From the NCBI GenBank assembly GCA_903821875.1, contig CAIJMU010000057.1, positions 1 through 64,000 of the forward strand: DNA of 64,000 bases. Direction: 5' to 3'. Below the pieces are notes generated by a model. The model worked only from the letters and a program-made list of their open reading frames with translations, did no database searches and was not told where the DNA came from. Shown here in pieces: positions 1-64,000 of the stretch. The stretch comes from an uncultured Spirochaetota bacterium (GTDB lineage: Bacteria; Spirochaetota; Spirochaetia; Treponematales; Rectinemataceae). Position numbers and translations under genes: made by a program. Positions within the stretch are counted from its first letter, which is position 1, and each line of letters starts with the position of its first letter.

Positions 1-490
1 CGGCCTGGCCGGAGGCGGGCTTTTCACCAGCTTCATCGCTGCCACGCCCACGATCATCGTGTGCTGCCGCCGGAGCAGCGGCCGGAGCTGCGGTTGATCC
101 ATGCTCTTCAGATGCTCCGGCTTTGGCGCTGGGAGCGTCGTCGCTGCGAGCCGAAGGTTCGGCTTGGCCAGAGGCAGATTTGTCACCAGCTTCGCCGCTG
201 CCACGCCCACGATCCTCGTGTGCTGCCATCGGAGCGGCGGTTGATCCATGCTCATCGGATGCTCCGGCATTGGCGCTGGGGGCGTCGTCGCTTCGAGCTA
301 CGGGCTCGGCCTGGCTAGTGGCGGGCATTTCACCAGCTTCATCGCTGCCACGCCCACGATCCTCGTGTGCTGCCGCCGGAACAGCAGCCGGAGCGGCGGT
401 TGATCCATGCTCATCCGAAGCGCCGGCTTTGGCGCTGGGAGCGTCGTCGCTGCGAGCTACAGGCTCGGCCTGGCCAGAGACGTTCTTGCC
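1..490 (-). repeat. Coding tandem repeat, units of 159 and 147 bp
   Basis: Units start at 1, 160, 307 and 466 on the plus strand, so periods are 159, 147 and 159 bases (53, 49 and 53 residues). The 12-base difference is the loss of a four-residue Ala/Pro block. Copies are nearly identical, and the array continues beyond the left edge. Confidence 0.85.
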
Positions 491-1573
491 ACCCGCTTCG
501 TCGTCGCCCTTCCTGAGGGTGGCGGGGTTGTCTGAATCTACCGTGCCTGGGTCATTGCCGTGCCCACGATCCTCGTTTATAGAGGCCTGAGGAACGAAGA
601 TAAGCGGCTCGCCTGAACCAGGTGGCACTCCAAATGCAGCTGGCTCGCTTGAAGCTTGCGCTTCAAAGGAAGCTGGTGCCTCACCTGCAGTCGACGATTC
701 ACTTGCAGTCGACGGCTCTCGCGAGACAGGCACTTCGAAAGGTGCTGGCGACGCGCCTGATATCGGCTGAGCACTTGCCGTCGGTGGTTCCTTCGGAGTC
801 GGCGGCTCAGCAGTATCAGGCAGCACGCTGACAGCAGAAGGCTCTCTTGAGGCCGCAGGTTCTCTGGATGTAGGAGGCTCGCTTGTGTCGGCTGGTACAG
901 TGTCAGAAGGCTGATCCTGTGTCGTCGCTGTCTTGACTGGTGCTGCTGGTGCCAAGGGCTCTTTCGGGGTCGAATCAGCCGCTGCTGTTCGCATGTGGGT
1001 CGCCTGCGCAAACAATCCAGTCGGCACATGGCTCACCCTCGCCAAGGCTACCGGGATCAAGTCTGGTACCGGTGTTGGAGGTATCCCTCCTATGGACTCA
1101 GGAAGCGGTGCAGAGGAGGTGGCTCTCGCCTCAAAGCCGGGGCTCGTCGACGGAAAAGCTACAGGAGTTTCTCCGGCATGAGACATCTGCCTGATATCCG
1201 GAGCCCAGGACGAAGGCTCTATAGAACCAATTGCTTCGAGTGGCCTGCCTGGCGCAAGTCCCTGTGGTGCCCACACCGCTCCTGCACGCCCGGAATCGCC
1301 ATCAGTCGCCTGGTCCCTGTGCCTGAAGGAGAATTCGGAGCCTGCTGCGAGTTCCTCGTTCCGGCTTGCCAGGAGTTCGGCGGCCAGCTTCGCCTTCCGT
1401 TCGCTCTCCCGTGGGCCGGCCAGAGAGCCCGAATCGTGGATGCCTTCGAGGCTCATCGGCTTCGCGTGCTCAAGGGCGGAAAGGTCCACCTTGTCGGTCG
1501 AAGCCGCTTTTCCAGAGACGCCGGTGGCTTTGGCGGCAATGTCTTTTTTGTCAACGGTGGCCTCATCGCTCAT
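1..1573 (-). CDS. Large repetitive low-complexity protein, N-terminal part (probable type I secretion cargo), cut by window edge
   Basis: The minus-strand frame starting ATG at 1573 is open for 524 codons to the window edge, so the 3' part is missing. A GGGGG ribosome site lies 5 bases before the ATG. The first 200 residues or so are charged and Ala/Ser-rich, then the chain becomes Pro/Ala/Glu/Ser-rich and, below position 490, consists of tandem 49-53 residue repeats with the core AEPVARSDDAPSAKAGAS. No signal peptide and no membrane segment are visible, which fits export without N-terminal cleavage. It lies 27 bases after hlyD in the same direction and closes the secretion operon as far as visible, so I infer it is the cargo, perhaps a giant adhesin. 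Calcium-binding RTX nonapeptides or a C-terminal signal would lie outside the window. I do not recognise the family. Confidence 0.7.
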   Translation of the reverse strand, partial: MSDEATVDKKDIAAKATGVSGKAASTDKVDLSALEHAKPMSLEGIHDSGSLAGPRESERKAKLAAELLASRNEELAAGSEFSFRHRDQATDGDSGRAGAVWAPQGLAPGRPLEAIGSIEPSSWAPDIRQMSHAGETPVAFPSTSPGFEARATSSAPLPESIGGIPPTPVPDLIPVALARVSHVPTGLFAQATHMRTAAADSTPKEPLAPAAPVKTATTQDQPSDTVPADTSEPPTSREPAASREPSAVSVLPDTAEPPTPKEPPTASAQPISGASPAPFEVPVSREPSTASESSTAGEAPASFEAQASSEPAAFGVPPGSGEPLIFVPQASINEDRGHGNDPGTVDSDNPATLRKGDDEAGGKNVSGQAEPVARSDDAPSAKAGASDEHGSTAAPAAVPAAAHEDRGRGSDEAGEMPATSQAEPVARSDDAPSANAGASDEHGSTAAPMAAHEDRGRGSGEAGDKSASGQAEPSARSDDAPSAKAGASEEHGSTAAPAAAPAAAHDDRGRGSDEAGEKPASGQA

Positions 1574-1600
1574 GGGAACCCCCTTTGCAATCAATTGCGC

Positions 1601-2920
1601 TCATCGTTCCCGGAATGCTTCCTGTGCCGAAGCGAAGATGGGTTTCAGGATGTATTGCATTATCGTCCGTTCGCCCGTCACGATTTCTGCGGTCAGGACC
1701 ATGCCGGGGATCAAGACAAGGGGCTCGGCCTTGGCAAGTTCGCGTCCTTCTACCGTCGCGATCGAGCGGTAGTAGGGAGCGCCATCGTTTCCGGTCAAGG
1801 TTGATGCCGAAACCTCGCTGATCCTTCCCTTGAAACCGCCGAAGCGGTCGAAGGGATAGGCCGAGATCTTGAGCCTCACACGCAGGCCCGGCTGGATGGC
1901 CCCGATGTCTTTCGGTGATACGCGGATCTCGGCCCGGTAGCCCTTTTCCTTCGGAACGATGGAGGCGATGGTTGTACCGGATCTCACAACCTCCCCCTTG
2001 CCCGCCACTGCGAGTCCGAGGATGTAGCCATCGATGGGCGACCGCAGCTCAAGGGAACCGGCGCCATGCAGGAGATTCTTCTCCGTCTCATCGAGCTGGG
2101 CGAGGCGGACGTTGACGGCTGCGAGCTCATCAGAATAGCGATTGACCTGTTCGGCATGGTACTCCGTTCTTCGTGCATCGATTTCCGCAAGTTCCTGCAA
2201 GGTTTTCGAGCGAACCGACGGTATGCCCTTCACCTCCGCTTCGATGTTCGCCACTTCCCGCTCCACGGCTATGACCTGCGTCCTCGGCATGGTGCCTCGC
2301 TCTGCCAGGCTGCTGCGGATGGCGAGGTCTTCCTTGGCCAGCGTGAGTTGACGACCGGCTGCCGCGGTACGCGCATCGAGAGAGTCTAATTCCGATCTTT
2401 TCTGGGCAGCCTGGATCCTGAGGATCGTTTCCTTGGATGTAGTCGCCTGGAGCTCGGATTCATAGAGGCGTTTCTGGTCAGCCACAGCCAGGGATATTTC
2501 TCCCAATTGCGAGAAGTTGGCTCGCTTGCCGCTGAGCAGTGCGTTCAGCTTGATGCGCTGGGACTGGAGTGATATGCGTTCGGTCCGGCTTTGGGCAAGG
2601 GCCGTGTTGGTATCGACAGGGTCGAAGACCAGGAGGATGTCACCCGAGCTGACCTCCGAACCCTCCCGCACGAGGACCTGGGCTACGACTCCGCCGGTCG
2701 GATGCTGGACCCGTGCAGCCTCCACGTTGCCGCCGATCAGGCCCGGAGCCTGTGCAACCTCTTCTACGACCGCGAAGGAAGCCCAGATCAGGAAAAGGAT
2801 GACAGCGAGAATTCCGAAGGCTATCGCCAAGCCAGCCAGCGGCGGAGATTCGAGCTCGTTGAGAAGCGTCGATCTCTCAAGGAGCGAACGCTGGCTTCCC
2901 TCCCTTCGTCCAGGTTTCAT
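1601..2920 (-). CDS. HlyD-family membrane fusion protein of type I secretion system
   Basis: This 439-residue periplasmic adaptor would link the inner-membrane ABC exporter to TolC. It has a short cytoplasmic N-terminus (residues 1-27), one membrane helix (about 28-50), a biotinyl-lipoyl half near 75-100 (HPTGGVVAQVLVREGSEV), a long coiled-coil hairpin (about 105-270), the second lipoyl half (SPIDGYILGLAV, about 290-310) and a C-terminal beta domain ending in the family-typical IPGMVLTAEIVTGERTI. Its ATG overlaps the stop of the upstream ABC gene by four bases, so translation is probably coupled. Length is normal for LapC/HlyD-type adaptors. Confidence 0.93.
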   Translation of the reverse strand: MKPGRREGSQRSLLERSTLLNELESPPLAGLAIAFGILAVILFLIWASFAVVEEVAQAPGLIGGNVEAARVQHPTGGVVAQVLVREGSEVSSGDILLVFDPVDTNTALAQSRTERISLQSQRIKLNALLSGKRANFSQLGEISLAVADQKRLYESELQATTSKETILRIQAAQKRSELDSLDARTAAAGRQLTLAKEDLAIRSSLAERGTMPRTQVIAVEREVANIEAEVKGIPSVRSKTLQELAEIDARRTEYHAEQVNRYSDELAAVNVRLAQLDETEKNLLHGAGSLELRSPIDGYILGLAVAGKGEVVRSGTTIASIVPKEKGYRAEIRVSPKDIGAIQPGLRVRLKISAYPFDRFGGFKGRISEVSASTLTGNDGAPYYRSIATVEGRELAKAEPLVLIPGMVLTAEIVTGERTIMQYILKPIFASAQEAFRER

Positions 2921-4992
2921 GATGCCCGCCTCTTCGCTTCGATTTCGGGGGTCGGTCGATCGACCGTGGTGGCCCTCCCCCCGTCCAGCCTGAGTCCTTC
3001 GTCGGCAAGGGCCGAGAAGAATCCGTCATTCGTCATAAGTATGATGGTATCTCCATCCTCCCGCCGTTGCGTGACGATTGAGGCCACCGCCTCGCGTGAC
3101 GAAGGCGGGATTCCGAGCTCGGGTCCGTCGATGATGAGAGTCGAGGACTTCCGGGAGAAGGCGCGCGCCAGGGTGATAAGGCGGCCGATGTCGTCGGGCA
3201 GGGTATCGACGTCCTTCCGGGAAAGACTCGTCATGAGATCCCAGCCCCTCGTCGCAAGAAGTGCCAGAAGGCCGAGTTCTTCGGCCAGCGCGGTGATTTC
3301 CATGTCCTGGGCCTCCGCTGCTCCCAGCCTGATGTTGCCGAGCACAGTCTCCGGGAATAGCGGCGCCGCTGTCGGCGCGTACGCGAGGCTTTGCCTGAGC
3401 AGCGCGGGATCGATCTGGAGGATATTCTGGCCTCCGAGGGTGATGCGGCCGGATTGCGGACGATACAGTCCCAAGGCGAGCTTGGCGATCGTGGTCTTTC
3501 CCGAGCCGGCGTGTCCGCCTATCGCGAGGATGGAGCCGGACCGTGCGAAGAAATCGATTTCCTGCAAGGCCGGGTAGCCCTCTGAGCCGTACCTGAAAAA
3601 TACCTCGTGGAAGCCAAGGTCCCCTCCCGGCTTGGTGCCGAGCGGACGTGGAGCGAGACTCGGCAGCTCGAGGGGCAGGGACAGGAAGCGCTTGATCTGG
3701 TCAACGCTTTTCGAAACTCCGTCCAGTTGCGTTATTACGACGAATGCAGACCTCGCTGGCTCGAGCACGCGCCAGACCAGAAGCATGGCAGCCACGAGCG
3801 CTTCGGGCCGCGCGCGTTCGGCGAAGACATCCAATATGCCGAAGTAGAGCGTGGCCAGGCCCCCGAGAGAGACAGCGAGGGAGGACAGGGAGGAAATCAT
3901 CCCATTCACCCGCTGGAGTTCGTAGCTTGAAAGCGCTGCAGTCCGCGAGGCGCGGGAGAAGCGCTCGAGCCAGGATCCGCGGGCCGCGCCCGAGAGCTGG
4001 GACTTCGCAGCGACGATCCGGGCGAAGAGATCGTGTCGCTCCCCGTCCTCGCGGGCAAAATTGGCCTGCGCCTTCTTCACGATCGGGTAGAAGAGCGCGG
4101 AGGCCAGCGCAAAGAACAGGAGGGCCAGGAGGGGGGCGATGAGGAGCCGGGGCCCGGCACCCGCCAGCCAGAATATGTTGAGTATGAGGAAGGGGATGTC
4201 GAAGATGGCCGCAAAAGCCGGTCCGCCGATGAAATCAGAGATGGTCTCGAAATCGCGGACACGACGGATCTGGGAATCGAGCGGCGCGGATTCCGTAAAG
4301 GAGGTCTGGAAAGAGAGCAGCCTCCGGAAGATTTCTGCCCCTATGGTCTGGCCGAAGCGGGCGCTCGAATAGTCGAGGAGAGACCCTCGGAGGAAGCGAA
4401 GCCCGGCATCGGCTACCAGGTAGAGCGTGGCTCCGAAGGCGAGCGAGACCACAAATCGCCCCTCGGAGGTGGCAGCCAGCCTTCCGTACATCGCCGTCAT
4501 CAGGAGGGGATAGAGCAACGAGAGGACGCCGAGCGCGATGGAAAATACCGATCCAATTATCAGATATTTCCTGAACCTGCCGGCAACGGACCAGAACCAG
4601 TCCGCTCCAGGCTTTCGCTCGTTTCCCTCATCGAGGGCCTGGAACCGGAAGGCGCGGACCCTTCGGCTTCCGGTTTTCATCCTTCTGTAGCGTGCGCTGC
4701 GGCCGTCGAAGGCGAAAAGGGAATCATCGTTCCTTCTCAGGACAACGAGGAAGTTGCCGTCGCCTTCCGCTATGAGACAGGGAAGGTTTACCTCTCGGAG
4801 GGAGCGGAGGCTCGTTTTCGCGGAACGGTGGCTGAAGCCGAGGGCTGCCATCGCATTCAGCATGTCCGGCAAGGATTTGGCCCTGTCGATTTCCAGACCT
4901 CGAAGGCTGGCCTCCGCGCCGCCACCGGCGCCAAGCGCATCGAGCAGAGGTACGAGGCAAGCCTGGAGGGCCTTGATATCAGGCTCACGCAT
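2917..4992 (-). CDS. Type I secretion ABC half-exporter with C39-like domain; degenerate ATPase motifs
   Basis: This 691-residue protein has a peptidase-like N-terminal domain without a plausible catalytic cysteine (about 1-115), a six-helix exporter domain (about 140-430, with the T1SS-typical RRVRDFETISDFIGG) and a nucleotide-binding domain (about 455-680). Walker A is intact (GGHAGSGKTT, K499). The Q-loop glutamine is replaced (YAPT), the LSGGQ signature is TLPDD (597-601), Walker B keeps D622 but has Gly at 623 where the catalytic Glu belongs, and the switch His is Asn655. It overlaps the hemerythrin gene by 8 bases and hlyD by 4. I infer it pairs with the other half-exporter of the operon. 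It can probably bind ATP, but strong hydrolysis is doubtful. Confidence 0.9.
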   Translation of the reverse strand: MREPDIKALQACLVPLLDALGAGGGAEASLRGLEIDRAKSLPDMLNAMAALGFSHRSAKTSLRSLREVNLPCLIAEGDGNFLVVLRRNDDSLFAFDGRSARYRRMKTGSRRVRAFRFQALDEGNERKPGADWFWSVAGRFRKYLIIGSVFSIALGVLSLLYPLLMTAMYGRLAATSEGRFVVSLAFGATLYLVADAGLRFLRGSLLDYSSARFGQTIGAEIFRRLLSFQTSFTESAPLDSQIRRVRDFETISDFIGGPAFAAIFDIPFLILNIFWLAGAGPRLLIAPLLALLFFALASALFYPIVKKAQANFAREDGERHDLFARIVAAKSQLSGAARGSWLERFSRASRTAALSSYELQRVNGMISSLSSLAVSLGGLATLYFGILDVFAERARPEALVAAMLLVWRVLEPARSAFVVITQLDGVSKSVDQIKRFLSLPLELPSLAPRPLGTKPGGDLGFHEVFFRYGSEGYPALQEIDFFARSGSILAIGGHAGSGKTTIAKLALGLYRPQSGRITLGGQNILQIDPALLRQSLAYAPTAAPLFPETVLGNIRLGAAEAQDMEITALAEELGLLALLATRGWDLMTSLSRKDVDTLPDDIGRLITLARAFSRKSSTLIIDGPELGIPPSSREAVASIVTQRREDGDTIILMTNDGFFSALADEGLRLDGGRATTVDRPTPEIEAKRRAS

Positions 4993-6343
4993 TGACCACC
5001 CCTTCCTTTCCGACCGCGGATCCGAAGGTCTCGATATCCGTGCCGTTGGTATGAGTCACCCACCATGCAGCGAGCTTGTTGCGCAGGCCGGAGCTGACGT
5101 CGAGGCGGCCCCCGGAGGCATCGGCCCTCAGCTCGGCGAAGGCCAAGGCAAGATTCCTGTGTTCCTCCCTGTGCCGCATGATGAGACGGGGCGCAATGCC
5201 GGAATCAGCCAGGCGAAGGATGGAATCCTCCCGCTCGAAATGTTCTTTTGCGAAGCCTGCAAGGCCTTCGATCGCCTTTTCGAGCGTGAGTGCCTCGCTT
5301 TGCGCCTTCCGCCCCGACGCGCCGGTGGCAGCCAGGGTCCTGAAGGAAAGATCGATGAAGTGCTGATGGTCTTCGTCGATGGCCGCTATGCCTGTCTTTC
5401 GTATGAGGTGATAGAGTTCGGAGGATTCGCGGGCGGCTTCCATTGCCGTAGCAATCCAGTTGCCCCTCCTGAAGCTGTCATAGTCCACCTGGCCGATGTG
5501 CACGGTGAGCCAGCAGAGGAGCTCCAGCGCCACGCCCTTGAGTCCCTGGCCTCCACTGACCTCACCTTCCTTTTCACAGGAGTTCATCGTCCGGTCGAGG
5601 GTGGCCACAAACTCCTTGTGCAGCTTGCGCTGAAGGGCGGTGTTCTTCGCAGCATGGAGATCGAGCAACTCTTCCTCGTGGGCGAAATGCCGGGTGGTGG
5701 AATCCCGGAGCGCGATGAGGGAGGGAAGACAATCTCCAGGCTTCCCTTCCCTGAGGTCGTGTGCGGCCGCAATGATGTCTTCTACGATCTGGCGGTGCTC
5801 GAGGTCGAGCTCGTCGATGCCCGTGGTACGCACGATGTCCGCAAGGTCGTTCCAGCTGCGGGCTTCCGCCAGGGAAGGAGCGAGCCCCTTGATCTCGAAG
5901 GTCTCACGGTCGGATTCCGCGATATGGTCGACAATCCAGGCGAAGATGGAGCCCCGCAGGTCGGTGGGCACCGAGGTCCTGCCCGCGGCGAACTCGGCCG
6001 AGAACCGCTGGAGGTCTCCAACGATGCGTCTATGCTCCCTTCGCTGCCGCTCGAGTCCCGGGGCGTGGAGGCGCTCCACCAGAACTTCCTCACGATCAAA
6101 ATGGTAGACTGTGTAGCTCATCAGTTGCTCGATGAGCCCCGCCTGTGCCTCAAGCATCCCCTCATCGATGCCCTTGAGGGCCGAAGCGTCCAATTGGAGG
6201 TTAAGGTCGATGGCGTAGCGAAGGAGGACACGATGGTCCGAATCGACGGCATCGATGCCCGTGTCGAGCAGTATGGCGTCAAGATCACGCTCGCTTCGGG
6301 CAGCGAGCAGCGCCCATCGTATCCACGCTCCTTCGTCCATCAT
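4985..6343 (-). CDS. Triple-domain hemerythrin encoded inside the type I secretion operon
   Basis: This 452-residue soluble protein contains three bacteriohemerythrin domains. Domain 1 has H37, H81, E85, H104, H140 and D145 but Gln100 where the HxxxH pair needs its first His. Domain 2 has H183, H219, E223, H242, H282 and D287 but Gln238 at the same position. Domain 3 has the complete seven-ligand set (H326, H368, E372, H391, H395, H431, D436). Hemerythrin domains bind O2 at a di-iron centre, so domain 3 should bind O2 and the others may be structural or altered. The ATG at 6343 overlaps the stop of the upstream ABC gene (ATGATGA) and follows GAGG; longer in-frame starts lie inside that gene. 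There is no signal peptide or output domain. Position in the operon suggests O2 sensing or delivery linked to secretion, which is inference. Confidence 0.92.
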   Translation of the reverse strand: MMDEGAWIRWALLAARSERDLDAILLDTGIDAVDSDHRVLLRYAIDLNLQLDASALKGIDEGMLEAQAGLIEQLMSYTVYHFDREEVLVERLHAPGLERQRREHRRIVGDLQRFSAEFAAGRTSVPTDLRGSIFAWIVDHIAESDRETFEIKGLAPSLAEARSWNDLADIVRTTGIDELDLEHRQIVEDIIAAAHDLREGKPGDCLPSLIALRDSTTRHFAHEEELLDLHAAKNTALQRKLHKEFVATLDRTMNSCEKEGEVSGGQGLKGVALELLCWLTVHIGQVDYDSFRRGNWIATAMEAARESSELYHLIRKTGIAAIDEDHQHFIDLSFRTLAATGASGRKAQSEALTLEKAIEGLAGFAKEHFEREDSILRLADSGIAPRLIMRHREEHRNLALAFAELRADASGGRLDVSSGLRNKLAAWWVTHTNGTDIETFGSAVGKEGVVNA

Positions 6344-8064
6344 GTACCCGCCACCTCGAGCATCGGCCTGAGGGCCTCCCTGACGACGATCCTTCCCTCG
6401 AAGGGCTCTCCGACCTTGCCGCAAATTCCCACGAATTCCTTTCGTCGTGATGCGACAACAAGGGTTGTACCCTCCGAAAGCCTTCCGAGCAGGTCCAGGA
6501 CCGCCCTTCGTCCTTCCTCGTCGAGGCCCGCGTCGGCACGGTTCCACACGAGGAGCCTGGGCCGCCTCGCGATAGACCGGGCGATGCAGAGGCGCTGGAC
6601 GAGGGCGGCGGGCAGGAGCTCGGCACGGGGGTCGAGCGGGGTGTCATAGCCCCGCGGGAGCCTCGCGATCGGCTTTTCGAGGCCCAGTAGTGCAGCTGCG
6701 TCCAGGGCAGAGTCCCGGAGCGCCGGATTGAATCCTGTCAGGTTATCGAGGACGGTTCCCGGCAGGAGTTCCCCCTTCGGAGGCACATAGGCGATAACGC
6801 CATTGCTGCTCGACTCCCAGCGGTCGAGTGGATAGACATCGAGGATGACGCTGCCTGAATCCGGGCGCCTGAGACCGGCCGCGACAAAGCAGAGGCCCGA
6901 GGCCCAGCCCTGACCATCGTCGAGCAGCCCGAGGGAGTCTCCGGGACGAAGGACAAAGCTTGTAGGGCCGAAGCCATCGGGAGTCCCGGCCCGCGATGCC
7001 ACCTCCGCAAACTCGAGCCTGCTTTCAAGGGCAGTGGGCAGGGGCGGCCTGGCCTTTACCTCCGGGCCTGCGATTCCCAGGGCCTTCAGCGCATGTTCTG
7101 TCGCAATGCCGGTTTCGGCGCGCTGGTAGGCGATCCTCACGAAGCCCTGGGCCGAGCCCATGGCGCGCGAGGCGAGCAGAAGCACGGTGGAGAGGGCTCC
7201 GACCGTGAGCGCACCGCGGGCAACCGCCGAGGCACCAAGGGCCAGGACGGCGAAACCCATGGCCGCGGAAATAAAGCGCTGGAACTCGGCGGTGACCCGG
7301 ACCCCGCGTCTGGCGGAATACGCCGCATCGGCCTGGACAGATTGGGTTCGCTCGAAGCGCATGGCCAGAATGGGTTCGAGGGCCTGGGCCTTGACGAATC
7401 CGATGTTTCCGAGCGAGCGCGATATCTCCTCGATCCTCTCCTGCTCGATTGCCGAAAGCCTGCGATGCTTTTCCGCAGAGCGCGAGACCTCGAAAGCAGA
7501 CACAATGAGCTGTATCAGTACGCCTGCGACGGGAATCAGGGCGAGCGGCCCTCCGATGAGCCAGAGCACAGCGAGGTAGAGCAGTGCGAAGGGTGATTCG
7601 GCCAGTGCCGGCAAGGCCTGGGCGATCATGGACGCAACAATCCGTCCCGCCCCCAGCCTCTCGAGGTGCTCCCCTGGACCTATGTCAGCCACCGTCTCGC
7701 CTTCGGCTGACAGCAGTGCAGTGACAGCCTTGATCTCGTAGGTCGAGGACACGCGGGCGACTGCCCAGGCGGAGATTCTTCCCCTCGCCACCGAGACCAG
7801 GGCTTCAATGCACAGGGCCAGGGCACAGCCGCCGAAAAGCCAGACCAGGGTCGATGTGGAACGGTAGGCTACGATACGGTCATAGACCTGGACCATGGAA
7901 AGGGGCAGGGCGAGGCCGAGCACACCGATGGCGAGGGAAGCCAGGGCTATGCCCCTGGTCGTCGCAGGCGCGATCGCGGCTGATATCTCCTTGCCCATAA
8001 GCCGAAGGAGGGGTTTCGCGCCCACGAGCGTGATCGCAGTGCGGAGAAAGGGGCGGTATTTCAT
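6340..8064 (-). CDS. Type I secretion ABC half-exporter with fully degenerate nucleotide-binding domain
   Basis: This 574-residue exporter-fold protein has membrane helices at about 35-310 and an NBD-like domain at about 345-560. Every ATPase motif is lost: the Walker A Lys aligns with Ala388 (DDGQGWASG), the Q-loop Gln with Pro429, the signature reads LLPAA (483-487), Walker B reads LLVWNR (Asn508, Arg509 in place of Asp-Glu) and the switch His is Ser539. The reading frame is otherwise clean and tightly packed with its neighbours (ATGA-type overlaps at both ends), so it looks like a maintained pseudo-ATPase rather than a decaying gene. It lacks the C39-like N-terminal domain found in its partner. 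Likely role: non-hydrolytic half of a heterodimeric T1SS exporter. Confidence 0.88.
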   Translation of the reverse strand: MKYRPFLRTAITLVGAKPLLRLMGKEISAAIAPATTRGIALASLAIGVLGLALPLSMVQVYDRIVAYRSTSTLVWLFGGCALALCIEALVSVARGRISAWAVARVSSTYEIKAVTALLSAEGETVADIGPGEHLERLGAGRIVASMIAQALPALAESPFALLYLAVLWLIGGPLALIPVAGVLIQLIVSAFEVSRSAEKHRRLSAIEQERIEEISRSLGNIGFVKAQALEPILAMRFERTQSVQADAAYSARRGVRVTAEFQRFISAAMGFAVLALGASAVARGALTVGALSTVLLLASRAMGSAQGFVRIAYQRAETGIATEHALKALGIAGPEVKARPPLPTALESRLEFAEVASRAGTPDGFGPTSFVLRPGDSLGLLDDGQGWASGLCFVAAGLRRPDSGSVILDVYPLDRWESSSNGVIAYVPPKGELLPGTVLDNLTGFNPALRDSALDAAALLGLEKPIARLPRGYDTPLDPRAELLPAALVQRLCIARSIARRPRLLVWNRADAGLDEEGRRAVLDLLGRLSEGTTLVVASRRKEFVGICGKVGEPFEGRIVVREALRPMLEVAGT

Positions 8065-9317
8065 GGGCTCCCCGGGATCGATCCTGGCGGAAAGCCGCTC
8101 TGCCGGAGAAGGACGATCCTGGTGCGGGCAGCCTGGGCCTCCGCTGAAAGAAGGGCCAGGTCGCGGCCCATGAGGGCCGAGCGCGCATCGAGAACCTCGG
8201 CTATCGCGGAAGCTCCGGCTTTGAAGGAAGCTTCAACTGCCGCAAGATAGGCTGCCGCGTCATCGCGGGCGTCGCGGAACCGTGCGACGCGGACTTCGGC
8301 TTGCCCGGCATCCACCGCGGCCCTCTCGGCTTCGCGCTTCTTTTCTCCCAGCTCGCTGGCGTTTCGAATGCGCGCAGCCTCGAACCCGGCCTTTGCTGCC
8401 TCCAAGGCGCCAGGGTTGTTCAGGGCGAGGGTGAGATTTCCTCCTGCAGAGATTCCGAGGGGCGGGGTCGCAAAGGGACTGAGGCTGGCAGAAAGCGAAA
8501 CTCCGGCTGTCATCGAAAATGCCGCGCCTGCCCTGTCGAGCGATGCCTGGGCAAGGGCCGCTTCAGCCGCAGCGCTCGCGGCCCAGGGGCCTGGATCAGA
8601 TGGTCCGGAGGCGGCAAGAACGAGGTCCGCGAAACCAGTTGTGGGTACAAGCTGCCTGCCGAGGAGGGCCATCACGATCCCTTCCTTACGGGCCAGATCG
8701 GAGCTGCTGTCTTCGAGCCCGATCTGGGCCGCTGAGAGCGGCTGTTTCGCGGCGAGCACGGCGATGGAGCTTCCCGCACCTGCCTTGCGATCCGATTCGG
8801 CATTCCTCACCAGCTCCTGGAAGGTTGCGACTCCCCGGGCCTCGATTTCCATGCGCCGCCGCGCCTCGACAAGGTCGAGGCAGGATTGGAGGAAGAAGGC
8901 GACCCTATCGAGTTCGGTCAGAGCCAGCCGCGCCTCTGCCCTCCTCTCTTCAGCCGTGGACAGGGCTGCCTTTGATCCGTCGGGAAAACCCAGGGATCCC
9001 GCGACCGAAACCCCGATGGAGCTGCCCTGGAGCAGTGCGGTCGCATCACCGAAGCCGTAGCTTCCACTCGCACCCGTGGCAGTCGCCGAGAGAGCCGGAG
9101 TCGAGGCAGCTGCCAGTCCCAGCCGACCCGAAAGTAGGGTCGAGGCCAACTCCGCGCGGGCCGCTGCGATCCCCGAATCACGCGAGAGGAACTCCGAAAC
9201 GAGGCTCCGTGCCGACTCCTCGGCCATGCCGCGCGTCAGCGCTGCGAAACCCAGGAAAACGCAGGCGAGGGTTCTGGCTCGCAGGGAGAAATCCGGAATT
9301 GCTCTCATGGTCATCAT
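8061..9317 (-). CDS. TolC-family outer membrane factor of the type I secretion system
   Basis: About 418 residues. It starts with a signal peptide (RTLACVFLGFAALTRGMAEE) followed by two related halves rich in long Ala/Leu/Glu helices, as in TolC-type channel-tunnel proteins (for example AAAYLAAVEASFKAGASAIAEVLDARSALM near the end). The frame extends upstream to 9476, but that part is not protein-like. ATG codons at 9317, 9314 and 9308 are the sensible starts; none has a strong ribosome site. It is first in the operon, and its stop overlaps the next ABC gene by four bases. Expected role: outer-membrane exit duct for the cargo at the end of the operon. Confidence 0.85.
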   Translation of the reverse strand: MMTMRAIPDFSLRARTLACVFLGFAALTRGMAEESARSLVSEFLSRDSGIAAARAELASTLLSGRLGLAAASTPALSATATGASGSYGFGDATALLQGSSIGVSVAGSLGFPDGSKAALSTAEERRAEARLALTELDRVAFFLQSCLDLVEARRRMEIEARGVATFQELVRNAESDRKAGAGSSIAVLAAKQPLSAAQIGLEDSSSDLARKEGIVMALLGRQLVPTTGFADLVLAASGPSDPGPWAASAAAEAALAQASLDRAGAAFSMTAGVSLSASLSPFATPPLGISAGGNLTLALNNPGALEAAKAGFEAARIRNASELGEKKREAERAAVDAGQAEVRVARFRDARDDAAAYLAAVEASFKAGASAIAEVLDARSALMGRDLALLSAEAQAARTRIVLLRQSGFPPGSIPGSP

Positions 9318-9499
9318 TTTCAGGTGTAAGCGATGCTGCCGGACCATGCAAGGCAAAAATTTGATTCCATAGGAATGCCCGCCCTCGATTGGTGGGCAGC
9401 ACCCCAGCATGGAGACGACCAGACACTCCCGGCGCGGCAGCCGGTGGTGGCGCGGGGCAGCGTGCTGTCTTGACAATTAAACGTGATGTTCCTTGAGGC

Positions 9500-9524
9500 C
9501 TGGCCCTCCTGGTGCCAGGGCCAG
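9500..9524 (-). terminator. Hairpin downstream of the MFS gene (possible terminator)
   Basis: An 8-bp perfect stem (CTGGCCCT / AGGGCCAG) with a 9-base loop lies about 40 bases after the MFS stop codon and before tolC. There is no clear T-run on the minus strand, so it may terminate weakly or protect the mRNA end. Confidence 0.45.
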
Positions 9525-9562
9525 CCAGTGCTTATGTGGCCCCGGCTCCCTCGGCTACAGGT

Positions 9563-10849
9563 CTAGGACGCCTTCTTCGCCTCGCCCTTTTTCACGCCCA
9601 GCATGAAACCGAGGGCAACGAGCATGCAGAAGGGGGCAATTAGCATGATGTTGTTGTAATTGCCATTGGTCAGCTGGATGATCAGGCCGTTGAGGTTGGG
9701 GCCGACAATGTTCGAGAGGGTCGAAAAGAGGTAGTACAGGCCCGTGAAGGTGCCGATCTTCGCCGGTACGGTGAGGTCGACGATCATCGGGAGGGAGTTG
9801 ATGTTGATGCAGGACCAGCCGAAGCCCGCGATCATGAGGAGGGCGCCGGCGATGGTGAGCATGCGAGGGCCTCCTGCTTCGAGGGGGATACCGATGAGGG
9901 GCAGTTTCGAAAGGGGCGACAGGAGGCTGGCGACGGGCAGGAAATACATTACAAAGAGCACGGCTGCCATCGTTATGAGGCCGATGGAGATCGTGGTCTT
10001 CCTCCCGATGCGGGACGCGATGATGCCCGAGGGAATGGCAAAGAGGATAAAGACCAGGGGCATGCTGGACAGGAGGGTCGCCCCGTCGCCTGCAGGAATG
10101 CCCAGGCGTTTTACTGCCCAGAGGGTGAAGAAGGCGTCTACCGCAGCGTAGCCGATAAACCAGAAAAAGATCGCCATGAAGATCCGGGGGCCGCTCTTTT
10201 CCTTGGAGGCAAAAACCTCGCGGAGGCTGGCAAGCATTTTCGGCGCAGGCTCGGAGGCTCCATCGGCTGCGCCGAGCTTCGGCTCCCTGATGAACAGGAG
10301 GACCAGGCCAGCTGAGATCACCACGAGGGCAGAGCCGAGCCAGAAGGGGAAGTTAGGATTCAACTTGTAGAGGAGGCCGCCGGTCTGAAGGGCCACGATC
10401 ATGCCGACGCCACCCATGAAGTTGACTATGCCGTTGGCCTGGGATCGCTTGTCGGAGGGAGTGAGGTCGGGCATGAGGGCCACGACGGGCGTGCGCCAGA
10501 GGGCCATGGTGAGGATCATGCTGCTGGTGCAGGCAACGAAGAGGGGGAGGAGCGCCTGCATGGGGATGAGGCCGAAGGCTAAGGCGGACAGGGGCGCTCC
10601 GACAAGGATAAAGGGCATACGCCGTCCAATCCGCGTCCTGATCCTGTCAGACCAGGCGCCGACGGGTGGCTGGATAAAGAGGGCTGCGATGTTGTCGAGG
10701 GTCATGAAAAAACCGATCAGGGCTGGGGAAAGATTGAAGCGATCGGCCAGGAATATCGGGACGAAGGCGTTGTAGACCCCCCAGAGTACGGAAACACCGA
10801 AAAAGCCGAAGCCCAGAAGAAAAATCCTGCCGTAACTGAAAGCCTTCAT
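9563..10849 (-). CDS. MFS transporter, sugar-carrier-like (GPH/SLC45 type)
   Basis: About 428 residues with 12 predicted membrane segments. The loop WSDRIRTRIGRRMPFILVG resembles the conserved 2-3 loop of glycoside and sucrose carriers (GPH/SLC45-like), so a cation-coupled sugar or glycoside permease is the best guess; substrate unknown. The start was set at ATG 10849, preceded by GGGGAG, because the 26 upstream codons are hydrophilic and overlap the previous gene. It follows the glycerophosphodiesterase gene by 25 bases, so the two are probably co-transcribed. Confidence 0.85.
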   Translation of the reverse strand: MKAFSYGRIFLLGFGFFGVSVLWGVYNAFVPIFLADRFNLSPALIGFFMTLDNIAALFIQPPVGAWSDRIRTRIGRRMPFILVGAPLSALAFGLIPMQALLPLFVACTSSMILTMALWRTPVVALMPDLTPSDKRSQANGIVNFMGGVGMIVALQTGGLLYKLNPNFPFWLGSALVVISAGLVLLFIREPKLGAADGASEPAPKMLASLREVFASKEKSGPRIFMAIFFWFIGYAAVDAFFTLWAVKRLGIPAGDGATLLSSMPLVFILFAIPSGIIASRIGRKTTISIGLITMAAVLFVMYFLPVASLLSPLSKLPLIGIPLEAGGPRMLTIAGALLMIAGFGWSCININSLPMIVDLTVPAKIGTFTGLYYLFSTLSNIVGPNLNGLIIQLTNGNYNNIMLIAPFCMLVALGFMLGVKKGEAKKAS

Positions 10850-10874
10850 GCTGCCTGCTCCCCAACGGCCTCGC

Positions 10875-11648
10875 TTAGCGGCCGATCGGCGAGTGTAAAC
10901 CCGGAGGGTCCCCTCTGGAAGCCTCATTCTGGAGCTTTCGCGCGATCCCGAGCCCGATGTCGGGACGGTCGGTGATGACCGAGTGCACTCCCGAGGCCAG
11001 GAGACGCTCGATCATCGCCGGATCGTTCACCGTCCATACAAAGACTGGCATGCCGATACGCCGCATCCTGGCCAGGAATCCCAGGAGAAGGAGCTGGTAA
11101 TTCGGGGCGACGAAGTCAGAGCGGCAGCGGCGCAGCCTGAATCCCGGGAAGAGCTCAACGAGGCGGCGGAGGATGCCCTCCTTGGGCTTGTCGAGGCCCA
11201 GGAGGAGGCCCGTAACGATGCGCGGCTCGATGCGCTTGACCGCGATGATGACCCGATCAAGGAAGGACGTCATGACAAAGCCGCCGACTTCGAGGTGCTT
11301 CATGGCCAGCGCCACAATTTCCCCCTCGTAGCCGGCTTCCTTGAGCTCGATGTCGAGGAAAATCCGTCCCCGCGCCATGGAGAAGATCTCTTCGATGGTC
11401 GGGACGGCAAAACCACGACCGGCCGCGATGGCCTGCAACTCTCCGAAGCTGAGATCGGCTATTTTCTCTCCCCCGACTGCCTCGTCATGGAAGCTCACCA
11501 GGACGCCGTCCCTGGTGCGGCGAACATCGAATTCCATGGCGTCGGCACCTATCTCGATGGCCTTCTCGAAGGCCTCGATGGTGTTCTCGAAGCTGACGAG
11601 GGCCGAGGCGCCCCTGTGCGCAATGATCGCAGCCTGCTTAAGTTCCAT
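10875..11648 (-). CDS. Glycerophosphodiester phosphodiesterase
   Basis: This 257-residue GDPD-family TIM barrel should hydrolyse glycerophosphodiesters to sn-glycerol 3-phosphate and an alcohol. The family motifs are present: AHRGAS (9-15) with SFENT, the metal-binding MEFDV, SFHDE with the second catalytic His, LDIELK, and the C-terminal VWTVNDP...GVHSVITDRPD. There is no signal peptide, so it is cytoplasmic (UgpQ-like). It probably forms an operon with the MFS carrier downstream, suggesting import and breakdown of a glycerol-containing compound (inference). Confidence 0.93.
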   Translation of the reverse strand: MELKQAAIIAHRGASALVSFENTIEAFEKAIEIGADAMEFDVRRTRDGVLVSFHDEAVGGEKIADLSFGELQAIAAGRGFAVPTIEEIFSMARGRIFLDIELKEAGYEGEIVALAMKHLEVGGFVMTSFLDRVIIAVKRIEPRIVTGLLLGLDKPKEGILRRLVELFPGFRLRRCRSDFVAPNYQLLLLGFLARMRRIGMPVFVWTVNDPAMIERLLASGVHSVITDRPDIGLGIARKLQNEASRGDPPGLHSPIGR

Positions 11649-11696
11649 GAACCCAGTATACCCTGCCCCACCGCAGGCGGCGACTCCCGGAGAGGA

Positions 11697-13667
11697 CTAG
11701 CCCAGCTCCGCCCGGCCCTGTCCCCCCACCGTGAAGGATCCAATCCCCAGGATCATGGTTTCAAGGGCGGCGAGCTGCAGAACGAGGGAGGACATCCTGG
11801 ATCCTGCCAGAGTCGATGCAGAAGCGATGACTTCGAAATGCTTTGCACGATGGCGTCCGACGGCGGCGGCGAGATCCCTGCGCTGGGCCTCGGTCGCCCT
11901 GGCGGCCAGGGTAGCGAGGCGTGAGGAGCGGTCGGAGACAAAGCCGGCAACGCGCAGGGAAAGGGCCTGGATTGAAGCCTCCACCAAGGCCAGGACAGGG
12001 ACGGAGGCGGCCAGCGACGCTATCGTGGAGAGAGCCGCCTGGACAGCCCTCGACTCCTCGAAGAGATCCTCCAGCACGGTCGGGGCGGCTTTGCCGATGC
12101 GGCGGTCAAGGCTCAGGATCGAGCGGTGGAGGAGGGATCCGAGGGCCCTCGCCCTCGCCCAGGGCTTTTCGACCTTGAACCGCGTGATCCGGATCAGGCT
12201 GTAGCCCTCGATCGCCTTCTCGATGGCCTTTGCGAGCATCCAGGGCCTCCGCCAGAGCGTAGTGGCGAGGAAGCCGAGGTAATGGTGTCCATAGGGAGAG
12301 AGGACCTGCCGGAAAAAGGAGTGGAGGAGGGCGCGGACATTAGACAATGCCGTACGCTCGCCCAGGACTCGGTCTCCTGCCTGGGAGCGACGGGGCAGAC
12401 GCTCAAGGAGTACCTGACAGCGCTCGAAATAGCGTTTGGGATCATAGATCGTCGTCAATACCTCGGCGTAGGCGCCAATGAGCTTTGAAGCCTCCATTTT
12501 AGGCACGAAATTGAGCGCGAGCCCATGGGTATTGTCGCCGCTCGACTCCGCCAGGAGCCGGCCTTCCACCTTGAGCCGACGGTGGAGCCCGGTATTCGGG
12601 AGGGCCGTGAGGAGCCCGACCATGGCGGTCGCTATGCCCGACTCCTGGATGAAGGCTATCTGCCGCGCGGCGATGTCCTCGGGGTCGGTATCAAAGCCGA
12701 CGATAAAGCCAGCCGTCACCTCGATGCCACTCTCCTGGATCTTGCGCACCGAATCGGGGAGGGAAATGCCAAGGTTTGTCCTCTTGTGCGCGGACTCGAG
12801 GGACTCCTTGACCGGTGTCTCGATGCCGACAAAGGTCATGGTGAAACCCGCCCTCACCATGAGGGAGAGGAGCTCCTCGTCCCGGGCCAGATCCACGCTG
12901 GCCTCGGTCGAGAAGGTGAAGGGCCTTCCATGGGTTTCCTGCCAGTCCACGACCTGGTCGAGGAGCAGCTTCACGGCAACCCTGTTCCCGATAAAGTTGT
13001 CGTCAACTATGAAGATCCCCCCGCGGTGGCCGAGGCTGTGGAGCGACTCGAGCTCCGCGATGAAGCGGCTGGCCGGCTTGACGCGCGGCTTCCTCCCGAA
13101 GAGCTCCACGATGTCGCAGAATTCGCAGTCATTGGGGCAGCCACGGGAGAATTGCAGGGTCATCGAGGAATAGGGCCGGCGGTCGATGAGTCCATAGCGT
13201 GGAGGCGGGGTCAGGGAGAGATCGGGCTTCAGGTCACTCGTGTAGAGATGCTTCGGATGGCCGGCCTCGAGGTCAGCGATAAAGGCCGGGAGGGTGACCT
13301 CGGCCTCGTTAAGCACGAAGTGGTCCACCCCCTCTATGCCCTGCCAGCACTGGGTCGGATAGGGCCCCCCCGCCACGATGGGCTTCCCGGCCCTCCGCAC
13401 CCGCGCGATGACGCGTTCGAGTGACTCCTTCTGGACCAGCATGGAGGAGGTGAAGACCATGTCGGCCCAGTCGAGGTCAGTCGACCGAAGGCGTATGACG
13501 TTCATGTCCACGATGCGGACTTCGTAGCGCTCTGGGAGGAGGGCAGCCACCGTAAGCAGGGAAAGTGGGGGGAAGTTGGTCTTTTTCCCCACGAAACCGA
13601 GGCTGCCCTTGAAACTCCAGAAGGTTTCGGGGAACTCCGGATATACCATCAGAATTCTGTGATACAT
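11697..13667 (-). CDS. Radical SAM protein with B12-binding-like N-terminus and DUF4070-type C-terminus
   Basis: About 656 residues. The N-terminal 150 residues form a Rossmann-like domain of the B12-binding type (MVYPEFPETFWSF...PPLSLLTVAALLP), followed by a radical SAM barrel whose CxxxCxxC cluster motif is in RGCPNDCEFCDI, then a DUF4070-like segment (FVPKM...GAYAEVLTTIYDPKRYFERC). About 200 further C-terminal residues are helical, Ala/Arg/Leu-rich and end in a hydrophobic run. The start was placed at ATG 13667, which has GGAGG five bases upstream. The reaction is unknown; relatives are annotated only by domain. It stands alone between the GDPD and helicase genes. Confidence 0.88.
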   Translation of the reverse strand: MYHRILMVYPEFPETFWSFKGSLGFVGKKTNFPPLSLLTVAALLPERYEVRIVDMNVIRLRSTDLDWADMVFTSSMLVQKESLERVIARVRRAGKPIVAGGPYPTQCWQGIEGVDHFVLNEAEVTLPAFIADLEAGHPKHLYTSDLKPDLSLTPPPRYGLIDRRPYSSMTLQFSRGCPNDCEFCDIVELFGRKPRVKPASRFIAELESLHSLGHRGGIFIVDDNFIGNRVAVKLLLDQVVDWQETHGRPFTFSTEASVDLARDEELLSLMVRAGFTMTFVGIETPVKESLESAHKRTNLGISLPDSVRKIQESGIEVTAGFIVGFDTDPEDIAARQIAFIQESGIATAMVGLLTALPNTGLHRRLKVEGRLLAESSGDNTHGLALNFVPKMEASKLIGAYAEVLTTIYDPKRYFERCQVLLERLPRRSQAGDRVLGERTALSNVRALLHSFFRQVLSPYGHHYLGFLATTLWRRPWMLAKAIEKAIEGYSLIRITRFKVEKPWARARALGSLLHRSILSLDRRIGKAAPTVLEDLFEESRAVQAALSTIASLAASVPVLALVEASIQALSLRVAGFVSDRSSRLATLAARATEAQRRDLAAAVGRHRAKHFEVIASASTLAGSRMSSLVLQLAALETMILGIGSFTVGGQGRAELG

Positions 13668-13748
13668 GGCTACCTCCCACACGAAGCGACATCATTGATT
13701 GGACACGGTGGGGGGCTGATAGGTTTCATGGAAACGGGGACGCGCCGT

Positions 13749-14933
13749 TCAGGCCCTGGGCAGCCTCCGCCCGATGCGTTTTTCAATGAGGCGGAGCTGG
13801 CCCTCCTCCTCGGGGCAGATGAGGGTGATGGCAAGGCCCGGAGCGCCGGCGCGGCCTGTCCGGCCGACGCGGTGGACATAGTCCAGGGGCTGCCGGGGAA
13901 GTTCATAATTAATAACACAGGGCAGTCCCCCGATGTCGAGGCCCCGGGAGGCGAGGTCGCTGGCCACGAGGACGCGGACCTGCCCGCCCCTGAACTCGGA
14001 GAGGGCCTCGGTGCGAGAGGCCTGGCTCAGGTCGCCGTGGAAGGCGATGGCGGAGATGCCGTTGTTCACGAGCTTCCTCGTGACATTGTCCGCACGCCGG
14101 TTGGAGGAGGCGAAGACCAGGATGCGGTCTGACTCCGGCATCCCCTCTATCAGGCTCCGGAGGAAGGGGCCCTTTGTGTCGGCGGGGAGGACGTGGAGCA
14201 TCTCGGTGAGGCCTGCTTCCGGAACCCCCTCGCGGAGGGGCAGGCCCTCGACGGCAATGCGAAGTGGGGGGCCTGACTCGGAGCGGAGTTCACTCGCGGC
14301 GATCGCCTCGACTTCCTGGCCGATGGTGGCTGAAAAAAGGAGGGTCTGGCGTTCCTTCGGGAGGAGGGCCAGGATGGCGGCAAGCTCATCGCGGAAACCC
14401 AGGGACAGGATGCGATCGGCCTCGTCGAGCACGAGGTAGCCGACCCGGGAGAGCCTGGCTGCGTTGCGCGAGGCCAGGTCGAGGAGCCTTCCCGGGGTCG
14501 CGACCAGGACGTCAGCCCCGCCGCGGAGGGCAAGCATGTCGGGATTGACCGAGCCTCCGCCGTGGACAACGCGGATAACGACAGGCCAGGCCGCGCCGTG
14601 GGCCAGGGCCTTGAACACGGCGCCGACCTGGACGGCGAGTTCGCGGGTAGGAACAATTATGAGGGCTTTGACCAGGCCATCCCGGCCGGCACCGTGGCTG
14701 GCAGCGCGGCCGAGCCCCTCGAGGATGGGTAGGGCAAAGGCGAGGGTCTTCCCGGAGCCCGTGGCTGCGCTCACGCAGAGGTCCTGGCCAGCGAGGGCGG
14801 CCGGGATGACCGCGGCCTGGACGGGGAAGGGAGTCAGGCAGCCAGATTCCAGCAGGGCCTTCTGGAGCCAGGGCGAGAGCTCGAGTCCAGCGAAAGCGGG
14901 AGGGAGGGAGCCTTCGTAGGGCGTCACGGTCAT
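13749..14933 (-). CDS. DEAD-box ATP-dependent RNA helicase (RhlE-like)
   Basis: This 394-residue two-domain RNA helicase core shows the Q motif (GCLTPFPVQ), motif I (AATGSGKT), Ia (PTRELA), Ib (TPGRL), II (DEAD within VLDEADRI), III (SAT), IV-V (VFASS, SDLASRGLDI) and VI (HRVGRTGRAG). It ends directly after the core (RLIEKRIGRRLPRA), without the basic tail of many RhlE proteins. Its ATG overlaps the stop of the upstream peptidase gene by four bases. Expected role: RNA remodelling in ribosome assembly or decay. Confidence 0.95.
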   Translation of the reverse strand: MTVTPYEGSLPPAFAGLELSPWLQKALLESGCLTPFPVQAAVIPAALAGQDLCVSAATGSGKTLAFALPILEGLGRAASHGAGRDGLVKALIIVPTRELAVQVGAVFKALAHGAAWPVVIRVVHGGGSVNPDMLALRGGADVLVATPGRLLDLASRNAARLSRVGYLVLDEADRILSLGFRDELAAILALLPKERQTLLFSATIGQEVEAIAASELRSESGPPLRIAVEGLPLREGVPEAGLTEMLHVLPADTKGPFLRSLIEGMPESDRILVFASSNRRADNVTRKLVNNGISAIAFHGDLSQASRTEALSEFRGGQVRVLVASDLASRGLDIGGLPCVINYELPRQPLDYVHRVGRTGRAGAPGLAITLICPEEEGQLRLIEKRIGRRLPRA

Positions 14934-16903
14934 GAGGTCAGCCCTGCAGTGGCCACGAGATGCGCGAAGCGACCTACCTTGGCTCGGAGGATTTCCACGC
15001 TGCCTCTCCAGAAATCCGGCCGGGAAAGATCCACGCCCAGGTGCCTCTGGGCCAGGTCCTCGACCTCCATGCGGCCGGTGTCGCGGAGGAGGGCCGCGTA
15101 GGCCGCGTGGAAGCCCGCGCCGAGGGCCTGCCGCCGCGCGTAGACCCCCAGGCTGAAGAGATAGCCGAAGGTATAGGGAAAATTGTAGAAACTCACTCCG
15201 GTCTTGTAGAAATGCAGCTTGGACATCCAGAAATGCTCATCATAATTGCGAAGGGAATCCCCGTAGTACTCCTCCCAGGTGGAACGCATGAGTTCGCCCA
15301 GGGCCTCTGCGCCGAGGGGCTTTTCCGCGCGCAGCCCATAGAGGCGCTGCTCGAAGGCAAGGCGCGCAGGGATGTTGACAAGGAAGGTGGCGGCATCCTG
15401 GGCATCCGACCAGGCCAGGGAGAGCCTGGTTGCCGGATCGGCAGCCTGGTTCTCGAGGTAGTCGCCAAGGGCGGTTTCCGCGAAGGTGGAGGCAGTCTCC
15501 GCAAGGGTCATCGGATAGTGCGTTTCTGGCAGGGGTAGTCCGGCGAGGAGCGTGCCATGGTAGGCGTGGCCGAGTTCATGCGCCAGGGTGGAGACGTCCG
15601 CGAGGGAGCCCCTGTAGGTCTGGAACACATAGGCCCTCCGCGAGCCGGCGAAGCGCGTGCAATAGGCTCCTGGGCGCTTGGTGGAAAGCACCCTCGCCTC
15701 GATGCGTCGCGTGTCGCGCATCTCGAGGACGAAGTCGCCCATGGCGGGGTCGATCGCCGCGTAGGCTCCCCGCACGAGTTCGAGGCCCTCTGCAAAAGAA
15801 TATTCTGCATTGCGCGCTTCTGCGCCAGCCTTCCCCCCTGCGACGGGGCAGGGGGCAAGGATGTCCCAGCAGGCCAGGCGCGGAACGCCCATGAGCCGGG
15901 CCTGGAGGCGCAGCGCCTCTCGGCCGAGTTCGCGTGACTCGTCGACCACGGCCATCATCGCGTCGAAGGTCCTCCTGGCCATGCGGTTCTGCGCGAGGGC
16001 GGGGTCGAGGAAGTGGAGGGGGGCCGTGGCGGAGCGGAGTTCGTACTCGGCAAGGCGCCAGCCTGCCAGGGAGTTGAGGATGGCGGCGAGGCTCTCCCTG
16101 TGGAGGCTGAAGGTCTGGGCCTGGGCCTCGTAGCCGGCCTGGCGCAGGGCCGGATCGGGGTCCCGCCACAGCGAGGCTGCCTCGGCAAGGCCGATCCGCC
16201 GTTCGCCTGCGGGCAAGGAGCCTTCGGTTCCGGCAAGCGGGGGCGGCCGGAGGAGGCAGGTCGCCGTGCCGGTAATGGAGTCGTAGAGCGTGCCCCAGGC
16301 CTGGAAACCATCGGTAGACAGTGTTGTAACGGTATTTTCCACAGCCAGGGGAAGGAGACGGTCGCGGTATTTCCGCCCCTGGCCCACGAGGAAGGCGTGG
16401 GGCCTTCCCTCGGGGCCTTCGAGCACGGCGGCCGTGAAGGCCTCCGAAGCCAGCGCCAAGAGGAGGTCGAGGGCGGCCCTCGACTTTTCAAGCCGGGCGG
16501 ACAGGGAGGCGAGGATGCCGCGGAACTGGCGCGCCTCCGCGTCCGTCCCGTCGATGGATGAGACACAATTGGTATAGACTGAAAGGTCTGACAGGAGGGT
16601 CGAGGCTTCGAGGCCGAAACCGAGGCTCCTGAAGCAGGCATCGAGGGCTGCGGCGTCGGCCTCTGGTTCGAGGGCGGCTGCCCTGGCGAGGGAGGGCTCG
16701 AGGGAGGACCCGAGGGCTTCAAGAAGGGTGGCGAGTTCCCTGACACGGGCGAGGCCGGCGACAAAGCGCCCACCCTCGAAGCTGTCGAACTCGGTTCTGA
16801 GGTCCCAGGCTGCCTGATCGTGCGTCATGGCCCACGGTAGCACGGCAGCGGGGAGCGCAGGGAGGGGCAAGGCTGTGGAGGTGGGGCCCGTCAGGGTCAG
16901 CAT
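14930..16903 (-). CDS. M3-family oligoendopeptidase (PepF-like)
   Basis: This 657-residue zinc metallopeptidase of family M3 has the HExxH site in STLAHELGHAYHG, with the downstream Glu ligand expected in the ETASTFAE segment, and the C-terminal substrate pocket typical of PepF (YNFPYTFGYLFSLGVYARR). It probably degrades short cytoplasmic peptides. ATG 16903 has AAGGA 8 bases upstream. An alternative start at ATG 16828 (MTHDQAAW) would match usual family length better but has no ribosome site. It is coupled to the helicase gene downstream. Confidence 0.93.
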   Translation of the reverse strand: MLTLTGPTSTALPLPALPAAVLPWAMTHDQAAWDLRTEFDSFEGGRFVAGLARVRELATLLEALGSSLEPSLARAAALEPEADAAALDACFRSLGFGLEASTLLSDLSVYTNCVSSIDGTDAEARQFRGILASLSARLEKSRAALDLLLALASEAFTAAVLEGPEGRPHAFLVGQGRKYRDRLLPLAVENTVTTLSTDGFQAWGTLYDSITGTATCLLRPPPLAGTEGSLPAGERRIGLAEAASLWRDPDPALRQAGYEAQAQTFSLHRESLAAILNSLAGWRLAEYELRSATAPLHFLDPALAQNRMARRTFDAMMAVVDESRELGREALRLQARLMGVPRLACWDILAPCPVAGGKAGAEARNAEYSFAEGLELVRGAYAAIDPAMGDFVLEMRDTRRIEARVLSTKRPGAYCTRFAGSRRAYVFQTYRGSLADVSTLAHELGHAYHGTLLAGLPLPETHYPMTLAETASTFAETALGDYLENQAADPATRLSLAWSDAQDAATFLVNIPARLAFEQRLYGLRAEKPLGAEALGELMRSTWEEYYGDSLRNYDEHFWMSKLHFYKTGVSFYNFPYTFGYLFSLGVYARRQALGAGFHAAYAALLRDTGRMEVEDLAQRHLGVDLSRPDFWRGSVEILRAKVGRFAHLVATAGLTS

Positions 16904-16960
16904 GCGTCCATCCTTGGAATGGCAGGGCCTGGAAGGATGTCAGGCAGAAGATATGCCGCC

Positions 16961-17377
16961 CTAACGTCCGTCGAGGAGGCGGTCGACCAGCGCGATGGGC
17001 CACTTGAAGGTCAGGGCAGAAGCGGCGACACCGAGGAGATCGAAGGCTGCATCCCTCAGATCGAAGGAGCGGTTGATGGCAAAGAGCTGGGCTGTCTCGG
17101 TGCCGAGGGCCATGGCAGTACCGATGATGAAAAGGAGGGGCACACGGGTTGCGAGGCTCCTCCAGTCATAGAGGAGGACCAGGGACCAGAGCCAGAACAT
17201 CGCGAAGTGGACGGCCTTGTCGACATTGGGCACATCGACGTGCGGGATGTCCTTCCCAGGCAACAGGAGGAGGGCGAGAACGACAGCGGTCATTGTCACG
17301 CTGGCGATGCGGAAGCGCCTGATGAAGTGCGGGACCCTTCCCCCCATGGCCTGGCCCACCGATCCCTCACCTCTCAC
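16961..17377 (-). CDS. VanZ-like small membrane protein
   Basis: About 138 residues with four membrane helices and the VanZ-like pattern DKAVHFAMFWLWSLVL ... ALGTETAQLF ... SFDLRDAAFDLLGVA. VanZ-like domains are widespread; biochemical function is unclear. The longest start is GTG 17377, overlapping the stop of the cNMP-binding gene; GTG 17359 or ATG 17347 are equally possible, and the GAGG at the gene start suits GTG 17359. Probably co-transcribed with the gene upstream. Confidence 0.75.
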   Translation of the reverse strand: MRGEGSVGQAMGGRVPHFIRRFRIASVTMTAVVLALLLLPGKDIPHVDVPNVDKAVHFAMFWLWSLVLLYDWRSLATRVPLLFIIGTAMALGTETAQLFAINRSFDLRDAAFDLLGVAASALTFKWPIALVDRLLDGR

Positions 17378-17820
17378 GGGCAGTCCGGTTCGGAGTTCCC
17401 CACCGCCAGCTCGTTCATCCTCCGGAGGCGGCGGGAAAGGTCGCGGGCGAGGTTCATGACCGTGATCGCGAAGGCCCTGATGTCCTCGTGGGAGAGGTGA
17501 TGCAGGGCGCGGTTCGAGAGCGTGGCAACCCTGACCGGGCAGAGGGCCCTGATCGTGGCCGTGGCCGGCATGACGTCGAGGATCTCCATCTCTCCGAAGG
17601 TCTCGCCCTCCCCTATCTCGACGATCTTCGTCGTACCTTTGATCACCGCAACCCTTCCTTCAAGGATGAAGTGGATACGGTCATTGTCCCGGCCCTCGAT
17701 TTCGATGTCGGTGCCCACGGGATAGGATTCGAAAACGAGATACTGCCGAATGGCCTCGATCTGCTCGGGCAGGAGCCCGCCAAAGAGCGAATATTTCTGA
17801 AGGGACTCAATGTCGACCAT
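17374..17820 (-). CDS. Cyclic nucleotide-binding domain protein (CRP-like sensor, no DNA-binding domain)
   Basis: 148 residues comprising a single cNMP-binding beta-roll (residues 5-120: LFGGLLPEQIEAI ... GTDIEIEGRDNDRIHFILEGRVAVIKG ... GETFGEMEIL) and a short C-terminal helix (AITVMNLARDLSRRLRRMNELA). No helix-turn-helix follows, so it would act as a stand-alone sensor or protein partner. The phosphate-binding cassette reads GETFGEMEI...ATATIRA rather than the usual ...R(S/T)A, so the ligand is uncertain. The start at ATG 17820 has CGGAGG just upstream; the longer frame to 18654 only shadows the photolyase gene. Confidence 0.85.
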   Translation of the reverse strand: MVDIESLQKYSLFGGLLPEQIEAIRQYLVFESYPVGTDIEIEGRDNDRIHFILEGRVAVIKGTTKIVEIGEGETFGEMEILDVMPATATIRALCPVRVATLSNRALHHLSHEDIRAFAITVMNLARDLSRRLRRMNELAVGNSEPDCP

Positions 17821-17958
17821 GAAACCTCCGTAGCCCGGACAGGGAAAAGCGGCAACCCGGCACTGCGTTCGCTGGATCGCAGGCATGACGGTAGCGTCAG
17901 CGAAGGACATGGTCAACAGGAGGAAGCGCAGACAGTCGGCATCGGGTATCATCGGGGA

Positions 17959-19380
17959 ATGGTAGAACCTGAACGCATCGCGACACTCACGGGGGCTGGA
18001 CCTGCAAGGGGAAGCCACGTCCTCTACTGGATGCAGCACAGCCAGCGGGCCATCGACAATCCCGCCCTGACCTTCGCCCTCACCGAGGCTCAGCGCCTGG
18101 ACCTTCCCCTCCTTGTCCTCTTCGTACTCCTCGACTATCCCGCAGCCACCGCTGTCCACTACCGATTCATGCTCGCGGGTCTCCGCGAGACCGCAGGAGC
18201 ACTCCGCGCCAGGGGCATCGGTTTCGCGCTCAAGCGGGCACCGGCCGGGGATCCGGTTCCCCTCGTCGCCGCCTGGGCCGGCGGGAAGCAGGGGGGCGGG
18301 GGGCGGGAAAATGGGGACAGACACGACCAAAGCGCCCTCGTCGTCTGTGACCGTGGCTACCTCCGCCACGAGGAAGCGTGGAGGCTGGCTTTGGCAGAGC
18401 GGCTCGCTGTGCTGGGGATTCCCCTGCTCCGCGTCGATGCCGACACGGTTGTCCCCGCCGATGCAGCCAGCCTGAAGCTCGAGTGGTCGGCCGCGACGCT
18501 CAGGCGGAAGATCGAGGGCGCTATCCATCATTACGCCCAGCCCTCGGTCTTTCGGGGGAAGATCCGCGACGCGGCCAGCCTCGGCGTGGACCAGGGGGCC
18601 AACAAGGAAGACAGCCTCTTCGAGGCCTACGCGAAACCAGAGGATCCCGCCCACCGTGGCGACCCTTCACCCGGGCAGCAGCCTTCCCTCCGGCCCGGAA
18701 GTGCGGCCGCCCGCGTAGCCTTCAAGAGCTTCCTCGACCGGCTCGACCGCTACGAGGGGGACAGGAACGATCCCAACCTCGAGGGTACAAGCGGCATGAG
18801 TCCCTACCTGCATTTCGGGCAGATCTCGTGCGCCGCGATGGCGCGCTCTGCGCTTGAGCGTGGGGGGCCGGGAGCCGCAGCCTTTGTCGAACAGCTGGTC
18901 GTGCGAAGGGAGCTCGCCATCAACCTCTGCCTGCGGGAGCCCAACTATGACGTCTATGACCATGCTGTCCCGGAGTGGGCCAGGCGGAGCCTCGCCCAGG
19001 CTGCCGGGGACAGGCGTCCGTGGATCCACGGACGGGAGACCCTCGAGGCGGCAGCGACCCACGATCCCTACTGGAACGCTGCCCAGAACCAGCTGATCCG
19101 GACAGGAATCATCCACAACTACATGCGCATGTACTGGGGCAAGAAGATCATCGAGTGGAGCGCAAGCCCAGAGGAGGCCTTCGCGACAGCCCTCTCTCTC
19201 AATGACCGCTACGCCCTCGACGGGCGGGATCCCAACGGCTACGCCGGCGTCGCCTGGTGCTTCGGCCGCCACGACCGTCCCTGGTCCAGGCGGACAGTGT
19301 TCGGGTGTATCCGGTACATGAACGAAGGTGGGCTCAAGCGCAAGTTCGACCGCGAAGCCTACGCCCGCCGCTGGTCCTGA
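17959..19380 (+). CDS. Class II CPD deoxyribodipyrimidine photolyase
   Basis: 473-residue flavoprotein that would reverse UV-induced cyclobutane dimers using light. The C-terminal FAD/DNA-binding half carries class II signatures: NYMRMYWGKKIIEW, NDRYALDGRDPNGYAGVAWCFG and HDRPWSRRTVFGCIRYMN. The N-terminal antenna domain (WMQHSQRAIDNPAL) is also class II-like. ATG 17959 was chosen because homology begins at about residue 15 (GSHVLYWMQHSQR) and the longer frame overlaps the divergent cNMP gene. A Gly-rich linker near residues 110-125 (GGKQGGGGRENGDRHD) contains the 12-mer repeat at 18313 and looks inserted between two structural elements. Presence suggests at least periodic light exposure. Confidence 0.95.
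   Translation: MVEPERIATLTGAGPARGSHVLYWMQHSQRAIDNPALTFALTEAQRLDLPLLVLFVLLDYPAATAVHYRFMLAGLRETAGALRARGIGFALKRAPAGDPVPLVAAWAGGKQGGGGRENGDRHDQSALVVCDRGYLRHEEAWRLALAERLAVLGIPLLRVDADTVVPADAASLKLEWSAATLRRKIEGAIHHYAQPSVFRGKIRDAASLGVDQGANKEDSLFEAYAKPEDPAHRGDPSPGQQPSLRPGSAAARVAFKSFLDRLDRYEGDRNDPNLEGTSGMSPYLHFGQISCAAMARSALERGGPGAAAFVEQLVVRRELAINLCLREPNYDVYDHAVPEWARRSLAQAAGDRRPWIHGRETLEAAATHDPYWNAAQNQLIRTGIIHNYMRMYWGKKIIEWSASPEEAFATALSLNDRYALDGRDPNGYAGVAWCFGRHDRPWSRRTVFGCIRYMNEGGLKRKFDREAYARRWS
18313..18324 (+). repeat. 12-mer GGGGACAGACAC, copy inside photolyase gene
   Basis: Perfect copy, read in the frame giving GDRH within a Gly-rich linker. Confidence 0.85.
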
Positions 19381-19466
19381 GGGACCCGGTTTTCCTTCCC
19401 CTTTCTCCCGGGCGGTGTATTGGCGGAACGACTCCCTGATGGCATACTGGTCCTTCGGGAGGAGCG

Positions 19467-22400
19467 GTGAAGGTCTTGGTTCTGCTTCGGCGAGTGGCGG
19501 AAATCGTGATCGTGGCAGCGGTGTACCTGATAGCCGCGCTCATCGGCAACGCCTTCCTCCCTCCAATCGAGGACAGCTACGCGCTCTGGCTTCCAGCGGG
19601 CCTCGGCATCGCCATGGTGCTGGTTTTCGGAAGGACTGCCCTCATCGGCGTCCTGTTCGGAGACACGCTCTTCAGAATAAGCGCCTTCGGCAGCATGGCC
19701 GCGCTCGCCAACCCCGAAATGCTTGGCCTGGCGCTGACCATCGGCGCCATCCGGACCCTCGAAACCTGGGGCAGTGCCTGGGCTATCAGGCGCCTGTCTA
19801 CTGTCCTCCCCCCCCAAGGTACCGGTGAGATCCTCCGCAGCAACGGCGCAGTTGCCCTCATCATCCTGGCGAGCGCTGCCCTGGGATCGGTGATGCTGTA
19901 CATCACGGGCATCGAAGCAGGGTCGGAGCTGCTCCCGATCATCGGACGCTGGTGGCTCTCTGACTTTTCAGGAACCATGTTGATAGTTCCCGCCATTGTC
20001 AGCCTGGCCAGGGGCCGGAAGAAAAGGCCCGAGGTCGAATCCTTCCCCTGGATCCTTTCGTCCTTCATTGTGGGCGCCACACTCTTCATCTTCTTTCAAG
20101 CTTCCGCCATCACCAGACAGGGCATCAAAGACGAATTCCATCGTGACTTCCGCGAGTCCCTGCAGGTCTCCAAGGACACGATCCAGAAGGGCTTCTGGTC
20201 GGTCAACGCCCTCGCCGCCTATGCAACGAGCCAGCCGCAGGCATCGCCAGGGGAGTTCGGGGACTATGCCAGGACCCTGATCGGCGACAACGCGTCCACG
20301 CTGAACCTCTCGTGGATTCCCCGCGTATCCGACGCCGAGCGCTCCTCCTACGAGAGGTCCATCCAGTCCCGGGGCTTCCTCGATGCCCGGATAACGGAAC
20401 TGAACCTGGACGGTAGTGCCGTTCCAGCCCCGAAGCGTGCGGAATACTTTCCCTCGACCCTCTTCGAACCCAAGGCCGAGGAGGCAGCACGGACGGGCTG
20501 GGACACGGCAAGCAGTGCGCCACGCCGGGAGGCCATCCTCAAGACCCGCGATTCAGGCAAGGCCACACTCACCCCACCCCTGCCTTTCCAGTTCGACAGG
20601 AAGGGGCGCTCCGGGGTCCTTCTCATGGAAGCCGTCTATCGAAGAGGGATGCCGCAAGCCACAGTAGAGGATCGAAGGCTCGCCCTCATTGGCGTCGTTT
20701 CAGGCGCCTTCATGGTCGGGGACTGGCTGGAAGAGGCCCTGGCCAGCATCGAGAGTCACGACATCGAGATCGAGGCCTTCGATGTCACCTCTCCTGACTC
20801 GCCCCTCTTCCTCGGCTTCCACCACTCCATCTCGGGTCCGTCATCGCCACTGGCCAGCGCCGCACTTCGTCCTGGCAGCCTCGAGACGGGTCTCTACGAG
20901 TCGGCGACCTGGGAGGTCGGGCAGCGGTCCTGGTTGTTCATCGCGCGGCCGGGACCGGCCTTCGCGCGGGACGGAAGGAACTGGGTCTCCTGGCTCACCC
21001 TCCTGGTCGGCTTCGCCTTCGCGGGAAGCTTCCTCATCTTCCTGTCCAATCGCCAGAAAGCCAACCTCGCAGTCGCCCATTCCGAGGAGGCTGTCCGCCA
21101 GCTTGAGACACGGAATTCCGCAATCATCGAGAACGCCCCGGACGGCATCGCCCTCATCGATGCAAAGGGCTTGGTCATCTACGGAAGCCCCTCCGCCTTC
21201 AGGATGTTCGACCTCCAGCCTGGGGAAATCCTGGGCAAGCAGGCGCTCCAGGGCATACACCCCGAGGACGCGTCCCGTGTCCTCGAGCTTTTCCGTGCCC
21301 TGGTCGCCGATCCGGCGAGACCCTTCACTGCGGAGTACCGCTACCGCCACCGCTACGGCGGCTACAGCTGGATCGAGGGAAGCTTCACGAACCTCCTGGC
21401 CACCCCCGGGGTCAAGGCAATTGTGAACAATTTCCACGACATCAGCGACCGCAGGGCAGCGCAGCTCGAGCTTGAGACACTGAACAGGACCCTCGAGCAG
21501 CGTGTGGAGGAACGCACCTCAGAGCTCAGGAAGAGCGAGGCAGAGCTCCGCGAGAACCGTGACCGGATGGCCGAAGCGAACATCGCCCTCGAGCGGGCAG
21601 GACACATGAAGGACGAGTTCCTCGCCAACATGAGCCACGAGATCCGCACCCCGATGAATGCGATCATCGGGCTGTCATCTTTGGCCCTCAAGACGGGAAT
21701 GACACGGAAGCAGCAGGACTACGTGTCGAAGGTGCACAATGCGGGCCTCACCCTCCTGGGCGTCATCAACGACATCCTCGATTTCTCGAAAATCGAGGCG
21801 GGGGAGCTCACGATCGAGAAGGTCGGCTTCGATCTCGACGAGGTGCTCACGAACCTGGGCACGATGGTCTCGCAGAAGGTCATGGAAAAGGAGCTCGAGT
21901 TCCTCATCGACGCGCCCCAGGGAATCCCCCGCGCCTGGATGGGAGACCCCCTCCGCCTCGGCCAGGTCCTCCTCAACCTCCTGTCAAACGCCGTGAAGTT
22001 CACCGATGCCGGTGAGGTCCGGCTCTCGGTGGAGCTCGTCGAGCGAGTGGGTCCGCGTTCCAAGCTCCTCTTCGCGGTGGAGGATACGGGCATCGGCATG
22101 GATCCACAGCAGGTGACCCGCCTCTTCCAGGCCTTTTCGCAGGCAGACAGCTCGACGACCAGGAAGTACGGAGGTACCGGTCTCGGCCTCAGCATCAGCA
22201 AGAAACTCGTGGAGCTGATGGGCGGGCAGATCTGGGTCGACAGCGCAGCCGGAAAGGGAAGCAAGTTCCGCTTTACAATCTGGCTCGATGAGGCTGGGGA
22301 GGGAATGGATCTGGATATATCCCTTCCAGCCGCCTTCGATGGCAGACGGGTCCTGGTCGTGGATGACAATGCGGCAGCCAGGAACATCCACCGGAGCATC

Positions 22401-23831
22401 CTCGAAGAGCTGCGCTTCCGGGTCGAGACCGCGGCCTCTGCCGAAGCCGGGCTTGAGCTGCTTGCGGAGGCCGACGCGAGCGATCCCTATGCCCTCGTGC
22501 TGATTGACCTCCATATGCCGGGGGGACTGGATGGCGTCACCGCGACGAGGCGCTTGAAGCAGGAGCTCGGGCTCCGAAAGCCTCCGCTGGTATTCATTGC
22601 TACCGGGAGCTCGGGCGAGGAACAGCGGCCCCAGGCTGCCGAGGCAGGGGCCGAGGAGTACCTCGTAAAGCCGCTCACTTCCACTGTCCTCAGGAGGGCG
22701 CTGAAGCGGCACTTCGGGGCTCATGACAGCCTGAACGGTCAGGACGAAACCACAGCCACCGCGACCAGCCACACGCGGAAGCGAGACTTCGGCGGAGCGA
22801 GGATCCTCCTGGTCGAGGACAATGACATCAACAGGCAAATCGCCACCGAGCTCCTCCAGTCTGTCGGTGTCGCAGTTTCTGTGGCGGTGGACGGGCTCGA
22901 GGCAGTGGAGGCGGTCATGCAGGCTGACACCCCCTTTGACGCCGTGCTGATGGACATCCAGATGCCACTGATGGATGGCTATTCCGCAGCCCGCAGCCTC
23001 CGATCCGACAGCCGCTTCGAGGCGCTTCCGATCATAGCGATGACAGCCTATGCGATGGAGACCGACAAGCGGAGGGTACTCGAGGCCGGGATGAATGACC
23101 ACATCGCCAAGCCCATCGATCCCGAGGTCCTCTTCGCGACCCTCGAGCGCTTTGTCAGCGTACGTGAGCCCGGGGACAGTCAGGGAAGCCCGGGTACGAG
23201 GGAGGGCTTTCCCCAGGAAAACCAGGATTCCTTGGTAGCCTCCCTGCCCCATCTGTCCACCATCGACTTTCGGGACGGACTTGCGCGGGTGGGAGGAAAG
23301 ACCGGTTTTTTCCTTGAGCTCCTCGCGCGCTTCAGGGAAGACCACCGGGACGACGGCAACCGGATCGCCGCTGCCCTCGAAGGGGGGGATGCCGAGACGG
23401 CGGAGCTCCTCGCCCACGGCCTCAAGGGGGTAGCCGGAAACATAGGGGCAACTGCCATCCAGAAGGCCACCTCCGGGCTCGAGGACATCCTCAGGCATGG
23501 TGGGGATCCGCTGGCAAGGGAAGCTGCCCTCGTGGAGCTTCGGGCAGCGCTTGCCGCCACCCTGGTTGAGCTTGAACCCCTCGTCCTGGCACGATTCCAG
23601 GCCGAACAGGATATCAGGCTGACCAGCCCTGAAAGAATGGCGGCCATCCTCGAGGAGCTGGGACGGCTCGTGGAGAACTTCGACCTCGAAGCGGTGAATT
23701 ACTTCAAGGAAATGCGCGCAGAGCTTCTCGGAGGCTTCGGTGAGGAGCGGCTTGCACAACTCGAAGCCAGGCTTACCGCCTACGAGTACGAGGAAGCGGC
23801 CCGGTGGCTGCGAAGCGAAACCCCGTCATAG
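19467..23831 (+). CDS. Hybrid histidine kinase: MASE1-CHASE-PAS-HisKA-HATPase-REC-REC-Hpt
   Basis: 1454 residues. N-terminal MASE1-type membrane domain (about 5-195), periplasmic CHASE domain (about 205-435), another membrane helix (about 505-525), PAS (about 545-655, [20 protein letters not shown]), coiled coil, HisKA with phospho-acceptor H724 (NMSHEIRTP), HATPase ([26 protein letters not shown]), REC1 with D1014, REC2 with D1163 and a C-terminal Hpt domain with H1317 (AHGLKG). This is a complete BarA/ArcB-like phosphorelay in one chain, needing an external REC partner for output. CHASE domains sense small extracellular ligands; the ligand here is unknown. The start is GTG 19467 with GGGAGGA at ideal distance. 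Confidence 0.95.
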
Positions 23832-23931
23832 CGAAGTGCCTGCATGGCTTGCAGCTTTCCCGCCTCGGCAGCCGCCTCTGCCTGGCATCCTGGATGCAGG
23901 TTTTCAAATGCATTCCATTGAATCTTAGCCG

Positions 23932-26100
23932 ATGTGCGCCTACACTTACATGGTGGTAACTGCAGGAAAAAGCGGACTACGGCGCGCCGCCCTAATTGTG
24001 GTGTCCCTGCTTTTCTTCCTTGTTACGCTCGAAGCACAGCCAGAAAACAGGAAATGGCATATCCTCGTGCTGGACTCCTACCATGAGGGCTTTGCCTGGA
24101 GCGTCGCGCAGTTCGAGGGCATCAAAGGAGCCTTGACCGCAGAGCTCCCAGAAAACTCCCTCGACATCTCAGTGTTCCACCTCGACGACCGGAGATTCCA
24201 CACCAAACTGGCGCTCACGGAAGCATATTTCGCCCAACTCGCAGGCGACCAGCATCTGGATCTCATCTTCACTACGGACAATTCAGCCTATTCCTTCATG
24301 AGGGAAAGTCCCTGGCGGCTCGGGCGCCGCATCCCCCTGGTGTTTGCCGGCGTCAACGACTACATCAGCGACGGGAAGGAAGGCGAGTTCCTCATGACGG
24401 GTATCGCCGAGAATTTCCTGTCGGGGCGTTCCGATACGCTCAAGGCCGCCCTGGCCCTCCTGCCCGGAACAAAGCGCGTCGTCTTCACCCTCGACGGTAC
24501 CCCGACCTCCATGGCGATACAAAAGGAGTTCGAAGCCATCGGGGACCAGTTCCCCAGGCTCAGCTTCGATTTCAGGACTATCGATGATATCGAAGGGCAA
24601 TTAGCCCTCGTTTCACGCCTCGGAAAGGGCGATATCTACGTGCCCATCGGAACCCACCTCGACGCCTCAGGTACCCTTCTAACCTACGAAGAGGCTATGG
24701 AACGGCTCTCGGCAGCCTGCCCCGTGCCGAGCTTCGGCTTTATCGAAAACCGGATCAGCCACGGCATTGTAGGAGGCAAGATCCTCACCGGACACGACCA
24801 CGGTACCTCGGCCGGGAAGCTCGGCCTTGCCATCCTCCGGGGAGCGCCACCTGGGAGCCTTCCTCCCCTCATGGACAATCCTGGGAAGCTCCTCTTCGAC
24901 CACAGGCAGCTGGCGCGTTTCAGCCTTCCCGAATCGGCGCTCCCTAACGGGGCAGAGATCCTGTTCAAACCAGCCGATCCCTTGGCTGAAATCTGGGGCT
25001 ACCTGCTAGCCTACACCGTCGCCCTCGTCGTATTGACCGTGATTGTCATACTGCTGGTGGTCGGCCGGAGGAGGCTCCGGGTGGCCACCGAGCGGCTGGC
25101 CAGGAGCGAGGCAACCCTCGAGTCCTACTTCGAGAACTCCCCCGAGGCGATCTTCGTGGCAGACGACGCAGGCAGATACCTCCGCGTCAACCGGGGCGCG
25201 AGCCTCCTGACCGGCTATTCGCCCAGGGATCTCCTCAGGCTTTCGGTAGCGGAACTCCTGGCGCCTGCCTCTGTCGACGAGGGACGCGCCCATTTCAGCC
25301 GGGTCTTTTCCGAGGGCAAGGCCTACGGGGAACTCCAGTTCCGTCGACAGGATGGCAGCATTTTCTGGATGAGCGTCCACGCCGTACGGTTGGGAAGAGA
25401 CGAGAACTTCGCCATCTGCCAGGACATCACCCGCCGCATCGAGGGTGAGGAAGGGGTTAAACGCTCCCTCATCGAGAAGGTAACCCTCCTCAGGGAGCTC
25501 TACCACCGCACAAAAAACAATATGTCGGTCATCATCGCCATGCTCGAGCTGCAGGCCCTCGAACAGGGGGATGAACGCCTGATCAATGCCTTCAAGGAAG
25601 CCGAGAACCGCATCCGGTCGATGGCACTGGTCCACCAGAAGCTCTACGACGCGGCCGACCTCTCACATATCAACCTCAAGGACTATATCAGGGACCTGAT
25701 CGAACTCCTGTCGAAGAGCTACAACGTCTCATCCACCGAGGTAGCCTTCGACACGGAACTGGACGAGGTCGAGGTCCTCATCGACAGCGCAATCCCTTGC
25801 GGACTCATCCTCAACGAACTGATCTCGAACGCCCTCATCTTTGCCTTCCCCGAGGGGAGAAAGGGAAGGATCTCCGTCTCCCTGCGCCGCGACAAGGATG
25901 GATCCATCGAGTTCTTTGTCGCCGACGATGGCATAGGGGTTCCCATCGGTTTCGACTTCCGACGCGACGGTCATCTAGGACTGCAGACAATCTTCGGCCT
26001 CGGGGAGGGACAGCTCGAGGGAAGTGTTGATTTCCATTCTGGCGCGGGCCTGGCCTGCCGAATCACGTTCAAGGATGACCAATATCGTCCAAGGGTATAA
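23932..26100 (+). CDS. Sensor histidine kinase with periplasmic ABC-binding-protein-like domain, PAS and HisKA_2
   Basis: 722 residues: signal/membrane anchor (about 15-35), a periplasmic domain resembling ABC_sub_bind (COG2984-type) binding proteins (about 40-330, ILVLDSYHEGFAWS...PLVFAGVND...GHDHGTSAGKLGLAIL), a membrane helix (about 360-385), PAS (about 395-505) and a HisKA_2/HATPase module with H525 (LYHRTKNNMS). HisKA_2 kinases usually phosphorylate stand-alone REC proteins; such a gene follows after 3 bases. ATG 23932 and ATG 23950 both lack a good ribosome site, so the exact start is open. Likely a ligand-sensing two-component system; ligand unknown. Confidence 0.9.
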   Translation: MCAYTYMVVTAGKSGLRRAALIVVSLLFFLVTLEAQPENRKWHILVLDSYHEGFAWSVAQFEGIKGALTAELPENSLDISVFHLDDRRFHTKLALTEAYFAQLAGDQHLDLIFTTDNSAYSFMRESPWRLGRRIPLVFAGVNDYISDGKEGEFLMTGIAENFLSGRSDTLKAALALLPGTKRVVFTLDGTPTSMAIQKEFEAIGDQFPRLSFDFRTIDDIEGQLALVSRLGKGDIYVPIGTHLDASGTLLTYEEAMERLSAACPVPSFGFIENRISHGIVGGKILTGHDHGTSAGKLGLAILRGAPPGSLPPLMDNPGKLLFDHRQLARFSLPESALPNGAEILFKPADPLAEIWGYLLAYTVALVVLTVIVILLVVGRRRLRVATERLARSEATLESYFENSPEAIFVADDAGRYLRVNRGASLLTGYSPRDLLRLSVAELLAPASVDEGRAHFSRVFSEGKAYGELQFRRQDGSIFWMSVHAVRLGRDENFAICQDITRRIEGEEGVKRSLIEKVTLLRELYHRTKNNMSVIIAMLELQALEQGDERLINAFKEAENRIRSMALVHQKLYDAADLSHINLKDYIRDLIELLSKSYNVSSTEVAFDTELDEVEVLIDSAIPCGLILNELISNALIFAFPEGRKGRISVSLRRDKDGSIEFFVADDGIGVPIGFDFRRDGHLGLQTIFGLGEGQLEGSVDFHSGAGLACRITFKDDQYRPRV

Positions 26101-26103
26101 AAG

Positions 26104-26475
26104 ATGAAACACACGCGGATTCTTGTGGTCGAGGATGAATTCATGATCGCCAGCCAGCTCAAGACAAACCTCATCAAGGGTGGCCATATCGTCTGTGGAA
26201 TCGCGAGCCGGGGCGAGGATGCCATCGACATGGCCAGGAAGGAAGTGCCGGACGCCATCCTGATGGATATCCGAATCCGTGGCTCCCAGGACGGCATGGC
26301 TGCAGCGAAGGTAATCAGGACCTTCCTCGACGTTCCCATCATCTTCACCAGTGGCTATGCAGACCACGAGATGCGCGACCAGGCCCTGGCCCTCCAACCT
26401 TCGGCCTATCTTCTCAAACCCATCAGCATTGCCCAGATCGAGGAACTCCTCGAAGGCGACTTCGCTGCTAAATGA
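26104..26475 (+). CDS. Single-domain response regulator (REC only)
   Basis: 123 residues, one receiver domain: acidic pair (VVEDEF), phospho-acceptor D55 (ILMDIRI), Thr/Ser switch (IIFTSGYAD) and Lys (LLKPIS). No output domain. It follows its presumed kinase by 3 bases. REC domains of this type paired with HisKA_2 kinases often act through protein-protein contact; target not identifiable here. Confidence 0.93.
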   Translation: MKHTRILVVEDEFMIASQLKTNLIKGGHIVCGIASRGEDAIDMARKEVPDAILMDIRIRGSQDGMAAAKVIRTFLDVPIIFTSGYADHEMRDQALALQPSAYLLKPISIAQIEELLEGDFAAK

Positions 26476-26516
26476 ATGAATGCGCCTGAGGCGCCCGAGG
26501 CAGGCTGCCTGCCGGA

Positions 26517-26962
26517 TCAGGACAGCGCGGCTTGAACCGAGCCTGTGGCGAGGGCACCAAGGGAGGCTAGCTTTTCCTGATGGTGGAGGGCATCCCTCGT
26601 TTCGCCAAGCTTCAGCCTGGCCTGGGTCAGCTCGGCCGCAGTGCGGGCCACCTCTGCCTCCAGGATCGCTTCCTTGGCCGCCAGCTCCTCGGTCATGCGG
26701 TTGAAGAGGATCGCGAGATCCCTGAACTCCGCGGAGCTCCTGACCCGCAGTCGTGCGCTGTAGTCGCTCCTGCCGATGCGGCTGACCGCCTCGTTTAAGG
26801 CTTCAAGGGGCTTCCAGAACCTCTGGATCGGGCCCGTCACGATGGGGCTCCGCAGAGGGATGTCCTGCATGATCCAATGGAGGAAGGGCAGGACAAAAGG
26901 ACGGAAATACACTGCCTTGAGAATGCCAGGGCCCTGATCTCAAGCCTGCCTCGATGCTGCAT
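26517..26962 (-). pseudogene. Remnant of a HAMP-type sensor histidine kinase
   Basis: A strong ribosome site (AAAGGAGG, 26969-26977) precedes ATG 26962, which reads about 15 plausible codons (MQHRGRLEIRALAFS) and then loses frame. The next frame (26912-26517) gives a HAMP domain (PIQRFWKPLEALNEAVSRIG ... AEFRDLAILFNRMTEEL), a coiled coil and the start of a HisKA box (HHQEKLASLGALATG), then diverges (SVQAALS) and stops just before the phospho-accepting histidine. The catalytic domain is absent. I read this as a frameshifted and 3'-truncated kinase that once worked with the regulator remnant upstream. Confidence 0.75.
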
Positions 26963-26984
26963 GTTTGTACCTCCTTTACAGTAT

Positions 26985-27001
26985 TGCAGTAATCGTGCCA
27001 A
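26985..27001 (-). promoter_or_regulatory. Sigma-54 type -24/-12 promoter upstream of broken kinase gene
   Basis: Minus-strand TTGGCACGATTACTGCA has GG and GC elements exactly ten bases apart and matches TTGGCACG-N4-TTGCA except for one base. It lies 22 bases before the start codon of the kinase remnant and just downstream of the remnant of a sigma-54 activator. Confidence 0.75.
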
Positions 27002-27007
27002 CCCAGG

Positions 27008-27303
27008 CTAACTTTCAATGCAATAGCGTTCGAGCTTGTTGTAGAGCTGGCGACCTCTGATACCGAGCCATTCGGCAGCCAGGCTTCTGTTGCCTCCGGC
27101 CCGTCCCAGGACCTCGCGGAGATGCGCTTCCTCGTGGAGGGCCAGGAAGCTGGCTAGGTTCGAGGATTGGGGCAGGAACTGGGGGACAGACACCCATGGA
27201 TATCCTCGCAGCGATCCCGGAGGGGAGGAACGTCGATCCTGATGACGTTGAGGCGGTAGTACAGGTCTTCCCGAAATCGACCCGCACGCACCTCGAGAGC
27301 CAT
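27008..27303 (-). pseudogene. Remnant of an NtrC-family sigma-54 activator
   Basis: Two disconnected pieces remain. Minus-strand 27303 to about 27196 encodes [18 protein letters not shown]...[10 protein letters not shown], a conserved stretch of the AAA+ sigma-54 interaction domain. About 27166 to 27008, in another frame, encodes a Fis-type helix-turn-helix (HEEAHLREVLGRAGGNRSLA...RGRQLYNKLERY). The roughly 100 residues that normally separate them and the whole N-terminus are missing. A GGGGACAGACAC copy sits precisely at the junction (27182-27193). Confidence 0.8.
27182..27193 (+). repeat. 12-mer GGGGACAGACAC at deletion junction in regulator remnant
   Basis: Perfect copy located between the AAA+ fragment and the HTH fragment of the NtrC-like pseudogene. 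Confidence 0.85.
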
Positions 27304-27378
27304 GGGTTGCGCAGGCATGTGTGCATCTCATTGCACAGACGATTCTTTCTTGCCAGCAGGATTCAGCCTGGCGGTGGC

Positions 27379-28242
27379 TCAGGCCAGCGCAGCCTCTCCC
27401 CCAGACCTGAGGAGGGCAGGGGCGAGGCGGAAACCGAGGTACAGCATCCATGCGACGAGGCCGAGATGGAGCACATCATTTTCGGAGAACCACAGGCCCC
27501 TCGACCAGAGGGCGGGCCCGAGGCCTCCGAGATAGGCGGCGAAGTAGGCGGCCATCACAAGGGCCATGCCGAGCCAGGCCCGGAGGAGGATGAGGTCCGC
27601 CCGTCGCTTCCAGCGGAGCCAGGCCAGGAGGTTGACGGCAAAAAAGCCCAGCATCGAGGGGATCACGAAGAGCACCATGGCTTCGAAGGAAACCATGAAG
27701 GCGTCTGGCTTCGCCGCCCCGACAAGGGCAAAGGCGAGATAGGCGGGCGTGGAGATCCAGGCCCAGGCTCCGAGGAACTTCCCGCCCAGGCCACGCGTCG
27801 AAAAGGCTGCCACGGCCACGCCCATCGAGGAGACGCTCGCGACGGTGAGCATCATGTAGGCAACTTCCCAGTAGCTCGTAAGGGCCATCGTGGCGCGGCC
27901 GGACCCTTTTATCATGTAGCCGAAGGCCTGGTAGCTCGTGCCAGCGAGGAGGGTGCCGAGGCCCCAGACCACGAGCGCGATCCCCCAACAGAGGAGGGCG
28001 CGCGCAGTAGCTGTCCCCGAAGCGCCAGCCAGGGCTGCAGCTCGTCGCCTCAATCCCAGGAAGCGAAGGCCCATGGCGATCGTGAGGATGCCCAGTGCGT
28101 ATACGATGAGGGTCGAACTGGGCTGGATAAGGACGAGGTCCCCACCAGCGAAGTCAAAGCGCCAGGAGGGCTGTGTCGCAAGCCAGGCTTCGGGGCTTTG
28201 GGGTGGGGAGAGGGCAAGGGTGCCGAGGTTTGAGAGGTTCAT
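27379..28242 (-). CDS. Unrecognised 7-TM membrane protein
   Basis: 287 residues with about seven hydrophobic helices (near 45-65, 85-110, 125-150, 158-180, 185-215, 222-245 and 262-280), an extracytoplasmic N-terminus of about 40 residues with several Trp/Pro, and a conserved-looking end (SENDVLHLGLVAWMLYLG) with a His in the last helix. I do not recognise the family. Coding is convincing from codon bias and helix pattern. AGGA sits directly against the ATG, so the start is uncertain. It lies 107 bases after the peptidase gene and may be separately expressed. Confidence 0.7.
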   Translation of the reverse strand: MNLSNLGTLALSPPQSPEAWLATQPSWRFDFAGGDLVLIQPSSTLIVYALGILTIAMGLRFLGLRRRAAALAGASGTATARALLCWGIALVVWGLGTLLAGTSYQAFGYMIKGSGRATMALTSYWEVAYMMLTVASVSSMGVAVAAFSTRGLGGKFLGAWAWISTPAYLAFALVGAAKPDAFMVSFEAMVLFVIPSMLGFFAVNLLAWLRWKRRADLILLRAWLGMALVMAAYFAAYLGGLGPALWSRGLWFSENDVLHLGLVAWMLYLGFRLAPALLRSGGEAALA

Positions 28243-28349
28243 TCCTAAGGATAGTCGCCTGTCCCTGGGCTGCGGTCAACAGCCAGGAGGGACGGCCATG
28301 AGGGACGGAGGGACAGGGGAGGCAGTCGAATGGGCTTCCCCCCATCAGC

Positions 28350-29336
28350 TCATCCAGCCTCGCGGCAGAAAGCAAGGCAGAAATCTTCCATGGCACGAAG
28401 GGCATCGGGTTCAAGGCATTCGATGCAGTCCTGGGGACTGTGGGTGAGGGCCCAGGTCCCAGGCCAGGCTGGGCCAAGAAGCTCCGCGCCTGGCAGGAGG
28501 GCCAAACCCGAGACCGCGCGCGAAAGTCGCTCCGCCTCCGACGCGGGCAGGAGACTGATGCCGACCGAGGGAAGTCCTGCAAGCGAGAAGCCCAGATCAT
28601 CCGACCAGGGCAGGGGCAGCTCCAGTGGCTCACCGATGCCTGCCTTGACCGCTGCCCGGCGCAGCGCGGTGACTGTCCCCGCAAGAATCGCTGCACCCTC
28701 GGGATCCTCCCCCGGCGCAAAGGCCCGCCGGGCAGAGGTAGAAAGCAGGAGCCGCGAACCCCTCCCTACGACATCCAGGACAAGAATCGAGGGCCGGGTC
28801 GGCCACTTCCCCGGTGTCTGTCCCCCTGCTGAGGGTGTCTGTCCCCCTCGGAGAGCTGTCTGTCCCCCTCCGAGGATCGACCTGAGGCCGAGGCCAAGGG
28901 AATAGGACCCCTGTGAGAGCGCGCCTTCCGTGGCGGGAGCCTCCTCGCCATCGGTGAACAGGATGAGGACGCCTCCTCGCTGGCTTTTTCCATCCCCGCT
29001 TCGGTGTCTGTCCCTGTTCTTGCCCAGGCGCGAACTGCCCAGATGAGCCGCCACGCGAACAAGGACGAGGCAGGCGGCCGAGTTGTCGAGGGCGCCGGGG
29101 CTCTCAGCCACGCGGTCGTAGTGGGCGACGAGGATGACGGCCGGCTTTCCATGGCAGGCCCGCACGAGGAGGTGACGGCGTCCGGCAATGGCCAGGACCT
29201 GGCCTGAGATCCCCCTCGATGCGAGCATTGTGGAAAGGAGTGAGAGACGATCGGCCTCTGGAGCAAGAAAGGCACGGAAATCCGGGCCAAAGGGGTCGGT
29301 CTCGGAGTCAGGTGGCTCCCTGCCTCCTGGGCTCAC
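28350..29336 (-). CDS. M28-like zinc aminopeptidase
   Basis: 328 residues with M28 metal-site motifs: AHYDR, GALDNSAA (bridging Asp), FTDGEE (catalytic Glu plus ligand), LDVVGRG (Asp ligand) and a C-terminal His (ALTHSPQD). There is no signal peptide. Between the catalytic Glu loop and LDVVGRG lies a low-complexity insertion with three 7-residue repeats beginning GGQT, encoded by the 21-bp array at 28814-28876; a further imperfect copy is at 29004-29015. The start is GTG 29336 overlapping the lacI stop (GTGA), so it is probably translated with the repressor and belongs to the sugar operon, although its role there is unclear. Confidence 0.82.
   Translation of the reverse strand: MSPGGREPPDSETDPFGPDFRAFLAPEADRLSLLSTMLASRGISGQVLAIAGRRHLLVRACHGKPAVILVAHYDRVAESPGALDNSAACLVLVRVAAHLGSSRLGKNRDRHRSGDGKSQRGGVLILFTDGEEAPATEGALSQGSYSLGLGLRSILGGGQTALRGGQTPSAGGQTPGKWPTRPSILVLDVVGRGSRLLLSTSARRAFAPGEDPEGAAILAGTVTALRRAAVKAGIGEPLELPLPWSDDLGFSLAGLPSVGISLLPASEAERLSRAVSGLALLPGAELLGPAWPGTWALTHSPQDCIECLEPDALRAMEDFCLAFCREAG
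28814..28876 (-). repeat. Tandem 21-bp array built on the 12-mer repeat, inside peptidase gene
   Basis: Copies begin at 28814, 28835 and 28856 (period 21). The first two contain a perfect GTGTCTGTCCCC; the third has one mismatch. The array is in frame (7 residues per unit). A fourth, imperfect 12-mer (one mismatch) lies at 29004-29015 in the same gene. Confidence 0.9.
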
Positions 29337-30415
29337 CTCGGGGCGGCTGCCGCCGGGTCCTGGGCAGGATCGGGCTTCCTGGACTGGCCCGGAGCCCCGG
29401 TCGAAGCGCGGATGACCAGCTCGAAGGGCAGGATTCTGGAGCGGGAATCGACCCTGGAAAGAAGCTCGCAGGCGAGGGTCGCAGCGCCTGCGCCCTTTTC
29501 GAAGCCAGGCTGTCGCACCGTGCTGAGGGGCGGGGAGGCGCGGCTGGCCAGGGGGATGTCGTCAAAACCCGAGACCGAGGCATCAGAGGGAACTGAAAGA
29601 CCCCGTCTCCTGAGCGCATCGTAGGCGCCGAGGGCAATGATGTCGGCCATGGCGACGAAGGCGGTCGGCATCGGACCGGGAAGGGCGAGGAGCTCGTCGG
29701 TAGCGCGGAGGCCTCCCTCGAAGGAGCCCTCGGCAAGCACGATGGCTGCATCCGTTCCCCCGGCCACGAGGTTGAACTTCGCAAGCGCCTTCGCAAAACC
29801 GGAAAGGCGCCGCTCGCTGACCAGGGAATGTCCTTCTGCGCCGCTGGAATAGGCCTCGGGCTTGAGCCTGAGTATGCCTACCCGGCGGTGGCCAAGAGCC
29901 AGAACGTGCTCCATCATCGCCTGGGCGGCTGCCTCGTTGTCGATTCCGATGTTGGCAATTCCCTCCATTTCGCGGGCATCTATGGTAACGAAGGGCAGGT
30001 GACGGCGACCGAGGATTCGCGTGACCTCGGTATCGACCTCGATGCCTATCATTATGAGGGAATCGACGGCGGCCCTGCGCGCTGCCTCTTCGACCTTGCC
30101 GCGGATCGGGGGCAGCATCGTAAGGACCAGCCCCCGTTCGTCGCAGATCATGCCGATACCCCGCACGATCTCGCAGAGGTGGGGATTGGAGAGGGCTTCG
30201 TGAAGGGGCTGGGGGAGGAGAAGTCCGATGGCTCCCAGGCGGCGCGTGGCCAGGGCCCTGGCCACCGAATCGGGCTCGTATCCCATCTCCGCGATGATGT
30301 CCAGGACGCGCTTCCGGGTCTCGGGCGAGATCCGGCCCGGATCGTTGAGCACGAAGGAGACAGTCGTCTTGGAGACACCCGCCTTCGCGGCAATGTCCCT
30401 GATGGTCACGCGCAC
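29333..30415 (-). CDS. LacI-family transcriptional repressor of the sugar ABC importer
   Basis: About 360 residues. N-terminal LacI HTH with hinge helix (VTIRDIAAKAGVSKTTVSFVLN ... VARALATRR), then a periplasmic-binding-protein-like effector domain (IGLLLP ... VTIDAREMEGI ... GHRRVGIL ... VSGFDDIPLASRASPPLSTV). GTG 30415 was chosen over the upstream ATG codons because AGGAG precedes it and homology starts two residues later. The gene sits downstream of the importer it probably controls; matching palindromes lie around the importer promoter. The inducer is presumably the transported sugar or a derivative. Confidence 0.92.
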   Translation of the reverse strand: MRVTIRDIAAKAGVSKTTVSFVLNDPGRISPETRKRVLDIIAEMGYEPDSVARALATRRLGAIGLLLPQPLHEALSNPHLCEIVRGIGMICDERGLVLTMLPPIRGKVEEAARRAAVDSLIMIGIEVDTEVTRILGRRHLPFVTIDAREMEGIANIGIDNEAAAQAMMEHVLALGHRRVGILRLKPEAYSSGAEGHSLVSERRLSGFAKALAKFNLVAGGTDAAIVLAEGSFEGGLRATDELLALPGPMPTAFVAMADIIALGAYDALRRRGLSVPSDASVSGFDDIPLASRASPPLSTVRQPGFEKGAGAATLACELLSRVDSRSRILPFELVIRASTGAPGQSRKPDPAQDPAAAAPR

Positions 30416-30443
30416 AGCCGCTCCTGCTCCGCCTGGGTGCCTA

Positions 30444-30509
30444 TTTGATGGAGCCATCGGCTCCCTGTCATTTGATGGAGCCATCGGCTCCCTGTCATTT
30501 GATGGAGCC
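30444..30509. repeat. 27-bp tandem repeat duplicating the end of the permease gene
   Basis: Two full units (30444-30470, 30471-30497) and a 12-base partial one (30498-30509). The partial unit is the genuine end of the downstream-reading permease gene (GSIK-stop); the others are extra copies between permease and lacI. Each unit contains the palindrome GGAGCCATCGGCTCC, so the RNA can fold into repeated small hairpins. Confidence 0.85.
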
Positions 30510-31352
30510 GGCCACCATGCCCTTGATGATGGATTTCTGGGCTATCAGGAAAAAGATGATAACTGGTACCATCGCCATGAGGATGGCCGTCATGATGAGG
30601 TCCCACTGCTTGACATAGGCGCCGGCGAAATTGGAGATGGCCAGGGGTATCGTCATGATCTTGTTGCCCTTGCCCAGGATGAGGAGGGGAAGGAGGTAGT
30701 CGTTCCAGATCCAGATGCCGTTGAGCACCAGGACCGTCGCGTGGATGGGCTTCAGTATCGGCGAGATGATCCGGTAGAAGATTCCCGGTCTCGAGCAGCC
30801 GTCGATATATGCAGCCTCCTCGAGTTCGAGGGGGATGCTCTTGATGAAGCCGTGGAACATGAAGATCGACTGCGACATCCCGAAGCCGACATAGGCCAGG
30901 AGGATGCCCCAATAGCTCCTGAGCAGCTTGATGCCCGTGACATCGGCGATGCCCCTGAACCAGGACAGGAGGGGGAACATGACGATCTGGAAGGGGATCA
31001 CCATGGCTGCCACGAAGATGAGGAAGACGACGCCGGAAGTCCTGGTCTTCGAGCGGACGAGGACCCAGGCGGCCTGGGCCGACAGGAAGTTGATGAGGAC
31101 GAGGGACGCGGCCGTGATGATGACCGAGGAGATGAAGGAGGACTGGTACTGGATGTTCGCGCTGGTCCAGATCTTGGCCACGTTCGTGAACAGGACGCTC
31201 CAGTCAGAAGGGAGGGCCAGCGGCTTGTCGGTGATCTGGAAGGCGCCCTTGGCCGAATTGATCAGTACTATATAGAAGGGAAATATGAATATCGCGAAAA
31301 GGGCAGCGGTGAGCAGTCCAAGCGGATAGTTGTTGTTGCGCAGTGTCCTCAC
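30495..31352 (-). CDS. Sugar ABC transporter permease (MalG-like)
   Basis: 285 residues, six membrane helices and the EAA loop contacting the ATPase (ELEEAAYIDGCSRPGIFYRIISP). Typical carbohydrate-importer (CUT1) inner-membrane subunit. Its start overlaps the stop of the partner permease by four bases. No ATPase gene is in the cluster, so a shared MsmK/MalK-type ATPase elsewhere is expected. Confidence 0.94.
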   Translation of the reverse strand: MRTLRNNNYPLGLLTAALFAIFIFPFYIVLINSAKGAFQITDKPLALPSDWSVLFTNVAKIWTSANIQYQSSFISSVIITAASLVLINFLSAQAAWVLVRSKTRTSGVVFLIFVAAMVIPFQIVMFPLLSWFRGIADVTGIKLLRSYWGILLAYVGFGMSQSIFMFHGFIKSIPLELEEAAYIDGCSRPGIFYRIISPILKPIHATVLVLNGIWIWNDYLLPLLILGKGNKIMTIPLAISNFAGAYVKQWDLIMTAILMAMVPVIIFFLIAQKSIIKGMVAGSIK

Positions 31353-32266
31353 AGCTCGATCTCCTTCTTCTTGTTCGCGCCCACCTGGATGGTCGCGATC
31401 ACGGCCAGGACCACGAAGAAGATGACAGCCCGGGCCTGCCCCATCGCGAGGTCATTCGACACAAAGGCCGCATTGTAGATGTTCATCGCCAGGAGCTCCG
31501 TGCCGTAGATAGCCTTTCCCATGAACATGGTCGAGGGCCCTCCGGAAGTGAGGGATATGTTCACGTCGAACTGCTTGAAGGAATTCACGAGGGTAAGGAA
31601 GAGGGTGATGGTGAAAGCCTGCGAGGCCATCGGCAGGGTGATGGCGAAGAGCCTCCGGAGGGGGCCTGCCCCGTCGATCTGGGCTGCCTCGTGGAGCTCG
31701 ATGGGCACATTCTCGATGGCCGCGACGTAGATCATCATGATGTAGCCCGCGTACTGCCAGGTCCCCGCAATGACGATCGCGAAGAGGGCAGGGACACTCT
31801 TGGCCAGAAGGAGGTTGGCCGGATCGGACCAGGCCTTGATGCCCAGGAGGGCTCCGAGATTCGGGATCGCGCTGTTGAAGATGAACTGCCAGATGTAGCC
31901 CAGGATGAGCCCGCCTATGAGGTTGGGGACGAAGAAGCCCGCGCGGAAGAAGTTGCGGCCCGGAATCCTGCTCGTCACGAAGAGTGCAAGGGCGAAGGCC
32001 ACCACGTTGACCACGGCCATGTTGACGATCGTGTACAGGGCTGTAATGCAGAAGGAATAGAGGAAGGTCGGATCGGCGAAGCTCTTCGCATAGTTGAGGA
32101 ATCCGACAAACTGTACCCCTGCCCCGTCCCGTGGCGACGAGGACCAGTCGGTGAATGAGTAGTAGATGCCCAGGACGAAGGGCACGACAACGACCATCAG
32201 GAAGGCGAAGATCACCGGGGAAAGGAAGAGCCAGAACACGAAGGTATGATCCCGTTTCGACCGCAT
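31349..32266 (-). CDS. Sugar ABC transporter permease (MalF-like)
   Basis: 305 residues, six membrane helices, EAA loop (ELHEAAQIDGAGPLRRLFAITLP). Forms the translocation channel with the second permease. ATG 32266 is preceded by GGGAGG at a good distance; a TTG one codon earlier is less likely. Separated from the binding-protein gene by a strong hairpin. Confidence 0.94.
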   Translation of the reverse strand: MRSKRDHTFVFWLFLSPVIFAFLMVVVVPFVLGIYYSFTDWSSSPRDGAGVQFVGFLNYAKSFADPTFLYSFCITALYTIVNMAVVNVVAFALALFVTSRIPGRNFFRAGFFVPNLIGGLILGYIWQFIFNSAIPNLGALLGIKAWSDPANLLLAKSVPALFAIVIAGTWQYAGYIMMIYVAAIENVPIELHEAAQIDGAGPLRRLFAITLPMASQAFTITLFLTLVNSFKQFDVNISLTSGGPSTMFMGKAIYGTELLAMNIYNAAFVSNDLAMGQARAVIFFVVLAVIATIQVGANKKKEIEL

Positions 32267-32360
32267 CAATAGCCTCCCTGAGCTCTAGTCTGGCCGCGCT
32301 GACCGCGCGAGTGATTTGATTCACCATACCCTGAAAGAGGGCCTCGTGAAAGGACAAAAG

Positions 32361-32388
32361 GGCGGCCCTCCGGAAGAGGAGGGCCGCC
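32361..32388 (-). terminator. Strong intercistronic hairpin between binding protein and permease genes
   Basis: A 10-bp GC-rich stem (GGCGGCCCTC / GAGGGCCGCC) with an 8-base loop, followed on the minus strand by CCCTTTTG. It can act as a partial terminator or mRNA stabiliser that lets the binding protein be made in excess over the permeases. Confidence 0.75.
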
Positions 32389-32468
32389 GTCGCATTGATC
32401 ATGGATCACGTAGTGAACACTGTCGCCGGGCCAATTGGCCCGCAGGCCTCATGTCCCGGCTTTGGTCA

Positions 32469-33704
32469 TTACTTCTTGAGGCTCTTGAAGGCGTCGGTCA
32501 AGAGTTCGATGAACTTCGCCTCGTCGATGGAGCCGTTTGCGAACTGGTTGTAAATGGGAGCAAGTGTCTTCGAGCGGAAGTCTCCCGTGAACTGGTACTG
32601 GTTCCAGCTGTAGATCTTGCCGGAGGCAGCCCAGGTCTGGACGGATTTGGAAAGGAGCCCGTCGGGGCTCAGTTTTACGTTCGAGAAGGCGGGGATCATG
32701 CCGGCTTCCTTGACCATGTACTGGGCGCCACGATCGGTGGAAGCGAGGTCCTCGAGGAACTTCTTGGCGAGGGTAGCGTTCTTCGACTTCGAGTTGACGG
32801 CGTAGAAGGAGGGAGCGGCCACAAAGATGCCGTCGCTCACGGCCTTGGTGGAACCATGGGGTGCAAAGGCCATCTTGAAGGTCGCGTTGGCCGACTTCAT
32901 GTTGGGATCTGTCCAGTTGCCCTGGTGGAGGAATACGGCCTTGCCATTGGCAAAGGCTCCGACCTGGGAGTCGTAGTTTCCGGTAGTAAGGACAGTCGGA
33001 TCGGCATACTTGAAGAGGAGGGCGACCCAATCGGCGTACTCGGTCAGGCGCTTTGCATCGACATTGCCGGCCAGGAGGGCGTTGGCCACGCTCATATCGC
33101 CATACTTGAGGCCGTTGGAAAGGAGGGAGTTGAAGTTGTGGTCACCGGTAACCCAACCCATGTCGGGGCCGGCGGCCATGGAGACGACTGAATTGACGCC
33201 AAGAGCGTCCTTCATGCCATCAAGCTTGGCAAAGGCGGCCGTATAGCCGCCAAGGCTGTTGAGGGTCTTGGGATCGACGCCGGCCTTGGCTAGGAGGTCG
33301 GCATTGTACGCCATGCCCCAGCCTTCGACGGCGACGGGAAAGCCGTAGACCTTGCCATCCATCTTGAAGGCGACAGAGGTATTCTTGACCCACTTGGCGG
33401 CCGAGAGGTCGGCGATGATCGCCTTCCACTCCTTGTAGGATTCAGGACCGTCGATCGCAAAAATGTCAGGCATGTCGCCGGCTGCATAATCGGCCTTGAG
33501 TTGCTGGCCAAGGCTGATGTTGCTGGAGCCACCGACAGATTTGATTGTTACCTCGGCGTTGTTGGCCTTGCTCCAGTCGGAGGCATAGGCCTTGAGGGCT
33601 TCGTCAATCTCGGGCTTGCCCTGGGCCAGGGTGAGCTTGACTGGAGCTGCGAATGCAAGGGTTACGGTCGCGAGCGCGAGAAGCGTCATGAGCAACTTCT
33701 TCAT
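32469..33704 (-). CDS. Sugar ABC transporter substrate-binding protein
   Basis: 411 residues: Sec signal peptide (MKKLLMTLLALATVTLAFAA) then a CUT1-type solute-binding fold (GQQLKADYAAGDMPDIFAIDG ... VYGFPVAVEGWGMAYNADLLAKAG ... GKAVFLHQGNWTDPNMK). No lipobox Cys is visible, so it may be free in the periplasm. GGAGGAAGAAG precedes the ATG. First gene of the importer operon; substrate unknown but likely an oligosaccharide. Confidence 0.94.
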   Translation of the reverse strand: MKKLLMTLLALATVTLAFAAPVKLTLAQGKPEIDEALKAYASDWSKANNAEVTIKSVGGSSNISLGQQLKADYAAGDMPDIFAIDGPESYKEWKAIIADLSAAKWVKNTSVAFKMDGKVYGFPVAVEGWGMAYNADLLAKAGVDPKTLNSLGGYTAAFAKLDGMKDALGVNSVVSMAAGPDMGWVTGDHNFNSLLSNGLKYGDMSVANALLAGNVDAKRLTEYADWVALLFKYADPTVLTTGNYDSQVGAFANGKAVFLHQGNWTDPNMKSANATFKMAFAPHGSTKAVSDGIFVAAPSFYAVNSKSKNATLAKKFLEDLASTDRGAQYMVKEAGMIPAFSNVKLSPDGLLSKSVQTWAASGKIYSWNQYQFTGDFRSKTLAPIYNQFANGSIDEAKFIELLTDAFKSLKK

Positions 33705-33767
33705 CTTCTTCCTCCATGAAAAAAACGTAGGTGATGCCGGTTCAATAGGCTTTGGACGAATCCTGAA

Positions 33768-33777
33768 AAAACCGGAT
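33768..33777. promoter_or_regulatory. Probable LacI-family operator O1
   Basis: AAACCGGATT, one mismatch from the palindrome at 33831. It lies just downstream of the predicted transcription start, where bound repressor would block initiation. Confidence 0.65.
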
Positions 33778-33790
33778 TTATTGAAAGATC

Positions 33791-33820
33791 ACTATAAGGT
33801 CTGTCAGAGGAAAGGTTCAA
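33791..33820 (-). promoter_or_regulatory. Sigma-70 type promoter of the sugar importer operon
   Basis: On the minus strand, TTGAAC (33820-33815) and TATAGT (33796-33791) are separated by 18 bases, about 80-90 bases before the binding-protein ATG. Flanked by the two operator-like palindromes. Confidence 0.65.
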
Positions 33821-33830
33821 GAGGAAAAAT

Positions 33831-33840
33831 AAACCGGTTT
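33831..33840. promoter_or_regulatory. Probable LacI-family operator O2
   Basis: Perfect palindrome AAACCGGTTT with the central CG typical of LacI-family sites. Its centre is 63 bp (six helical turns) from O1, bracketing the promoter and suited to looping. Confidence 0.7.
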
Positions 33841-33896
33841 ACAAAGCTCAGGGTAGCGCCAAGCGGGGGGAATACGCAGCCGCGCAGCCTGGCTAC

Positions 33897-33908
33897 GGGG
33901 ACAGACAC
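33897..33908 (+). repeat. 12-mer GGGGACAGACAC, intergenic copy
   Basis: Perfect copy between the importer promoter and the HD-GYP terminator. Confidence 0.85.
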
Positions 33909-33937
33909 GCACCCAGAGTCGCCTGGTCGCACAAAAA

Positions 33938-33959
33938 AGGGCTGCCTTCCGGCAGCCCT
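33938..33959 (-). terminator. Rho-independent terminator of the HD-GYP gene
   Basis: A 9-bp stem (AGGGCTGCC / GGCAGCCCT) with a TTCC-type tetraloop followed by TTTTTT on the minus strand, 20 bases after the HD-GYP stop. Confidence 0.9.
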
Positions 33960-33979
33960 GGTACGTCACTTCCCGCCTC

Positions 33980-34750
33980 TCAGCGGTCGCGCATCCGGAC
34001 GAGGACCTTGAGGAAACGGTCCATGTTCCCTGACATGGCCTCGACCAGCTTGGGATCGAAGTGGTGTCCGGCTGAGTCCTTGACGAACTCGACCGTCTTC
34101 TCGAGGGTCCAGGCAGCCTTGTAGGACCGGGGGTTGGACAGGGAGTCGAAAACATCACAGAGGGCAACGATTCGCCCGGAAAGGGAGATGGCCGCACCCT
34201 TGAGTCCGCGTGGGTAGCCACTGCCGTCCCAGCGCTCGTGGTGCTCGAGGGCTATCGTGGCAGCGCGCTGGAAAAGGGGCCCGTGATGCCTGGCCAGGAT
34301 ATCGTGGCCGATCTGGGTATGGTCTCGCATCATCTCGAGTTCCTCGGTGGTGAGAGCGCCGGGTTTGTGGATGATGTAGTCGGAGAGGCCGATCTTGCCG
34401 ATGTCGTGCATCGGAGCCGCCTCGGTCAGGAGGAGGGCCTCCTTGGCATCGAGGCCAAGTATCTCGGCGAAGATGCGCGCGAACTCCGCTACCCGCTCGA
34501 CATGGGTTTCGGATTCCCTGGTCCTGAACTCCACGAGCTCACTCAGGGTGAAGATGATCTCTTTCTGGGAGCCGATGAATTCTTCGCGCAGGGCTTCGAG
34601 CCTGGAATCCGGATCGTCAGATACCGGAGCTGGAACCGCGGAGGCTGCGGCCGTGAGGGAGGCGAGTTTTCCACGAGCGGAAAGCCAGAGACCCAAGAAC
34701 ACGAGTGCGAGGATCGAAGCTGCAAGGATTGCGATCAAGCTTGACGCCAC
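33980..34750 (-). CDS. Membrane-anchored HD-GYP phosphodiesterase
   Basis: 256 residues: one N-terminal membrane helix (about 3-25), a linker with coiled coil, then an HD-GYP domain with the HD pair (APMHDIGKIGL), HHERWDGSGYP and the distal HTQIGHDIL and DVFDSL motifs. HD-GYP proteins degrade cyclic di-GMP and sometimes other cyclic dinucleotides. Start GTG 34750 has AAAGGAG upstream. No GGDEF partner is nearby. It appears monocistronic with its own terminator. Confidence 0.92.
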   Translation of the reverse strand: MASSLIAILAASILALVFLGLWLSARGKLASLTAAASAVPAPVSDDPDSRLEALREEFIGSQKEIIFTLSELVEFRTRESETHVERVAEFARIFAEILGLDAKEALLLTEAAPMHDIGKIGLSDYIIHKPGALTTEELEMMRDHTQIGHDILARHHGPLFQRAATIALEHHERWDGSGYPRGLKGAAISLSGRIVALCDVFDSLSNPRSYKAAWTLEKTVEFVKDSAGHHFDPKLVEAMSGNMDRFLKVLVRMRDR

Positions 34751-34817
34751 GTACTGCTCCTTTCTTTTTCCCGGAAGGGGATGGAAGTCGGCGCTAAAAG
34801 CCAGGACCGCCGCCCCC

Positions 34818-34862
34818 TCGGGTATATATATAATAATAAACGGTCGATTCCACAGTCCGCAA
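34818..34862 (-). promoter_or_regulatory. Possible promoter of the HD-GYP gene
   Basis: An unusually AT-rich stretch (TATATATATAATAATAA on the plus strand) in GC-rich DNA. On the minus strand TTGCGG and TATTAT are about 18 bases apart, roughly 85 bases before the start codon. Confidence 0.4.
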
Positions 34863-34909
34863 GGAGGTGCGTGAGAATCCCAGGTGGAGGGCCGAGGAGC
34901 TTGCTGCCC

Positions 34910-36037
34910 TCAGGTCCGGAGACGCCGGAACCTGAAAAGAAGGAATCCGACAAGGAACCAGGCAGCGGTGAGGAGGATCAGGGCGATAAGCTCGAAGGCC
35001 AGGTCCCCAGGCCCGAGCCCGTAGTTCATCATTCCCTCGAGGGCTTTAACGCCGAAGGACAGGGGAAAGAGGCTTCCCACGCCAAGCCGGTGCCCTGCCA
35101 GCGTCATGAGGTCAGCTGAAGGCAGGGGCATGACGCCTGAAAACAGTAGAAGGAAGAAATAGGGGAAGTTCCCGATGATCATCACGTCCTTGACCGAGCT
35201 GCAGAAGCCAGCGGTGAGCAGCCCGAAGGCGATGACCGACAGGGAGGAGAGTCCCGACACAAGGAGGATCGCGGGCAGGGGCGCTTGCAGCTTCCAGCCC
35301 AGGGCCATGGCCGTAAGCAGCGCGAGGAATATGCACCCAAGGCTCACGAGGAGCTGGTTGAGGGCTGCAGCCGATAGATACTCGGCCAGCGAAAGCCGGG
35401 ACAACAGGAGGCGCTTGATCGTGCCCTTCTCGGTTTCGCGCACGAAGAGGGCAGCCGAGGTGAAGAGCACCGTAATGATGGAAAGGATGAGGAGGCTGGG
35501 CATCATGGCGTCGAAGGGCGAAAGCTTGCCTTCGGGCCGGACCGACCGCTCCTCGATAGTGATGACGCCCTCGCGTCCGGTCAGGGCCGCGACCCAGGAC
35601 TCGGAAACCGTGTAGGTCAGGGCGAGGAGCATGGCATATTTTGGAGAGGCGGGATCGCCCAGAAATCGCAGGCTGGGCCGGGAACCAGCTTCGATGCTCG
35701 CCGGGAACTCCGGAGGAAGGACGAGCACGAGGTCGACGAGTCCCTTTTGGGCATCTTCGATGCCCTGGCTCTCGGAGGAAAGCTTAAACACCTTGATCCG
35801 GGGGCCATCGTCCCCGAAGCTCGCAGCCTCGAGGGCGGCGCTGAGGGCCCTTCCCAGGGTGTCTGTCCCCCCAGGGGCCTCATCGATCACCGCAAGCCGG
35901 TATTCCGTCGGCCGTGCGTCGAAGGCCACATGGAAGATGAGGACAAAGAAAGGGGCAAAGGCCAGGGCCAGGAGGAGGATGGGCCACTCTCTCAGGCTCT
36001 CGCGGCAGAACTTGCCGAAGACTGACAAGAACCTCAT
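34910..36037 (-). CDS. ABC-2 type transporter permease
   Basis: 375 residues: an N-terminal membrane helix (about 17-40), a large extracytoplasmic domain (about 45-200) and five further helices (about 215-370), the layout of ABC-2 (YhbD/NatB-like) exporters. Its start overlaps the ATPase gene stop by four bases, so the two form one transporter. Substrate unknown; such pairs often handle drugs, antibiotics or lipids. A perfect 12-mer repeat (35859-35870) encodes GGTDT near residue 58. Confidence 0.9.
   Translation of the reverse strand: MRFLSVFGKFCRESLREWPILLLALAFAPFFVLIFHVAFDARPTEYRLAVIDEAPGGTDTLGRALSAALEAASFGDDGPRIKVFKLSSESQGIEDAQKGLVDLVLVLPPEFPASIEAGSRPSLRFLGDPASPKYAMLLALTYTVSESWVAALTGREGVITIEERSVRPEGKLSPFDAMMPSLLILSIITVLFTSAALFVRETEKGTIKRLLLSRLSLAEYLSAAALNQLLVSLGCIFLALLTAMALGWKLQAPLPAILLVSGLSSLSVIAFGLLTAGFCSSVKDVMIIGNFPYFFLLLFSGVMPLPSADLMTLAGHRLGVGSLFPLSFGVKALEGMMNYGLGPGDLAFELIALILLTAAWFLVGFLLFRFRRLRT
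35859..35870 (-). repeat. 12-mer repeat inside ABC-2 permease gene
   Basis: Perfect GTGTCTGTCCCC on the plus strand; read as GTDT in the gene sense. Confidence 0.85.
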
Positions 36038-36975
36038 TCGCGGAGCCCCCTGCCCGTCAGGTCGATGAACACATCCTCGAGGCTGCGCTTCCTCACCCTG
36101 AGCTCCTCGACATCCAGGGAGAGTTCCCGGGCGAGGGCGAGGACCCGCATGAAAGTGGAATCACCCTCCCTGGCCGCGATGACCAGCTTCCCGGCCTCCC
36201 TCGCGACCTCGAGGCCCTCGCCCTGGAGCCGCTCGACCAGTGTCTGTCCCCGTTCTCCGGCGTCCGTGGGGAGGCTGAGCTCAAGAAGACCCCCTGCCCC
36301 ACCCAGCTCCTTGAGCCGCCCTGGCGTGTCAACGACGAGAATGCGGCCCTGATCCATGATGGCTACGCGGTCTGAGAGCTTGTCCGCCTCCTCCATGTCG
36401 TGGGTGGTCAGGAGGATGGTGACCTCGTTCCGGATCGAGCGGAGGTAGTCGCGGACGAGGACCCGGCTCTGCGGATCAAGGCCGGCCTGGGGCTCGTCGA
36501 GGACGAGGAGCTCGGGCTCGTGGACGAGGGCGAGGGCGAGGTTGAGGCGGCGCTGCATGCCACCGGAGAGGGTCCGGGCTAGCCTGTTCCGCTTTTCGGC
36601 GAGGCCGAGGACCTCGAGGAGCTGCCCTGCCCGGAGGCGGGCCCGCGTGCCGGGCAGGTCGTACATCCTTGCCATGAAGACCAGCTGCTCCATGCAGGTC
36701 AGGGTATCCCAGACCATGATGGACTGGGGACAGAGACCGACAGAGCGGCCGGCTCCTGGAAGGCCCTGCCTCGTCGTAATCGTGATGGTTCCGGAATCAG
36801 GCTTCAGGAGACCGCAGAGCATGTTGATGGTCGTCGTCTTTCCAGCCCCATTGGGGCCGAGGAGGGCAAAGACCTCTCCCCGCCTGATCGACACTGAGAT
36901 CCCATCCACGGCGGTCACGGTGCCAAAGCGCCTGGAGAGAGCCTCGACCCTGACGATGTCAGCTGTCTCCGTCAC
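36034..36975 (-). CDS. ABC-2 type transporter ATP-binding protein
   Basis: About 313 residues with a canonical ABC ATPase: Walker A GPNGAGKTT, Q-loop LCPQS, signature LSGGMQRR, Walker B LLVLDEP, D-loop AGLD and switch His TTHDMEEAD, then a C-terminal extension typical of drug/lipid exporters. GTG 36975 has AAGGAGG upstream and was preferred to the longer frame. A 12-mer repeat (36240-36251) encodes GQT in the C-terminal extension, outside the catalytic core. Confidence 0.93.
   Translation of the reverse strand: MTETADIVRVEALSRRFGTVTAVDGISVSIRRGEVFALLGPNGAGKTTTINMLCGLLKPDSGTITITTRQGLPGAGRSVGLCPQSIMVWDTLTCMEQLVFMARMYDLPGTRARLRAGQLLEVLGLAEKRNRLARTLSGGMQRRLNLALALVHEPELLVLDEPQAGLDPQSRVLVRDYLRSIRNEVTILLTTHDMEEADKLSDRVAIMDQGRILVVDTPGRLKELGGAGGLLELSLPTDAGERGQTLVERLQGEGLEVAREAGKLVIAAREGDSTFMRVLALARELSLDVEELRVRKRSLEDVFIDLTGRGLRE
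36240..36251 (-). repeat. 12-mer repeat inside ABC ATPase gene
   Basis: Perfect GTGTCTGTCCCC on the plus strand; read as RGQTL in the gene sense. Confidence 0.85.
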
Positions 36976-36991
36976 TTCGCGCCTCCTTATC

Positions 36992-39115
36992 CTACTTGCA
37001 CTCCTCGACCGCCGGTCCCGCGAACTGGGATTCGTGGAGCTCCGCATAGAAGCCGCACTTCGCGATCAGCTCTTCGTGCGTGCCCTGCTCCACGATCGAG
37101 CCCGAGTCCATGACAAGTATGAGTTCCGCGTCGCGGATTGTCGACAGCCTGTGGGCGATCACGAAGCTCGTCCGTCCCTCCATCAGTGTGGTCATGGCCT
37201 TCCTGATGAGGACCTCGGTGCGCGTATCCACCGAGCTCGTAGCCTCGTCGAGGATGAGGATGGCTGGGTCGGCCAGGATGGCCCTCGCGATCGTGAGGAG
37301 CTGGCGCTGGCCCTGGGAGATGTTGCCTGCCTCCTCGTCGAGGACCGTGTCATAGCCCAGGGGAAGGGCACGGATGAAGTGGTCGGCGTAGGCTGCCTTG
37401 GCAGCGCTGTGGATATCCTTTTCGGTCGCGCCTTCGCGGCCGTAGGCAATGTTGTCGCGGATGGTGCCGGTGAAGAGCCAGGTGTCCTGGAGCACCATGC
37501 CGAAGAGACCCCGGAGGCCACGCCGCGGCATCTCGCGGATATCCCTGCCGTCGATCAGGACCGCGCCGGCATCGATTTCACGGAAGCGCATGAGGAGGTT
37601 GACCAGGGTGGTCTTGCCCGCTCCCGTGGGACCGACGATGGCGATCATGTGGCCCGGGCGGGCATCGAGGGACAGGCCCTCGATGAGTGGCTTGTCGGCC
37701 ACGTAGCGGAAGGACAGGCCCTCCACCCTGACATGGCCGGACACCGGCGAAGGAAGCGCCGCCCCTGGCCTGTCAGAGGCCTCCTCCGCCTCATCGAGGA
37801 CCTCGAAGACGCGCTCGGCACAGGCCAGGGTCGACTGGATCACGTTGGCGATGTTCGCTGTCTGGGCGATGGGCTGGGCGAAGGAGCGCGAGTACTGGAT
37901 GAAGGCGGTGATGCCTCCAATTGTGAGCTTTCCCTTGGTGAGCCACAGGCCGCCCACGACCGATATGAGCACATAGCCGAGGTTGCCTATGAAGTTCATG
38001 AGGGGGAACATCACCCCCGATATGAACTGGGCGCGCGACGAAGCGCTCCGGAGACGATCGTTGATGTCCCTGAACTTCTGGAGCGATCGCCTTTCGAGGC
38101 TGTAGGCCCGCACGATGGCGTGGCCCGAGTACATCTCCTCGATGTGGCCGGACAGGTCCCCGAGCTCCTTCTGCTGCTCCTTGAAGTATTTCTGCGAGCG
38201 CTTGGCAATAAGGACGGTGGCGACGACGTAGAGCGGGAGCGTCGCCAGCACGATGGCGGTGAGGAGGGGGCTGATCGTCAGCATCATGATGATGAAGCCC
38301 ACGAGCTGGATGACCGAGGTGATGGCCTGCACGATGCTCTGCTGGAGGGTCGTCGAGATGGTGTCGATGTCGTTGGTCACGCGCGACAGGAGGTCGCCGT
38401 GGGGCCGGCTGTCGAGGTAGGCCAGGGGGAGGCGGTCGATCTTGGACTGGGCCTCGCGCCTGAGCTTCGAGACCGTGTCCTGGGCGACCGTGGACATCAC
38501 CCACTGGGTAATGAACATGAAGACCGAGGACAGGGCGTAGAGGGCAAGGAGGAAAAGGAGTATGGAACCAATTGCTGCATAATCGATCCTGCCGCCGGTC
38601 TCGCGTATCGCACGCACCGCATCGGCCATCTGCTCGGGGGTGAAACCGGGCTTTGCCCCGGGAGCCGCGGGCATCTTCCCGGACAGGGCGGCGAGCTTCT
38701 CCACGATGGCGGCGCGCTCGTTGTCGTCCCTGGCCTCGGCCAGGGGCGTGATCCCGAGCTGCGACAGCGTGGGGCCAGCCTTCTCGGAGAGCTTTCCGAT
38801 GCGGTCGAGGGTCATGCGGGCGATGAAGGCGTCCTTGAGCTTGTCCATGGCATGGCCCTGGATCTTGGGCGACACGACCTGGAAGGACATCGAGGCTATG
38901 GCCAGGAGGACGACAGCCACAAGGCGCGGCGCGTGGGGACGGAGGTAGCCCAGGAGGCGTTTGAACGTCGCGCCGAAATCCTTGGGCTTCTGCCCGCCAG
39001 CGCCCATGTGCCCCATGGGGCCGCCAAATCCGGGACCGCCACCATCACGACGCGCCCCGGGTCCCACGACCGGGCCGGGGGATCCGGAGGAACGCTTCGA
39101 ACTGTTGTCGCTCAC
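36992..39115 (-). CDS. Heterodimeric ABC exporter subunit, catalytically competent half (TM288-like)
   Basis: 707 residues: a Gly/Pro-rich cytoplasmic N-terminus (1-45), exporter membrane domain (about 60-400) and NBD (about 450-690) with Walker A GPTGAGKTT, signature ISQGQRQ, Walker B LILDEATSSVD and switch His IAHRLS. Between the first two helices is an extracytoplasmic insertion of about 90 residues (100-185) not present in standard MsbA-type exporters. It overlaps its partner gene by four bases. Probably a multidrug or lipid exporter of the TM287/288 kind. Confidence 0.92.
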   Translation of the reverse strand: MSDNSSKRSSGSPGPVVGPGARRDGGGPGFGGPMGHMGAGGQKPKDFGATFKRLLGYLRPHAPRLVAVVLLAIASMSFQVVSPKIQGHAMDKLKDAFIARMTLDRIGKLSEKAGPTLSQLGITPLAEARDDNERAAIVEKLAALSGKMPAAPGAKPGFTPEQMADAVRAIRETGGRIDYAAIGSILLFLLALYALSSVFMFITQWVMSTVAQDTVSKLRREAQSKIDRLPLAYLDSRPHGDLLSRVTNDIDTISTTLQQSIVQAITSVIQLVGFIIMMLTISPLLTAIVLATLPLYVVATVLIAKRSQKYFKEQQKELGDLSGHIEEMYSGHAIVRAYSLERRSLQKFRDINDRLRSASSRAQFISGVMFPLMNFIGNLGYVLISVVGGLWLTKGKLTIGGITAFIQYSRSFAQPIAQTANIANVIQSTLACAERVFEVLDEAEEASDRPGAALPSPVSGHVRVEGLSFRYVADKPLIEGLSLDARPGHMIAIVGPTGAGKTTLVNLLMRFREIDAGAVLIDGRDIREMPRRGLRGLFGMVLQDTWLFTGTIRDNIAYGREGATEKDIHSAAKAAYADHFIRALPLGYDTVLDEEAGNISQGQRQLLTIARAILADPAILILDEATSSVDTRTEVLIRKAMTTLMEGRTSFVIAHRLSTIRDAELILVMDSGSIVEQGTHEELIAKCGFYAELHESQFAGPAVEECK

Positions 39116-40842
39116 GCCAGCCTCTCTTCCGACAGCTGCGAGGCGGCTATCTCATGGTACACGGGACAGGAGGCAAGGAGCTCGCGATGCGTACCTGTCC
39201 CCACGATCTGGCCATCCTCCATCACGATGATTCGATCGGCATCCATGACCGTTCCCACGCGCTGGGCTACCACGATGACGGTCGCCTTTCCCGTCACCTC
39301 CTTCAACCGCGCGCGGAGCCGCGAGTCGGTGCGGAAGTCGAGGGCCGAGAAGCAGTCGTCGAAGAGGTAGATTTCCGGTTTCCGGGCGATGGCCCGGGCG
39401 ATGGAGAGGCGCTGTTTCTGTCCACCGGAGAGGTCGAGACCGCCCTGGGCTACCTCGTGCTCATAGCCGCCCTCGATGGTATCGATGAACTCTGTGGCCT
39501 GGGCGATCTCCGAGGCCTTCCGCACGGCGTCCTGGTCGACACCCTCGGTGCCGAGGCGGACATTGTCAGCGATGGACATCGAAAAGAGGATGGGCTTCTG
39601 CGGAACGTAGCCGATGCGGGCGCGGAGCCCGTCCTGGGCCATCTCCCGGACGTCGATGCCGTCCACGAGGACCTGCCCCGAGTCAGCGTCATAGAAACGG
39701 GCGACGAGCTTGGCTATCGTCGACTTGCCCGAACCGGTGGAACCGATTATGGCCGTCACCTCCCCGGGCGCGGCCCGGAAGGAGACACCCTCGATGGCTG
39801 CCTGCTCCGCACCGTGGTAGCGGAAGGTCACATTCCGGAACTCTACGGTCGCCCGGTCGGCCGCCCCAGGGGCCTTCGGCACCGCGGGATCGGAGATGGT
39901 CGGCTCCGTGCCGAGGACCTCGTCGATGCGGACAGCCGCAGCCTGGGCCCTCGGCACCATGATGAACATCATGGCGAACATCATGAAGGACATGAGGATC
40001 ATGAAGGAGTACTGGATGAAGGCCATGAGGGAGCCTATCTCCATCTCGCCCGAGTCGATGCGGATGATGCCGAACCAGAGCAGGGCAAGGCTCGCCGCGC
40101 TCATGATGAACATGATCGAGGGCATCATGACGGCCATGAGCCGGTTGACCTTGATGTAGGTGCTGGTGAGCTCGGCGTTGGCCTCCTCGAAGCGCTGGCG
40201 CTCCCGATCCTCGCGGTTGAAGGCGCGGACGACGCGGACACCCGTGAGGGCCTCGCGGAGGACGAGGTTGATGCGGTCGATCTTGCCCTGGATCGAGCGG
40301 AAGAGGGGCAGGGCCTTCATAAAGACCACTCCGATGAGGATGCCGAGCACCGGTATGACCGCCGCGAGGACCCAGGTGAGGGAGCGGTCCTTGGATAGTG
40401 CCATCACCAGTCCACCGACAGCCATGATCGGCGCGCCGACCATCATGCGGAGGGCCATGAGGGTTACCGTCTGGACCTGTGTGACGTCGTTGGTGCTCCG
40501 CGTGATGAGGGTGGAGGCACCAAAGCGGTCGAACTCGTCGAGGGAGAAGGATTCGACTCGTCCAAAGATCGCTTCGCGGATGGCAGCCCCGAAACCCGCA
40601 CTCGCCTTTGATCCGAGCCAGCTTGCCAGGATGGCGGAAAGGATCGAGGCCCCGGTGACGAGGAGCATCAGGGCTCCCGTCGACAGGATGCGGGTTGTGT
40701 CCCCGTTCATCACGCCCTTGTCGATGATGTCGGCCATCAGCGTCGGCAGGTAGAGGTCTGCGATGGTCTGCCCGAAAACGAGGAGGAGAACGAGGATTAT
40801 TTCAGTTTTCCAGGGCGCCAGGAAACGCGCCAGTTTGAGCAT
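39112..40842 (-). CDS. Heterodimeric ABC exporter subunit with degenerate site (TM287-like)
   Basis: About 576 residues: six-helix exporter domain and NBD with Walker A GSTGSGKST and signature LSGGQKQ, but Walker B reads YLFDDCFSALD with Asp instead of the catalytic Glu, and the switch position is VAQRVG (Gln for His). This is the expected degenerate partner in TM287/288-type heterodimers. ATG 40842 has AAAGGA upstream; the 28 codons before it are not conserved in style. First gene of a four-gene ABC run down to 34910. Confidence 0.92.
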   Translation of the reverse strand: MLKLARFLAPWKTEIILVLLLVFGQTIADLYLPTLMADIIDKGVMNGDTTRILSTGALMLLVTGASILSAILASWLGSKASAGFGAAIREAIFGRVESFSLDEFDRFGASTLITRSTNDVTQVQTVTLMALRMMVGAPIMAVGGLVMALSKDRSLTWVLAAVIPVLGILIGVVFMKALPLFRSIQGKIDRINLVLREALTGVRVVRAFNREDRERQRFEEANAELTSTYIKVNRLMAVMMPSIMFIMSAASLALLWFGIIRIDSGEMEIGSLMAFIQYSFMILMSFMMFAMMFIMVPRAQAAAVRIDEVLGTEPTISDPAVPKAPGAADRATVEFRNVTFRYHGAEQAAIEGVSFRAAPGEVTAIIGSTGSGKSTIAKLVARFYDADSGQVLVDGIDVREMAQDGLRARIGYVPQKPILFSMSIADNVRLGTEGVDQDAVRKASEIAQATEFIDTIEGGYEHEVAQGGLDLSGGQKQRLSIARAIARKPEIYLFDDCFSALDFRTDSRLRARLKEVTGKATVIVVAQRVGTVMDADRIIVMEDGQIVGTGTHRELLASCPVYHEIAASQLSEERLA

Positions 40843-41001
40843 GGAAGGTCCTTTCGCCCAGGTCAGGGCGCGATGGATCCGTCCGGAATCGAGTGCCGCC
40901 CTGCGAGCCCGTGATGCGGATGTCACAGTGCATGATCCGGGCCGGAAGGGTCAAGCTTTGGACCTTGCGCAGGAATGAAGGAAGGTCATAATGGAGCCAT
41001 G

Positions 41002-42033
41002 ATGTCACGCGGTTTGCGCCTTTGGCTCGGAATGGCCGGCGCCCTCCTCCCTTGGATCCTTGCCCCCTCCGCTGCCGATGAGCGCATCCTCATGCGGATT
41101 TCCGTGGAAAACGTGGCCAGCCACTTCCAGGCCCGGACAGTCCAGCGCTTTTCCGAGATCCTTTCAGCCAGGTCGGGGGGGACCATCCTCGTGGACTACA
41201 GGCCGGTAGCCCGTTTCTTCCGGGACGCGGATGTCGCGGCGGCCCTTGCACGGGGAGATGTCGAGATGGCTGTCCCCGGCATCTGGCAGTTCGACCGGAA
41301 CATCCCCGACACAGCCGCCCTCATGCTCCCCTCGGTCTACGCCCGCCCTACCGAAATGATGCGCGCCCTGGTGGACGGGCCCCTCGGCTCAAGCCTCAAC
41401 GGAGCCATCGAGAAGGGCCTCGATGTGAAGGTGCTGGGCAAATGGCTCGATCTGGGCTACGGGCAACTCTTCGGGGTCGGCACAGCCATCACCCGCATTT
41501 CCGACATCAAGGGTCGCACCATCCGGGTTGCCGGTGGAAGGGGAAACGAGGAGCGCATCCGCAGCCTGGGAGCCTCCCCGGTATCCATACCCTCCCCCGA
41601 TCTTCCCAATTACCTCGGGAAGGGCCTCGTCGACGGCATCCTCTCGACCTTCGAGACCGTAGACTCGGCCGGACTCGACGGCCTGGGGCTCCGCAGCGCC
41701 CTCGAGGACAATGAGTACTATCCCTTCTACGTCCCCCTCCTGTCCTCGGCCTTCTGGAAGCGCCTTACACCGGCCCAGCGGAGCCTGGTGACCTCGGCCT
41801 GGGACGAGGTCATCGGCCCCGCACGCGAGGAGGCCCGCGCAGCGCAGACGGCAGCCCGTGCCCGCCTAGTCGAGCGCGGCATGCGCGTGACTGTCCCCTC
41901 TCCCTCCGAGACCGAGGCTACCCGGATTTCGCTCATATCCCAGGAAGACGGGATGGCGAGCCGGCTGGGGGTGACGCCAGCCATCCTGACCCTCCTTCGG
42001 GAGCAGCTGGCAAGGCTGAAAACAGATCGATGA
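41002..42033 (+). CDS. TRAP-type (DctP-like) periplasmic binding protein without transporter genes
   Basis: About 343 residues: signal peptide (GLRLWLGMAGALLPWILAPSAA), then a DctP fold (HFQARTVQRFSEILSARSGG ... ISDIKGRTIRVAGGRGNEERIRSLGASPVSIPSPDL ... AWDEVIGPAREEARAAQ). No DctQ/DctM membrane genes are adjacent. Its stop overlaps the start of the kinase gene (ATGA), so it more likely feeds ligand information to that kinase than transport. Start chosen at ATG 41002 with GGAG five bases upstream; ATG 40999 is equally possible. Confidence 0.88.
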   Translation: MSRGLRLWLGMAGALLPWILAPSAADERILMRISVENVASHFQARTVQRFSEILSARSGGTILVDYRPVARFFRDADVAAALARGDVEMAVPGIWQFDRNIPDTAALMLPSVYARPTEMMRALVDGPLGSSLNGAIEKGLDVKVLGKWLDLGYGQLFGVGTAITRISDIKGRTIRVAGGRGNEERIRSLGASPVSIPSPDLPNYLGKGLVDGILSTFETVDSAGLDGLGLRSALEDNEYYPFYVPLLSSAFWKRLTPAQRSLVTSAWDEVIGPAREEARAAQTAARARLVERGMRVTVPSPSETEATRISLISQEDGMASRLGVTPAILTLLREQLARLKTDR

Positions 42034-43502
42034 AACAGCGGGCCCGGCGCCTGGGGCTCCTTTCCCTGGGGAGCACAGCTGCGCTTTTCACCATCCTCCT
42101 CCTTGGCGTAAAAAACCTCTCCGAATCTACAGCTGCCTTCCAGGACATCAAGAACGGCACCTCGAAGGAGGTCCTCTTCGAGTCAGAACTGCTGGCCCAG
42201 TCCCTCGACGGTACCCTGGAAATCTACGACCTCATTCTCGACAGCCAGTCCGGGCAATTCGATGCAGGCAGCAGCACTGTCGCATCCCTGGACCTGCGCC
42301 AACTCCTTCGCCACCTCCCCACGGCGATACAGGCCCTCATCCTGGACGGCTCAGGAGGCATTGTAGCCACGCCCCCAGGCCAGGCCCGATTCCAGATCGG
42401 CGTTTCACCTGACAAGCTGGACCGCATCGCCCTGGAAGGGGGCATCGCGTACCTCGTCACGGACTACGGAGAGGCGAGGACTCCGATCCTCGCCGCGATC
42501 AAGCCCATCGGCATGGGCGAACGGACTGCTTTCATAGTCGTCCTGTTCAGCGGCAGTGCCTCTGCGAACCGCCTCCGGCTCCTCCTGAAAGCGGGATCCA
42601 GCAGCGTATCAATCATCGACGGGGACGGCAGGCAGTTCATTGAAGAGGGGAACAAGGAACTTGCGGAGGGCCGCGAGGTCATCGTCTCCGAAACAGCCCT
42701 TGCCTCGCATCCAGTCCGGATCCGGGTAGCGCGCGACATCGGTGGCGAACTCAAGGCCTGGGAACGCCGCCAGGCCTGGCAGCTGGGCCTGACCGGGAGC
42801 CTTGCGCTGATCGCGGCGTCCGTTTCGGTGGGAGCCCTCTTCCTCAGCAGGAGGGCCCGGAGAGCCGGAGAACTCGAGGAGGAACTCAGTGCCCGTGCTC
42901 TCCTCTTCCATGAGGTGAACCACAGGGTCAAGAACAACCTCGCGACTGTCCAGGCCATACTCGCGCTGAGCGAAAACGAGCTCGAGGGAGCAGACCCACG
43001 ATCCGCCCTGGTGCTCAAGGAAGCCTCCGAAAAGGTCCGTTCCATCAGCATGCTCCACGAGCAGCTCTACAAGCGGCGCTCTCTGTCCTCCATCGACCTC
43101 GGGGACTACATCGCCGACCTCGTGGCCCTGCTCCGCGATTCCTATGCCAGGGACGAAAGGATCGATATCGAAGTGGCCGCCGATCCCGGCATCTCTGCAG
43201 CCCTGGACGCGGCGGTGCCGCTGGCCCTGATCGTCACCGAACTCGTCACCAATGCCTTCAAGCACGCTTTCCCCGTGGGCCGGAAGGGTCGAATCAGGAT
43301 TGCTGTCAGCAAGAGAGGAAATGGCTGCGAGATCCTGGTCGAGGACAACGGCGTCGGGCTGAACGATTTTTCGGGCGGTTTCGGCCATACCCTGATCGAA
43401 GGCATGATCGGGCAACTCGGCGGATCCATGCAACGCGACCTCTCCAGGCAGGGCCTCACTGTCAGGCTGACCGTCCCCTCCCTGGCCGACCTGAAGGACT
43501 GA
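42030..43502 (+). CDS. Membrane sensor histidine kinase (HisKA_2)
   Basis: 490 residues: N-terminal membrane helix (about 8-27), periplasmic sensor region (about 30-250, dCache-like by length and pattern but not clearly assignable), second helix (about 252-272), then HisKA_2 with H298 (FHEVNHRVKNNLATVQA) and an HATPase with VTELVTNAFKHAFP and EDNGVGL. Coupled to the TRAP-type binding protein, which probably presents ligand to the periplasmic domain. No response regulator is adjacent; the following gene is a chemoreceptor. Confidence 0.92.
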   Translation: MKQRARRLGLLSLGSTAALFTILLLGVKNLSESTAAFQDIKNGTSKEVLFESELLAQSLDGTLEIYDLILDSQSGQFDAGSSTVASLDLRQLLRHLPTAIQALILDGSGGIVATPPGQARFQIGVSPDKLDRIALEGGIAYLVTDYGEARTPILAAIKPIGMGERTAFIVVLFSGSASANRLRLLLKAGSSSVSIIDGDGRQFIEEGNKELAEGREVIVSETALASHPVRIRVARDIGGELKAWERRQAWQLGLTGSLALIAASVSVGALFLSRRARRAGELEEELSARALLFHEVNHRVKNNLATVQAILALSENELEGADPRSALVLKEASEKVRSISMLHEQLYKRRSLSSIDLGDYIADLVALLRDSYARDERIDIEVAADPGISAALDAAVPLALIVTELVTNAFKHAFPVGRKGRIRIAVSKRGNGCEILVEDNGVGLNDFSGGFGHTLIEGMIGQLGGSMQRDLSRQGLTVRLTVPSLADLKD

Positions 43503-43574
43503 ACATTCCTCCGTAGCCGCCATTTCATTCAGCCCGTCTTTCTGCGATACTTCCGGCATACCCTAGGAGGGCCC

Positions 43575-45836
43575 ATGTTCAGCATCCGCACGAAGCTCCT
43601 TCTCGCCATGGTGCTTGTAATAGGACTCGACCTCGCCTTTTTGACCGTCTACCTGGGTTCCGCAGGACGCGAGCGGGCCATGTTCCGCGAGCTGAATACC
43701 ATGGAAACACGGCGCAGCACCATTGCGGACCTTTCGCTTCAGGTTGCCAACCTGTGGCAGTTCCTCACCGACGCAAGCCTCACCCAGTCGGCCATAGCCG
43801 CGGACAAGGAAGGGAAGGCCTCCTACGACTCCGCGATGGCCGATCTCGACCGGCTCCGGAAACTGGAAACCGATCCCGCGCGCCTTTCGAAGCTCTCGGG
43901 CGTCTCGGGGAAGCTCCTGGATTTCTGGGCAGCGGGAACAAGGATGATAGGCAGCTACGCCAGCAGCAAAAAGGAAGGGGACTCGGTCATGGTCGATTTC
44001 GACTCCTTCGGCCGTGACCTCCTTTCCCTCCTCGATTCGCTGTCGAAGCCGATCGCCGAAAGGACCACGGCGCTCGAGCGGGATTTCACCTCCAGCCAGG
44101 ACAGGGACGTCATGGTGCTGGTGCTGCTCGCGCTCTTCTCGGTAACCTTCACGGCACTCGGGGGCTGGCTCTTCATCCGAAGGCTCACCGGGCCACTCCT
44201 GGGCACGGCAGCCACCCTGGAAAATCTGGCACGCTCCCACGGCAACCTCTCGACCACCCTGCCCGTCTCCGGCAAGGACGAGGTCGCCACCCTCGCCAGG
44301 AGCTTCAACTCCTTTGCCGCCAAGCTCCGCTCCATCCTCGTCAACGTCTCCGATCTCCTCCTCAAGAACCGCAAGCTCGCCGAGCAGCTGCAGGTCTCCG
44401 CGCGCCACTCCGCGGAATCGGTCTCCGACATTTCCGGCTCGGTCACCAACCTCACCGGCCACATGCTGAGCCTCGACGGATCCATCTCCTCGTCATCCTC
44501 GGCCATCGAGCAGATCATGGGCTCGATCCGCAACCTGGCCGTCCTCGTCGACCGCCAGTTCCAGGCCATCGAACGTTCGAGCGCCTCCATCGAAGAGATC
44601 ATGGCTTCGGTGGCCAATGTCGCGCGCATAGCCGACGCCCGTACCGCAGCGATCAACGACCTGGTCGACATGATACGGAACGGCGGCGACAAGGTGCAGG
44701 AGACCAATTCGATGATCGTCGAGATCGCCAAGAACGCGGACTCGATGATGGAAATGATCGACATAATTGACAACATCTCCAGCCAGACCAACCTCCTGGC
44801 CATGAACGCCGCCATCGAGGCCGCCCACGCAGGCGAGGCGGGCAAGGGCTTTGCGGTCGTCGCCGGCGAGATACGCCAGCTGGCGGAGGGCACCGGTGCG
44901 AACGCGGCCCAGATCGCCGCCTCGCTCCGGGTGACCACCGACCGCATCAGGCTCGCCGCGGACGCCGGCAACAAGAGCGAAGAAGCGCTGAATGTCATCA
45001 ACCGCGAGGTCGCCGAATTCGCCAAGGCCATGCACGAAGTCTCAGGCTCCATGAACGAGCTTTCCCAGGCGGGCCAGGAGATCCTGGAGTCCATCAGCAC
45101 CCTCGTCACGACGAGCGAGACCGTCAAGTCGACCTCCGGCGAGATCAATTCCGCTACCCAGAACATCCTCGAGTCCGTGCATTCGCTCAAGGGAATCTCG
45201 GCGAGCGCCCTCGGCGAAATCCACGGCGTTTCCACGGCAACCAAGTCCCTCGGCGTCGTCTCCCTCCAGGTCTCGGCCTTCGGCAACCAGAACAAGTACA
45301 ACAATTCCCTTCTGGCGATCGAGACGGCCAAGGTCGAGACCGGCATCAAGCAGGAAGCTTCCACGGAAGCCGTCAGCGTCGGCATCGACTGGTCGGATGT
45401 CCTGGGGGTCGGAATCACGGCCATGGACGACGAGCACAAGGAATTGTTCAAGCGCATCAACAAGCTCCTCGTGGCCCTCGTCGGCGACGAGGCAGGAAGC
45501 CAGACGGCCGACCTCGAGGCCATCGTGGAGTTCATCCGGCAGTACATCGATTTCCATTTCCGAGACGAGGAAAAACTCCTCCTGGCCGAGGGCTATCCCC
45601 GATACGACGCGCACCGCCAGCTCCATGCCTCCTACGAGGCCGAGTTCGCCGGCATCGGCAAGGAGCTCAAGGCCAAGGGCTTCTCTCCGGCCCTCCTCAT
45701 CCGCATCCAGGACAAGCTGGTCAACTGGCTCCTTGAGCATATAGCCCGGGTCGACACCGATTACGGAGCGTGGATCAACGCCAAGCGGGCGGGGATGCAG
45801 GTGCCAGGGAAGGGGCGCGGCGCAAGAAAGGCGTAG
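43575..45836 (+). CDS. Methyl-accepting chemotaxis protein with C-terminal bacteriohemerythrin domain
   Basis: 753 residues: membrane helix (about 8-28), periplasmic helical sensor (about 30-175), second helix (about 178-200), HAMP, MCP signalling domain with hairpin tip (NISSQTNLLAMNAAIEAAHA, about 397-416) and, at about 614-740, a bacteriohemerythrin domain with a full ligand set (MDDEHKELF, HFRDEE, AHRQLH, EHIARVD). Similar MCP-hemerythrin fusions (DcrH type) bind O2 and drive aerotactic or O2-avoidance behaviour. AGGAGG precedes the ATG. Implies a motile organism. Confidence 0.95.
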   Translation: MFSIRTKLLLAMVLVIGLDLAFLTVYLGSAGRERAMFRELNTMETRRSTIADLSLQVANLWQFLTDASLTQSAIAADKEGKASYDSAMADLDRLRKLETDPARLSKLSGVSGKLLDFWAAGTRMIGSYASSKKEGDSVMVDFDSFGRDLLSLLDSLSKPIAERTTALERDFTSSQDRDVMVLVLLALFSVTFTALGGWLFIRRLTGPLLGTAATLENLARSHGNLSTTLPVSGKDEVATLARSFNSFAAKLRSILVNVSDLLLKNRKLAEQLQVSARHSAESVSDISGSVTNLTGHMLSLDGSISSSSSAIEQIMGSIRNLAVLVDRQFQAIERSSASIEEIMASVANVARIADARTAAINDLVDMIRNGGDKVQETNSMIVEIAKNADSMMEMIDIIDNISSQTNLLAMNAAIEAAHAGEAGKGFAVVAGEIRQLAEGTGANAAQIAASLRVTTDRIRLAADAGNKSEEALNVINREVAEFAKAMHEVSGSMNELSQAGQEILESISTLVTTSETVKSTSGEINSATQNILESVHSLKGISASALGEIHGVSTATKSLGVVSLQVSAFGNQNKYNNSLLAIETAKVETGIKQEASTEAVSVGIDWSDVLGVGITAMDDEHKELFKRINKLLVALVGDEAGSQTADLEAIVEFIRQYIDFHFRDEEKLLLAEGYPRYDAHRQLHASYEAEFAGIGKELKAKGFSPALLIRIQDKLVNWLLEHIARVDTDYGAWINAKRAGMQVPGKGRGARKA

Positions 45837-45884
45837 CGCTGAGTAAGGCGAGGTTGCCCGCCCAGCCGTCCCTGGCCTTGCGGC

Positions 45885-47132
45885 CTACGGCAGGAAGCGG
45901 CTGCGGACCGACCAGAGGCCGGCAGCCGGGTTGGGCACATAGAATGCTTCCCCGCCTTCCACCTGGTTCAGGCCTGGCACGAGCTCTGGCACTTTCCATC
46001 GGGCTTCCTCGGCAGCCAGGTCGCGCCACCGGAAACCGGCAGCCTCCACCTCCTCCTGTGAGAGCCCGCCCGTGCAGTAGGAGATAGAGAAGCGGCCTTC
46101 GCTTGAGCCGTGGATGAGGTGGGCGGCTGCGGAAAGGTTGGCAGCCAGGTCGGGATCGGCGGCGACAGCGGCCAGCGTGGTGTCTGTCCCCCGATAGCCG
46201 TACTTCCGGATCAGGCGGTCGATGGCCGGGTCCTCCCCGAAGCGCTGGACGCCCGGAGCCAGGATGATGAGTTCGCCGCCATCAGCCATGGCCATCCGCA
46301 AGCGGTAGATGGCCTTGTTTCCAAGCCAGGTGGACTTGAACTCGTGGGGATCGAGGCGGACGACAGCCCGCGTGATGGGCTTGTCCAGGAGCTGGACGTT
46401 CAATCGCTGCGAAAGGGCGGCAGCCTCCTCAAGGCAGCTTCGGCCCTCCCCCGCAAAAACCCCCTTAAGGGCATCTGTCTGCCCCGATTCGTCAGGTCCG
46501 ACAACGGTGAGGGCCCAGAAGAGGGGGAGGGCCTGGGCGAATTCGCGCTCAGCATAGTCAAAGAGGGCGCGCACCGGGGTATCGAGCCTCCCCATGATCC
46601 GCTCCATCCCGAAAACGGCACCAAGGAAGTGACTTCGGTTGATGCCATCGACCCCGCCTGTTCCAACAAAGACATTTTTAGCGTGGTTGGCCATCCCAGC
46701 CACCTCGTGGGGTACTACCTGCCCAACTGAAACAATGAGGTCATGACCGCCCTCCGCCACAAGGCGATTGACCTCGGCAGGCCAGTCGTAGGAGAGCTTG
46801 CCCTCGGAGAGTTCCTGCACAAATTTGACGGGTACCCGACCCAGGGTGACGAGATCCTTCCTCCAATCATGGACGCGGAAGAGGGAGGCTTGCACAGCGG
46901 GGTACATTGCAGTGATTTCGGCCGATGACATGGCTTCGTGCGTGCCGAGGGCCGGCAGGACATCGGTCAAGGCTCCTCCGTAGTACTCGCAAAGAAGGCC
47001 GAGCACGATCCCGGCCCTCGATCTCCCCCGGGTCGCATCCGGGACCAGGGCCAGAACCCGCCTGCGCCGGCCGAGACGGTCGAGGGCGGGGAATAGGCTT
47101 TCACGGACAAGCTCAGTCTCAGGATCGCTCAT
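45885..47132 (-). CDS. LarA-family (nickel-pincer lactate racemase-like) protein
   Basis: 415 residues matching the DUF2088/LarA family: PDATRG near residue 32, QVVPHEVAGMANHAKNVFVGTGGVDGINRSHFLGAV (cofactor-binding Lys and catalytic His region), and the C-terminal HLIHGSSEGRFSISYCTGGLSQEEVE. LarA racemises lactate with a nickel pincer nucleotide; homologues act on other 2-hydroxy acids, so the substrate is open. No larB/C/E maturation genes are in the window. A perfect 12-mer repeat (46190-46201) encodes GTDT in an alpha-helical linker without obvious length change. Confidence 0.85.
   Translation of the reverse strand: MSDPETELVRESLFPALDRLGRRRRVLALVPDATRGRSRAGIVLGLLCEYYGGALTDVLPALGTHEAMSSAEITAMYPAVQASLFRVHDWRKDLVTLGRVPVKFVQELSEGKLSYDWPAEVNRLVAEGGHDLIVSVGQVVPHEVAGMANHAKNVFVGTGGVDGINRSHFLGAVFGMERIMGRLDTPVRALFDYAEREFAQALPLFWALTVVGPDESGQTDALKGVFAGEGRSCLEEAAALSQRLNVQLLDKPITRAVVRLDPHEFKSTWLGNKAIYRLRMAMADGGELIILAPGVQRFGEDPAIDRLIRKYGYRGTDTTLAAVAADPDLAANLSAAAHLIHGSSEGRFSISYCTGGLSQEEVEAAGFRWRDLAAEEARWKVPELVPGLNQVEGGEAFYVPNPAAGLWSVRSRFLP
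46190..46201 (-). repeat. 12-mer repeat inside larA-like gene
   Basis: Perfect GTGTCTGTCCCC on the plus strand; GTDT in the gene sense. Confidence 0.85.
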
Positions 47133-47180
47133 GTTTCGATACTAGCACGGCCCTTCCTGGTGCTCCAGACAGCTTCGGAC

Positions 47181-47235
47181 GGGGACAGACACCATTGTCC
47201 GGGCATTCTGGCCAGCATGCAGGGTGTCTGTCCCC
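47181..47235. repeat. Inverted pair of 12-mer repeats (REP-like hairpin)
   Basis: GGGGACAGACAC at 47181-47192 and its exact complement at 47224-47235, separated by 31 bases. The arms extend slightly (ACGGGGACAGACACC versus GGTGTCTGTCCCCGT), so the RNA or single-stranded DNA can form a stem of about 15 bp. Located between the divergent larA-like and ferredoxin-domain genes. Confidence 0.9.
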
Positions 47236-47354
47236 GTTGGTCGGCCAAGCCCCTTGTTGGAAACTTTCCTTTCAGTAGCATGTGTTACCGCAATGTCTGT
47301 CACCCCGTGCCATTATGGCCCATGCAACATATTTCCATTTCTGGAGGCTCCTAC

Positions 47355-48242
47355 ATGGCCAAGCGGCAGATCATCGAAATCGACGAAGAAACATGCACGG
47401 GCTGCGGCGACTGTGCGACAGGCTGCCCTGAAGGCGCGCTCAGGATCATAGAGGGTAAGGCACGCATGGTCGGTGAGAATCTCTGTGATGGACTGGGGGC
47501 CTGCATCGGCACCTGCCCCGTCGGTGCGATCACCATCGTTGAGCGGGAGGCGGAACCCTACGACGAGGCCAAGGTCATGGAAGGCATCGCAAAGCTTGGC
47601 CACAAAGTAATCGCCGCCCACCTCGAACACCTGTTGCATCATGGCCAGGATCTCTATGTCCGGCAGGCCCTGGCATGGATGGAGGGCCAGGGCATCGAAA
47701 CGAAGGGCTTCAGCTTCGGGAAACAGGGAAAACAGGGACAGACAGCGCATTTCGATGCCTGCCCAGGTTCAGCTCCCCGTCGGTTCACGCCCCTCGCACC
47801 TGGCAAGACCCAGGAAACGGTGTCTGTCCCCGTGCAGGCTGGTCTTCAAGCTGGCGGCACAACCCCTTCGGCCCTCGCCTCCTGGCCGATCCAGCTCCAC
47901 CTCATCAACCCGAAGGCGACGCAGTTCGCCGACGCCGACATACTCATTGCGGCTGATTGCACAGCCTTTGCCCTTGGCAGCTTCCATGCCGAGCTCTTGG
48001 CCGGAAAGAGCCTCGTCATCGCCTGCCCCAAGCTCGACCAGGGTCGCGAGGTCTATGTCGACAAACTAACCGCCCTTTTTGCGAACGCAAGGTCGGTTAC
48101 GGTCGCTATCATGGAAGTACCCTGCTGCTCTGGCCTCCTCAAGCTCGCCCTCGAAGCACGGGAAGCAGGCCCCCGAAAGCCGGCGCTGGACACAGTAGTC
48201 GTGGGAATCCAGGGGGAAGTGCGGAGGCGCGAGAACCGCTAG
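47355..48242 (+). CDS. 4Fe-4S dicluster-domain protein of the anaerobe type, function unknown
   Basis: 295 residues: two adjacent 4Fe-4S motifs near residues 14-55 (CTGCGDCATGCPEGA and CDGLGACIGTCPVGA), an AEPYDE linker and helical segment, then a C-terminal domain with WPIQLHLINP, ADILIAADCTAFA and MEVPCCSGL. This architecture is common in strict anaerobes but its reaction is not established. GGAGG precedes ATG 47355. The linker between DACPGS and WPIQLHL carries extra sequence bounded by a degenerate (about 47736-47755) and a perfect (47820-47831) 12-mer repeat. Followed by tatD and tcdA-like genes. Confidence 0.85.
   Translation: MAKRQIIEIDEETCTGCGDCATGCPEGALRIIEGKARMVGENLCDGLGACIGTCPVGAITIVEREAEPYDEAKVMEGIAKLGHKVIAAHLEHLLHHGQDLYVRQALAWMEGQGIETKGFSFGKQGKQGQTAHFDACPGSAPRRFTPLAPGKTQETVSVPVQAGLQAGGTTPSALASWPIQLHLINPKATQFADADILIAADCTAFALGSFHAELLAGKSLVIACPKLDQGREVYVDKLTALFANARSVTVAIMEVPCCSGLLKLALEAREAGPRKPALDTVVVGIQGEVRRRENR
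47820..47831 (-). repeat. 12-mer repeat inside ferredoxin-domain gene
   Basis: Perfect GTGTCTGTCCCC; translated VSVPV in the linker of the gene. Confidence 0.85.
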
Positions 48243-48265
48243 GACCACTTTTTCTTGCATCGGAG

Positions 48266-49069
48266 ATGCCCCACGGCTATCCTCAGGTCGTGCCTGCAGC
48301 TCCGCTTGTCGATACCCACATCCACTTCCGTGATCTCCACGAAAGGGACCCGGATTTCCCGGAGCGCTTTGCCGCCTCGGGGATACAAGCCTGTGCAGCA
48401 AGCCATGCGAGGGAGGAGTTCCTTTGGACTGAAGGCCTTCGCTCCAAGGGCCTTGAGTTTTCGACGAGCCTCGGGATCCACCCCCAATCGCCGTCCATGA
48501 ATCACGCCAATTTCATTTCGGAGGCCGTCCGCCAGGGCAGGGTCGATTTCATCGGGGAGGCCGGCTTCGATTTTTTCGGCGACTGCCCCGAACGGGTGCG
48601 CAGCCCCGAAAACGAGGCCATCCAGCGGGAAGCCTTCGAATTCCAGCTCGAGCTGGCCCTCGCGAACGGCCTGCCCCTCCTCATCCATGTCCGAAAGGCC
48701 CTGGACCTAATCTTCGCATATTCGCGCCGCCTGGCCCGGCTTCAGGCAGCGGTGTTCCACTCCTGGCCCGGGACGCCTGATGAGGCCGAGGCCCTCATCA
48801 GGCAGGGAATACCCGCCTACTTCTCCTTTGGTTCAATTGTCATGAACGGGCATAAACGCGCGATGGCCAGCCTGGCAGTACTGCCGGCGGACAGGATACT
48901 GTCGGAAACCGACGCCCCCTGGCAGCCGCCGAGGGGCTCCCACTTCTGCCGCTTCGAGGACCTCGGACGCATCGTCGATTCGCTCGCGGCAGTCCGCGAC
49001 GTCGGACCTGAGAAGCTCAGGGAGGATATCCTGGCCACATGGGTATCCATACAGGGAGGCGCGGGTTGA
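48266..49069 (+). CDS. TatD-family metal-dependent hydrolase
   Basis: About 267 residues, amidohydrolase-fold TatD protein: metal ligands in DTHIHF, GEAGFDF, HVRKA, FHSWPG and SETDAPW, all in order. TatD proteins are Mg-dependent DNases or deacylases; the precise substrate is not given by sequence. Start ATG 48266 is crowded by GGAG; GTG 48290 is a possible alternative. Its stop overlaps the following gene's TTG start. Confidence 0.9.
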   Translation: MPHGYPQVVPAAPLVDTHIHFRDLHERDPDFPERFAASGIQACAASHAREEFLWTEGLRSKGLEFSTSLGIHPQSPSMNHANFISEAVRQGRVDFIGEAGFDFFGDCPERVRSPENEAIQREAFEFQLELALANGLPLLIHVRKALDLIFAYSRRLARLQAAVFHSWPGTPDEAEALIRQGIPAYFSFGSIVMNGHKRAMASLAVLPADRILSETDAPWQPPRGSHFCRFEDLGRIVDSLAAVRDVGPEKLREDILATWVSIQGGAG

Positions 49070-49824
49070 GCTTCAGGGAGCGAACGGCCATCATAGCGGG
49101 AGAAGCGGGCATGGAAGCCCTCGAGAAGGCCTCCGTCGCGGTCTACGGCCTCGGCGGTGTCGGCGGCGCAGCGGCCATGGACCTCGTCCGCGCGGGCATC
49201 GGTAGGATCGTCGCCATGGATTTCGACAGGGTGCAGGAATCGAACCTGAACCGCCTCTGCTTTGCCTACCTCGAGGATGTCGGCCTTCCCAAGGCCGCGG
49301 TCTTCGCCAGACGTGCCCTTTCCATCAACCCCGGCATCGCCGTCGAGGCGCGCGAGACCTTCATGTCAGGCGTGGATGCTGCAGCTTTTATTGTCAATTG
49401 TGACATCCACCTCGACTGCATCGACGCGCTCAACCCCAAGATAAGCCTCCTGGCCGCGCTCGCTGAAGGGGGTGCGACCTTCGCCTCAAGCCTCGGCACC
49501 GCGGGCCGCCTCGATCCCGGCCGGCTCCGCCTGGGTACGGTCTGGGAAAGCCACGGCTGCCCCCTTGCGCGCGAAGTGCGCAACCGGCTCAGGCGCCGGG
49601 GCGTCACAGCGGATTTCCCTGCGGTCTGGAGCGACGAGGAGGCTGCACGGCCCCGCCCGAGGCCAGAAGGCGCGGCGGAGGCCCAGACCGCACCGGGACG
49701 GGTGCGGAACATCATGGGTTCCAGCCCCTGCGTGCCCCAGGCTGCCGGACACCTCCTCGCCGCCTGGGCAATACGCCTGATACTGGGGCAGGATTCCGAG
49801 AGACTGCATGAACAATCCAATTAG
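49066..49824 (+). CDS. TcdA-like E1/ThiF-family protein (tRNA t6A dehydratase family)
   Basis: About 252 residues with the E1-like nucleotide-binding motif GLGGVGGAAAMDLVRAGIG, MDFDRVQESNLNR and the TcdA-typical CPLAREVRNRLRRRGV. TcdA converts t6A37 in tRNA to its cyclic form using ATP. I chose TTG 49066 because GGGAGG lies at the right distance and homology begins there (LSFRERTAIIAGEAGMEAL); ATG 49039 lies deep inside tatD. The end overlaps the next gene by 17 bases. Confidence 0.85.
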   Translation: MSFRERTAIIAGEAGMEALEKASVAVYGLGGVGGAAAMDLVRAGIGRIVAMDFDRVQESNLNRLCFAYLEDVGLPKAAVFARRALSINPGIAVEARETFMSGVDAAAFIVNCDIHLDCIDALNPKISLLAALAEGGATFASSLGTAGRLDPGRLRLGTVWESHGCPLAREVRNRLRRRGVTADFPAVWSDEEAARPRPRPEGAAEAQTAPGRVRNIMGSSPCVPQAAGHLLAAWAIRLILGQDSERLHEQSN

Positions 49825-50968
49825 GCCCTTCAAGCTCGAGCGCTTCTTTGCGCGACATGAATTCACGGCGAGGCGCCTTCTGTGCTCCTCGGACTGCGAG
49901 TCGATCTCCGTGGGCGAGCTCCTCGCCATGGAGCCGGGTGCGGGAGAAGGACTCTCTGCCTTCCGCCTTGGCTACACCGAGACTCGGGGGGCACCTGCCC
50001 TCCGCGAGGCAATCGCCTCCCTCCATGCCCCGGAAGGATCTGGCGGACCGGGACCCGACGGAATCTTCGTCCACGCGGGTGCAGCCGAGGGAGTGCTCAA
50101 CCTTCTGGCCTCCATCCTCGGGCCCAAAGACCACGTCATCGTGGGCGAGCCGGCCTACCAGTCCCTGGCCGAGCTTCCCCGATGGCTCGGCGCGGCGGTG
50201 AGCCCCTGGCGGATCAGGAACGACGGCAAGCGGTGGCGCTTCGATCCCGACGATCTCCACCGCCTCCTGGCGGCACGGACAAAGCTCGTAATACTGAACG
50301 TTCCGCACAACCCGACCGGCGCCCTGCCCACCCACGCGGAATTCGACGCCATCATCTCGCTCTGCCGGAAAGGCGGCGCCATCCTCCTTGTGGACGAGGT
50401 CTACCGCCTCCTTGAGCGCGATCCGGCCCGCAGGCTTCCTCCCGTCTGCGAGGCCTACGAGAACGGAGTTTCGCTCAACGTGCTGTCGAAAAGCGCAGGC
50501 CTGGCGGGCCTGCGCATCGGATGGCTCGCCACGCGGAGAAGGGACATCCTCGACGCAGTGGCGGATTTCAAGGACTACAACTCCATCTGTTCATCAGGCC
50601 CGAGCGAGTTCCTCGCCGGCATCGCGCTCCGTAACCTCGAGCGCATCGTCGGAAGGAACCGCCGCATCTGTGCAGAGAACCTCCATGCCTTCGAAGCCTT
50701 CGTCCACGACCATCCAGGCTTCGCGACCCTCGTCCCCCCCGAAGGCTCCTCCGTCTGCTTCCCGAGGCTCGGTGGAAGGGCCGAGGCGGACTTCGGCGGG
50801 GATGCGGAAGCCATGGCGCTCGCCCTGCTCGGATCCACCGGCGTTCTCCTCCTCCCTGGAGCGGACTGCGGCTCGGAACCGGCCCACTTCCGTGTAGGCT
50901 TTGGCCGAGCAGATTTCAGGGAGGGTCTCGCGGAACTCGAGGCATGGGTACTGGCCCGGGGCTACTGA
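49808..50968 (+). CDS. PLP-dependent class I/II aminotransferase
   Basis: 386 residues, fold type I. The PLP lysine is in NVLSKSAGLAGLRIGWLA; other marks are LNVPHNPTGALP, LVDEVYR and the terminal HFRVGFGR. The overall pattern resembles aminotransferases grouped with capreomycidine-synthase-like enzymes, but substrate cannot be assigned. It overlaps the tcdA-like gene by 17 bases, so is translated with it. Confidence 0.88.
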   Translation: MNNPIRPFKLERFFARHEFTARRLLCSSDCESISVGELLAMEPGAGEGLSAFRLGYTETRGAPALREAIASLHAPEGSGGPGPDGIFVHAGAAEGVLNLLASILGPKDHVIVGEPAYQSLAELPRWLGAAVSPWRIRNDGKRWRFDPDDLHRLLAARTKLVILNVPHNPTGALPTHAEFDAIISLCRKGGAILLVDEVYRLLERDPARRLPPVCEAYENGVSLNVLSKSAGLAGLRIGWLATRRRDILDAVADFKDYNSICSSGPSEFLAGIALRNLERIVGRNRRICAENLHAFEAFVHDHPGFATLVPPEGSSVCFPRLGGRAEADFGGDAEAMALALLGSTGVLLLPGADCGSEPAHFRVGFGRADFREGLAELEAWVLARGY

Positions 50969-50984
50969 GCCTGAAAGCCGAGGT

Positions 50985-52226
50985 CTAGACCGCGGCCCCG
51001 AAAAGGAAGCGCCGGGGATTGGTGGAACAGAGCCGCAGCTTCAGCTCGTCCGGGAGTCCCGAGGCCGAGAAGTCCCGCAGGTAGTCCGTATAGGATCTCG
51101 ACTTGAGCAGGCTCATGGGAAAATCCGTCCCGAAGAGGAGCCGGTCGGCTATCGGGGTCCCTCCCCTGTCCTCGCTTTCCAGGAGTTCCTGGAGCTGGCG
51201 ATAATAGCCTGGTTCGGAGCCGTTGAAGGAAATATCGGCGTAGACCCCGGGATACTCGTGCATGAACGCGATGATGGTACGCGACCAGGAACGCTGCGGT
51301 GCCTCCCCGATCTGATTCGCATACCGCATCCCGAAATGGGCGAAGTTGACCCTGAGGTCTGGATGGCGGGCCAGCGGCTCCTTCCAGCGATCGGGTGACC
51401 CGATGGTCCAGGCCTCTTCGAGCGGGACGCTACGCAGGCCTTGATCGTCACAATGCGTAACGATCGGGATGCCACGCTGCGCGCAGAATCCGAACAGGAA
51501 GTCTGCCTTGTCACGCTCCTGTCCCTCGGTTGGCCACGGGTCGAAGCCAAGCGGCGGATACAGCTTTACTCCCGCGAAGGCAGCGTCCGTCGGATCCCCG
51601 GAGGACCACCCAGCCATGGAGGCGAAACCCCGGGTTGAAGCCTCCTCTCCGGGCTTCCAGCCATGGAAGGCCGATTCGAGCATGGACCGCAGGTCATGCA
51701 TCCCATGGCAGGCGGTGTTCACGCCGAGGAAGGGGCGGATCTCAAGTAGTCCCCCCGGTCGCGAGCGCCGGTACGCGGCGATGCCCTCAAGTAGGTCATC
51801 CACCTGGTGCTCGACATGCTTTTGTGGTTGCCGGTCGTAATAGTTCTCGGTCGGGAAATCCTCTCTCCTTCCAAAATCGATGACGAGCGGAACAACCAGG
51901 ATGCGGCTGAACTCGAGCCCTCCGACCTTAAGCCGGCCTTCCTGGACGAGGGGATCAGGATCACCAGGCCTGGCAAAGCGCCCCAGGAGGTCGTCCTCGA
52001 CGAGCTCAAGGATCTCGTCGCCCTCGCGCTCGAGTACGGCGAGGAAATTCCTGAATCGTTCCCCACCCTTCGAAACGAGACTCGCAAGGACGAAATTCGG
52101 GGAACTCACCTGGCTGTAGATCGCCTCGAGCCGCCGATGCCTGAGCCATTCCATATAGCCAAGGAAATCCGGATGCGAGAGCCCGAAAACATGGCAGTGG
52201 GCATCGATGAAAAGGAGCGAATCCAT
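50985..52226 (-). CDS. Amidohydrolase-2 family metal hydrolase
   Basis: 413 residues, TIM-barrel amidohydrolase: FIDAHCHVF at the N-terminus, KLYPPLGF, IVTHCDD, NFAHFG and the final LLFGTDFPMSL. Family members hydrolyse or decarboxylate cyclic and aromatic acids; no specific substrate can be named. GAGG lies 7 bases before ATG. Convergent with the aminotransferase gene, only 16 bases apart. Confidence 0.85.
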   Translation of the reverse strand: MDSLLFIDAHCHVFGLSHPDFLGYMEWLRHRRLEAIYSQVSSPNFVLASLVSKGGERFRNFLAVLEREGDEILELVEDDLLGRFARPGDPDPLVQEGRLKVGGLEFSRILVVPLVIDFGRREDFPTENYYDRQPQKHVEHQVDDLLEGIAAYRRSRPGGLLEIRPFLGVNTACHGMHDLRSMLESAFHGWKPGEEASTRGFASMAGWSSGDPTDAAFAGVKLYPPLGFDPWPTEGQERDKADFLFGFCAQRGIPIVTHCDDQGLRSVPLEEAWTIGSPDRWKEPLARHPDLRVNFAHFGMRYANQIGEAPQRSWSRTIIAFMHEYPGVYADISFNGSEPGYYRQLQELLESEDRGGTPIADRLLFGTDFPMSLLKSRSYTDYLRDFSASGLPDELKLRLCSTNPRRFLFGAAV

Positions 52227-52263
52227 TCAGGGCCTCTTTGATCGCAAGGATAGCGTCCGCAAA

Positions 52264-52290
52264 GCCGGGTGTCTGTCCCCGCAACCCGGC
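52264..52290. repeat. Hairpin with the 12-mer repeat in its loop
   Basis: GCCGGGT (52264-52270) pairs with ACCCGGC (52284-52290); the perfect 12-mer GTGTCTGTCCCC (52269-52280) starts inside the stem and fills the loop. Lies between the PD-(D/E)XK gene and the amidohydrolase gene. Confidence 0.85.
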
Positions 52291-52324
52291 TCCGAGCCCC
52301 AGCGCTGCCTCGAAAAGGTGGACT

Positions 52325-53188
52325 TCAGGAAGTCGGAATGGGGCTGGCTGTGGATCTGCCTTTTGGAAGGGCAGGCTGGTAAGTCTTCCGCCTTCCCCTC
52401 CTTCCGGCTTCGACAAGTAATCCCGCCTTTGAAAGGCAATAGAGGATCTGGCGCGCCTGCTCAGCTCCGATGTCCAAAGCCACGCCAAGACTCGCGGAAT
52501 CGCAGGGCCATGCGAGACTGGGCGGGATCAGCTTGAGCCAGGAAGCCTTTCCCTTGAAAGCGTGGGAATCGAGAACCTCGACAAGCTCCCGGGTCAGCAC
52601 CCGATCGCCCTTCTTGCGCCAGGTCCAGCGAGCGTCCCGGATGCGGAGCTCGCGTGTGCGAACCAGAATGACCTCGATTGTTACATTCCGCGCACCAATG
52701 AGGGCTGGGGCAAGGATGAGCTCCTCGAAAACCGACAGGAGGGTTCCGCGCTTGGGACTCTTTCTTTCCGATATCAGCTCACCAGTCTCTGGATCTATGC
52801 GGGCGATCGTGCATTCCACAACGACTGGGTGGACAACCCTGACTGGAGCTTTCCTTGCCAACTCGAGTACTTTCGCCTCGATCCTGTCGAATCGCTTTGT
52901 CTGCACTTCAACGCACTCGCCCCCAGATCGCAGGAGGTCCACGATCTTCCCGTCGAGGCTCACCTCAAGCCTGTCCCCCGGCCGGGCCAGCCATACCTTT
53001 AGCGAGGCGTGAAGGGCACTCTCTGACCAGGTGTTGATTCCCTCGGTTTCCGAATCGAGTTCTATCGACGCCTCCGCAAATTCCTGCGGGCTCGGCGAAA
53101 GAATGCCCGGTCGATGGACGCTTTCAGGCCCCAGATAGCCCAGAGATGCTTCGGCAACCTCATCGGAGGCCTTGCGGGAAAGTCTCAT
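52325..53188 (-). CDS. Uncharacterised PD-(D/E)XK-like protein with C-terminal winged helix
   Basis: About 287 residues. An N-terminal alpha/beta core shows a restriction-endonuclease-like pattern: SESALHASLKVWL, GDRLEVSLDGKIVDLL, CVEVQTKRF, that is E, D and ExQ-T placed as in PD-(D/E)XK nucleases. The middle (KSPKRGTLLSVFEELILAPAL) is conserved in style with hypothetical proteins of many bacteria that I recall only as uncharacterised. The C-terminus looks like a winged helix (GAEQARQILYCLSKAGLLVEAGRRGRRKTYQ). Nuclease activity is unproven. ATG 53188 is used; no strong ribosome site. Confidence 0.72.
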   Translation of the reverse strand: MRLSRKASDEVAEASLGYLGPESVHRPGILSPSPQEFAEASIELDSETEGINTWSESALHASLKVWLARPGDRLEVSLDGKIVDLLRSGGECVEVQTKRFDRIEAKVLELARKAPVRVVHPVVVECTIARIDPETGELISERKSPKRGTLLSVFEELILAPALIGARNVTIEVILVRTRELRIRDARWTWRKKGDRVLTRELVEVLDSHAFKGKASWLKLIPPSLAWPCDSASLGVALDIGAEQARQILYCLSKAGLLVEAGRRGRRKTYQPALPKGRSTASPIPTS

Positions 53189-53228
53189 CGCCAACTATCG
53201 CCTGCGAAGCTTGCAATCGGCAAGCATG

Positions 53229-53275
53229 GGGGACAGACACTCCAATCTGGATGCCGCCTGGCCGGGGACAGGCAC
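53229..53275 (+). repeat. Direct pair of 12-mer repeats upstream of formate dehydrogenase gene
   Basis: Perfect GGGGACAGACAC at 53229-53240 and a one-mismatch copy at 53264-53275, 35 bases apart in the same orientation, in the intergenic region. Confidence 0.85.
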
Positions 53276-53333
53276 CAGCGAAGCCCGCCGGGATCAGTTG
53301 CCGCGCAGGGCATGAATTTGCATACTCTCGGAC

Positions 53334-56075
53334 ATGATCACCCTGACCATCGACAACAGAAGCGTGTCTGTCCCCTCCGGGACGACCGTGCTTGAAGCTG
53401 CCCGGACCATTGGAGCGGAGATCCCCACGCTTTGTTGGCTCGAGGGCCTCGATGCCTGGGGCTCCTGCAGGATCTGTATGGTCGAGATCCAGGGACATCG
53501 GGGAGGCATGGCACCCTCCTGCGCCACTCCGGCAGCCGAAGGAATGGTCGTCCAGACCTCGACTCCGGAAGTGAGGAAATTGCGCACACAGGTCCTGGAG
53601 ATGCTTCTGGCGACCCACCACGCTGACTGCTTCAACTGCAGGAAAAACGGGGCCTGCGAGTTGCTCGACTATTGCCGCGAGTATGGGGTGGTGAAGGTCG
53701 AGACAGGGCTCGAAGTCCGCCGCCACGTGCCAGACACGAGCAATCCCTTCTTCAATGTCGACAGGAACAAGTGCATCCTCTGCGGTCGCTGCGTACGCAT
53801 CTGCGGCGAGGTCCAGTCATCCCACGTGATAGATTTCACCGGGCGGGGACAGTCAACCGCGATCAAGCCCGATTTTGGTGACAGGATGGGCGAGTCCTCA
53901 TGCGTGTCATGTGGCAACTGTGTCTCGGTGTGCCCAGTCGGAGCCCTCCTGCCCAAACCCACGGTCTTTCCCGGGGCCCACCTTGTGGAAAAGCGGACTA
54001 GGACGGTCTGCGGGTATTGCGGGGTCGGCTGCGAACTCTTCATCGAGACCCGCGGAAACAAGGTCATCAACGTGATGCCTGCCCAGGGTCCCGCGAACAA
54101 GGGAATCCTCTGTGTGAAGGGAAAATTCGCCTGGCAGTTCATCGGACACCCTGACCGCCTGGGACAGCCGCTCCTCCGGAAGGAAAGAGCACTGGAGCCG
54201 GTATCCTGGAAGGAAGCGCTCGACGCCTACGAAGCGGCCCTGCGCCATGCTCTTGCAAAGGGCGGACCCGCTTCGGTGGCAGGACTTTCCTCCGCGCGCT
54301 GCACAAACGAGGAGAACTACCTCTTCCAGAAATTCTTCCGCGCGGCGGTAGGAACGAACAACATCGACCACTGCGCCCGACTCTGCCACGCCTCCTCCGT
54401 GACGGGACTTTCGAAGACCCTCGGCTCTGCCGCCATGACCGGCTCTATAGAGGATCTCGATCTCGCGGACCTCATCTTCATCACTGGCTCGAACACGACC
54501 GAAACCCACCCCGTCATAGGATCGCGCATCCGGAGGGCAGTCGATCGCGGAGCGAAGCTGATCGTTGCGGAACCCCGACGCATCGAGCTGGCTGTGCACG
54601 CCGATCTTTTCCTCCGCCTGAAGCCTGGCTCCAATATTGCGCTCTTCAACGCGATGGCTTTCTCGATCATCGAGGAAGGACTGGCGGCGCAGGACTTCAT
54701 CGCCGCCCGGACAGAGGGCTTCGAGGAACTCTCCGCCTTCCTGTCAGGCAACGGAGATGCATCTCGGGCCTGGACTCCTGAACGGGCCGAGGGAATCTGC
54801 GGAGTGCCAGCCGGTGACATCAGGAAGGCGGCCCGGATGTACGCCAGGGCGAAGGCAGCAAGCGTCTGCTACGCCATGGGCGTCACCCAGTTCCACAATG
54901 GTACCGATGGAGTCGTCGCACTCTCGAACCTAGCCCTGGTCGCAGGCCAGGTCGGGCGGCCTGGGGCAAGCCTCAACCCACTGCGCGGCCAGAACAATGT
55001 CCAGGGTGCCTGCGACATGGGAGCGCTCCCCGACGTCCTCCCTGGCTACCGCAAGGTAGCAGACCCCGCCGTACGGGCGGCCATCGCCGCAGTCTGGGGC
55101 AGGGAACCACCTTCGGCGCCCGGCCTTCCCGCCACCGAGATGGTTGAGGTAGCTGAGCAAGGAGGTATCGGATTCCTCCATATCATGGGCGAGAACGCAG
55201 CCCTATCGGATCCCGACATCGCCAGGACACGGAAGGCGTTTGGGAAAGTGGGCTTTCTCGTTGTCCAGGATCTCTTCCTCACGGAAACCGCCGAGCTTGC
55301 CGACCTCGTGCTTCCCGCAGCATGTTTCGCTGAAAAGGACGGCACTTTCGCCAATACCGAGCGCAGGATACAGCGCGTCCGCAAGGCCGTCGAAGCTCCG
55401 GGGCAGGCACGGAGCGACCTCGATATCCTCTCGGAACTCCTCGCACGCTTCGGCCTCCCGCTTGAGGACAGCAGTCCCCAGGGGGTGTTTGCCGAGCTCT
55501 GCAGGGCAACGCCTATCTACGCGGGCATGGAGTGGTCGCGGATCGGTGATGAAGGACTCCAGTGGCCCTGTCCGACTGCAGGGCATCCAGGTACCGCAAG
55601 GCTTTACACAGAGGCATTTTCGCGAGGCAAAGGTCGCTTCATTCCGGTCGAGTGGGAAGAGCTGGCCGAGCCTGCGGACAATGAGTATTCCCTAACCATG
55701 ATTACTGGCAGACTCCTTGCCCAATATCACACGCGAACCATGACTGGTAGGTCACCTGCCATAGAGAAAATAGCCGGCACCGCCCGGGTAGAAATATCGC
55801 CCCATTCAGCCGAAGTAGCAGGTATTTTGGACGGAGACCGCGTGAGGCTGAGCTCTCGCCGGGGATCGATCACAGCCATAGCCGCGATAAGCGACAGGGT
55901 CGGTGATGGTGTGGTCTTCCTACCCTTCCATTTCAGGGATTCCGCTGCAAATCTCCTCACCAGCGCGGATGCCCTCGACCCTGAATCGAGGATTCCGGAG
56001 TTCAAAGCCACGGCAGTCAGGATCATGAAGGAGGAGCCCGAGGCTCGGATGAAAGCCCCCGCCACCCCCTCGTGA
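53334..56075 (+). CDS. fdhA: Formate dehydrogenase catalytic subunit with NuoG-like N-terminus (Cys type)
   Basis: 913 residues. N-terminal 2Fe-2S ferredoxin domain (about 1-80), His/Cys-rich NuoG-like 4Fe-4S segment (HHADCFNCRKNGACELLDYC), two 4Fe-4S motifs (CILCGRCVRIC and CVSCGNCVSVCPVGA), then the molybdopterin domain with its own cluster (CGYCGVGCEL). The catalytic position is Cys351 (DHCARLCHAS, codon TGC), not selenocysteine. The C-terminal MPT-binding domain (LTMITGRLLAQYHTRTMTGRSP) is complete. Such proteins oxidise formate or reduce CO2 with a bis-MGD Mo/W centre. No NuoF-like, hydrogenase or fdhD gene is adjacent. mobA follows with a GTGA overlap. A 12-mer repeat (53364-53375) lies in codons 11-14. 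Confidence 0.9.
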   Translation: MITLTIDNRSVSVPSGTTVLEAARTIGAEIPTLCWLEGLDAWGSCRICMVEIQGHRGGMAPSCATPAAEGMVVQTSTPEVRKLRTQVLEMLLATHHADCFNCRKNGACELLDYCREYGVVKVETGLEVRRHVPDTSNPFFNVDRNKCILCGRCVRICGEVQSSHVIDFTGRGQSTAIKPDFGDRMGESSCVSCGNCVSVCPVGALLPKPTVFPGAHLVEKRTRTVCGYCGVGCELFIETRGNKVINVMPAQGPANKGILCVKGKFAWQFIGHPDRLGQPLLRKERALEPVSWKEALDAYEAALRHALAKGGPASVAGLSSARCTNEENYLFQKFFRAAVGTNNIDHCARLCHASSVTGLSKTLGSAAMTGSIEDLDLADLIFITGSNTTETHPVIGSRIRRAVDRGAKLIVAEPRRIELAVHADLFLRLKPGSNIALFNAMAFSIIEEGLAAQDFIAARTEGFEELSAFLSGNGDASRAWTPERAEGICGVPAGDIRKAARMYARAKAASVCYAMGVTQFHNGTDGVVALSNLALVAGQVGRPGASLNPLRGQNNVQGACDMGALPDVLPGYRKVADPAVRAAIAAVWGREPPSAPGLPATEMVEVAEQGGIGFLHIMGENAALSDPDIARTRKAFGKVGFLVVQDLFLTETAELADLVLPAACFAEKDGTFANTERRIQRVRKAVEAPGQARSDLDILSELLARFGLPLEDSSPQGVFAELCRATPIYAGMEWSRIGDEGLQWPCPTAGHPGTARLYTEAFSRGKGRFIPVEWEELAEPADNEYSLTMITGRLLAQYHTRTMTGRSPAIEKIAGTARVEISPHSAEVAGILDGDRVRLSSRRGSITAIAAISDRVGDGVVFLPFHFRDSAANLLTSADALDPESRIPEFKATAVRIMKEEPEARMKAPATPS
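53364..53375 (-). repeat. 12-mer repeat at the start of fdhA
   Basis: Perfect GTGTCTGTCCCC, translated VSVP in the first beta-hairpin of the 2Fe-2S domain, with no apparent insertion. Confidence 0.85.
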
Positions 56076-56764
56076 TCGTCCGGACCGCCGCCATCCTGTC
56101 CGGCGGGGAGGGGCGCCGGCTCGGGGGCCTGGCCAAGGAATCGATCCTCATGGATGGCGAAGCGCTGGGTCCCCGCCTCGTCAGGATCCTCGCTCGGCGC
56201 TTCGGGCGGATCATCGTAGTCACGAAACATCCCGGGCACTATGAGGGCTCGGGAGCCGAGACCACTGCCGACATCATCCCTGGGATGGGACCGCTTTCAG
56301 GCCTCCATGCGGCGCTTTCCCGGCTTGGGCCAGGAAGGGACGAATGGATCTGGCTGGCTGCGGTGGACATGCCAGGCTTCGATCCCGCCTTCGTCGAATT
56401 GCTTGAAGCACGCCTTGAGAGCTCGCTCGAGGGATCTTCCCCAGATGCCACTGATCGACCGGAAGCCTGCATAGCCCGCTTCGGACAGCACTTCGAGCCC
56501 TTCCAGGCAATCTGGTCGTCGCGGCTCCTGCCGCAGCTCGAAGGACTCCTCCACCGTGGAAACAGGGATGGCAGCGCCCGCCATCCATCCTTTTCAGACC
56601 TCATCGCCACCTGCCAGGTCTCTTGGGTCTCCGAAGAGGAAGCCAGGAACGTTTCCCCTGACTGGCAGCTATTCCATAACATCAATCGGATGGAGGACCT
56701 GGCGAGCGGTAAAGCCCGGTTTGAGATTCCTCACCATGGCACGGAAGCCGCGAGCGAATCCTGA
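56072..56764 (+). CDS. mobA: Molybdenum cofactor guanylyltransferase (MobA-like)
   Basis: 230 residues. Nucleotidyltransferase signature AAILSGGEGRRLGGLAKE near residue 6, PGMGPLSGLHAAL, and AAVDMPG with the metal-binding Asp. It would attach GMP to molybdopterin, giving the MGD cofactor that the formate dehydrogenase upstream needs. GTG start overlaps the fdhA stop, so supply of cofactor and enzyme are linked. The C-terminal 40 residues are less conserved. Confidence 0.88.
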   Translation: MIVRTAAILSGGEGRRLGGLAKESILMDGEALGPRLVRILARRFGRIIVVTKHPGHYEGSGAETTADIIPGMGPLSGLHAALSRLGPGRDEWIWLAAVDMPGFDPAFVELLEARLESSLEGSSPDATDRPEACIARFGQHFEPFQAIWSSRLLPQLEGLLHRGNRDGSARHPSFSDLIATCQVSWVSEEEARNVSPDWQLFHNINRMEDLASGKARFEIPHHGTEAASES

Positions 56765-57307
56765 TTAACCGAACGGCCTTTCCACAGGGAAGGGCAGGGC
56801 TAGAAGTCCGTGCGCTGGGAAGAGCGGCACTACCCACGCAGGCCGAGGTCCGAGAATGGTCCGTATCCCTGCCCTGTCATGCCAGAGCCCTGAATGCTCC
56901 CACTCCCAGGCGTTTGAAACCAGGCCAGCCTTGACAGGATTCTCATCGATGTACTGGAAAGTACGGATGAGCCCTCCGATCCCCTGAATGATCCAGGAGT
57001 GGAACCGGTCTCCCCAGAAATGCCCCGTCCAGCCCCGCTTCTTGTTGTAGGCCTTGGCAAAGTTGCCGAGCTGCCATTGCATTATTTCGGAAAGACTTAC
57101 ACCTGGAGCCGGGCGGACCATGAGGTGGATGTGGTTCCCCATTATGCAGAAATTCATGACCTCGAATGCGTACTTCTTCTTGCAGCGCAGAAGGAGTTGG
57201 AGAAATAGCATTCGCACCTCTGCCCTATCGAGAAGCATCTCCCCTCGGTTAGCTCGGGCTGTCACATGGTACCAGGCATTGTCCTGGAGTTGGCGTGGTC
57301 GTCTCAT
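56765..57307 (-). CDS. REP-associated Y1-type transposase (RAYT)
   Basis: 180 residues of the HUH/Y1 transposase family: YHVTARANRGEMLL at the N-terminus, the metal-binding HxH in MGNHIHLMVRP, and the segment RTFQYIDENPVKAGLV following the HFWGDRFHSWII stretch. RAYTs are single-copy host-tamed relatives of IS200/IS605 transposases that act on short palindromic repeats. The active tyrosine is probably that in FQYIDENPVKAGL. Its stop abuts the convergent mobA stop with no spacer. No terminal repeats of an insertion sequence are visible. Confidence 0.9.
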   Translation of the reverse strand: MRRPRQLQDNAWYHVTARANRGEMLLDRAEVRMLFLQLLLRCKKKYAFEVMNFCIMGNHIHLMVRPAPGVSLSEIMQWQLGNFAKAYNKKRGWTGHFWGDRFHSWIIQGIGGLIRTFQYIDENPVKAGLVSNAWEWEHSGLWHDRAGIRTILGPRPAWVVPLFPAHGLLALPFPVERPFG

Positions 57308-57391
57308 GCTCTCTCATACGCCTGAGATGTCGCTCCATGATTGCGTTCCAGTTGAAGAATCGGAAAAAAGAAGTTCCCATCGAAGTTCCAT

Positions 57392-57403
57392 AGGGACAGA
57401 CAC
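57392..57403 (+). repeat. Near-copy of the 12-mer repeat upstream of the RAYT gene
   Basis: AGGGACAGACAC (one mismatch), 85 bases upstream of the RAYT start codon, where self-associated repeats of RAYT genes are usually found. Confidence 0.7.
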
Positions 57404-57423
57404 TGATTTCTAGGTTCGTGACC

Positions 57424-58683
57424 TCAAGCTGCTCCTCCGGCGATCCTTCGGTCCCATCTGGCGACCAGGAGGGATAGACAGCCCCAGCAGCCGCAAAGCG
57501 CTGCAGTTGCGATCCAGAGCGTAGCGCCACCATCAATCGCGATAAGTAACCCGGCAACGAGAGGTCCTAAGGCATTGCCGCCGCCAACCGCAAGCCCCAT
57601 GAAAGACTGAAAGGATGCCCGCCAATTGGCAGGCGAATGTCGCGCAATGAATATGCCGAAAACATTGGCGCCGATTATTTCGCCCAGGGTCCAGATAATT
57701 ACTGACAGAATATAGCCAGCGAAGGAGAGCTTGAATGCCATCATCCCAAATCCTACAACATAGAAAGCGCCTGATAGGGCCATGCAGCGCAGTGGATCTA
57801 GCCGGCGAAGCAGACGTATGAGCGGGATGGTGAGAACTATCACCAGAATTCCATTCAATGAAATCAGATAGCCAAGATTTCGAGGTCCGTCCGGACCAAA
57901 GACAGAAGATAGTGACAGAGGCAGCGCAAAAAAGGTCTGGCTATAGCTCAGGCTATTTGCAAGGGACAGACAGAGGAAAGCGAGCAAGATCGGTCGTCCA
58001 AGAAAGGCTTTGAGAGCGCCACGGTCGTCGTGTCGCTCGAGAATGGAAACGACATGGATAGTTTGCGGAGGCTTCACCCCTCGGGAGATCAGGGTGACAG
58101 ACACCATCGTGCAGATGGCGCTTGCCCCAAATAGCATGAAGATCGCATGGTCAAAGAAGAAGGCTGCCACGAGAGGCCCGAAAGCCACACCAACGTTGAT
58201 AGCCAAGTACTGGAGACTGAAGACCTCTTTGCGTCTATCGATGGGTGCAAGATCAATCAGGACAGCACTGATGAGCGGACGCGCTCCGCCTCCAAGGAAT
58301 GACCCGAATGCTATCAGACCAGGAGCCCAGGGTTTTGACCAGAAAAATGCCAAAACAAGGTTTACGGCGACTGTCCCTGCCTGGGTAGCGACCAGCGCCC
58401 TTTTTCTTCCGATTGCATCAGCGAGCCTGCCGGAGACAAGCGAACCAGCCATCGAAGCAGCGAATACAAAAGAGACCACCAATCCGGCCCGCGCCGGACC
58501 ATAGCCGAGGATTCGAGTCAGATAGAGCGCGAGGAAGGCGCCGACAAAGTCGCCGAAGCGATTGATGATGGTTGAAAAGAACATTGCCCACAGCGATGAA
58601 CCAAGTCCTCGATAGGGATCGACGAGACCTCGCAGATACATTCCTTTAGCCGACGGTTTCGCGTCCATCCGGGGTTCTTTCAT
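57424..58683 (-). CDS. MFS transporter, drug-efflux-like
   Basis: 419 residues, 12 membrane helices, with the family 2-3 loop GRLADAIGRKRAL. It resembles multidrug-resistance MFS proteins (MdtH/YdeR-like); substrate unknown. Base composition is visibly more AT-rich than neighbouring genes, with many A-ending codons and AT runs, and there is no good ribosome site before the ATG. Together with the adjacent RAYT gene this suggests later acquisition. Divergent from the xanthine dehydrogenase operon. Confidence 0.87.
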   Translation of the reverse strand: MKEPRMDAKPSAKGMYLRGLVDPYRGLGSSLWAMFFSTIINRFGDFVGAFLALYLTRILGYGPARAGLVVSFVFAASMAGSLVSGRLADAIGRKRALVATQAGTVAVNLVLAFFWSKPWAPGLIAFGSFLGGGARPLISAVLIDLAPIDRRKEVFSLQYLAINVGVAFGPLVAAFFFDHAIFMLFGASAICTMVSVTLISRGVKPPQTIHVVSILERHDDRGALKAFLGRPILLAFLCLSLANSLSYSQTFFALPLSLSSVFGPDGPRNLGYLISLNGILVIVLTIPLIRLLRRLDPLRCMALSGAFYVVGFGMMAFKLSFAGYILSVIIWTLGEIIGANVFGIFIARHSPANWRASFQSFMGLAVGGGNALGPLVAGLLIAIDGGATLWIATAALCGCWGCLSLLVARWDRRIAGGAA

Positions 58684-58780
58684 GGCGCGTCATGGTAACG
58701 GGGATGGGTAATTTGGTCGATATAAAAACCCTTCTCCTTGCGGCTGGCAAGCATCGGGTGTACCATTCGACAGGTACCCT

Positions 58781-60379
58781 ATGAAAGCAGCACAATCATG
58801 TACGGTCTTCCTACTTAATGGAGACTCCATTTGTACGACAGCTTGGCCCGGCACACCGCTTATTGACTTCCTCCGCGAAGAAAAAGGGCTCACCGGAACC
58901 AAGGAAGGATGCAGGGAAGGCGATTGCGGCGCCTGTGCCGTGCTCGTCGGGGAACAGGTAGACATCGAGGGGACCCTCGGAAGCACAGCTCGCTATCGCG
59001 CCCACCCCTCCTGCCTCATGCGTATCGGCGAACTGGAAAACCAGCATCTCATCACGATCGAAGGACTGCGCCAGGCGGCTGAGTCCTCAGGCCTCGAAGA
59101 GGGCCTGACCCCGGTCATGCGCGCACTGTTCGATGAGAATGCCAGCCAATGCGGTTTCTGCAGCCCGGGCTTTGTCATCAGCCTCAGCGCATGGCTCCTC
59201 GAAGGGAGCCCCCTCACCCCGGAAGCTGCCGTGCGGGCGGTTGAAGGAAACCTCTGCCGCTGCACAGGCTATTCAGCCATACGGCGCGCGGCTGCCATCC
59301 TCGCCCGTGAGTTTTCGGATCTCCCAGCTGATCCGGTCGATCGCATAAGGACCCTATCCGCTGCAGGAGTGATTCCCATCTCGGCCCTTCGCTTCGCCAC
59401 CGCAGCTTTGCCAAGGGCTCCCTTCACGGGGACAGACACTGACAAATCAGTCCTCCAGTCTATCTCCACGGGGACAGACACCAAAAAATGGACCTTCCAG
59501 CCCCTCTCCACGGGGACAGTCACCGAAAAGCTGCTCCAGCCTCTCGTTCTCGGCGGAGGCACCGACCTTTCCGTGCGCCAGCCCCACCCCGAGCCCGGAC
59601 CTGCCGTTTTCTTCACGCGCTTGGACCGGGGCCTGGCGACCATCAGCGAGAAGGACGGCAGCGTCTCGATCGGGGCGGCAGTTACCATCCGGGATTTCTT
59701 CGGATCGCCCCTTGTCCGACGCTCAGTGCCCGGCATCGAAGCCTTCGAGGAGGGCTTCGCCAGCATCCTCATCAGGAACCGCGCGACAATCGCGGGGAAC
59801 ATCGTCAACGCCTCCCCTGTCGCGGACATGACTTCCATCCTCCTGGCCCTCGATTCGACGATACTGGTCGCGGATGCCTCGGGGACAGACACTGGCCGGT
59901 CCATGCCGCTTTCCTCCTTCTTCAGGGGTTACAAGTCGATCGCCCTCGAAGCCGGCCAGATCGTCACGACGCTCAGCTTTGAAGCGCTCGGCTCCCACGA
60001 GCGCTTCCACTTCGCCAAGCTCTCCAAGCGCGAAAGGCTCGACATAGCCGCGGTCAATTCGGGGATCAGGATCGCCCTCGAAGCCGGCGGAAGGATGGTA
60101 CTGTCAGCATCCATTTCCGCAGGCGGGGTAGCGGCGGTCCCGCGTCTCCTCCCGAAGGCCTCCGCCACACTGGCTGGAGCTCCCCTCTCGGTCGAAACCG
60201 CCCTCGCTGCCGCGTACGCTGCAAGCGCTGAAATAGAGCCGATCGGCGATGTCCGGGGCTCAGCCGGCTACCGGAGGCTCGCCCTCGAACGCCTCATCCT
60301 CTCGCACTTCGTCTCGCTTTTCCCGGAGCTCGGCGAAGGCATTGGCGCTGCCCTCGAAGCCCAGGTAGGCTCCCGATGA
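58781..60379 (+). CDS. xdhA: Xanthine dehydrogenase small subunit (2Fe-2S plus FAD domains)
   Basis: 532 residues, fused FeS/FAD subunit. First 2Fe-2S cluster: CREGDCGACAVLVG; second: CGFCSPGF and CRCTGY. The FAD domain starts at PLVLGGGTDLSV and includes NRATIAGNIVNASPVADM. It passes electrons from the molybdenum site to NAD or another acceptor. The linker between the FeS and FAD domains (about residues 217-257) holds three 14-residue repeats starting TGTDT, encoded by a 42-bp array; a fourth 12-mer (59881) encodes GTDT inside the FAD domain. The ATG overlap with xdhB shows an operon. The start ATG has only a weak ribosome site. Confidence 0.92.
   Translation: MKAAQSCTVFLLNGDSICTTAWPGTPLIDFLREEKGLTGTKEGCREGDCGACAVLVGEQVDIEGTLGSTARYRAHPSCLMRIGELENQHLITIEGLRQAAESSGLEEGLTPVMRALFDENASQCGFCSPGFVISLSAWLLEGSPLTPEAAVRAVEGNLCRCTGYSAIRRAAAILAREFSDLPADPVDRIRTLSAAGVIPISALRFATAALPRAPFTGTDTDKSVLQSISTGTDTKKWTFQPLSTGTVTEKLLQPLVLGGGTDLSVRQPHPEPGPAVFFTRLDRGLATISEKDGSVSIGAAVTIRDFFGSPLVRRSVPGIEAFEEGFASILIRNRATIAGNIVNASPVADMTSILLALDSTILVADASGTDTGRSMPLSSFFRGYKSIALEAGQIVTTLSFEALGSHERFHFAKLSKRERLDIAAVNSGIRIALEAGGRMVLSASISAGGVAAVPRLLPKASATLAGAPLSVETALAAAYAASAEIEPIGDVRGSAGYRRLALERLILSHFVSLFPELGEGIGAALEAQVGSR
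59428..59553 (+). repeat. Tandem 42-bp array built on the 12-mer repeat, inside xdhA
   Basis: Units start at 59428, 59470 and 59512. Units 1 and 2 begin with a perfect GGGGACAGACAC, unit 3 with one mismatch (GGGGACAGTCAC). The rest of each unit is diverged but shares a CTTCCAGC/CTCCAG-like stretch about 25 bases in. In frame, 14 residues per unit. Confidence 0.9.
59881..59892 (+). repeat. 12-mer GGGGACAGACAC, second site in xdhA
   Basis: Perfect copy, encoding GTDT in the FAD domain. Confidence 0.85.
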
Positions 60380-62661
60380 AAGGCGTGCCCGAGGCCCTCC
60401 GCAACCTACGCGGAGAGACGGCCTACATCGATGACCTCCCCGAACCCCGAGACCTCCTCCATGCCGCGGTGCAGCTGTCCGAAGGCGCGCGCGGAAAGAT
60501 CCTCAGTATCGATCCCTCCAGGGCCCTCGCCCTCGACCCCGCGGTGCGTGTCGTCACCGCGCACGACGTTCCGGGAGAGAACCAGATCGGCTCGGCGGTC
60601 CCCGACGAGCCCCTCCTCCCCGAGGGGGAATGGGAGTACTGGGGCCAGCCCCTCGTCCTCTGCCTCGCACCGACGAGGCAGCTTGCACGCGAGGCAGCCA
60701 GACTCGTCACAATTGTGAGCGAAACGCTCAGGCCTGTCCTCGATCCGCGGGAGGCTGCGGGCCAGGACGCTTTCGTGATGCCCTCGCGTACCCAGTCGAT
60801 GGGAAATCCAGGCGCTGCCTTCGCCGCGGCTGCCTTCACCGCAGAAGGCCGCGTCGAATCGGGAGGCCAGGAGCATCTCTACCTCGAGACCCAGGGCGCC
60901 TATGCGGAGCGCCGCGACGGCGATCGCGTCTTTGTCATCTCCAGCACCCAGGGCACGACCATCGTGCAACGCGCCATCGCCCGCGTCCTGGGCCTTCCGC
61001 AGAGCGGGGTCGAGGTGGAGGCCAGGCGGCTCGGAGGAGGCTTCGGTGGCAAGGAGGATCAGGCGACGCCCTGGGCCTGCCTCGCCGCCCTCGGGGCCTG
61101 GGTTTCCGGCAAACCCGTCAAGCTCTACCTCGACCGCGCCACCGACATGCGAGCAACCGGCAAGCGACATCCCTATAGTACGGACTTCCGCATCGCAGCA
61201 GACAAAGATGGCCGCATCACTGCCTTCGAGGCCGACTACTACCAGAACTCCGGCTCGAGCTGCGACCTGTCCCCCGCCATCATGTCGCGGACCCTCTTCC
61301 ACGCAGCCGGTGCCTACAGGATACCCAACCTGAGGGTGACCGGCCGCATGTGCCGTACCAACCTGCCCTCCTTCACCGCCTTCCGTGGCTTCGGTGCCCC
61401 CCAGGGCTACTTCGTCATCGAGGCGGCCCTGGATGCAATTTCCAACCGCATGGGTTTTGACCCGGTCGAACTCAGGCGCCGCAACCTCCTTTCGGAGGGG
61501 GACGTCACGCACTATGGCATGCCGCTCAAGGAGGTCCGCGCCATCGAGGCCTTCGACCGTGTCCTCGAGAAAACCGGCTGGAAGGCCCTCCGCGCCGACA
61601 TCGAGGCCTTCAACGCCTCGCATCCCCTCGAAAAACGCGGCGCCGCCATCATTCCCAATTGCTTCGGTGTCTCCTTCACCAAGCTTCCCATGAACCGTGG
61701 AGGCGCCCTGGTCCATGTCCACGCCGACGGTTCTGTCCTCGTCTCCACCGGCGCGGTCGAGATGGGACAGCAGGTCAGCCGCAAGATAGCCCGCATCGCC
61801 GCGAAGAGCCTCGGAGTCCCCCTCGAACTGATCCGCGTCGAGCGAACCTCGAGCCTCACCGTCGCGAATACCGTCCCTACGGCCGCGAGCACGGGCTGCG
61901 ACATCAACGGAGCGGCCGCGCGTGTAGCCTGCCTCGAGATCCGTGACCGCCTCCTGGCCCACGCGGCCACCCTCCGCGCTTCCGGTCCCGGGCTCCTGTC
62001 CCTCGAGGAGGGCCGCCTCCTCGAGGGCAGTGCCGACACCAGCATGACCTGGAAACAATTGGTCACATCAGCCGACGAGTCGCGTGTCGACCTCTCGGCC
62101 CACGGCTACTGGTCGACGCCCGGCCTCTTCTACGACATGAAGACCGAACGCGGCAGCCCCTTCGCCTACCACGTCTACGGCGCGGCCCTGGTCGAAGTAA
62201 GGCTGGACTGCCTCTGCGGCAGGGTGAAGGTCGAGCGCGCCACCATCGTCCACGACGCGGGTACGAGCATCGATCCCGTAGTCGACCTCTGCCAGGTCGA
62301 GGGAGCCTTCGCCCAGGGCCTCGGCTGGGCCCTCCTCGAGGAGCTCCGCTTCGGAGCCGACGGAAGGCCGATGTCGGACAACCTGTCCACCTACAAGGTG
62401 CCCGACGTGCACTTCCTCCCCGCCAGGCTCGACATCGAATTCCTTTCGGAGACGGGCAGCCCCGCCTCCGTCCTCAACTCCAAGGCCATCGGCGAGCCCC
62501 CCCTCATCTATGGCATCGCCGGCTACTTCGCCCTCCTCGAAGCCATCCGCGCCGCCCGGGGCGACCGCATCGAGTCCTGGGACCTCCCCCTCGTGCCGGA
62601 AAAGGTCCTCGGGCTCCTTGCCGGCACAGGCCGCGTCCTGGGTCAAAAGGACCTACAGTGA
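60376..62661 (+). CDS. xdhB: Xanthine dehydrogenase molybdenum-binding subunit
   Basis: 761 residues, complete molybdopterin subunit: GQEHLYLETQGAYAE, ARRLGGGFGGKE, TAFRGFGAPQGYFVIE (substrate Arg), AVEMGQQV and the catalytic Glu in KAIGEPPLIYG near residue 705. Hydroxylates hypoxanthine and xanthine to uric acid, or a related purine or N-heterocycle. Its ATG overlaps xdhA and its stop overlaps the allantoinase-like gene (GTGA), so the three are one translational unit. Confidence 0.93.
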   Translation: MKGVPEALRNLRGETAYIDDLPEPRDLLHAAVQLSEGARGKILSIDPSRALALDPAVRVVTAHDVPGENQIGSAVPDEPLLPEGEWEYWGQPLVLCLAPTRQLAREAARLVTIVSETLRPVLDPREAAGQDAFVMPSRTQSMGNPGAAFAAAAFTAEGRVESGGQEHLYLETQGAYAERRDGDRVFVISSTQGTTIVQRAIARVLGLPQSGVEVEARRLGGGFGGKEDQATPWACLAALGAWVSGKPVKLYLDRATDMRATGKRHPYSTDFRIAADKDGRITAFEADYYQNSGSSCDLSPAIMSRTLFHAAGAYRIPNLRVTGRMCRTNLPSFTAFRGFGAPQGYFVIEAALDAISNRMGFDPVELRRRNLLSEGDVTHYGMPLKEVRAIEAFDRVLEKTGWKALRADIEAFNASHPLEKRGAAIIPNCFGVSFTKLPMNRGGALVHVHADGSVLVSTGAVEMGQQVSRKIARIAAKSLGVPLELIRVERTSSLTVANTVPTAASTGCDINGAAARVACLEIRDRLLAHAATLRASGPGLLSLEEGRLLEGSADTSMTWKQLVTSADESRVDLSAHGYWSTPGLFYDMKTERGSPFAYHVYGAALVEVRLDCLCGRVKVERATIVHDAGTSIDPVVDLCQVEGAFAQGLGWALLEELRFGADGRPMSDNLSTYKVPDVHFLPARLDIEFLSETGSPASVLNSKAIGEPPLIYGIAGYFALLEAIRAARGDRIESWDLPLVPEKVLGLLAGTGRVLGQKDLQ

Positions 62662-64000
62662 TCATCAAGGACGGATTGCTCGCCCTTCCCGGCGAAGGGC
62701 AGCTCCTGCGCGCCGACCTGCGTTTTTCAGACGAGCGCATCACTTCCATCGCGTCTTCGATCACTCCGGCGAAGGGCGAGGAGCTGATCGACGCCTCTGG
62801 CCTCATGGTCTTCCCTGCAGCCATCGATCCCCACGTCCACTTCGACGAGCCGGGCTTCACCCACCGCGAGGATTACTTCCACGGGACGATGGAGGCGGCC
62901 AAGGGTGGAGTTGGCACGATCATCGACATGCCCTGCACCTCCCTTCCACCGATCACTACGAAGGCTGCCTACGAGAACAAGCTATCCGTGGTCCAGGGAA
63001 AGGCCCTCGTGGACTATGCCTTCTTCGGCGGAGTTTCCGGACATACGGCTGAGGCAAGCCTGTCAGGCGGCATGGATGAACTCGCTCCTTTCGTGGTCGC
63101 CTTCAAGTGTTACTTCATCTCGGGCATGGACAGCTTCACAGCCGTCGACCACGACCAATTCAGGCGGATCCTCGTCGAGGGTACAAGGCTCGGGAGGCCC
63201 ATCCTCCTCCACGCCGAGGACCCCGGCTGCGTGAAGGGCGCCGAAGCACGACTGGCCGCCGAACGCAGGGCCTCGGGCCGAGCCTCCACCTGGAGGGACT
63301 ACCTGGAGCCGCGAAACCCCGACGCCGAACTCGTGGCGGCGGCCTCCGCCCTGGCACTGGCGCGGGGCAGGGAGGCCGGCCTCCACATCGTCCACGTCGG
63401 CACTGCCGAGGTCGCCCGGATGGTGGCAGCCGCCGGCGCCAGCTGCGAGACCTGCGCCCACTACCTGGCCTTCGACGAGGATGATTTCGGAAGCCTGGGA
63501 GCGGCCCTCAAGACGGCCCCACCGGTGAAGACGGCCTCCGACCGCGCCGGGCTCTGGCAACTTCTCACAACTGGTTCCATTTCCTTCCTTGCCAGCGACC
63601 ATGCCCCTGCCCCCGAGGCCGAGAAGGCCACGGGTGATCCCCTGACCGCCTATGGCGGCATTCCGGGGGTCGGGACAGGCTTTCCCTACCTTTTGTCCGA
63701 GGGCTACCTCTCGGGTCGGATACCCCTGCCCCGCTTCCTCGAGGCCAGTTCCCTGGCGGCTGCGCGACGCTACGGACTGGCCGCCAGGAAGGGCTCGCTC
63801 GAGGTCGGCAAGGATGCCGATTTCGTGCTCGTCGATCCGGCCGGGACTACGACCATCGAGGGAAAAACCCTCCTTTCGCTGGGTAAGATCACGCCCTTCG
63901 AGGGCATGCGCCTGACCGGGCGCATAGTCGGCACCTGGGTGCGCGGAGGGGCTGTCTACGAGGCCCGGAACGCGTCGGGACCGGCATCAATCGTGGCTTC
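62658..64000 (+). CDS. Allantoinase-like cyclic amidohydrolase, 3' end outside the window
   Basis: At least 447 residues visible, frame open to the edge. Metal-binding and catalytic motifs of allantoinase/dihydroorotase-type amidohydrolases occur in order: DPHVHFDEPGFTHREDY, VAFKCYF (carboxylated Lys position), ILLHAED, HIVHVGT, CETCAHYL and FLASDHAP. Allantoinase opens the hydantoin ring of allantoin, which fits a purine-degradation operon with xanthine dehydrogenase; dihydropyrimidinase-type activity cannot be excluded. Start GTG 62658 overlaps the xdhB stop. Confidence 0.85.
   Translation, partial: MIIKDGLLALPGEGQLLRADLRFSDERITSIASSITPAKGEELIDASGLMVFPAAIDPHVHFDEPGFTHREDYFHGTMEAAKGGVGTIIDMPCTSLPPITTKAAYENKLSVVQGKALVDYAFFGGVSGHTAEASLSGGMDELAPFVVAFKCYFISGMDSFTAVDHDQFRRILVEGTRLGRPILLHAEDPGCVKGAEARLAAERRASGRASTWRDYLEPRNPDAELVAAASALALARGREAGLHIVHVGTAEVARMVAAAGASCETCAHYLAFDEDDFGSLGAALKTAPPVKTASDRAGLWQLLTTGSISFLASDHAPAPEAEKATGDPLTAYGGIPGVGTGFPYLLSEGYLSGRIPLPRFLEASSLAAARRYGLAARKGSLEVGKDADFVLVDPAGTTTIEGKTLLSLGKITPFEGMRLTGRIVGTWVRGGAVYEARNASGPASIVA

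Follow-up and report, generated by a model that had tools for sequence, protein, structure and literature searches.

Our analyses identify, in the window (the whole stretch of 64,000 nucleotides analysed here, from an uncultured Spirochaetota bacterium), a conserved type I secretion (T1SS) operon in which neither ATP site of the ABC exporter is catalytically complete by sequence, against the expectation of one working site. To our knowledge, it is held that an ABC exporter cannot do without at least one functional ATP site. The explanation that we prefer, giving it somewhat less than an even chance as a whole, is a hemerythrin-gated T1SS with a stepwise disarmed ABC motor, driven without an ATP hydrolysis cycle. 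The operon makes two ideas testable, namely type I secretion without ATP hydrolysis and the use of an O2-binding protein as an exporter subunit.

The cluster lies on the minus strand in the order tolC, ABC1, triple hemerythrin, ABC2, hlyD and a repeat-rich ORF:

8061..9476, minus strand: TolC-type outer-membrane efflux protein (Pfam OEP, E=3e-14), the first gene of the cluster
6340..8064, minus strand: ABC1, half-exporter with transmembrane (TMD) and nucleotide-binding (NBD) domains and without an N-terminal domain, 574 aa (ABC_membrane, E=1.9e-16)
4985..6343, minus strand: three-domain hemerythrin protein, 452 aa from the ATG at 6343 (Pfam Hemerythrin, E=1.7e-29, three stretches)
2917..4992, minus strand: ABC2, half-exporter with an N-terminal C39-like domain (CLD), 691 aa (TIGR03375 LssB, 256 bits, residues 8-673)
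1601..2920, minus strand: HlyD-family type I secretion adaptor, 439 aa (TIGR01843, 316 bits, cut-off 208.65)
2..1573, minus strand: probable secreted substrate, N-terminal module followed by repeats, incomplete (TRF period 159 over 1-479)

Base 1 of the window is base 1 of contig C57, and the repeat-rich ORF runs off the contig start. An earlier sequence-only reading of this DNA had described intact frames overlapping tolC, the hemerythrin gene and hlyD, and overlaps of 4-8 bp are indeed read: the tolC/ABC1, ABC1/hemerythrin and ABC2/hlyD pairs each share ATGA (4 bp), the hemerythrin start at 6343 being set from this overlap, and hemerythrin and ABC2 share 8 bp. The true start of tolC is probably inside its ORF, and the spirochaete genome G541 carries a TolC-like gene at the same place. 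A scan for sigma-70 promoters found none.

Of the features of a T1SS, the operon has a HlyD-type adaptor (TIGR01843), a TolC-type channel (OEP) and an ABC exporter with TMD and NBD. Pfam ABC_membrane scores above its cut-off in both ABC proteins and ABC_tran only in ABC2, ABC1 reaching 20 bits, under the cut-off. The combination of TolC, HlyD and an ABC exporter with a C39-like domain is common to the window and to the LssB/LapB and HlyB/PrtD systems (TIGR03375, TIGR01846, TIGR01842, TIGR01843); unlike these, the window has two different ABC subunits, with a CLD in one only, both scoring under the curated NCBIfam cut-offs (ABC2 256 of 693 bits for TIGR03375 LssB; ABC1 180 of 510 bits for TIGR01842 PrtD), catalytic residues that have been lost, and a hemerythrin gene in the operon. 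Two different ABC proteins, RtxB and RtxE, both required for export, also serve the MARTX T1SS in the portion of PMC3034196 available; the likeness is one of description, and that portion describes no hemerythrin for MARTX, in contrast to the window operon. Elsewhere in the window (36995-40950, minus strand) lies a second, ordinary-looking ABC exporter pair, with Walker A in both members and LSGGQ in one.

In ABC1, the Walker A Lys is replaced by Ala388, the Q-loop Gln by Pro429 and the Walker B Asp-Glu by Asn508-Arg509, and the signature, from residue 483, reads LLPAA. In ABC2, Walker A (GHAGSGKTT) is intact with Lys499 and the Walker B Asp622 is kept, while the catalytic Glu has become Gly623, the switch His Asn655 and the signature TLPDD. 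Every residue checked in the two half-exporters was found where the sequence-only reading had placed it, and to its list of losses is added the ABC2 Q-loop Gln, replaced by Thr541. For the ABC1 switch His that reading had named Ser539; the family alignment assigns the His column to the adjoining Arg540, and on either placement the His is missing. Both NBDs are degenerate, which leaves the pair without the one fully canonical site of a one-consensus, one-degenerate heterodimer, and no ATP site combines Lys, Gln, Glu, His and the trans signature; the earlier claim that neither composite site has both a signature and a catalytic base holds. Judged from these motifs, the pair would be unable to run a textbook ATP cycle and the window T1SS would lack even one competent site, although ABC2 probably still binds Mg-nucleotide via Lys499 and Asp622. 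The NBD fold is retained in AF2 models (pLDDT mostly 80-90), the overall pTM being modest (0.46, 0.59). The modelled NBD of ABC1 (pLDDT about 80-90) has PDB fold matches to TM287/288, HlyB, TmrAB and PrtD, and the best PDB match of the ABC2 model is HlyB (8dck_A, TM 0.81).

No close orthologue of the window system was found in its genus or family in the sets searched, and across the 294 genomes of its order no HlyD but its own exceeds the TIGR01843 cut-off. The phylum search returned G541, with five genes in the window's order and degenerate NBDs, and the class search returned three more spirochaetes: G1022 (L258), with the same five-gene order and degenerate NBDs, and G952 (L259) and G932 (L260), in which parts are shown as far as contigs or context allow. 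A scan of genome contigs with the single ABC2 sequence gave no match; an alignment-based scan was needed, and it retrieved relatives in Magnetococcales, Humidesulfovibrio and Rhodospirillales, while order-wide searches gave many more, those of Desulfovibrionales on complete chromosomes. Against plasmids, tblastn found a single Azospirillum chain of ~1,370 aa as the best match for both ABC1 and ABC2, a fusion of the two. These relatives make up one family of bipartite type I secretion exporters, in which systems on complete chromosomes and in metagenome-derived genomes are graded from two sites that are intact except for the signature, through one dead site, to both dead.

Several members depart from the common arrangement. 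Magnetococcales loci L183, L186, L187, L189 and L193 encode fused ABC1-ABC2 chains with a different HlyD gene on either side, and Magnetococcales genomes G576, G577, G579, G580, G581 and G604 carry a hemerythrin system together with an intact no-hemerythrin paralogue (only the ABC2 of which was read in G579). In Desulfovibrionales, L241 (G752, 4777-8003) is without the hemerythrin gene, the CLD of ABC2 and part of the ABC1 NBD, a copy that is probably decaying. In L243 (G821, 4660-6902), the coding sequence of ABC2 is divided between two frames that overlap, through a frameshift, an assembly error or a programmed shift.

Motif counts were made leaving out partial copies and without down-weighting related genomes. 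In systems without hemerythrin, ABC1 has the Walker A Lys in 52/52 copies with letters and Asp-Glu in 53/53, and ABC2 has Lys in 56/56, Asp-Glu in 56/56 and the switch His in 53/56. The non-spirochaete hemerythrin clade, counted together with L241, which has lost its hemerythrin gene, has an ABC1 with neither Lys nor catalytic Glu in any of 22 copies (the Glu position holding Lys in 14, Arg in 7 and Gln in 1) and with no His; its ABC2 keeps Lys and Asp-Glu in all 19 copies and has lost His in 18 of 19, a single copy retaining it. Among four spirochaete copies of ABC1, Glu is found in none, Asp in one, His in none and Lys in two, both in P-loops without the usual glycines. Spirochaete ABC2 (five copies) has Lys in 4/5, Asp in 5/5, Glu in 1/5, Gln in 0/5 and His in 0/5, the single catalytic Glu being that of L259, with loss in the window, G541 and two others.

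The signatures LLPAA and TLPDD, which the sequence-only reading had counted among the oddities, are real; however, non-canonical signatures in both NBDs run through the whole family, catalytically intact systems included, so signature loss alone is not diagnostic and was dropped as the defining feature. Pro stands in place of the ABC1 signature Ser in all 53 no-hemerythrin copies, and the second Gly is present in 75/75 non-spirochaete copies and 0/4 spirochaete ones. The actual oddity is the loss of Lys, Glu, Gln and His. Read from the distribution rather than from a rooted reconstruction, the order of events appears to be odd signatures with intact catalysis, then loss of site 1, then loss of site 2 in spirochaetes.

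In TM287/288, TmrAB, BmrCD and TAP, all heterodimeric ABC exporters, one site is degenerate; they consist of asymmetric half-exporters of the same fold as the window pair. The hemerythrin-associated members of Magnetococcales and Desulfovibrionales fit this TM287/288-type pattern, with one dead site. The spirochaetes differ from it, in that the catalytic Glu of the second site is also lost in the window and three other spirochaete systems, and all five have lost both the Q-loop Gln and the switch His from ABC2.

In a tree from ABC2 columns outside the NBD, the hemerythrin systems group together as a single clade (support 100/99), within which L241 also falls in a 60-row quick tree. Resolution is poorer in the ABC1 tree, where the spirochaete branches are very long. 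A single spirochaete clade, as opposed to two origins, was not rejected by AU tests (p 0.39 with five systems; p 0.26 and 0.14 with the pair). Canonical relatives, which would have pointed to decay of the window copy, have Lys and Asp-Glu intact only outside the hemerythrin clade, and recurrence of the motif losses is seen across spirochaete families, with a dead ABC1 also in Desulfovibrionales and Magnetococcales. The impression that the operon is selected is strengthened by the same kinds of loss in open frames in other spirochaete families: G541, L258 and L260 show them in both ABC genes, and L259, whose contig does not include ABC1, shows them in ABC2. For the dead ABC1 NBD, dN/dS in four pairs from Desulfovibrionales and Magnetococcales, all non-spirochaete, is 0.07-0.18 (0.111/1.411, 0.021/0.310, 0.130/0.706 and 0.128/0.853), compared with 0.075/1.337 = 0.06 in an intact no-hemerythrin pair, these being rough estimates with some dS >1. 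Purifying selection acts on the dead ABC1 domains of the non-spirochaete pairs. For the spirochaetes, in which a close pair is lacking, the argument for selection is drawn from intact overlapping ORFs and losses recurring across families, which indicate that the losses in the window are conserved and are not decay.

The second constant of the clade is the hemerythrin. All three domains of the window protein show the ligand pattern of five His, one Glu and one Asp, and the gene adjoins ABC2, between both ABC genes where the contig holds both, in 4/5 spirochaete loci. At the exporter locus hemerythrins also occur in Magnetococcales, with 3-4 domains, and in Desulfovibrionales, with one domain or with about 450 aa in L244 and L245; in Humidesulfovibrio the hemerythrin forms the C-terminal part of the ABC1 chain, a fusion which makes physical coupling to NBD1 plausible. 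A hemerythrin in the N-terminal extension of the Rhodospirillales ABC2 was considered and ruled out, the extension being a Pro-rich linker in which Pfam finds no domain. Both the positional conservation and the stepwise series of losses go beyond the sequence-only reading. The correlation of hemerythrin with the death of ABC1 is perfect in our sample except for L241, and it belongs to one clade, hence perhaps to one event. The di-iron ligand columns are kept in most hemerythrin domains, L242 being without one ligand. In L260 (about 9900-11060), a 394 aa protein with no Pfam match holds the hemerythrin position between ABC2 and ABC1, and by eye its ligand residues seem largely missing. Because of these two cases, di-iron sensing is not universal in the clade. 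Like the hemerythrin domains known as bacterial O2 or redox sensors (PMC9388753), the operon proteins have the di-iron ligand set, and they differ in being tied to a secretion exporter, once by fusion to an NBD. No paper linking hemerythrin to a T1SS was found in the open-access literature, outside which most subscription journals lie.

We propose that TolC, HlyD and an ABC1/ABC2 heterodimer would form a tripartite T1SS whose motor was disarmed stepwise: the ATP site of ABC1 would have died in the ancestor of the hemerythrin clade, after which the catalytic base, the Q-loop Gln and the switch His would have disappeared in spirochaetes from the one site left, that of ABC2. The NBD pair would be kept as a structural and regulatory dimer, on which the hemerythrin would dock; its di-iron centres would, according to their O2 or redox state, alter NBD closure and gate the conduit. 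Transport would proceed without an ATP hydrolysis cycle, driven for instance by the proton-motive force together with folding of the substrate outside; export by HlyB depends on the proton-motive force as well as on ATP (PMC3034196). The most likely role of a conserved dead NBD pair beside a di-iron protein would be regulation, nucleotide binding and/or O2 or redox gating. That this exporter lineage abandoned ATP hydrolysis altogether, becoming an O2- or redox-gated conduit with the hemerythrin controlling the NBD dimer and export by proton-motive force or extracellular folding, is a stronger claim, conceivable and rather doubtful. Residual ATP use may be compatible with the window, in which Lys499 and Asp622 survive.

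The main rival is a conventional but very slow ATPase, possible though improbable, which would hold Mg-ATP via Lys499 and Asp622, activate water through another residue or with substrate assistance, and suffice for the rare export of a giant adhesin. The Lys and Asp of spirochaete ABC2 (4/5 and 5/5) and the Glu of L259 agree with it, as does the one potentially active site left by the Lys and Glu of ABC2 in Magnetococcales and Desulfovibrionales. However, Gln, Glu and His are all three missing from the ABC2 of the window and of G541, and ABC1 contributes a trans signature (LLPAA, LPSN) without Ser and the second Gly, a Gly found in every non-spirochaete ABC1 scored. Moreover, a review (PMC7756269) regards function as blocked once a canonical site loses its Walker B Glu.

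SUR and CFTR are ABC proteins that act as regulator or channel in other processes. An ABC pair serving likewise as a regulator or channel subunit, controlling export through another, intact exporter, is unlikely here: Magnetococcales with the hemerythrin system do carry an intact paralogue, but no second T1SS HlyD or CLD-type ABC was found in the window genome, and the operon retains its own tolC, hlyD and substrate-like gene. Still less probable is a third ATPase, encoded elsewhere, that powers the conduit. The window genome encodes numerous NBD proteins as well as further ABC exporters, yet none of them is linked to the operon or has T1SS features, and no conserved third NBD gene lies beside the operons in the relatives read; the ordinary exporter pair upstream of tolC in G1022 is not common to the others. 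The third T1SS ABC gene that the sequence-only reading had suggested was not recovered in the window's own genome, where no further HlyD exceeds the TIGR01843 threshold and no additional ABC protein aligns with the LssB model through its N-terminal domain. That the copies are decaying genes or products of misassembly is scarcely credible: some Desulfovibrionales copies look damaged (L241, without hemerythrin and CLD; L243, with ABC2 split) and the window branches are long, but five overlapping ORFs are intact, the same losses occur in independent assemblies and families, and the dead NBDs of the clade are under purifying selection.

As regards neighbouring exporters, an ordinary ABC pair stands immediately upstream of the tolC of the degenerate operon in L258 (983-4551, G1022).

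On the proposed reading of a hemerythrin-gated T1SS, the window system most likely exports a large repetitive, adhesin-like protein encoded just downstream. The 2-1573 ORF has an N-terminal module and then Ala/Pro/Ser/Glu-rich repeats of a 53-aa type, and the gene after hlyD in spirochaetes L258, L259 and L260 likewise has a short module and then repeats. In Magnetococcales, Desulfovibrionales and Humidesulfovibrio, the neighbour gene begins with a common module (ELDELTVLQ..DLSAEEQ) and, in those read beyond it, continues into low-complexity repeats. An N-terminal profile ranked the window ORF first of 574 window ORFs (E=0.07, or 0.53 with spirochaete sequences added), so that its kinship to these substrate-like genes by sequence is only suggestive. 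A low-complexity gene also takes the place of the window ORF in Magnetococcales L079, L080 and L104, and the Azospirillum operon faces a gene for a giant protein with Ig-like domains.

Follow-up and report, generated by a model that had tools for sequence, protein, structure and literature searches.

The window (the whole 64,000-nucleotide stretch of DNA analysed, from an uncultured Spirochaetota bacterium) opens with an operon of overlapping genes in the order (TolC-like)-ABC1-Hr-ABC2-HlyD-cargo, in which a gene for a triple hemerythrin protein (Hr) lies between the genes for two ABC half-exporters:

8061..9317, minus strand: TolC-like outer membrane protein (Pfam OEP 3e-14; 4-base overlap with ABC1)
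6340..8064, minus strand: ABC1, ABC half-exporter, 574 aa, its nucleotide-binding domain (NBD) degenerate throughout (ABC_membrane 1.9e-16)
4985..6343, minus strand: triple hemerythrin (Hr) protein, 452 aa (PF01814, TIGR02481, ligand reading)
2917..4992, minus strand: ABC2, ABC half-exporter, 691 aa, with a C39-like region at the N terminus (TIGR03375 256 bits, cut-off 693; HlyB and P-glycoprotein alignments)
1601..2920, minus strand: HlyD-family periplasmic adaptor, 439 aa (TIGR01843 316 bits, cut-off 208.65)
1..1573, minus strand: presumed cargo, a low-complexity repeat protein truncated at the contig start (without Pfam match)

The mechanical ORF of the TolC-like gene runs from 9476; we chose a start near 9317 because a signal-like sequence comes right after it. 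The Hr ORF (6343..4985, minus strand) contains no internal stop and encodes 452 aa. An earlier note on this DNA, which named no strand for it, had described ATGA-type overlaps at both ends of the Hr gene. This is correct for the ABC1 stop and Hr start, which share four bases (ATGA, 6343-6340), but the Hr stop and ABC2 start overlap by eight bases (4992-4985) that are not ATGA.

Conservation of the locus

As far as contigs reach, the arrangement ABC1-Hr-ABC2-HlyD-cargo recurs in four further genomes of the same class (Spirochaetia) and of other families: G343 (locus L061), G519 (L098), G449 (L099, whose contig starts within Hr) and G429 (L100). With the window genome (G000), the comparison covers five loci, from five families. 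Protein identity is 15-41%, and recurrence at this distance speaks against a chance arrangement. At all five loci with an ABC2 ortholog, Hr or a diverged Hr occupies the slot between ABC1 and ABC2. The earlier note had proposed a genome-neighbourhood check of the association between hemerythrin and type I secretion system (T1SS) genes, and had made its reading depend on the outcome; because the association is conserved (5/5 loci, same slot) and the Gln pattern described below largely so, the objection that the association is not conserved fails.

The operon is rare, occurring in 5 of the 394 genomes covered by the class search. Gene-order searches recovered it in one of 3 genomes for G343, one of 26 for G519, one of 7 for G449 and one of 390 for G000, in each case the genome already known. 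Searches with ABC1 and ABC2 within the family gave distant paralogs only, and none of six more neighbourhoods (L062-L067) had a match to the window Hr. A scan of genome contigs with the window protein gave two loci, neither with matches to the window T1SS proteins among its ORFs. The plasmid tblastn search with G343 Hr as query gave no match, and a viral contig search with alignment A1 gave one weak locus.

The hemerythrin protein and its di-iron sites

Three tandem hemerythrin domains, as the earlier note had described them, were recovered by two profiles, each matching three stretches of the 452-aa ORF: PF01814 (8.1e-30, 104.3 bits against a cut-off of 25.3) and TIGR02481 (4.7e-53, 178.6 bits against a cut-off of 51.75). 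The ligand positions are as follows:

Domain 1: H37, H81, E85, Q100, H104, H140, D145
Domain 2: H183, H219, E223, Q238, H242, H282, D287
Domain 3: H326, H368, E372, H391, H395, H431, D436

This reading agrees with the earlier one in placing Gln100 (domain 1) and Gln238 (domain 2) at the first His of HxxxH, and in assigning all seven ligands to domain 3. Among readable orthologs, the first HxxxH position is Gln in 3/3 first domains and 3/4 second domains, and His in 4/4 third domains, whose H-HxxxE-HxxxH-HxxxxD ligand set is complete in every case; control hemerythrin domains have His at that position in 21 of 21. The repeated identical change had been taken as a sign of a selected property. 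The Gln-Gln-His pattern is indeed largely kept across orthologs, but the two changes need not be independent events, because deeply split lineages have the pattern in common.

Hr has no segment of transmembrane strength (maximal 19-aa hydropathy 0.5-1.26, versus 2.2-2.7 for ABC2). A single-sequence AlphaFold2 model of the protein was unusable (mean pLDDT 46.1). The protein in the Hr slot of G429 has lost most ligands, matches neither PF01814 nor any other Pfam family and shows only a weak relationship to Hr (hhalign probability 87.7, E 3.4e-6); judged by these ligand losses, not every such machine can depend on the binding of O2.

Degenerate nucleotide-binding domains

NBD motifs were compared with PDB sequences, those of PrtD (5l22) for ABC1 and of HlyB and P-glycoprotein for ABC2, and a MAFFT alignment was made of the nine system ABCs (four ABC1, five ABC2) with six control ABCs. 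All nine system NBDs keep only 0-3 of 7 diagnostic residues, compared with 5-7 of 7 in 49 control NBDs (51 listed, minus L045 and L060, which are both system proteins). In the window, ABC1 (row L045) retains 0 of 7 and ABC2 retains 2 of 7: the Walker A motif and Walker B Asp are present, while the Q-loop Gln, LSGGQ, catalytic Glu and H-loop His are gone. Across the MAFFT alignment the Q-loop Gln, LSGGQ signature and H-loop His are absent from 9/9 system NBDs, and the catalytic Glu from 8/9, the exception being G449 ABC2, which has the Walker B Glu. The Walker A glycine pattern is gone in all four ABC1 proteins. ABC2 keeps Walker A in 4/5 (G343 ABC2 has no Walker A Lys) and the Walker B Asp in 5/5, so some nucleotide chemistry may survive in this subunit. 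No intact composite ATP site was found in the ABC1/ABC2 pair, a pairing that we infer: the signature motif is missing from all nine NBDs.

In a tree, the four ABC1 and the five ABC2 proteins each formed one group (100/99 and 99/100) with congruent branching order, and the two groups joined at 90/81, which indicates that ABC1 and ABC2 are each of single origin. Mean identity is as high in the NBD as in the TMD, both for ABC1 (28.6% vs 27.8%) and for ABC2 (33.6% vs 31.5%). Conservation at this level, together with the single origins, therefore argues against decay. NBD degeneration is the most unusual feature of the locus and was absent from the earlier note.

The cargo protein

The presumed cargo is of low complexity and mostly acidic. 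Its gene is interrupted by a contig end or scaffold gap at every locus; in the window genome the C-terminal part lies on another contig (C167; L101 3-1013). A short N-terminal motif is common to the cargo of G343, G519, G449 and G429 (0/2000 shuffles). The Pfam scan covered four cargo sequences from G000, G343 and G449 and matched none of them. The adhesin assumed by the earlier note was not recognisable in these four sequences, and their lack of Pfam matches led us to reject an RTX- or Ig-type adhesin.

Relation to type I secretion and other known systems

T1SSs are assumed to be powered by their own ABC ATPase. At the loci compared here, a HlyD-family adaptor is present in 5/5, with the window protein well above the TIGR01843 cut-off, and a TolC-like duct protein with a Pfam OEP match lies in the same place in G000, G519 and G343; TolC is not adjacent to the operon in G429, and the G449 contig is cut off there. 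A repetitive gene adjoining the operon, incomplete at each locus and with a shared N-terminal motif, is the candidate exported cargo. By motif count, none of the nine NBDs is predicted to be catalytically competent. LssB/LapB-type T1SSs resemble this system in having an ABC protein with an N-terminal C39-like region, a HlyD protein above cut-off, a TolC-like protein and an adjoining repetitive cargo gene. The present system differs in its two ABC subunits with degenerate NBDs, in ABC scores far under the LssB subfamily cut-off (TIGR03375, 693.1 bits; ABC2 256.5, ABC1 186.2), in the Hr gene between the ABC genes, and in a cargo with no recognised domain in the sequences scanned. The earlier note knew of no T1SS described as having a hemerythrin subunit, and we found none among open-licence PMC papers either.

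CtpD-like is the name given to transporters of the P1B-5 type with a hemerythrin domain. In the sections of the source available, P1B-5 ATPases join a hemerythrin-like domain with an altered ligand motif to a membrane transporter, and characterised bacterial hemerythrin sensors respond to redox state (PMC9388753). DcrH, Bhr-DGC, Bhr-HD-GYP and the P1B-5 ATPases, as presented there, resemble the system proposed here in linking a hemerythrin domain to an output, which for the P1B-5 ATPases is a membrane transporter; here, by contrast, a separate triple-hemerythrin protein accompanies a secretion-type ABC pair and Gln stands at the first HxxxH position of domains 1 and 2. The Vibrio MARTX T1SS, as excerpted, likewise has two ABC exporter proteins (RtxB and RtxE), an adaptor and TolC, but that text describes no hemerythrin gene, and neither RtxB nor RtxE seems dispensable as an ATP-binding protein (PMC3034196). 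The heterodimeric exporters TM287/288, TmrAB and TAP are also half-transporter pairs with catalytic losses; in the account consulted, one of their sites is degenerate and the other does the work (PMC7756269), whereas here neither composite site has the signature motif, Q-loop Gln or H-loop His.

A proposed machine

Together, the results point to a T1SS-derived envelope conduit whose ABC pair does not hydrolyse ATP and in which Hr is a dedicated, soluble cytoplasmic subunit, a reading to which we assign a probability of roughly 0.6. The ABC1/ABC2 pair would form the inner-membrane part of the duct and would not pump by a normal ATP cycle, with ATP bound at most by ABC2, as a ligand. The triple Hr, docked on the cytoplasmic NBD face, could act both as a scaffold and as a regulator; where domain 3 is intact, its iron redox or O2 state may alter the gate or access to the cargo N-terminal tag, and domains 1 and 2 may be structural or tuned sites. 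Such redox or O2 gating is plausible but unproven. The disordered chain would be exported or displayed by a drive other than this ABC pair, candidates being ion trapping of the emerging chain outside and the proton-motive force. A fuller proposal, which we advance only tentatively, is a distinct T1SS-descended machine in which both ABCs have abandoned ATP hydrolysis and the triple Hr is an iron/redox- or O2-responsive gate, threading an N-terminally tagged, disordered, mostly acidic polymer through the TolC duct.

Two alternatives would retain ATP drive. The earlier note's model, in which a functional T1SS driven by ATP handles an adhesin and its secretion or retention is gated by O2 via hemerythrin, gains from the conservation of Hr within the operon, from the seven ligands of domain 3 in 4/4 readable orthologs and from the redox-responsive sensors and hemerythrin-linked P1B-5 transporters in the portions of PMC9388753 cited above. 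We consider it doubtful, given the loss of NBD motifs from both ABCs and of most ligands in G429, and given that the four scanned cargo sequences show no adhesin domain. The pair might instead still be driven by ATP in an unusual way, at one ABC2 site with non-standard catalytic residues and with Hr as an accessory stabiliser. The Walker A (4/5) and Walker B Asp (5/5) of ABC2 and the Glu kept in G449 fit this idea, as do exporters that, in the available text of PMC7756269, run on one site while the other is degenerate; but ABC1 has no partner signature motif in 4/4, Q-loop and H-loop residues are missing in 9/9 and G343 ABC2 has no Walker A Lys, so that we regard it as unlikely.

Other readings dispense with export or with a role for Hr. 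A trans-envelope tether or signalling complex, with a disordered protein that remains attached within the duct or on it while Hr reports redox state, would suit the degenerate ATPase pair, the low-complexity protein with its conserved N-terminal tag and the SpoIIE and STAS proteins that neighbour the operon of G429. It appears improbable against the full T1SS gene set, including TolC, at three loci and the genes seen next to the operons of G000 (none for signalling) and G343 (a GntR regulator alone). The window genome has 12 PF01814 matches, so hemerythrin genes are common there, and Hr could be a store for O2 or iron that has no relation to the machine and whose co-transcription with it is fortuitous; we rejected this very unlikely bystander, since Hr keeps the ABC1/ABC2 slot in 5/5 loci from five families, in overlapping genes, and the G429 protein remains in it despite losing its sites. 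Least credible is a decaying operon with NBD losses as pseudogene damage. Catalytic residues are gone and the operon is scarce in the class, but long open frames with overlaps persist in distant genomes, the NBD is as conserved as the TMD, the ABC1 and ABC2 groups are congruent and the losses are common to all members, and decay was ruled out on these grounds.

Under the conduit reading, the retention of a duct and cargo gene alongside lost NBD motifs makes protein passage through a duct without ATP hydrolysis directly testable, and the conserved hemerythrin encoded between the ABC genes supplies a specific candidate for the control of such a duct. The two features together suggest an export gate that differs from known ones in both its working and its control. 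Because its di-iron sites occur in full, Gln-altered and lost forms, the hemerythrin also provides a naturally graded set for studying roles beyond O2 carriage.

As to flanking genes, none for signalling was seen beside the operon of the window genome, where an MFS-like ORF lies. A GntR regulator is the sole regulatory or signalling gene seen beside the G343 operon, and SpoIIE and STAS proteins adjoin that of G429.

Organization of the operon

The earlier note had placed a protein with three hemerythrin domains (Hr) between two exporter genes. We recover it as a 452-aa ORF at those borders, and it sits within the following type I secretion (T1SS)-like operon.

Window 8061 to ~9317, minus strand: TolC-like protein (mechanical ORF begins at 9476)
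Window 8064-6340, minus strand: ABC1, ABC half-exporter; best NCBIfam family TIGR03375 (LssB type), 186 bits
Window 6343..4985, minus strand: Hr; Pfam and NCBIfam each recognise three hemerythrin domains
Window 4992-2917, minus strand: ABC2, ABC half-exporter; best NCBIfam family TIGR03375 (LssB type), 256 bits
Window 2920-1601, minus strand: HlyD; TIGR01843, 316 bits
Window, from 1573 off the contig start, minus strand: presumed cargo, after HlyD

HlyD lies above the NCBIfam T1SS cut-off (208.65 bits), and both ABC proteins fall far under that of TIGR03375 (693 bits). The ATGA-type overlaps proposed for both ends of Hr hold at ABC1 (4 bases, ATGA) and not at ABC2, where the genes share 8 bases. 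The G+C content of the operon (0.630) equals that of the remainder of the window (0.628).

Conservation of the gene order

With ABC2 as query, a phylum search (392 genomes, E ≤ 1e-28, no more than two candidates scored in each) recovered G343 in addition to the window's own genome (G000). Using an alignment of these two ABC2 proteins, a class search (394 genomes, with two candidates from each scored) recovered both, together with G519 (4.2e-177), G449 (5.1e-175) and G429 (9.6e-117); the match ranking after these had 1.0e-55. Order searches yielded no new carrier (one of 3, 26, 7 and 390 genomes, each the known one). Because the searched sets overlap, their totals are not summed.

The five carriers represent five families, and a core gene order is common to all five loci: G343 and G519 have TolC-ABC1-Hr-ABC2-HlyD-cargo; the G449 contig starts within Hr and continues with ABC2-HlyD-cargo; and in G429 the Hr slot between ABC1 and ABC2 is filled by a 393-aa protein, HlyD and cargo follow, and no TolC adjoins the operon. 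Pairwise identities across loci are 21-37% for ABC1, 22-41% for ABC2, 15-35% for Hr and 25-38% for HlyD. PF01814 matches the proteins in this slot from G343, G519 and G449 but not the one from G429, whose N-terminal half nonetheless aligns with the profile of Hr (probability 87.7 and E 3.4e-6 in hhalign). The association of hemerythrin with secretion genes thus extends, in conserved order, to four further genomes, with a diverged slot protein in G429. The G429 operon (locus L100) is flanked by a STAS-domain protein (5843-6190, minus strand) and a PAS/GAF/SpoIIE phosphatase with a kinase-type ATPase domain (13771-17217, minus strand), a partner-switching module beside the machine.

Degenerate nucleotide-binding domains

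Aligned with PrtD (5l22), ABC1 has lost the P-loop; its Q-loop Gln is replaced by Pro, LSGGQ by LPAAL, the Walker B Asp-Glu by Asn-Arg and the H-loop His by Arg. Compared with HlyB and P-glycoprotein, ABC2 keeps Walker A; its Q-loop Gln is replaced by Thr, LSGGQ by LPDDI and the catalytic Glu by Gly, and in a MAFFT alignment its H-loop His is Asn. Across the nucleotide-binding domains (NBDs) of the five operons (five ABC2 and four ABC1), all nine have lost the Q-loop Gln, the signature and the H-loop His, and eight have lost the Walker B Glu (exception, G449 ABC2). Four of five ABC2 have an intact Walker A, the exception being G343, where Thr replaces the Lys; all four ABC1 have lost the Walker A glycine pattern, and two of them retain the Lys. 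Scored on seven residues, the nine range from 0 to 3 (G000 ABC1 is row L045). Among 49 control NBDs (51 rows less L045 and L060, the system's own), 29 score 7, 12 score 6 and 8 score 5.

These domains are not decaying. In a 30-row tree, flagged for long branches and uneven composition, the four ABC1 and the five ABC2 proteins each fall into a single starred group, their branching orders match for the genomes in common, and the two groups are joined at 90/81. Mean identity is as high in the NBD as in the membrane domain (33.6% versus 31.5% in ABC2; 28.6% versus 27.8% in ABC1). Given this congruence and conservation, the losses common to all nine would most simply predate the split of the lineages.

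A His follows the first Walker A Gly in all five ABC2 proteins (residue 494 in the window, 2917-4992, minus strand) and in none of six control ABCs. The window also encodes an ordinary half-transporter pair (36995-40926, minus strand), in which one half has an altered Walker B and H-loop (FDDC, AQR); this is the usual single-degenerate pattern, in contrast to the doubly degenerate operon pair.

Hemerythrin di-iron sites

The substitutions that the earlier note saw in Hr are as described: Gln100 in domain 1 (H37/H81/E85/Q100/H104/H140/D145), Gln238 in domain 2 (H183/H219/E223/Q238/H242/H282/D287) and a complete domain 3 (H326/H368/E372/H391/H395/H431/D436). Among the domains that are present and can be recognised, HxxxH has Gln in place of its first His in 3/3 first domains (G000, G343, G519) and in 3/4 second domains (G000, G519, G449; His in G343). 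The His is kept in 4/4 third domains, all with seven ligands. The G429 slot protein keeps several ligands in domain 1 and has lost nearly all from domains 2 and 3.

HxxxH supplies Fe1 ligands. Fe1 is bound by three His and Fe2 by two, with O2 on Fe2 (parts of PMC9388753), and iron-ligand variation in single-domain hemerythrins is on record in general terms (parts of PMC4919030). Of 26 distinct hemerythrin rows compared (loci L001-L029), three come from Hr, two from locus L009 and 21 from other controls. All 21 have His as the first residue of HxxxH, five of them (L004, L005, L016, L022, L029), whose printed pattern ends at His, being assigned by spacing. The protein encoded at L009 (4025-4855, plus strand) is from Lachnospiraceae and has two hemerythrin domains, the second likewise with Gln at this position (its other row was misread by the search pattern); the substitution is therefore unusual yet not unique to the system. 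The L009 neighbourhood has no match to the window's T1SS proteins.

PF01814 has 12 matches in G000, three of them in Hr. The window also encodes a chemoreceptor (MCP; 43575-45833, plus strand) with HAMP, MCP signal and C-terminal hemerythrin domains, a DcrH-like architecture.

The presumed cargo

The gene 3' of HlyD codes for a low-complexity protein that has no Cys in the portions available and whose export we infer from the neighbouring genes. It is acidic in G343, G519, G449 and G429 (25-37% D+E) and Ala/Ser/Pro-rich in G000 (12-15% D+E). Those four share the N-terminal motif [LD][NDK]AKE[FY][GE]x[IV], which none of 2000 shuffles reached and which is weakly present in G000. The G000 gene is split within repeats between the window (1-1573, minus strand) and a second contig, G000:C167, bearing an end fragment (L101, 3-1013, plus strand). 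All five cargo genes are interrupted by a contig end or scaffold gap, and the lack of a complete gene at any locus suggests that the repeats break assemblies. The description of the cargo as an adhesin finds no support, since it is low-complexity, incomplete in every locus and matched no Pfam family in the four sequences scanned (G449, G343, two parts of G000).

Relation to known secretion systems

Two ABC proteins also occur in the Vibrio MARTX T1SS, in which RtxB and RtxE are both needed for export (parts of PMC3034196). Heterodimeric exporters with one degenerate site and another still active are known (parts of PMC7756269), whereas both are degenerate in the operon pair. In the open-licence PMC literature we found neither a T1SS with two degenerate ATP sites nor, in line with the earlier note, a hemerythrin within a T1SS: the word is absent from the available portion of a T1SS review (PMC8277102), and PMC11784015 has it just once, in a proteomics row. 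By homology the operon is a T1SS relative. Since a competent ABC ATPase, the defining T1SS trait, is lacking as judged from sequence, we place it as a variant that may work unlike a T1SS.

Most likely, the ABC1-ABC2 pair would be unable to run the usual ATP cycle, and Hr would be its stoichiometric cytoplasmic partner. The two ABC proteins, presumably paired, would form a duct with HlyD and TolC, in which Hr docking, gating and energy source are steps that we infer. A redox/O2 role is plausible, by analogy, in those members whose domain 3 is complete, because redox state is what characterised bacterial hemerythrin sensors respond to and because P1B-5 ATPases combine a hemerythrin-like domain with a membrane transporter (parts of PMC9388753). 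The site loss in G429 says that O2 binding is not what all members share. The observation of the earlier note is confirmed, and its interpretation as a whole is partly supported.

Other features of the window

Window 56768-57307, minus strand: IS200-like Y1 transposase (PF01797)
Window 19467-23828, plus strand: large hybrid histidine kinase with MASE1, CHASE, PAS, two receiver stretches and Hpt

Follow-up and report, generated by a model that had tools for sequence, protein, structure and literature searches.

A short repeat clustered around a RAYT gene in a Spirochaetota genome and its probable spread in cis

Results

A 12-mer recurs in genes and intergenic DNA around a RAYT gene

The 64-kb window analyzed here is part of C57, an 84.6-kb contig of the draft genome G000 (4.68 Mb in 193 contigs, 97% complete). 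It carries a RAYT gene that sits inside a cluster of copies of the 12-mer GGGGACAGACAC, located both within and between genes (Table 1). All 17 exact copies claimed in the initial annotation were found, eight on the plus and nine on the minus strand, and 16 of the coordinates given there were right; the copy placed at 46190 is actually at 46180, ten off. Besides the exact copies, nine with one mismatch were counted. At one mismatch or fewer the window thus holds 26 occurrences against 0.40 expected (sd 0.55), the expectation being taken from 100 dinucleotide shuffles with a maximum of 2, and no copy precedes 18.3 kb, as first described. The proposed extended consensus, S-12-mer-Y, is right in outline, with C or G at −1 and mostly C or T at +1; outside the 12-mer, these are the only two positions with much information.

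Seven of the 17 exact copies are fully intergenic, intergenic DNA making up 5.3% of the 18–60.4 kb interval (P about 1e-5, on a gene map drawn from ORFs, with no annotation). Copies are indeed present inside genes, in all frames and on both strands, and number ten on the same map rather than the 11 reported before. A single-copy site folds no better than shuffles, and a hairpin is given only by the inverted pair 47181/47224: as a single strand, this 55-bp element would form a long hairpin (−21.9 kcal/mol, z −5.9).

Table 1. Copies of the 12-mer and associated elements in the 64-kb window.
Feature	Position	Strand	Remark
Exact copy (GDRH), photolyase-like protein	18313..18324	+	In ~15-18-aa extra segment absent from 7 orthologues
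Exact copy, intergenic	27182..27193	+	ORF-based map
Tandem array, 21-bp period, M28 peptidase	28814..28867	-	28814 and 28835 exact; 28856 one mismatch
One-mismatch copy (RDRH), M28 peptidase, second extra segment	29004..29015	-	Orthologue alignment
Exact copy, intergenic	33897..33908	+	ORF-based map
Exact copy (GTDT), ABC-2 permease gene	35859..35870	-	No orthologue aligned at site
Exact copy (RGQT), ABC ATPase gene, C-terminal variable part	36240..36251	-	Sequence
Exact copy, Lar_N-domain gene, not an insertion	46180..46191	-	Gap-free orthologue alignment
55-bp intergenic element, two perfect inverted copies	47181..47235	.	47181 +, 47224 -
Exact copy, intergenic	47820..47831	-	ORF-based map
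Exact copy, intergenic	52269..52280	-	ORF-based map
Direct repeat, intergenic	53229..53275	+	53229 exact; 53264 one mismatch
Exact copy (VSVP), start region of formate-dehydrogenase-like gene, not an insertion	53364..53375	-	Gap-free versus solved homologues
RAYT (TnpAREP-like Y1 transposase), 180 aa	56765..57307	-	PF01797, HUH and Tyr motifs
AGGGACAGACAC, one-mismatch copy ~85 bp upstream of RAYT start	57392..57403	+	Sequence
Tandem array, 42-bp period, molybdenum-hydroxylase FAD subunit	59428..59523	+	59428 and 59470 exact; 59512 one mismatch
Exact copy (GTDT), variable loop of same FAD subunit	59881..59892	+	Insertion ambiguous

Alignment of the host genes with their orthologues places most decidable copies in in-frame extra segments, but two, at 46180 and 53364, involve no change in length. 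Three genes, those for the photolyase, the M28 peptidase and the FAD subunit, have copies within extra segments that orthologues do not have. The array in the peptidase encodes GGQT repeats within a ~25-aa insertion that the same-genus orthologue does not have, and the array in the FAD subunit constitutes an in-frame extra linker not found in 16 aligned relatives. At 46180, the alignment with seven orthologue loci is gap-free, with GTDTT in place of the GTEAT of most relatives, including the nearest, and 4 of the 12 bases differ from those of the same-genus genome G001. The alignment at 53364 with solved formate dehydrogenases is likewise gap-free (VSVP versus VTVP). That genic copies nearly always occupy linkers or variable loops, as stated earlier, is largely correct, and fails at these two conserved positions.

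The RAYT gene product

The product of the RAYT gene, P0001, is the sole match to Y1_Tnp (PF01797) in G000 (E 6e-15, 55.8 bits; cut-off 23). It contains the HUH motif NHIH (H59 and H61) and a catalytic Tyr, Y119, in the sequence YIDENP; residues His59, His61, Tyr119, Asn123 and Pro124 are invariant across 18 aligned proteins, and the class 2 signature Y---NP is present. The NCBIfam model for REP-associated tyrosine transposases, NF047646, gives 77.5 bits (E 9.5e-22), just under a cut-off of 80 bits that is a curated threshold and not a biological feature. Among solved structures, its sequence is related only to that of E. coli TnpAREP (4er8, E 4e-4). No HTH match was found in Pfam for P0001. 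Its upstream copy, AGGGACAGACAC, is on the strand opposite to the gene, unlike that of most relatives; no terminal inverted repeats were found around the gene, and folding revealed no hairpin at the adjoining copy. An IS200/IS605 insertion sequence, which would be multicopy and self-mobile with subterminal hairpins, was considered and rejected for this locus: G000 has a single copy of the gene, the repeat copy beside it forms no hairpin, and P0001 is below the cut-off of NF033573.

Distribution in the genome and in a same-genus relative

Counted in the draft genome and in relatives, the 12-mer is regional and not genome-wide. G000 contains 26 exact copies, 18 of them on C57, five on C166, two on C94, one on C138 and none elsewhere, and the reversed word occurs twice; outside these sites, the frequency at one mismatch or fewer is background-like. 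Nine of the 26 are located within 10 kb of the RAYT gene, where 0.11 would be expected, and a radius of 40 kb takes in 18 (expected 0.44). The other eight reside on RAYT-free contigs and may be truly unlinked or only seem so for want of scaffolding; tblastn detected no RAYT remnants on C94, C138 or C166. The word is absent from G001, and 361 of the 393 genomes in a phylum-wide sample lack it as well.

The stretch from 34 to 58 kb of the window is syntenic with contig C220 of G001, with one block swap. Between the orthologues of the two neighbours of the RAYT gene, G001 has a short gap and no RAYT. Its syntenic 20.6 kb contain no GGGGACAG, where the corresponding part of the window has 16, and no copy of GGGGACAGACAC at one mismatch or fewer. 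The RAYT of G001 itself is situated on another contig, is 61% identical, and is preceded by CGGGACAGACAC and AGGGACAGTCAC.

Upstream words, dialects and clouds at other RAYT loci

A single-sequence scan of contigs with P0001 gave no match, and relatives were found by an alignment-based scan. This profile scan of genomes yielded 418 RAYT relatives, the best 80 of which are from spirochaetes wherever a group is named (two are labeled just 'bacterium'). A GGGACAG-like word is present within 220 bp upstream at 55 of 77 loci among these best 80 of 418, the 77 being the best-matching loci that have enough upstream sequence. GGGACAG occurs 850 times in the 1.11 Mb of best-matching loci, as compared to 191 for the reversed control. 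Most RAYT genes of the clade have a GGGGACAG-type copy ~50–110 bp upstream, typically on the strand of the gene. Among 49 loci preselected for GGGACAG, 46 carry it upstream on the gene's strand and 3 have an inverted partner downstream; the preselection inflates the former number, not the latter. At RAYT genes from further genera and families of this order, the word is positioned 80–140 bp upstream of a conserved core, and in most it is also strongly repeated within 10 kb.

The repeated upstream words consist of GGGGACAG followed by AGC, ACC, TCC or ACAC, and these dialects differ among RAYTs, including different RAYTs within one genome (AGC versus ACC in G032). No repeated upstream word was found at five RAYT loci (L124, L127 and L134–L136). 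The RAYTs with the ACAC tail (those of G000, G001, G082:C50 and G049:C48) fall into a single group (support 89/93, 0 of 500 shuffles), which stands apart from relatives that have the palindromic GTGTCWGACACC upstream and as a local repeat; long branches in the tree make the deeper join uncertain.

In three near-complete genomes, RAYT loci are mostly rich in GGGGACAG, with up to 23 per 20 kb versus 0–3 in control stretches, and the copy number drops with distance from the RAYT genes. When GGGGACAGAGC was mapped in G048, 67 of 82 copies fell no more than 50 kb from one of four RAYTs, against 8.9 expected. The same mapping in G041 put 14 of 47 copies at 10 kb or less from a single RAYT (expected 0.23), a count that random centres equal in 0.2% of trials; two of the three RAYTs in this genome have no GGGGACAG cloud, and satellite clusters are located far from any listed RAYT.

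Across 849 copies, information stops ~11–12 nt into the unit, which comprises (G)GGGACAG and a further 3–4 nt. None of the features of REPs was found in it: there is no GTAG, no self-complementarity and no information past ~12 nt. Neighbouring copies are direct in 190 cases and inverted in 55. The spacing of direct repeats is divisible by three in 95 of 190 cases (one third expected), as would be expected if many arrays lie in genes.

Discussion

A probable cognate repeat spread mainly in cis

We consider it very probable that GGGGACAGACAC is the cognate mini-repeat of the RAYT encoded at 56765–57307 and that it has spread mainly in cis. The repeat is associated with RAYT genes, its dialects are specific to them, its copies decay in number with distance, and several genic copies lie in in-frame extra segments. 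The mobile mini-repeat proposed in the initial annotation finds backing in these extra segments and in the intergenic enrichment, as well as in the clustering at the RAYT gene and the absence of copies from the syntenic region of the same-genus relative.

The unit measures ~12 nt, with a fixed head, (G)GGGACAG, and a tail of 3–4 nt that varies among RAYT loci. In this reading, copies accumulate mainly in cis, and the resulting cloud becomes sparser with distance from the RAYT gene, over tens of kb. Copies are found in both orientations and are over-represented between genes. Those within genes survive if the extra DNA is in frame and located in a loop, and short direct tandem arrays often grow from them. 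The HUH/Tyr enzyme may recognize the head and nick single-stranded DNA, probably at replication forks, and may then join copies to single-stranded sites close by, thereby accounting for the local bias; a limited reach would confine the products to the RAYT neighbourhood. TnpAREP cleaves and recombines single-stranded REP DNA (PMC8266576), and it is from this known chemistry that we infer catalysis by the RAYT on the single-stranded repeat.

Several observations run against a cognate relationship. Eight of the 26 copies are on RAYT-free contigs, and G041 has satellite clusters as well as cloudless RAYTs. The window's own upstream copy is mismatched and on the opposite strand, two genic copies are in place rather than inserted, and five RAYT loci lack a repeated word. 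The unit also forms no hairpin, unlike known TnpAREP substrates. The presence of exact 12-mers at 46180 and 53364, gap-free in conserved codons, raises the idea that the RAYT system not only inserts copies but also converts near-matching DNA where it stands, which we regard as unlikely but worth stating. A short single-stranded repeat copy would anneal to a partial match close to the gene and take its place, amounting to a natural form of short-patch editing aimed by distance from the enzyme's gene.

Alternative explanations

Association alone does not give the order of events, and RAYT genes might insert into, or be kept at, regions that were already rich in repeats, which would make the repeat a target and not a product; some insertion sequences are reported to target REPs (PMC1525189). 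We judge this order of events to be improbable: the syntenic region of G001 has neither RAYT nor repeats, dialects follow the RAYT clade, and the upstream copy keeps its spacing and strand in most relatives. Contamination, or horizontal acquisition of the contig or part of it from a genome in which the repeat is genome-wide, would account for the restriction of copies to four contigs, and GC is slightly above that of some other contigs. However, the tetranucleotide profile of C57 resembles that of the other contigs, the 34–58 kb stretch is syntenic with G001 apart from the block swap, MAG contamination is listed as 0.3%, and the genomes sampled from the phylum include none in which the word is spread throughout. 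A contaminant contig was rejected on composition and synteny, and this origin is very unlikely overall.

We give hardly any credence to a selected genome-wide motif, whether a DNA-uptake, Chi/KOPS-like or macrodomain site. The word is exact, short and non-palindromic and occurs in genes in all frames, and a motif confined to one region might label a chromosomal domain; nevertheless, the window shows no strand bias, the enrichment between genes and the extra segments in frame go against such a role, and the tail varies among RAYT loci even inside one genome. Because the copies are few and regional (26 in 4.68 Mb, on just 4 of 193 contigs), and because G001 and most of the phylum's sampled genomes lack the word, the 12-mer is excluded as a genome-wide signal of the DNA-uptake kind, and the initial suggestion of a DNA-uptake or chromosome-architecture sequence finds no support. 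Selection for GTDT or GGQT peptides, or convergence of codons, is just as implausible as the source of the repeats. Some of the coding copies do form arrays, with periods of 21 and 42 bp, and those at 46180 and 53364 are at conserved codons, but the extra peptides are absent from orthologues, and the seven intergenic copies, together with antisense copies and the use of all frames, refute a protein-driven origin as a general account.

Relation to known RAYT-associated systems

A search for the 12-mer itself in the literature covered found no bacterial paper. Among described systems, the TIRtron with its TIR-associated tyrosine transposase, or TIRYT (Di Nocera et al., 2013; PMC3733652), is similar in having a RAYT-like gene without REPs and a nearby repeat. 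The head of the repeat described here, GGGGACAG, agrees with GGGGWSAS, the end consensus published for TIRYT, and repetition within the genome is known for some TIR families too. In contrast to TIRtrons, an inverted partner downstream is seen in just 3 of the 49 preselected loci and not near the window gene, the unit is only ~12 nt, copies cluster strongly at the gene, and many are genic or in direct tandem arrays. Quentin et al. (2018; PMC6006769) proposed, tentatively, that TIRYT corresponds to TnpAY1 subclass 2.1. Members of this subclass (Bertels group 1) have a C-terminal HTH-like domain and a median length of 238 aa, as compared to the 180 aa of P0001.

With REPs, BIMEs and REPINs and their TnpAREP (PMC2817692, PMC3116915, PMC8266576), the 12-mer shares its tie to a RAYT and a gene-specific sequence. 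It differs from REPs and REPINs in having neither a GTAG/GTGG foot nor a palindrome, in occurring as single copies and direct arrays as opposed to mainly inverted pairs, and in being common within genes. The palindromic GTGTCWGACACC repeats, which the present analysis found in Treponema-like genomes of this order, are associated with the same RAYT family, occupy the same upstream position and have a right half, GACAC(C/T), like that of the 12-mer; unlike it, they are palindromic and amount to 114–156 matches per strand per genome in three genomes, and they are absent from G000, G001 and G004. Rickettsia palindromic elements likewise make in-frame additions that leave protein genes intact, but are palindromic, CGTC-tagged and without a dedicated transposase (PMC3733652). 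On sequence features, the repeat appears to work in the manner of REP and RAYT, and we file it under RAYT-associated repeats, as neither REP/REPIN nor typical TIRtron, since foot and palindrome as well as flanking inverted repeats were looked for and not found.

The idea of locality is already known: over a third of the REPs in Thauera are near a rayt gene, and preferential formation there was proposed (Nunvar et al., 2010). New here are the short, non-palindromic word, its locus-specific tails and its fixed upstream position, together with a decay that, unlike the local bias in earlier REP reports, is quantified across several genomes.

Published surveys described no REP-like repeats for TnpAY1 subclasses 2.1 and 2.3 and left open the substrate of TIRYT-like enzymes; a large Spirochaetota RAYT clade has a recognizable short cognate word. 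The results suggest that enzymes of this type seed short repeats, even in genes, mostly near their own gene. The question of whether domesticated Y1 transposases make repeats near their own gene thereby acquires testable predictions of substrate, specificity and locality. Repeats so short can remodel proteins through in-frame extra segments, and searches based on palindromes would miss them.

Copies of the 12-mer in the window and on other contigs

Two copies within genes of the window match the 12-mer exactly and lie in conserved codons that align without gaps; this exactness is beyond chance, though the copies are not insertions. Beyond those on C57, the contig of the window, the genome has eight exact copies, found on contigs C166, C94, and C138 (loci L003-L006), all three of which are without a gene for RAYT, the TnpAREP-like Y1 transposase. 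Alignment with L050, a stretch of contig C220 from the same-genus relative G001, reveals a block swap in which the order of 34-47 kb and 48-58.7 kb is exchanged, and C220 lacks the ABC transporter genes of the window.

Coordinates of the features discussed
Location	Feature	Context
Window 46180	Exact 12-mer, encoding GTDT	Lar_N protein
Window 53364	Exact 12-mer, encoding VSVP	Formate-dehydrogenase-like protein
Window 34000-58700	Block swap	Compared with L050 (G001:C220)
Window 34910-37047	ABC transporter genes
G082:C27:34074-35279	Tandem GTGTCWGACACC, period ~40 bp
G041:C1, ~508 kb, 964-976 kb, 3254 kb, 3473 kb	GGGGACAGAGC satellite clusters

Repeats in related genomes

A different branch of the same RAYT family is linked to the palindromic GTGTCWGACACC, which has 114-156 matches per strand in Treponema-like genomes of the same order (G049, G076, and G082; e.g., L034, L039, and L103-L111), with some copies arranged in tandem. 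Another dialect, GGGGACGGAG, occurs upstream of some RAYTs and is repeated around them (L211, L214, L219, L230, L231, and L235). Most GGGGACAGAGC satellite clusters in the near-complete genome G041 have no adjoining RAYT among the RAYTs listed; these clusters may be traces of lost RAYT genes or may reflect spread in trans.
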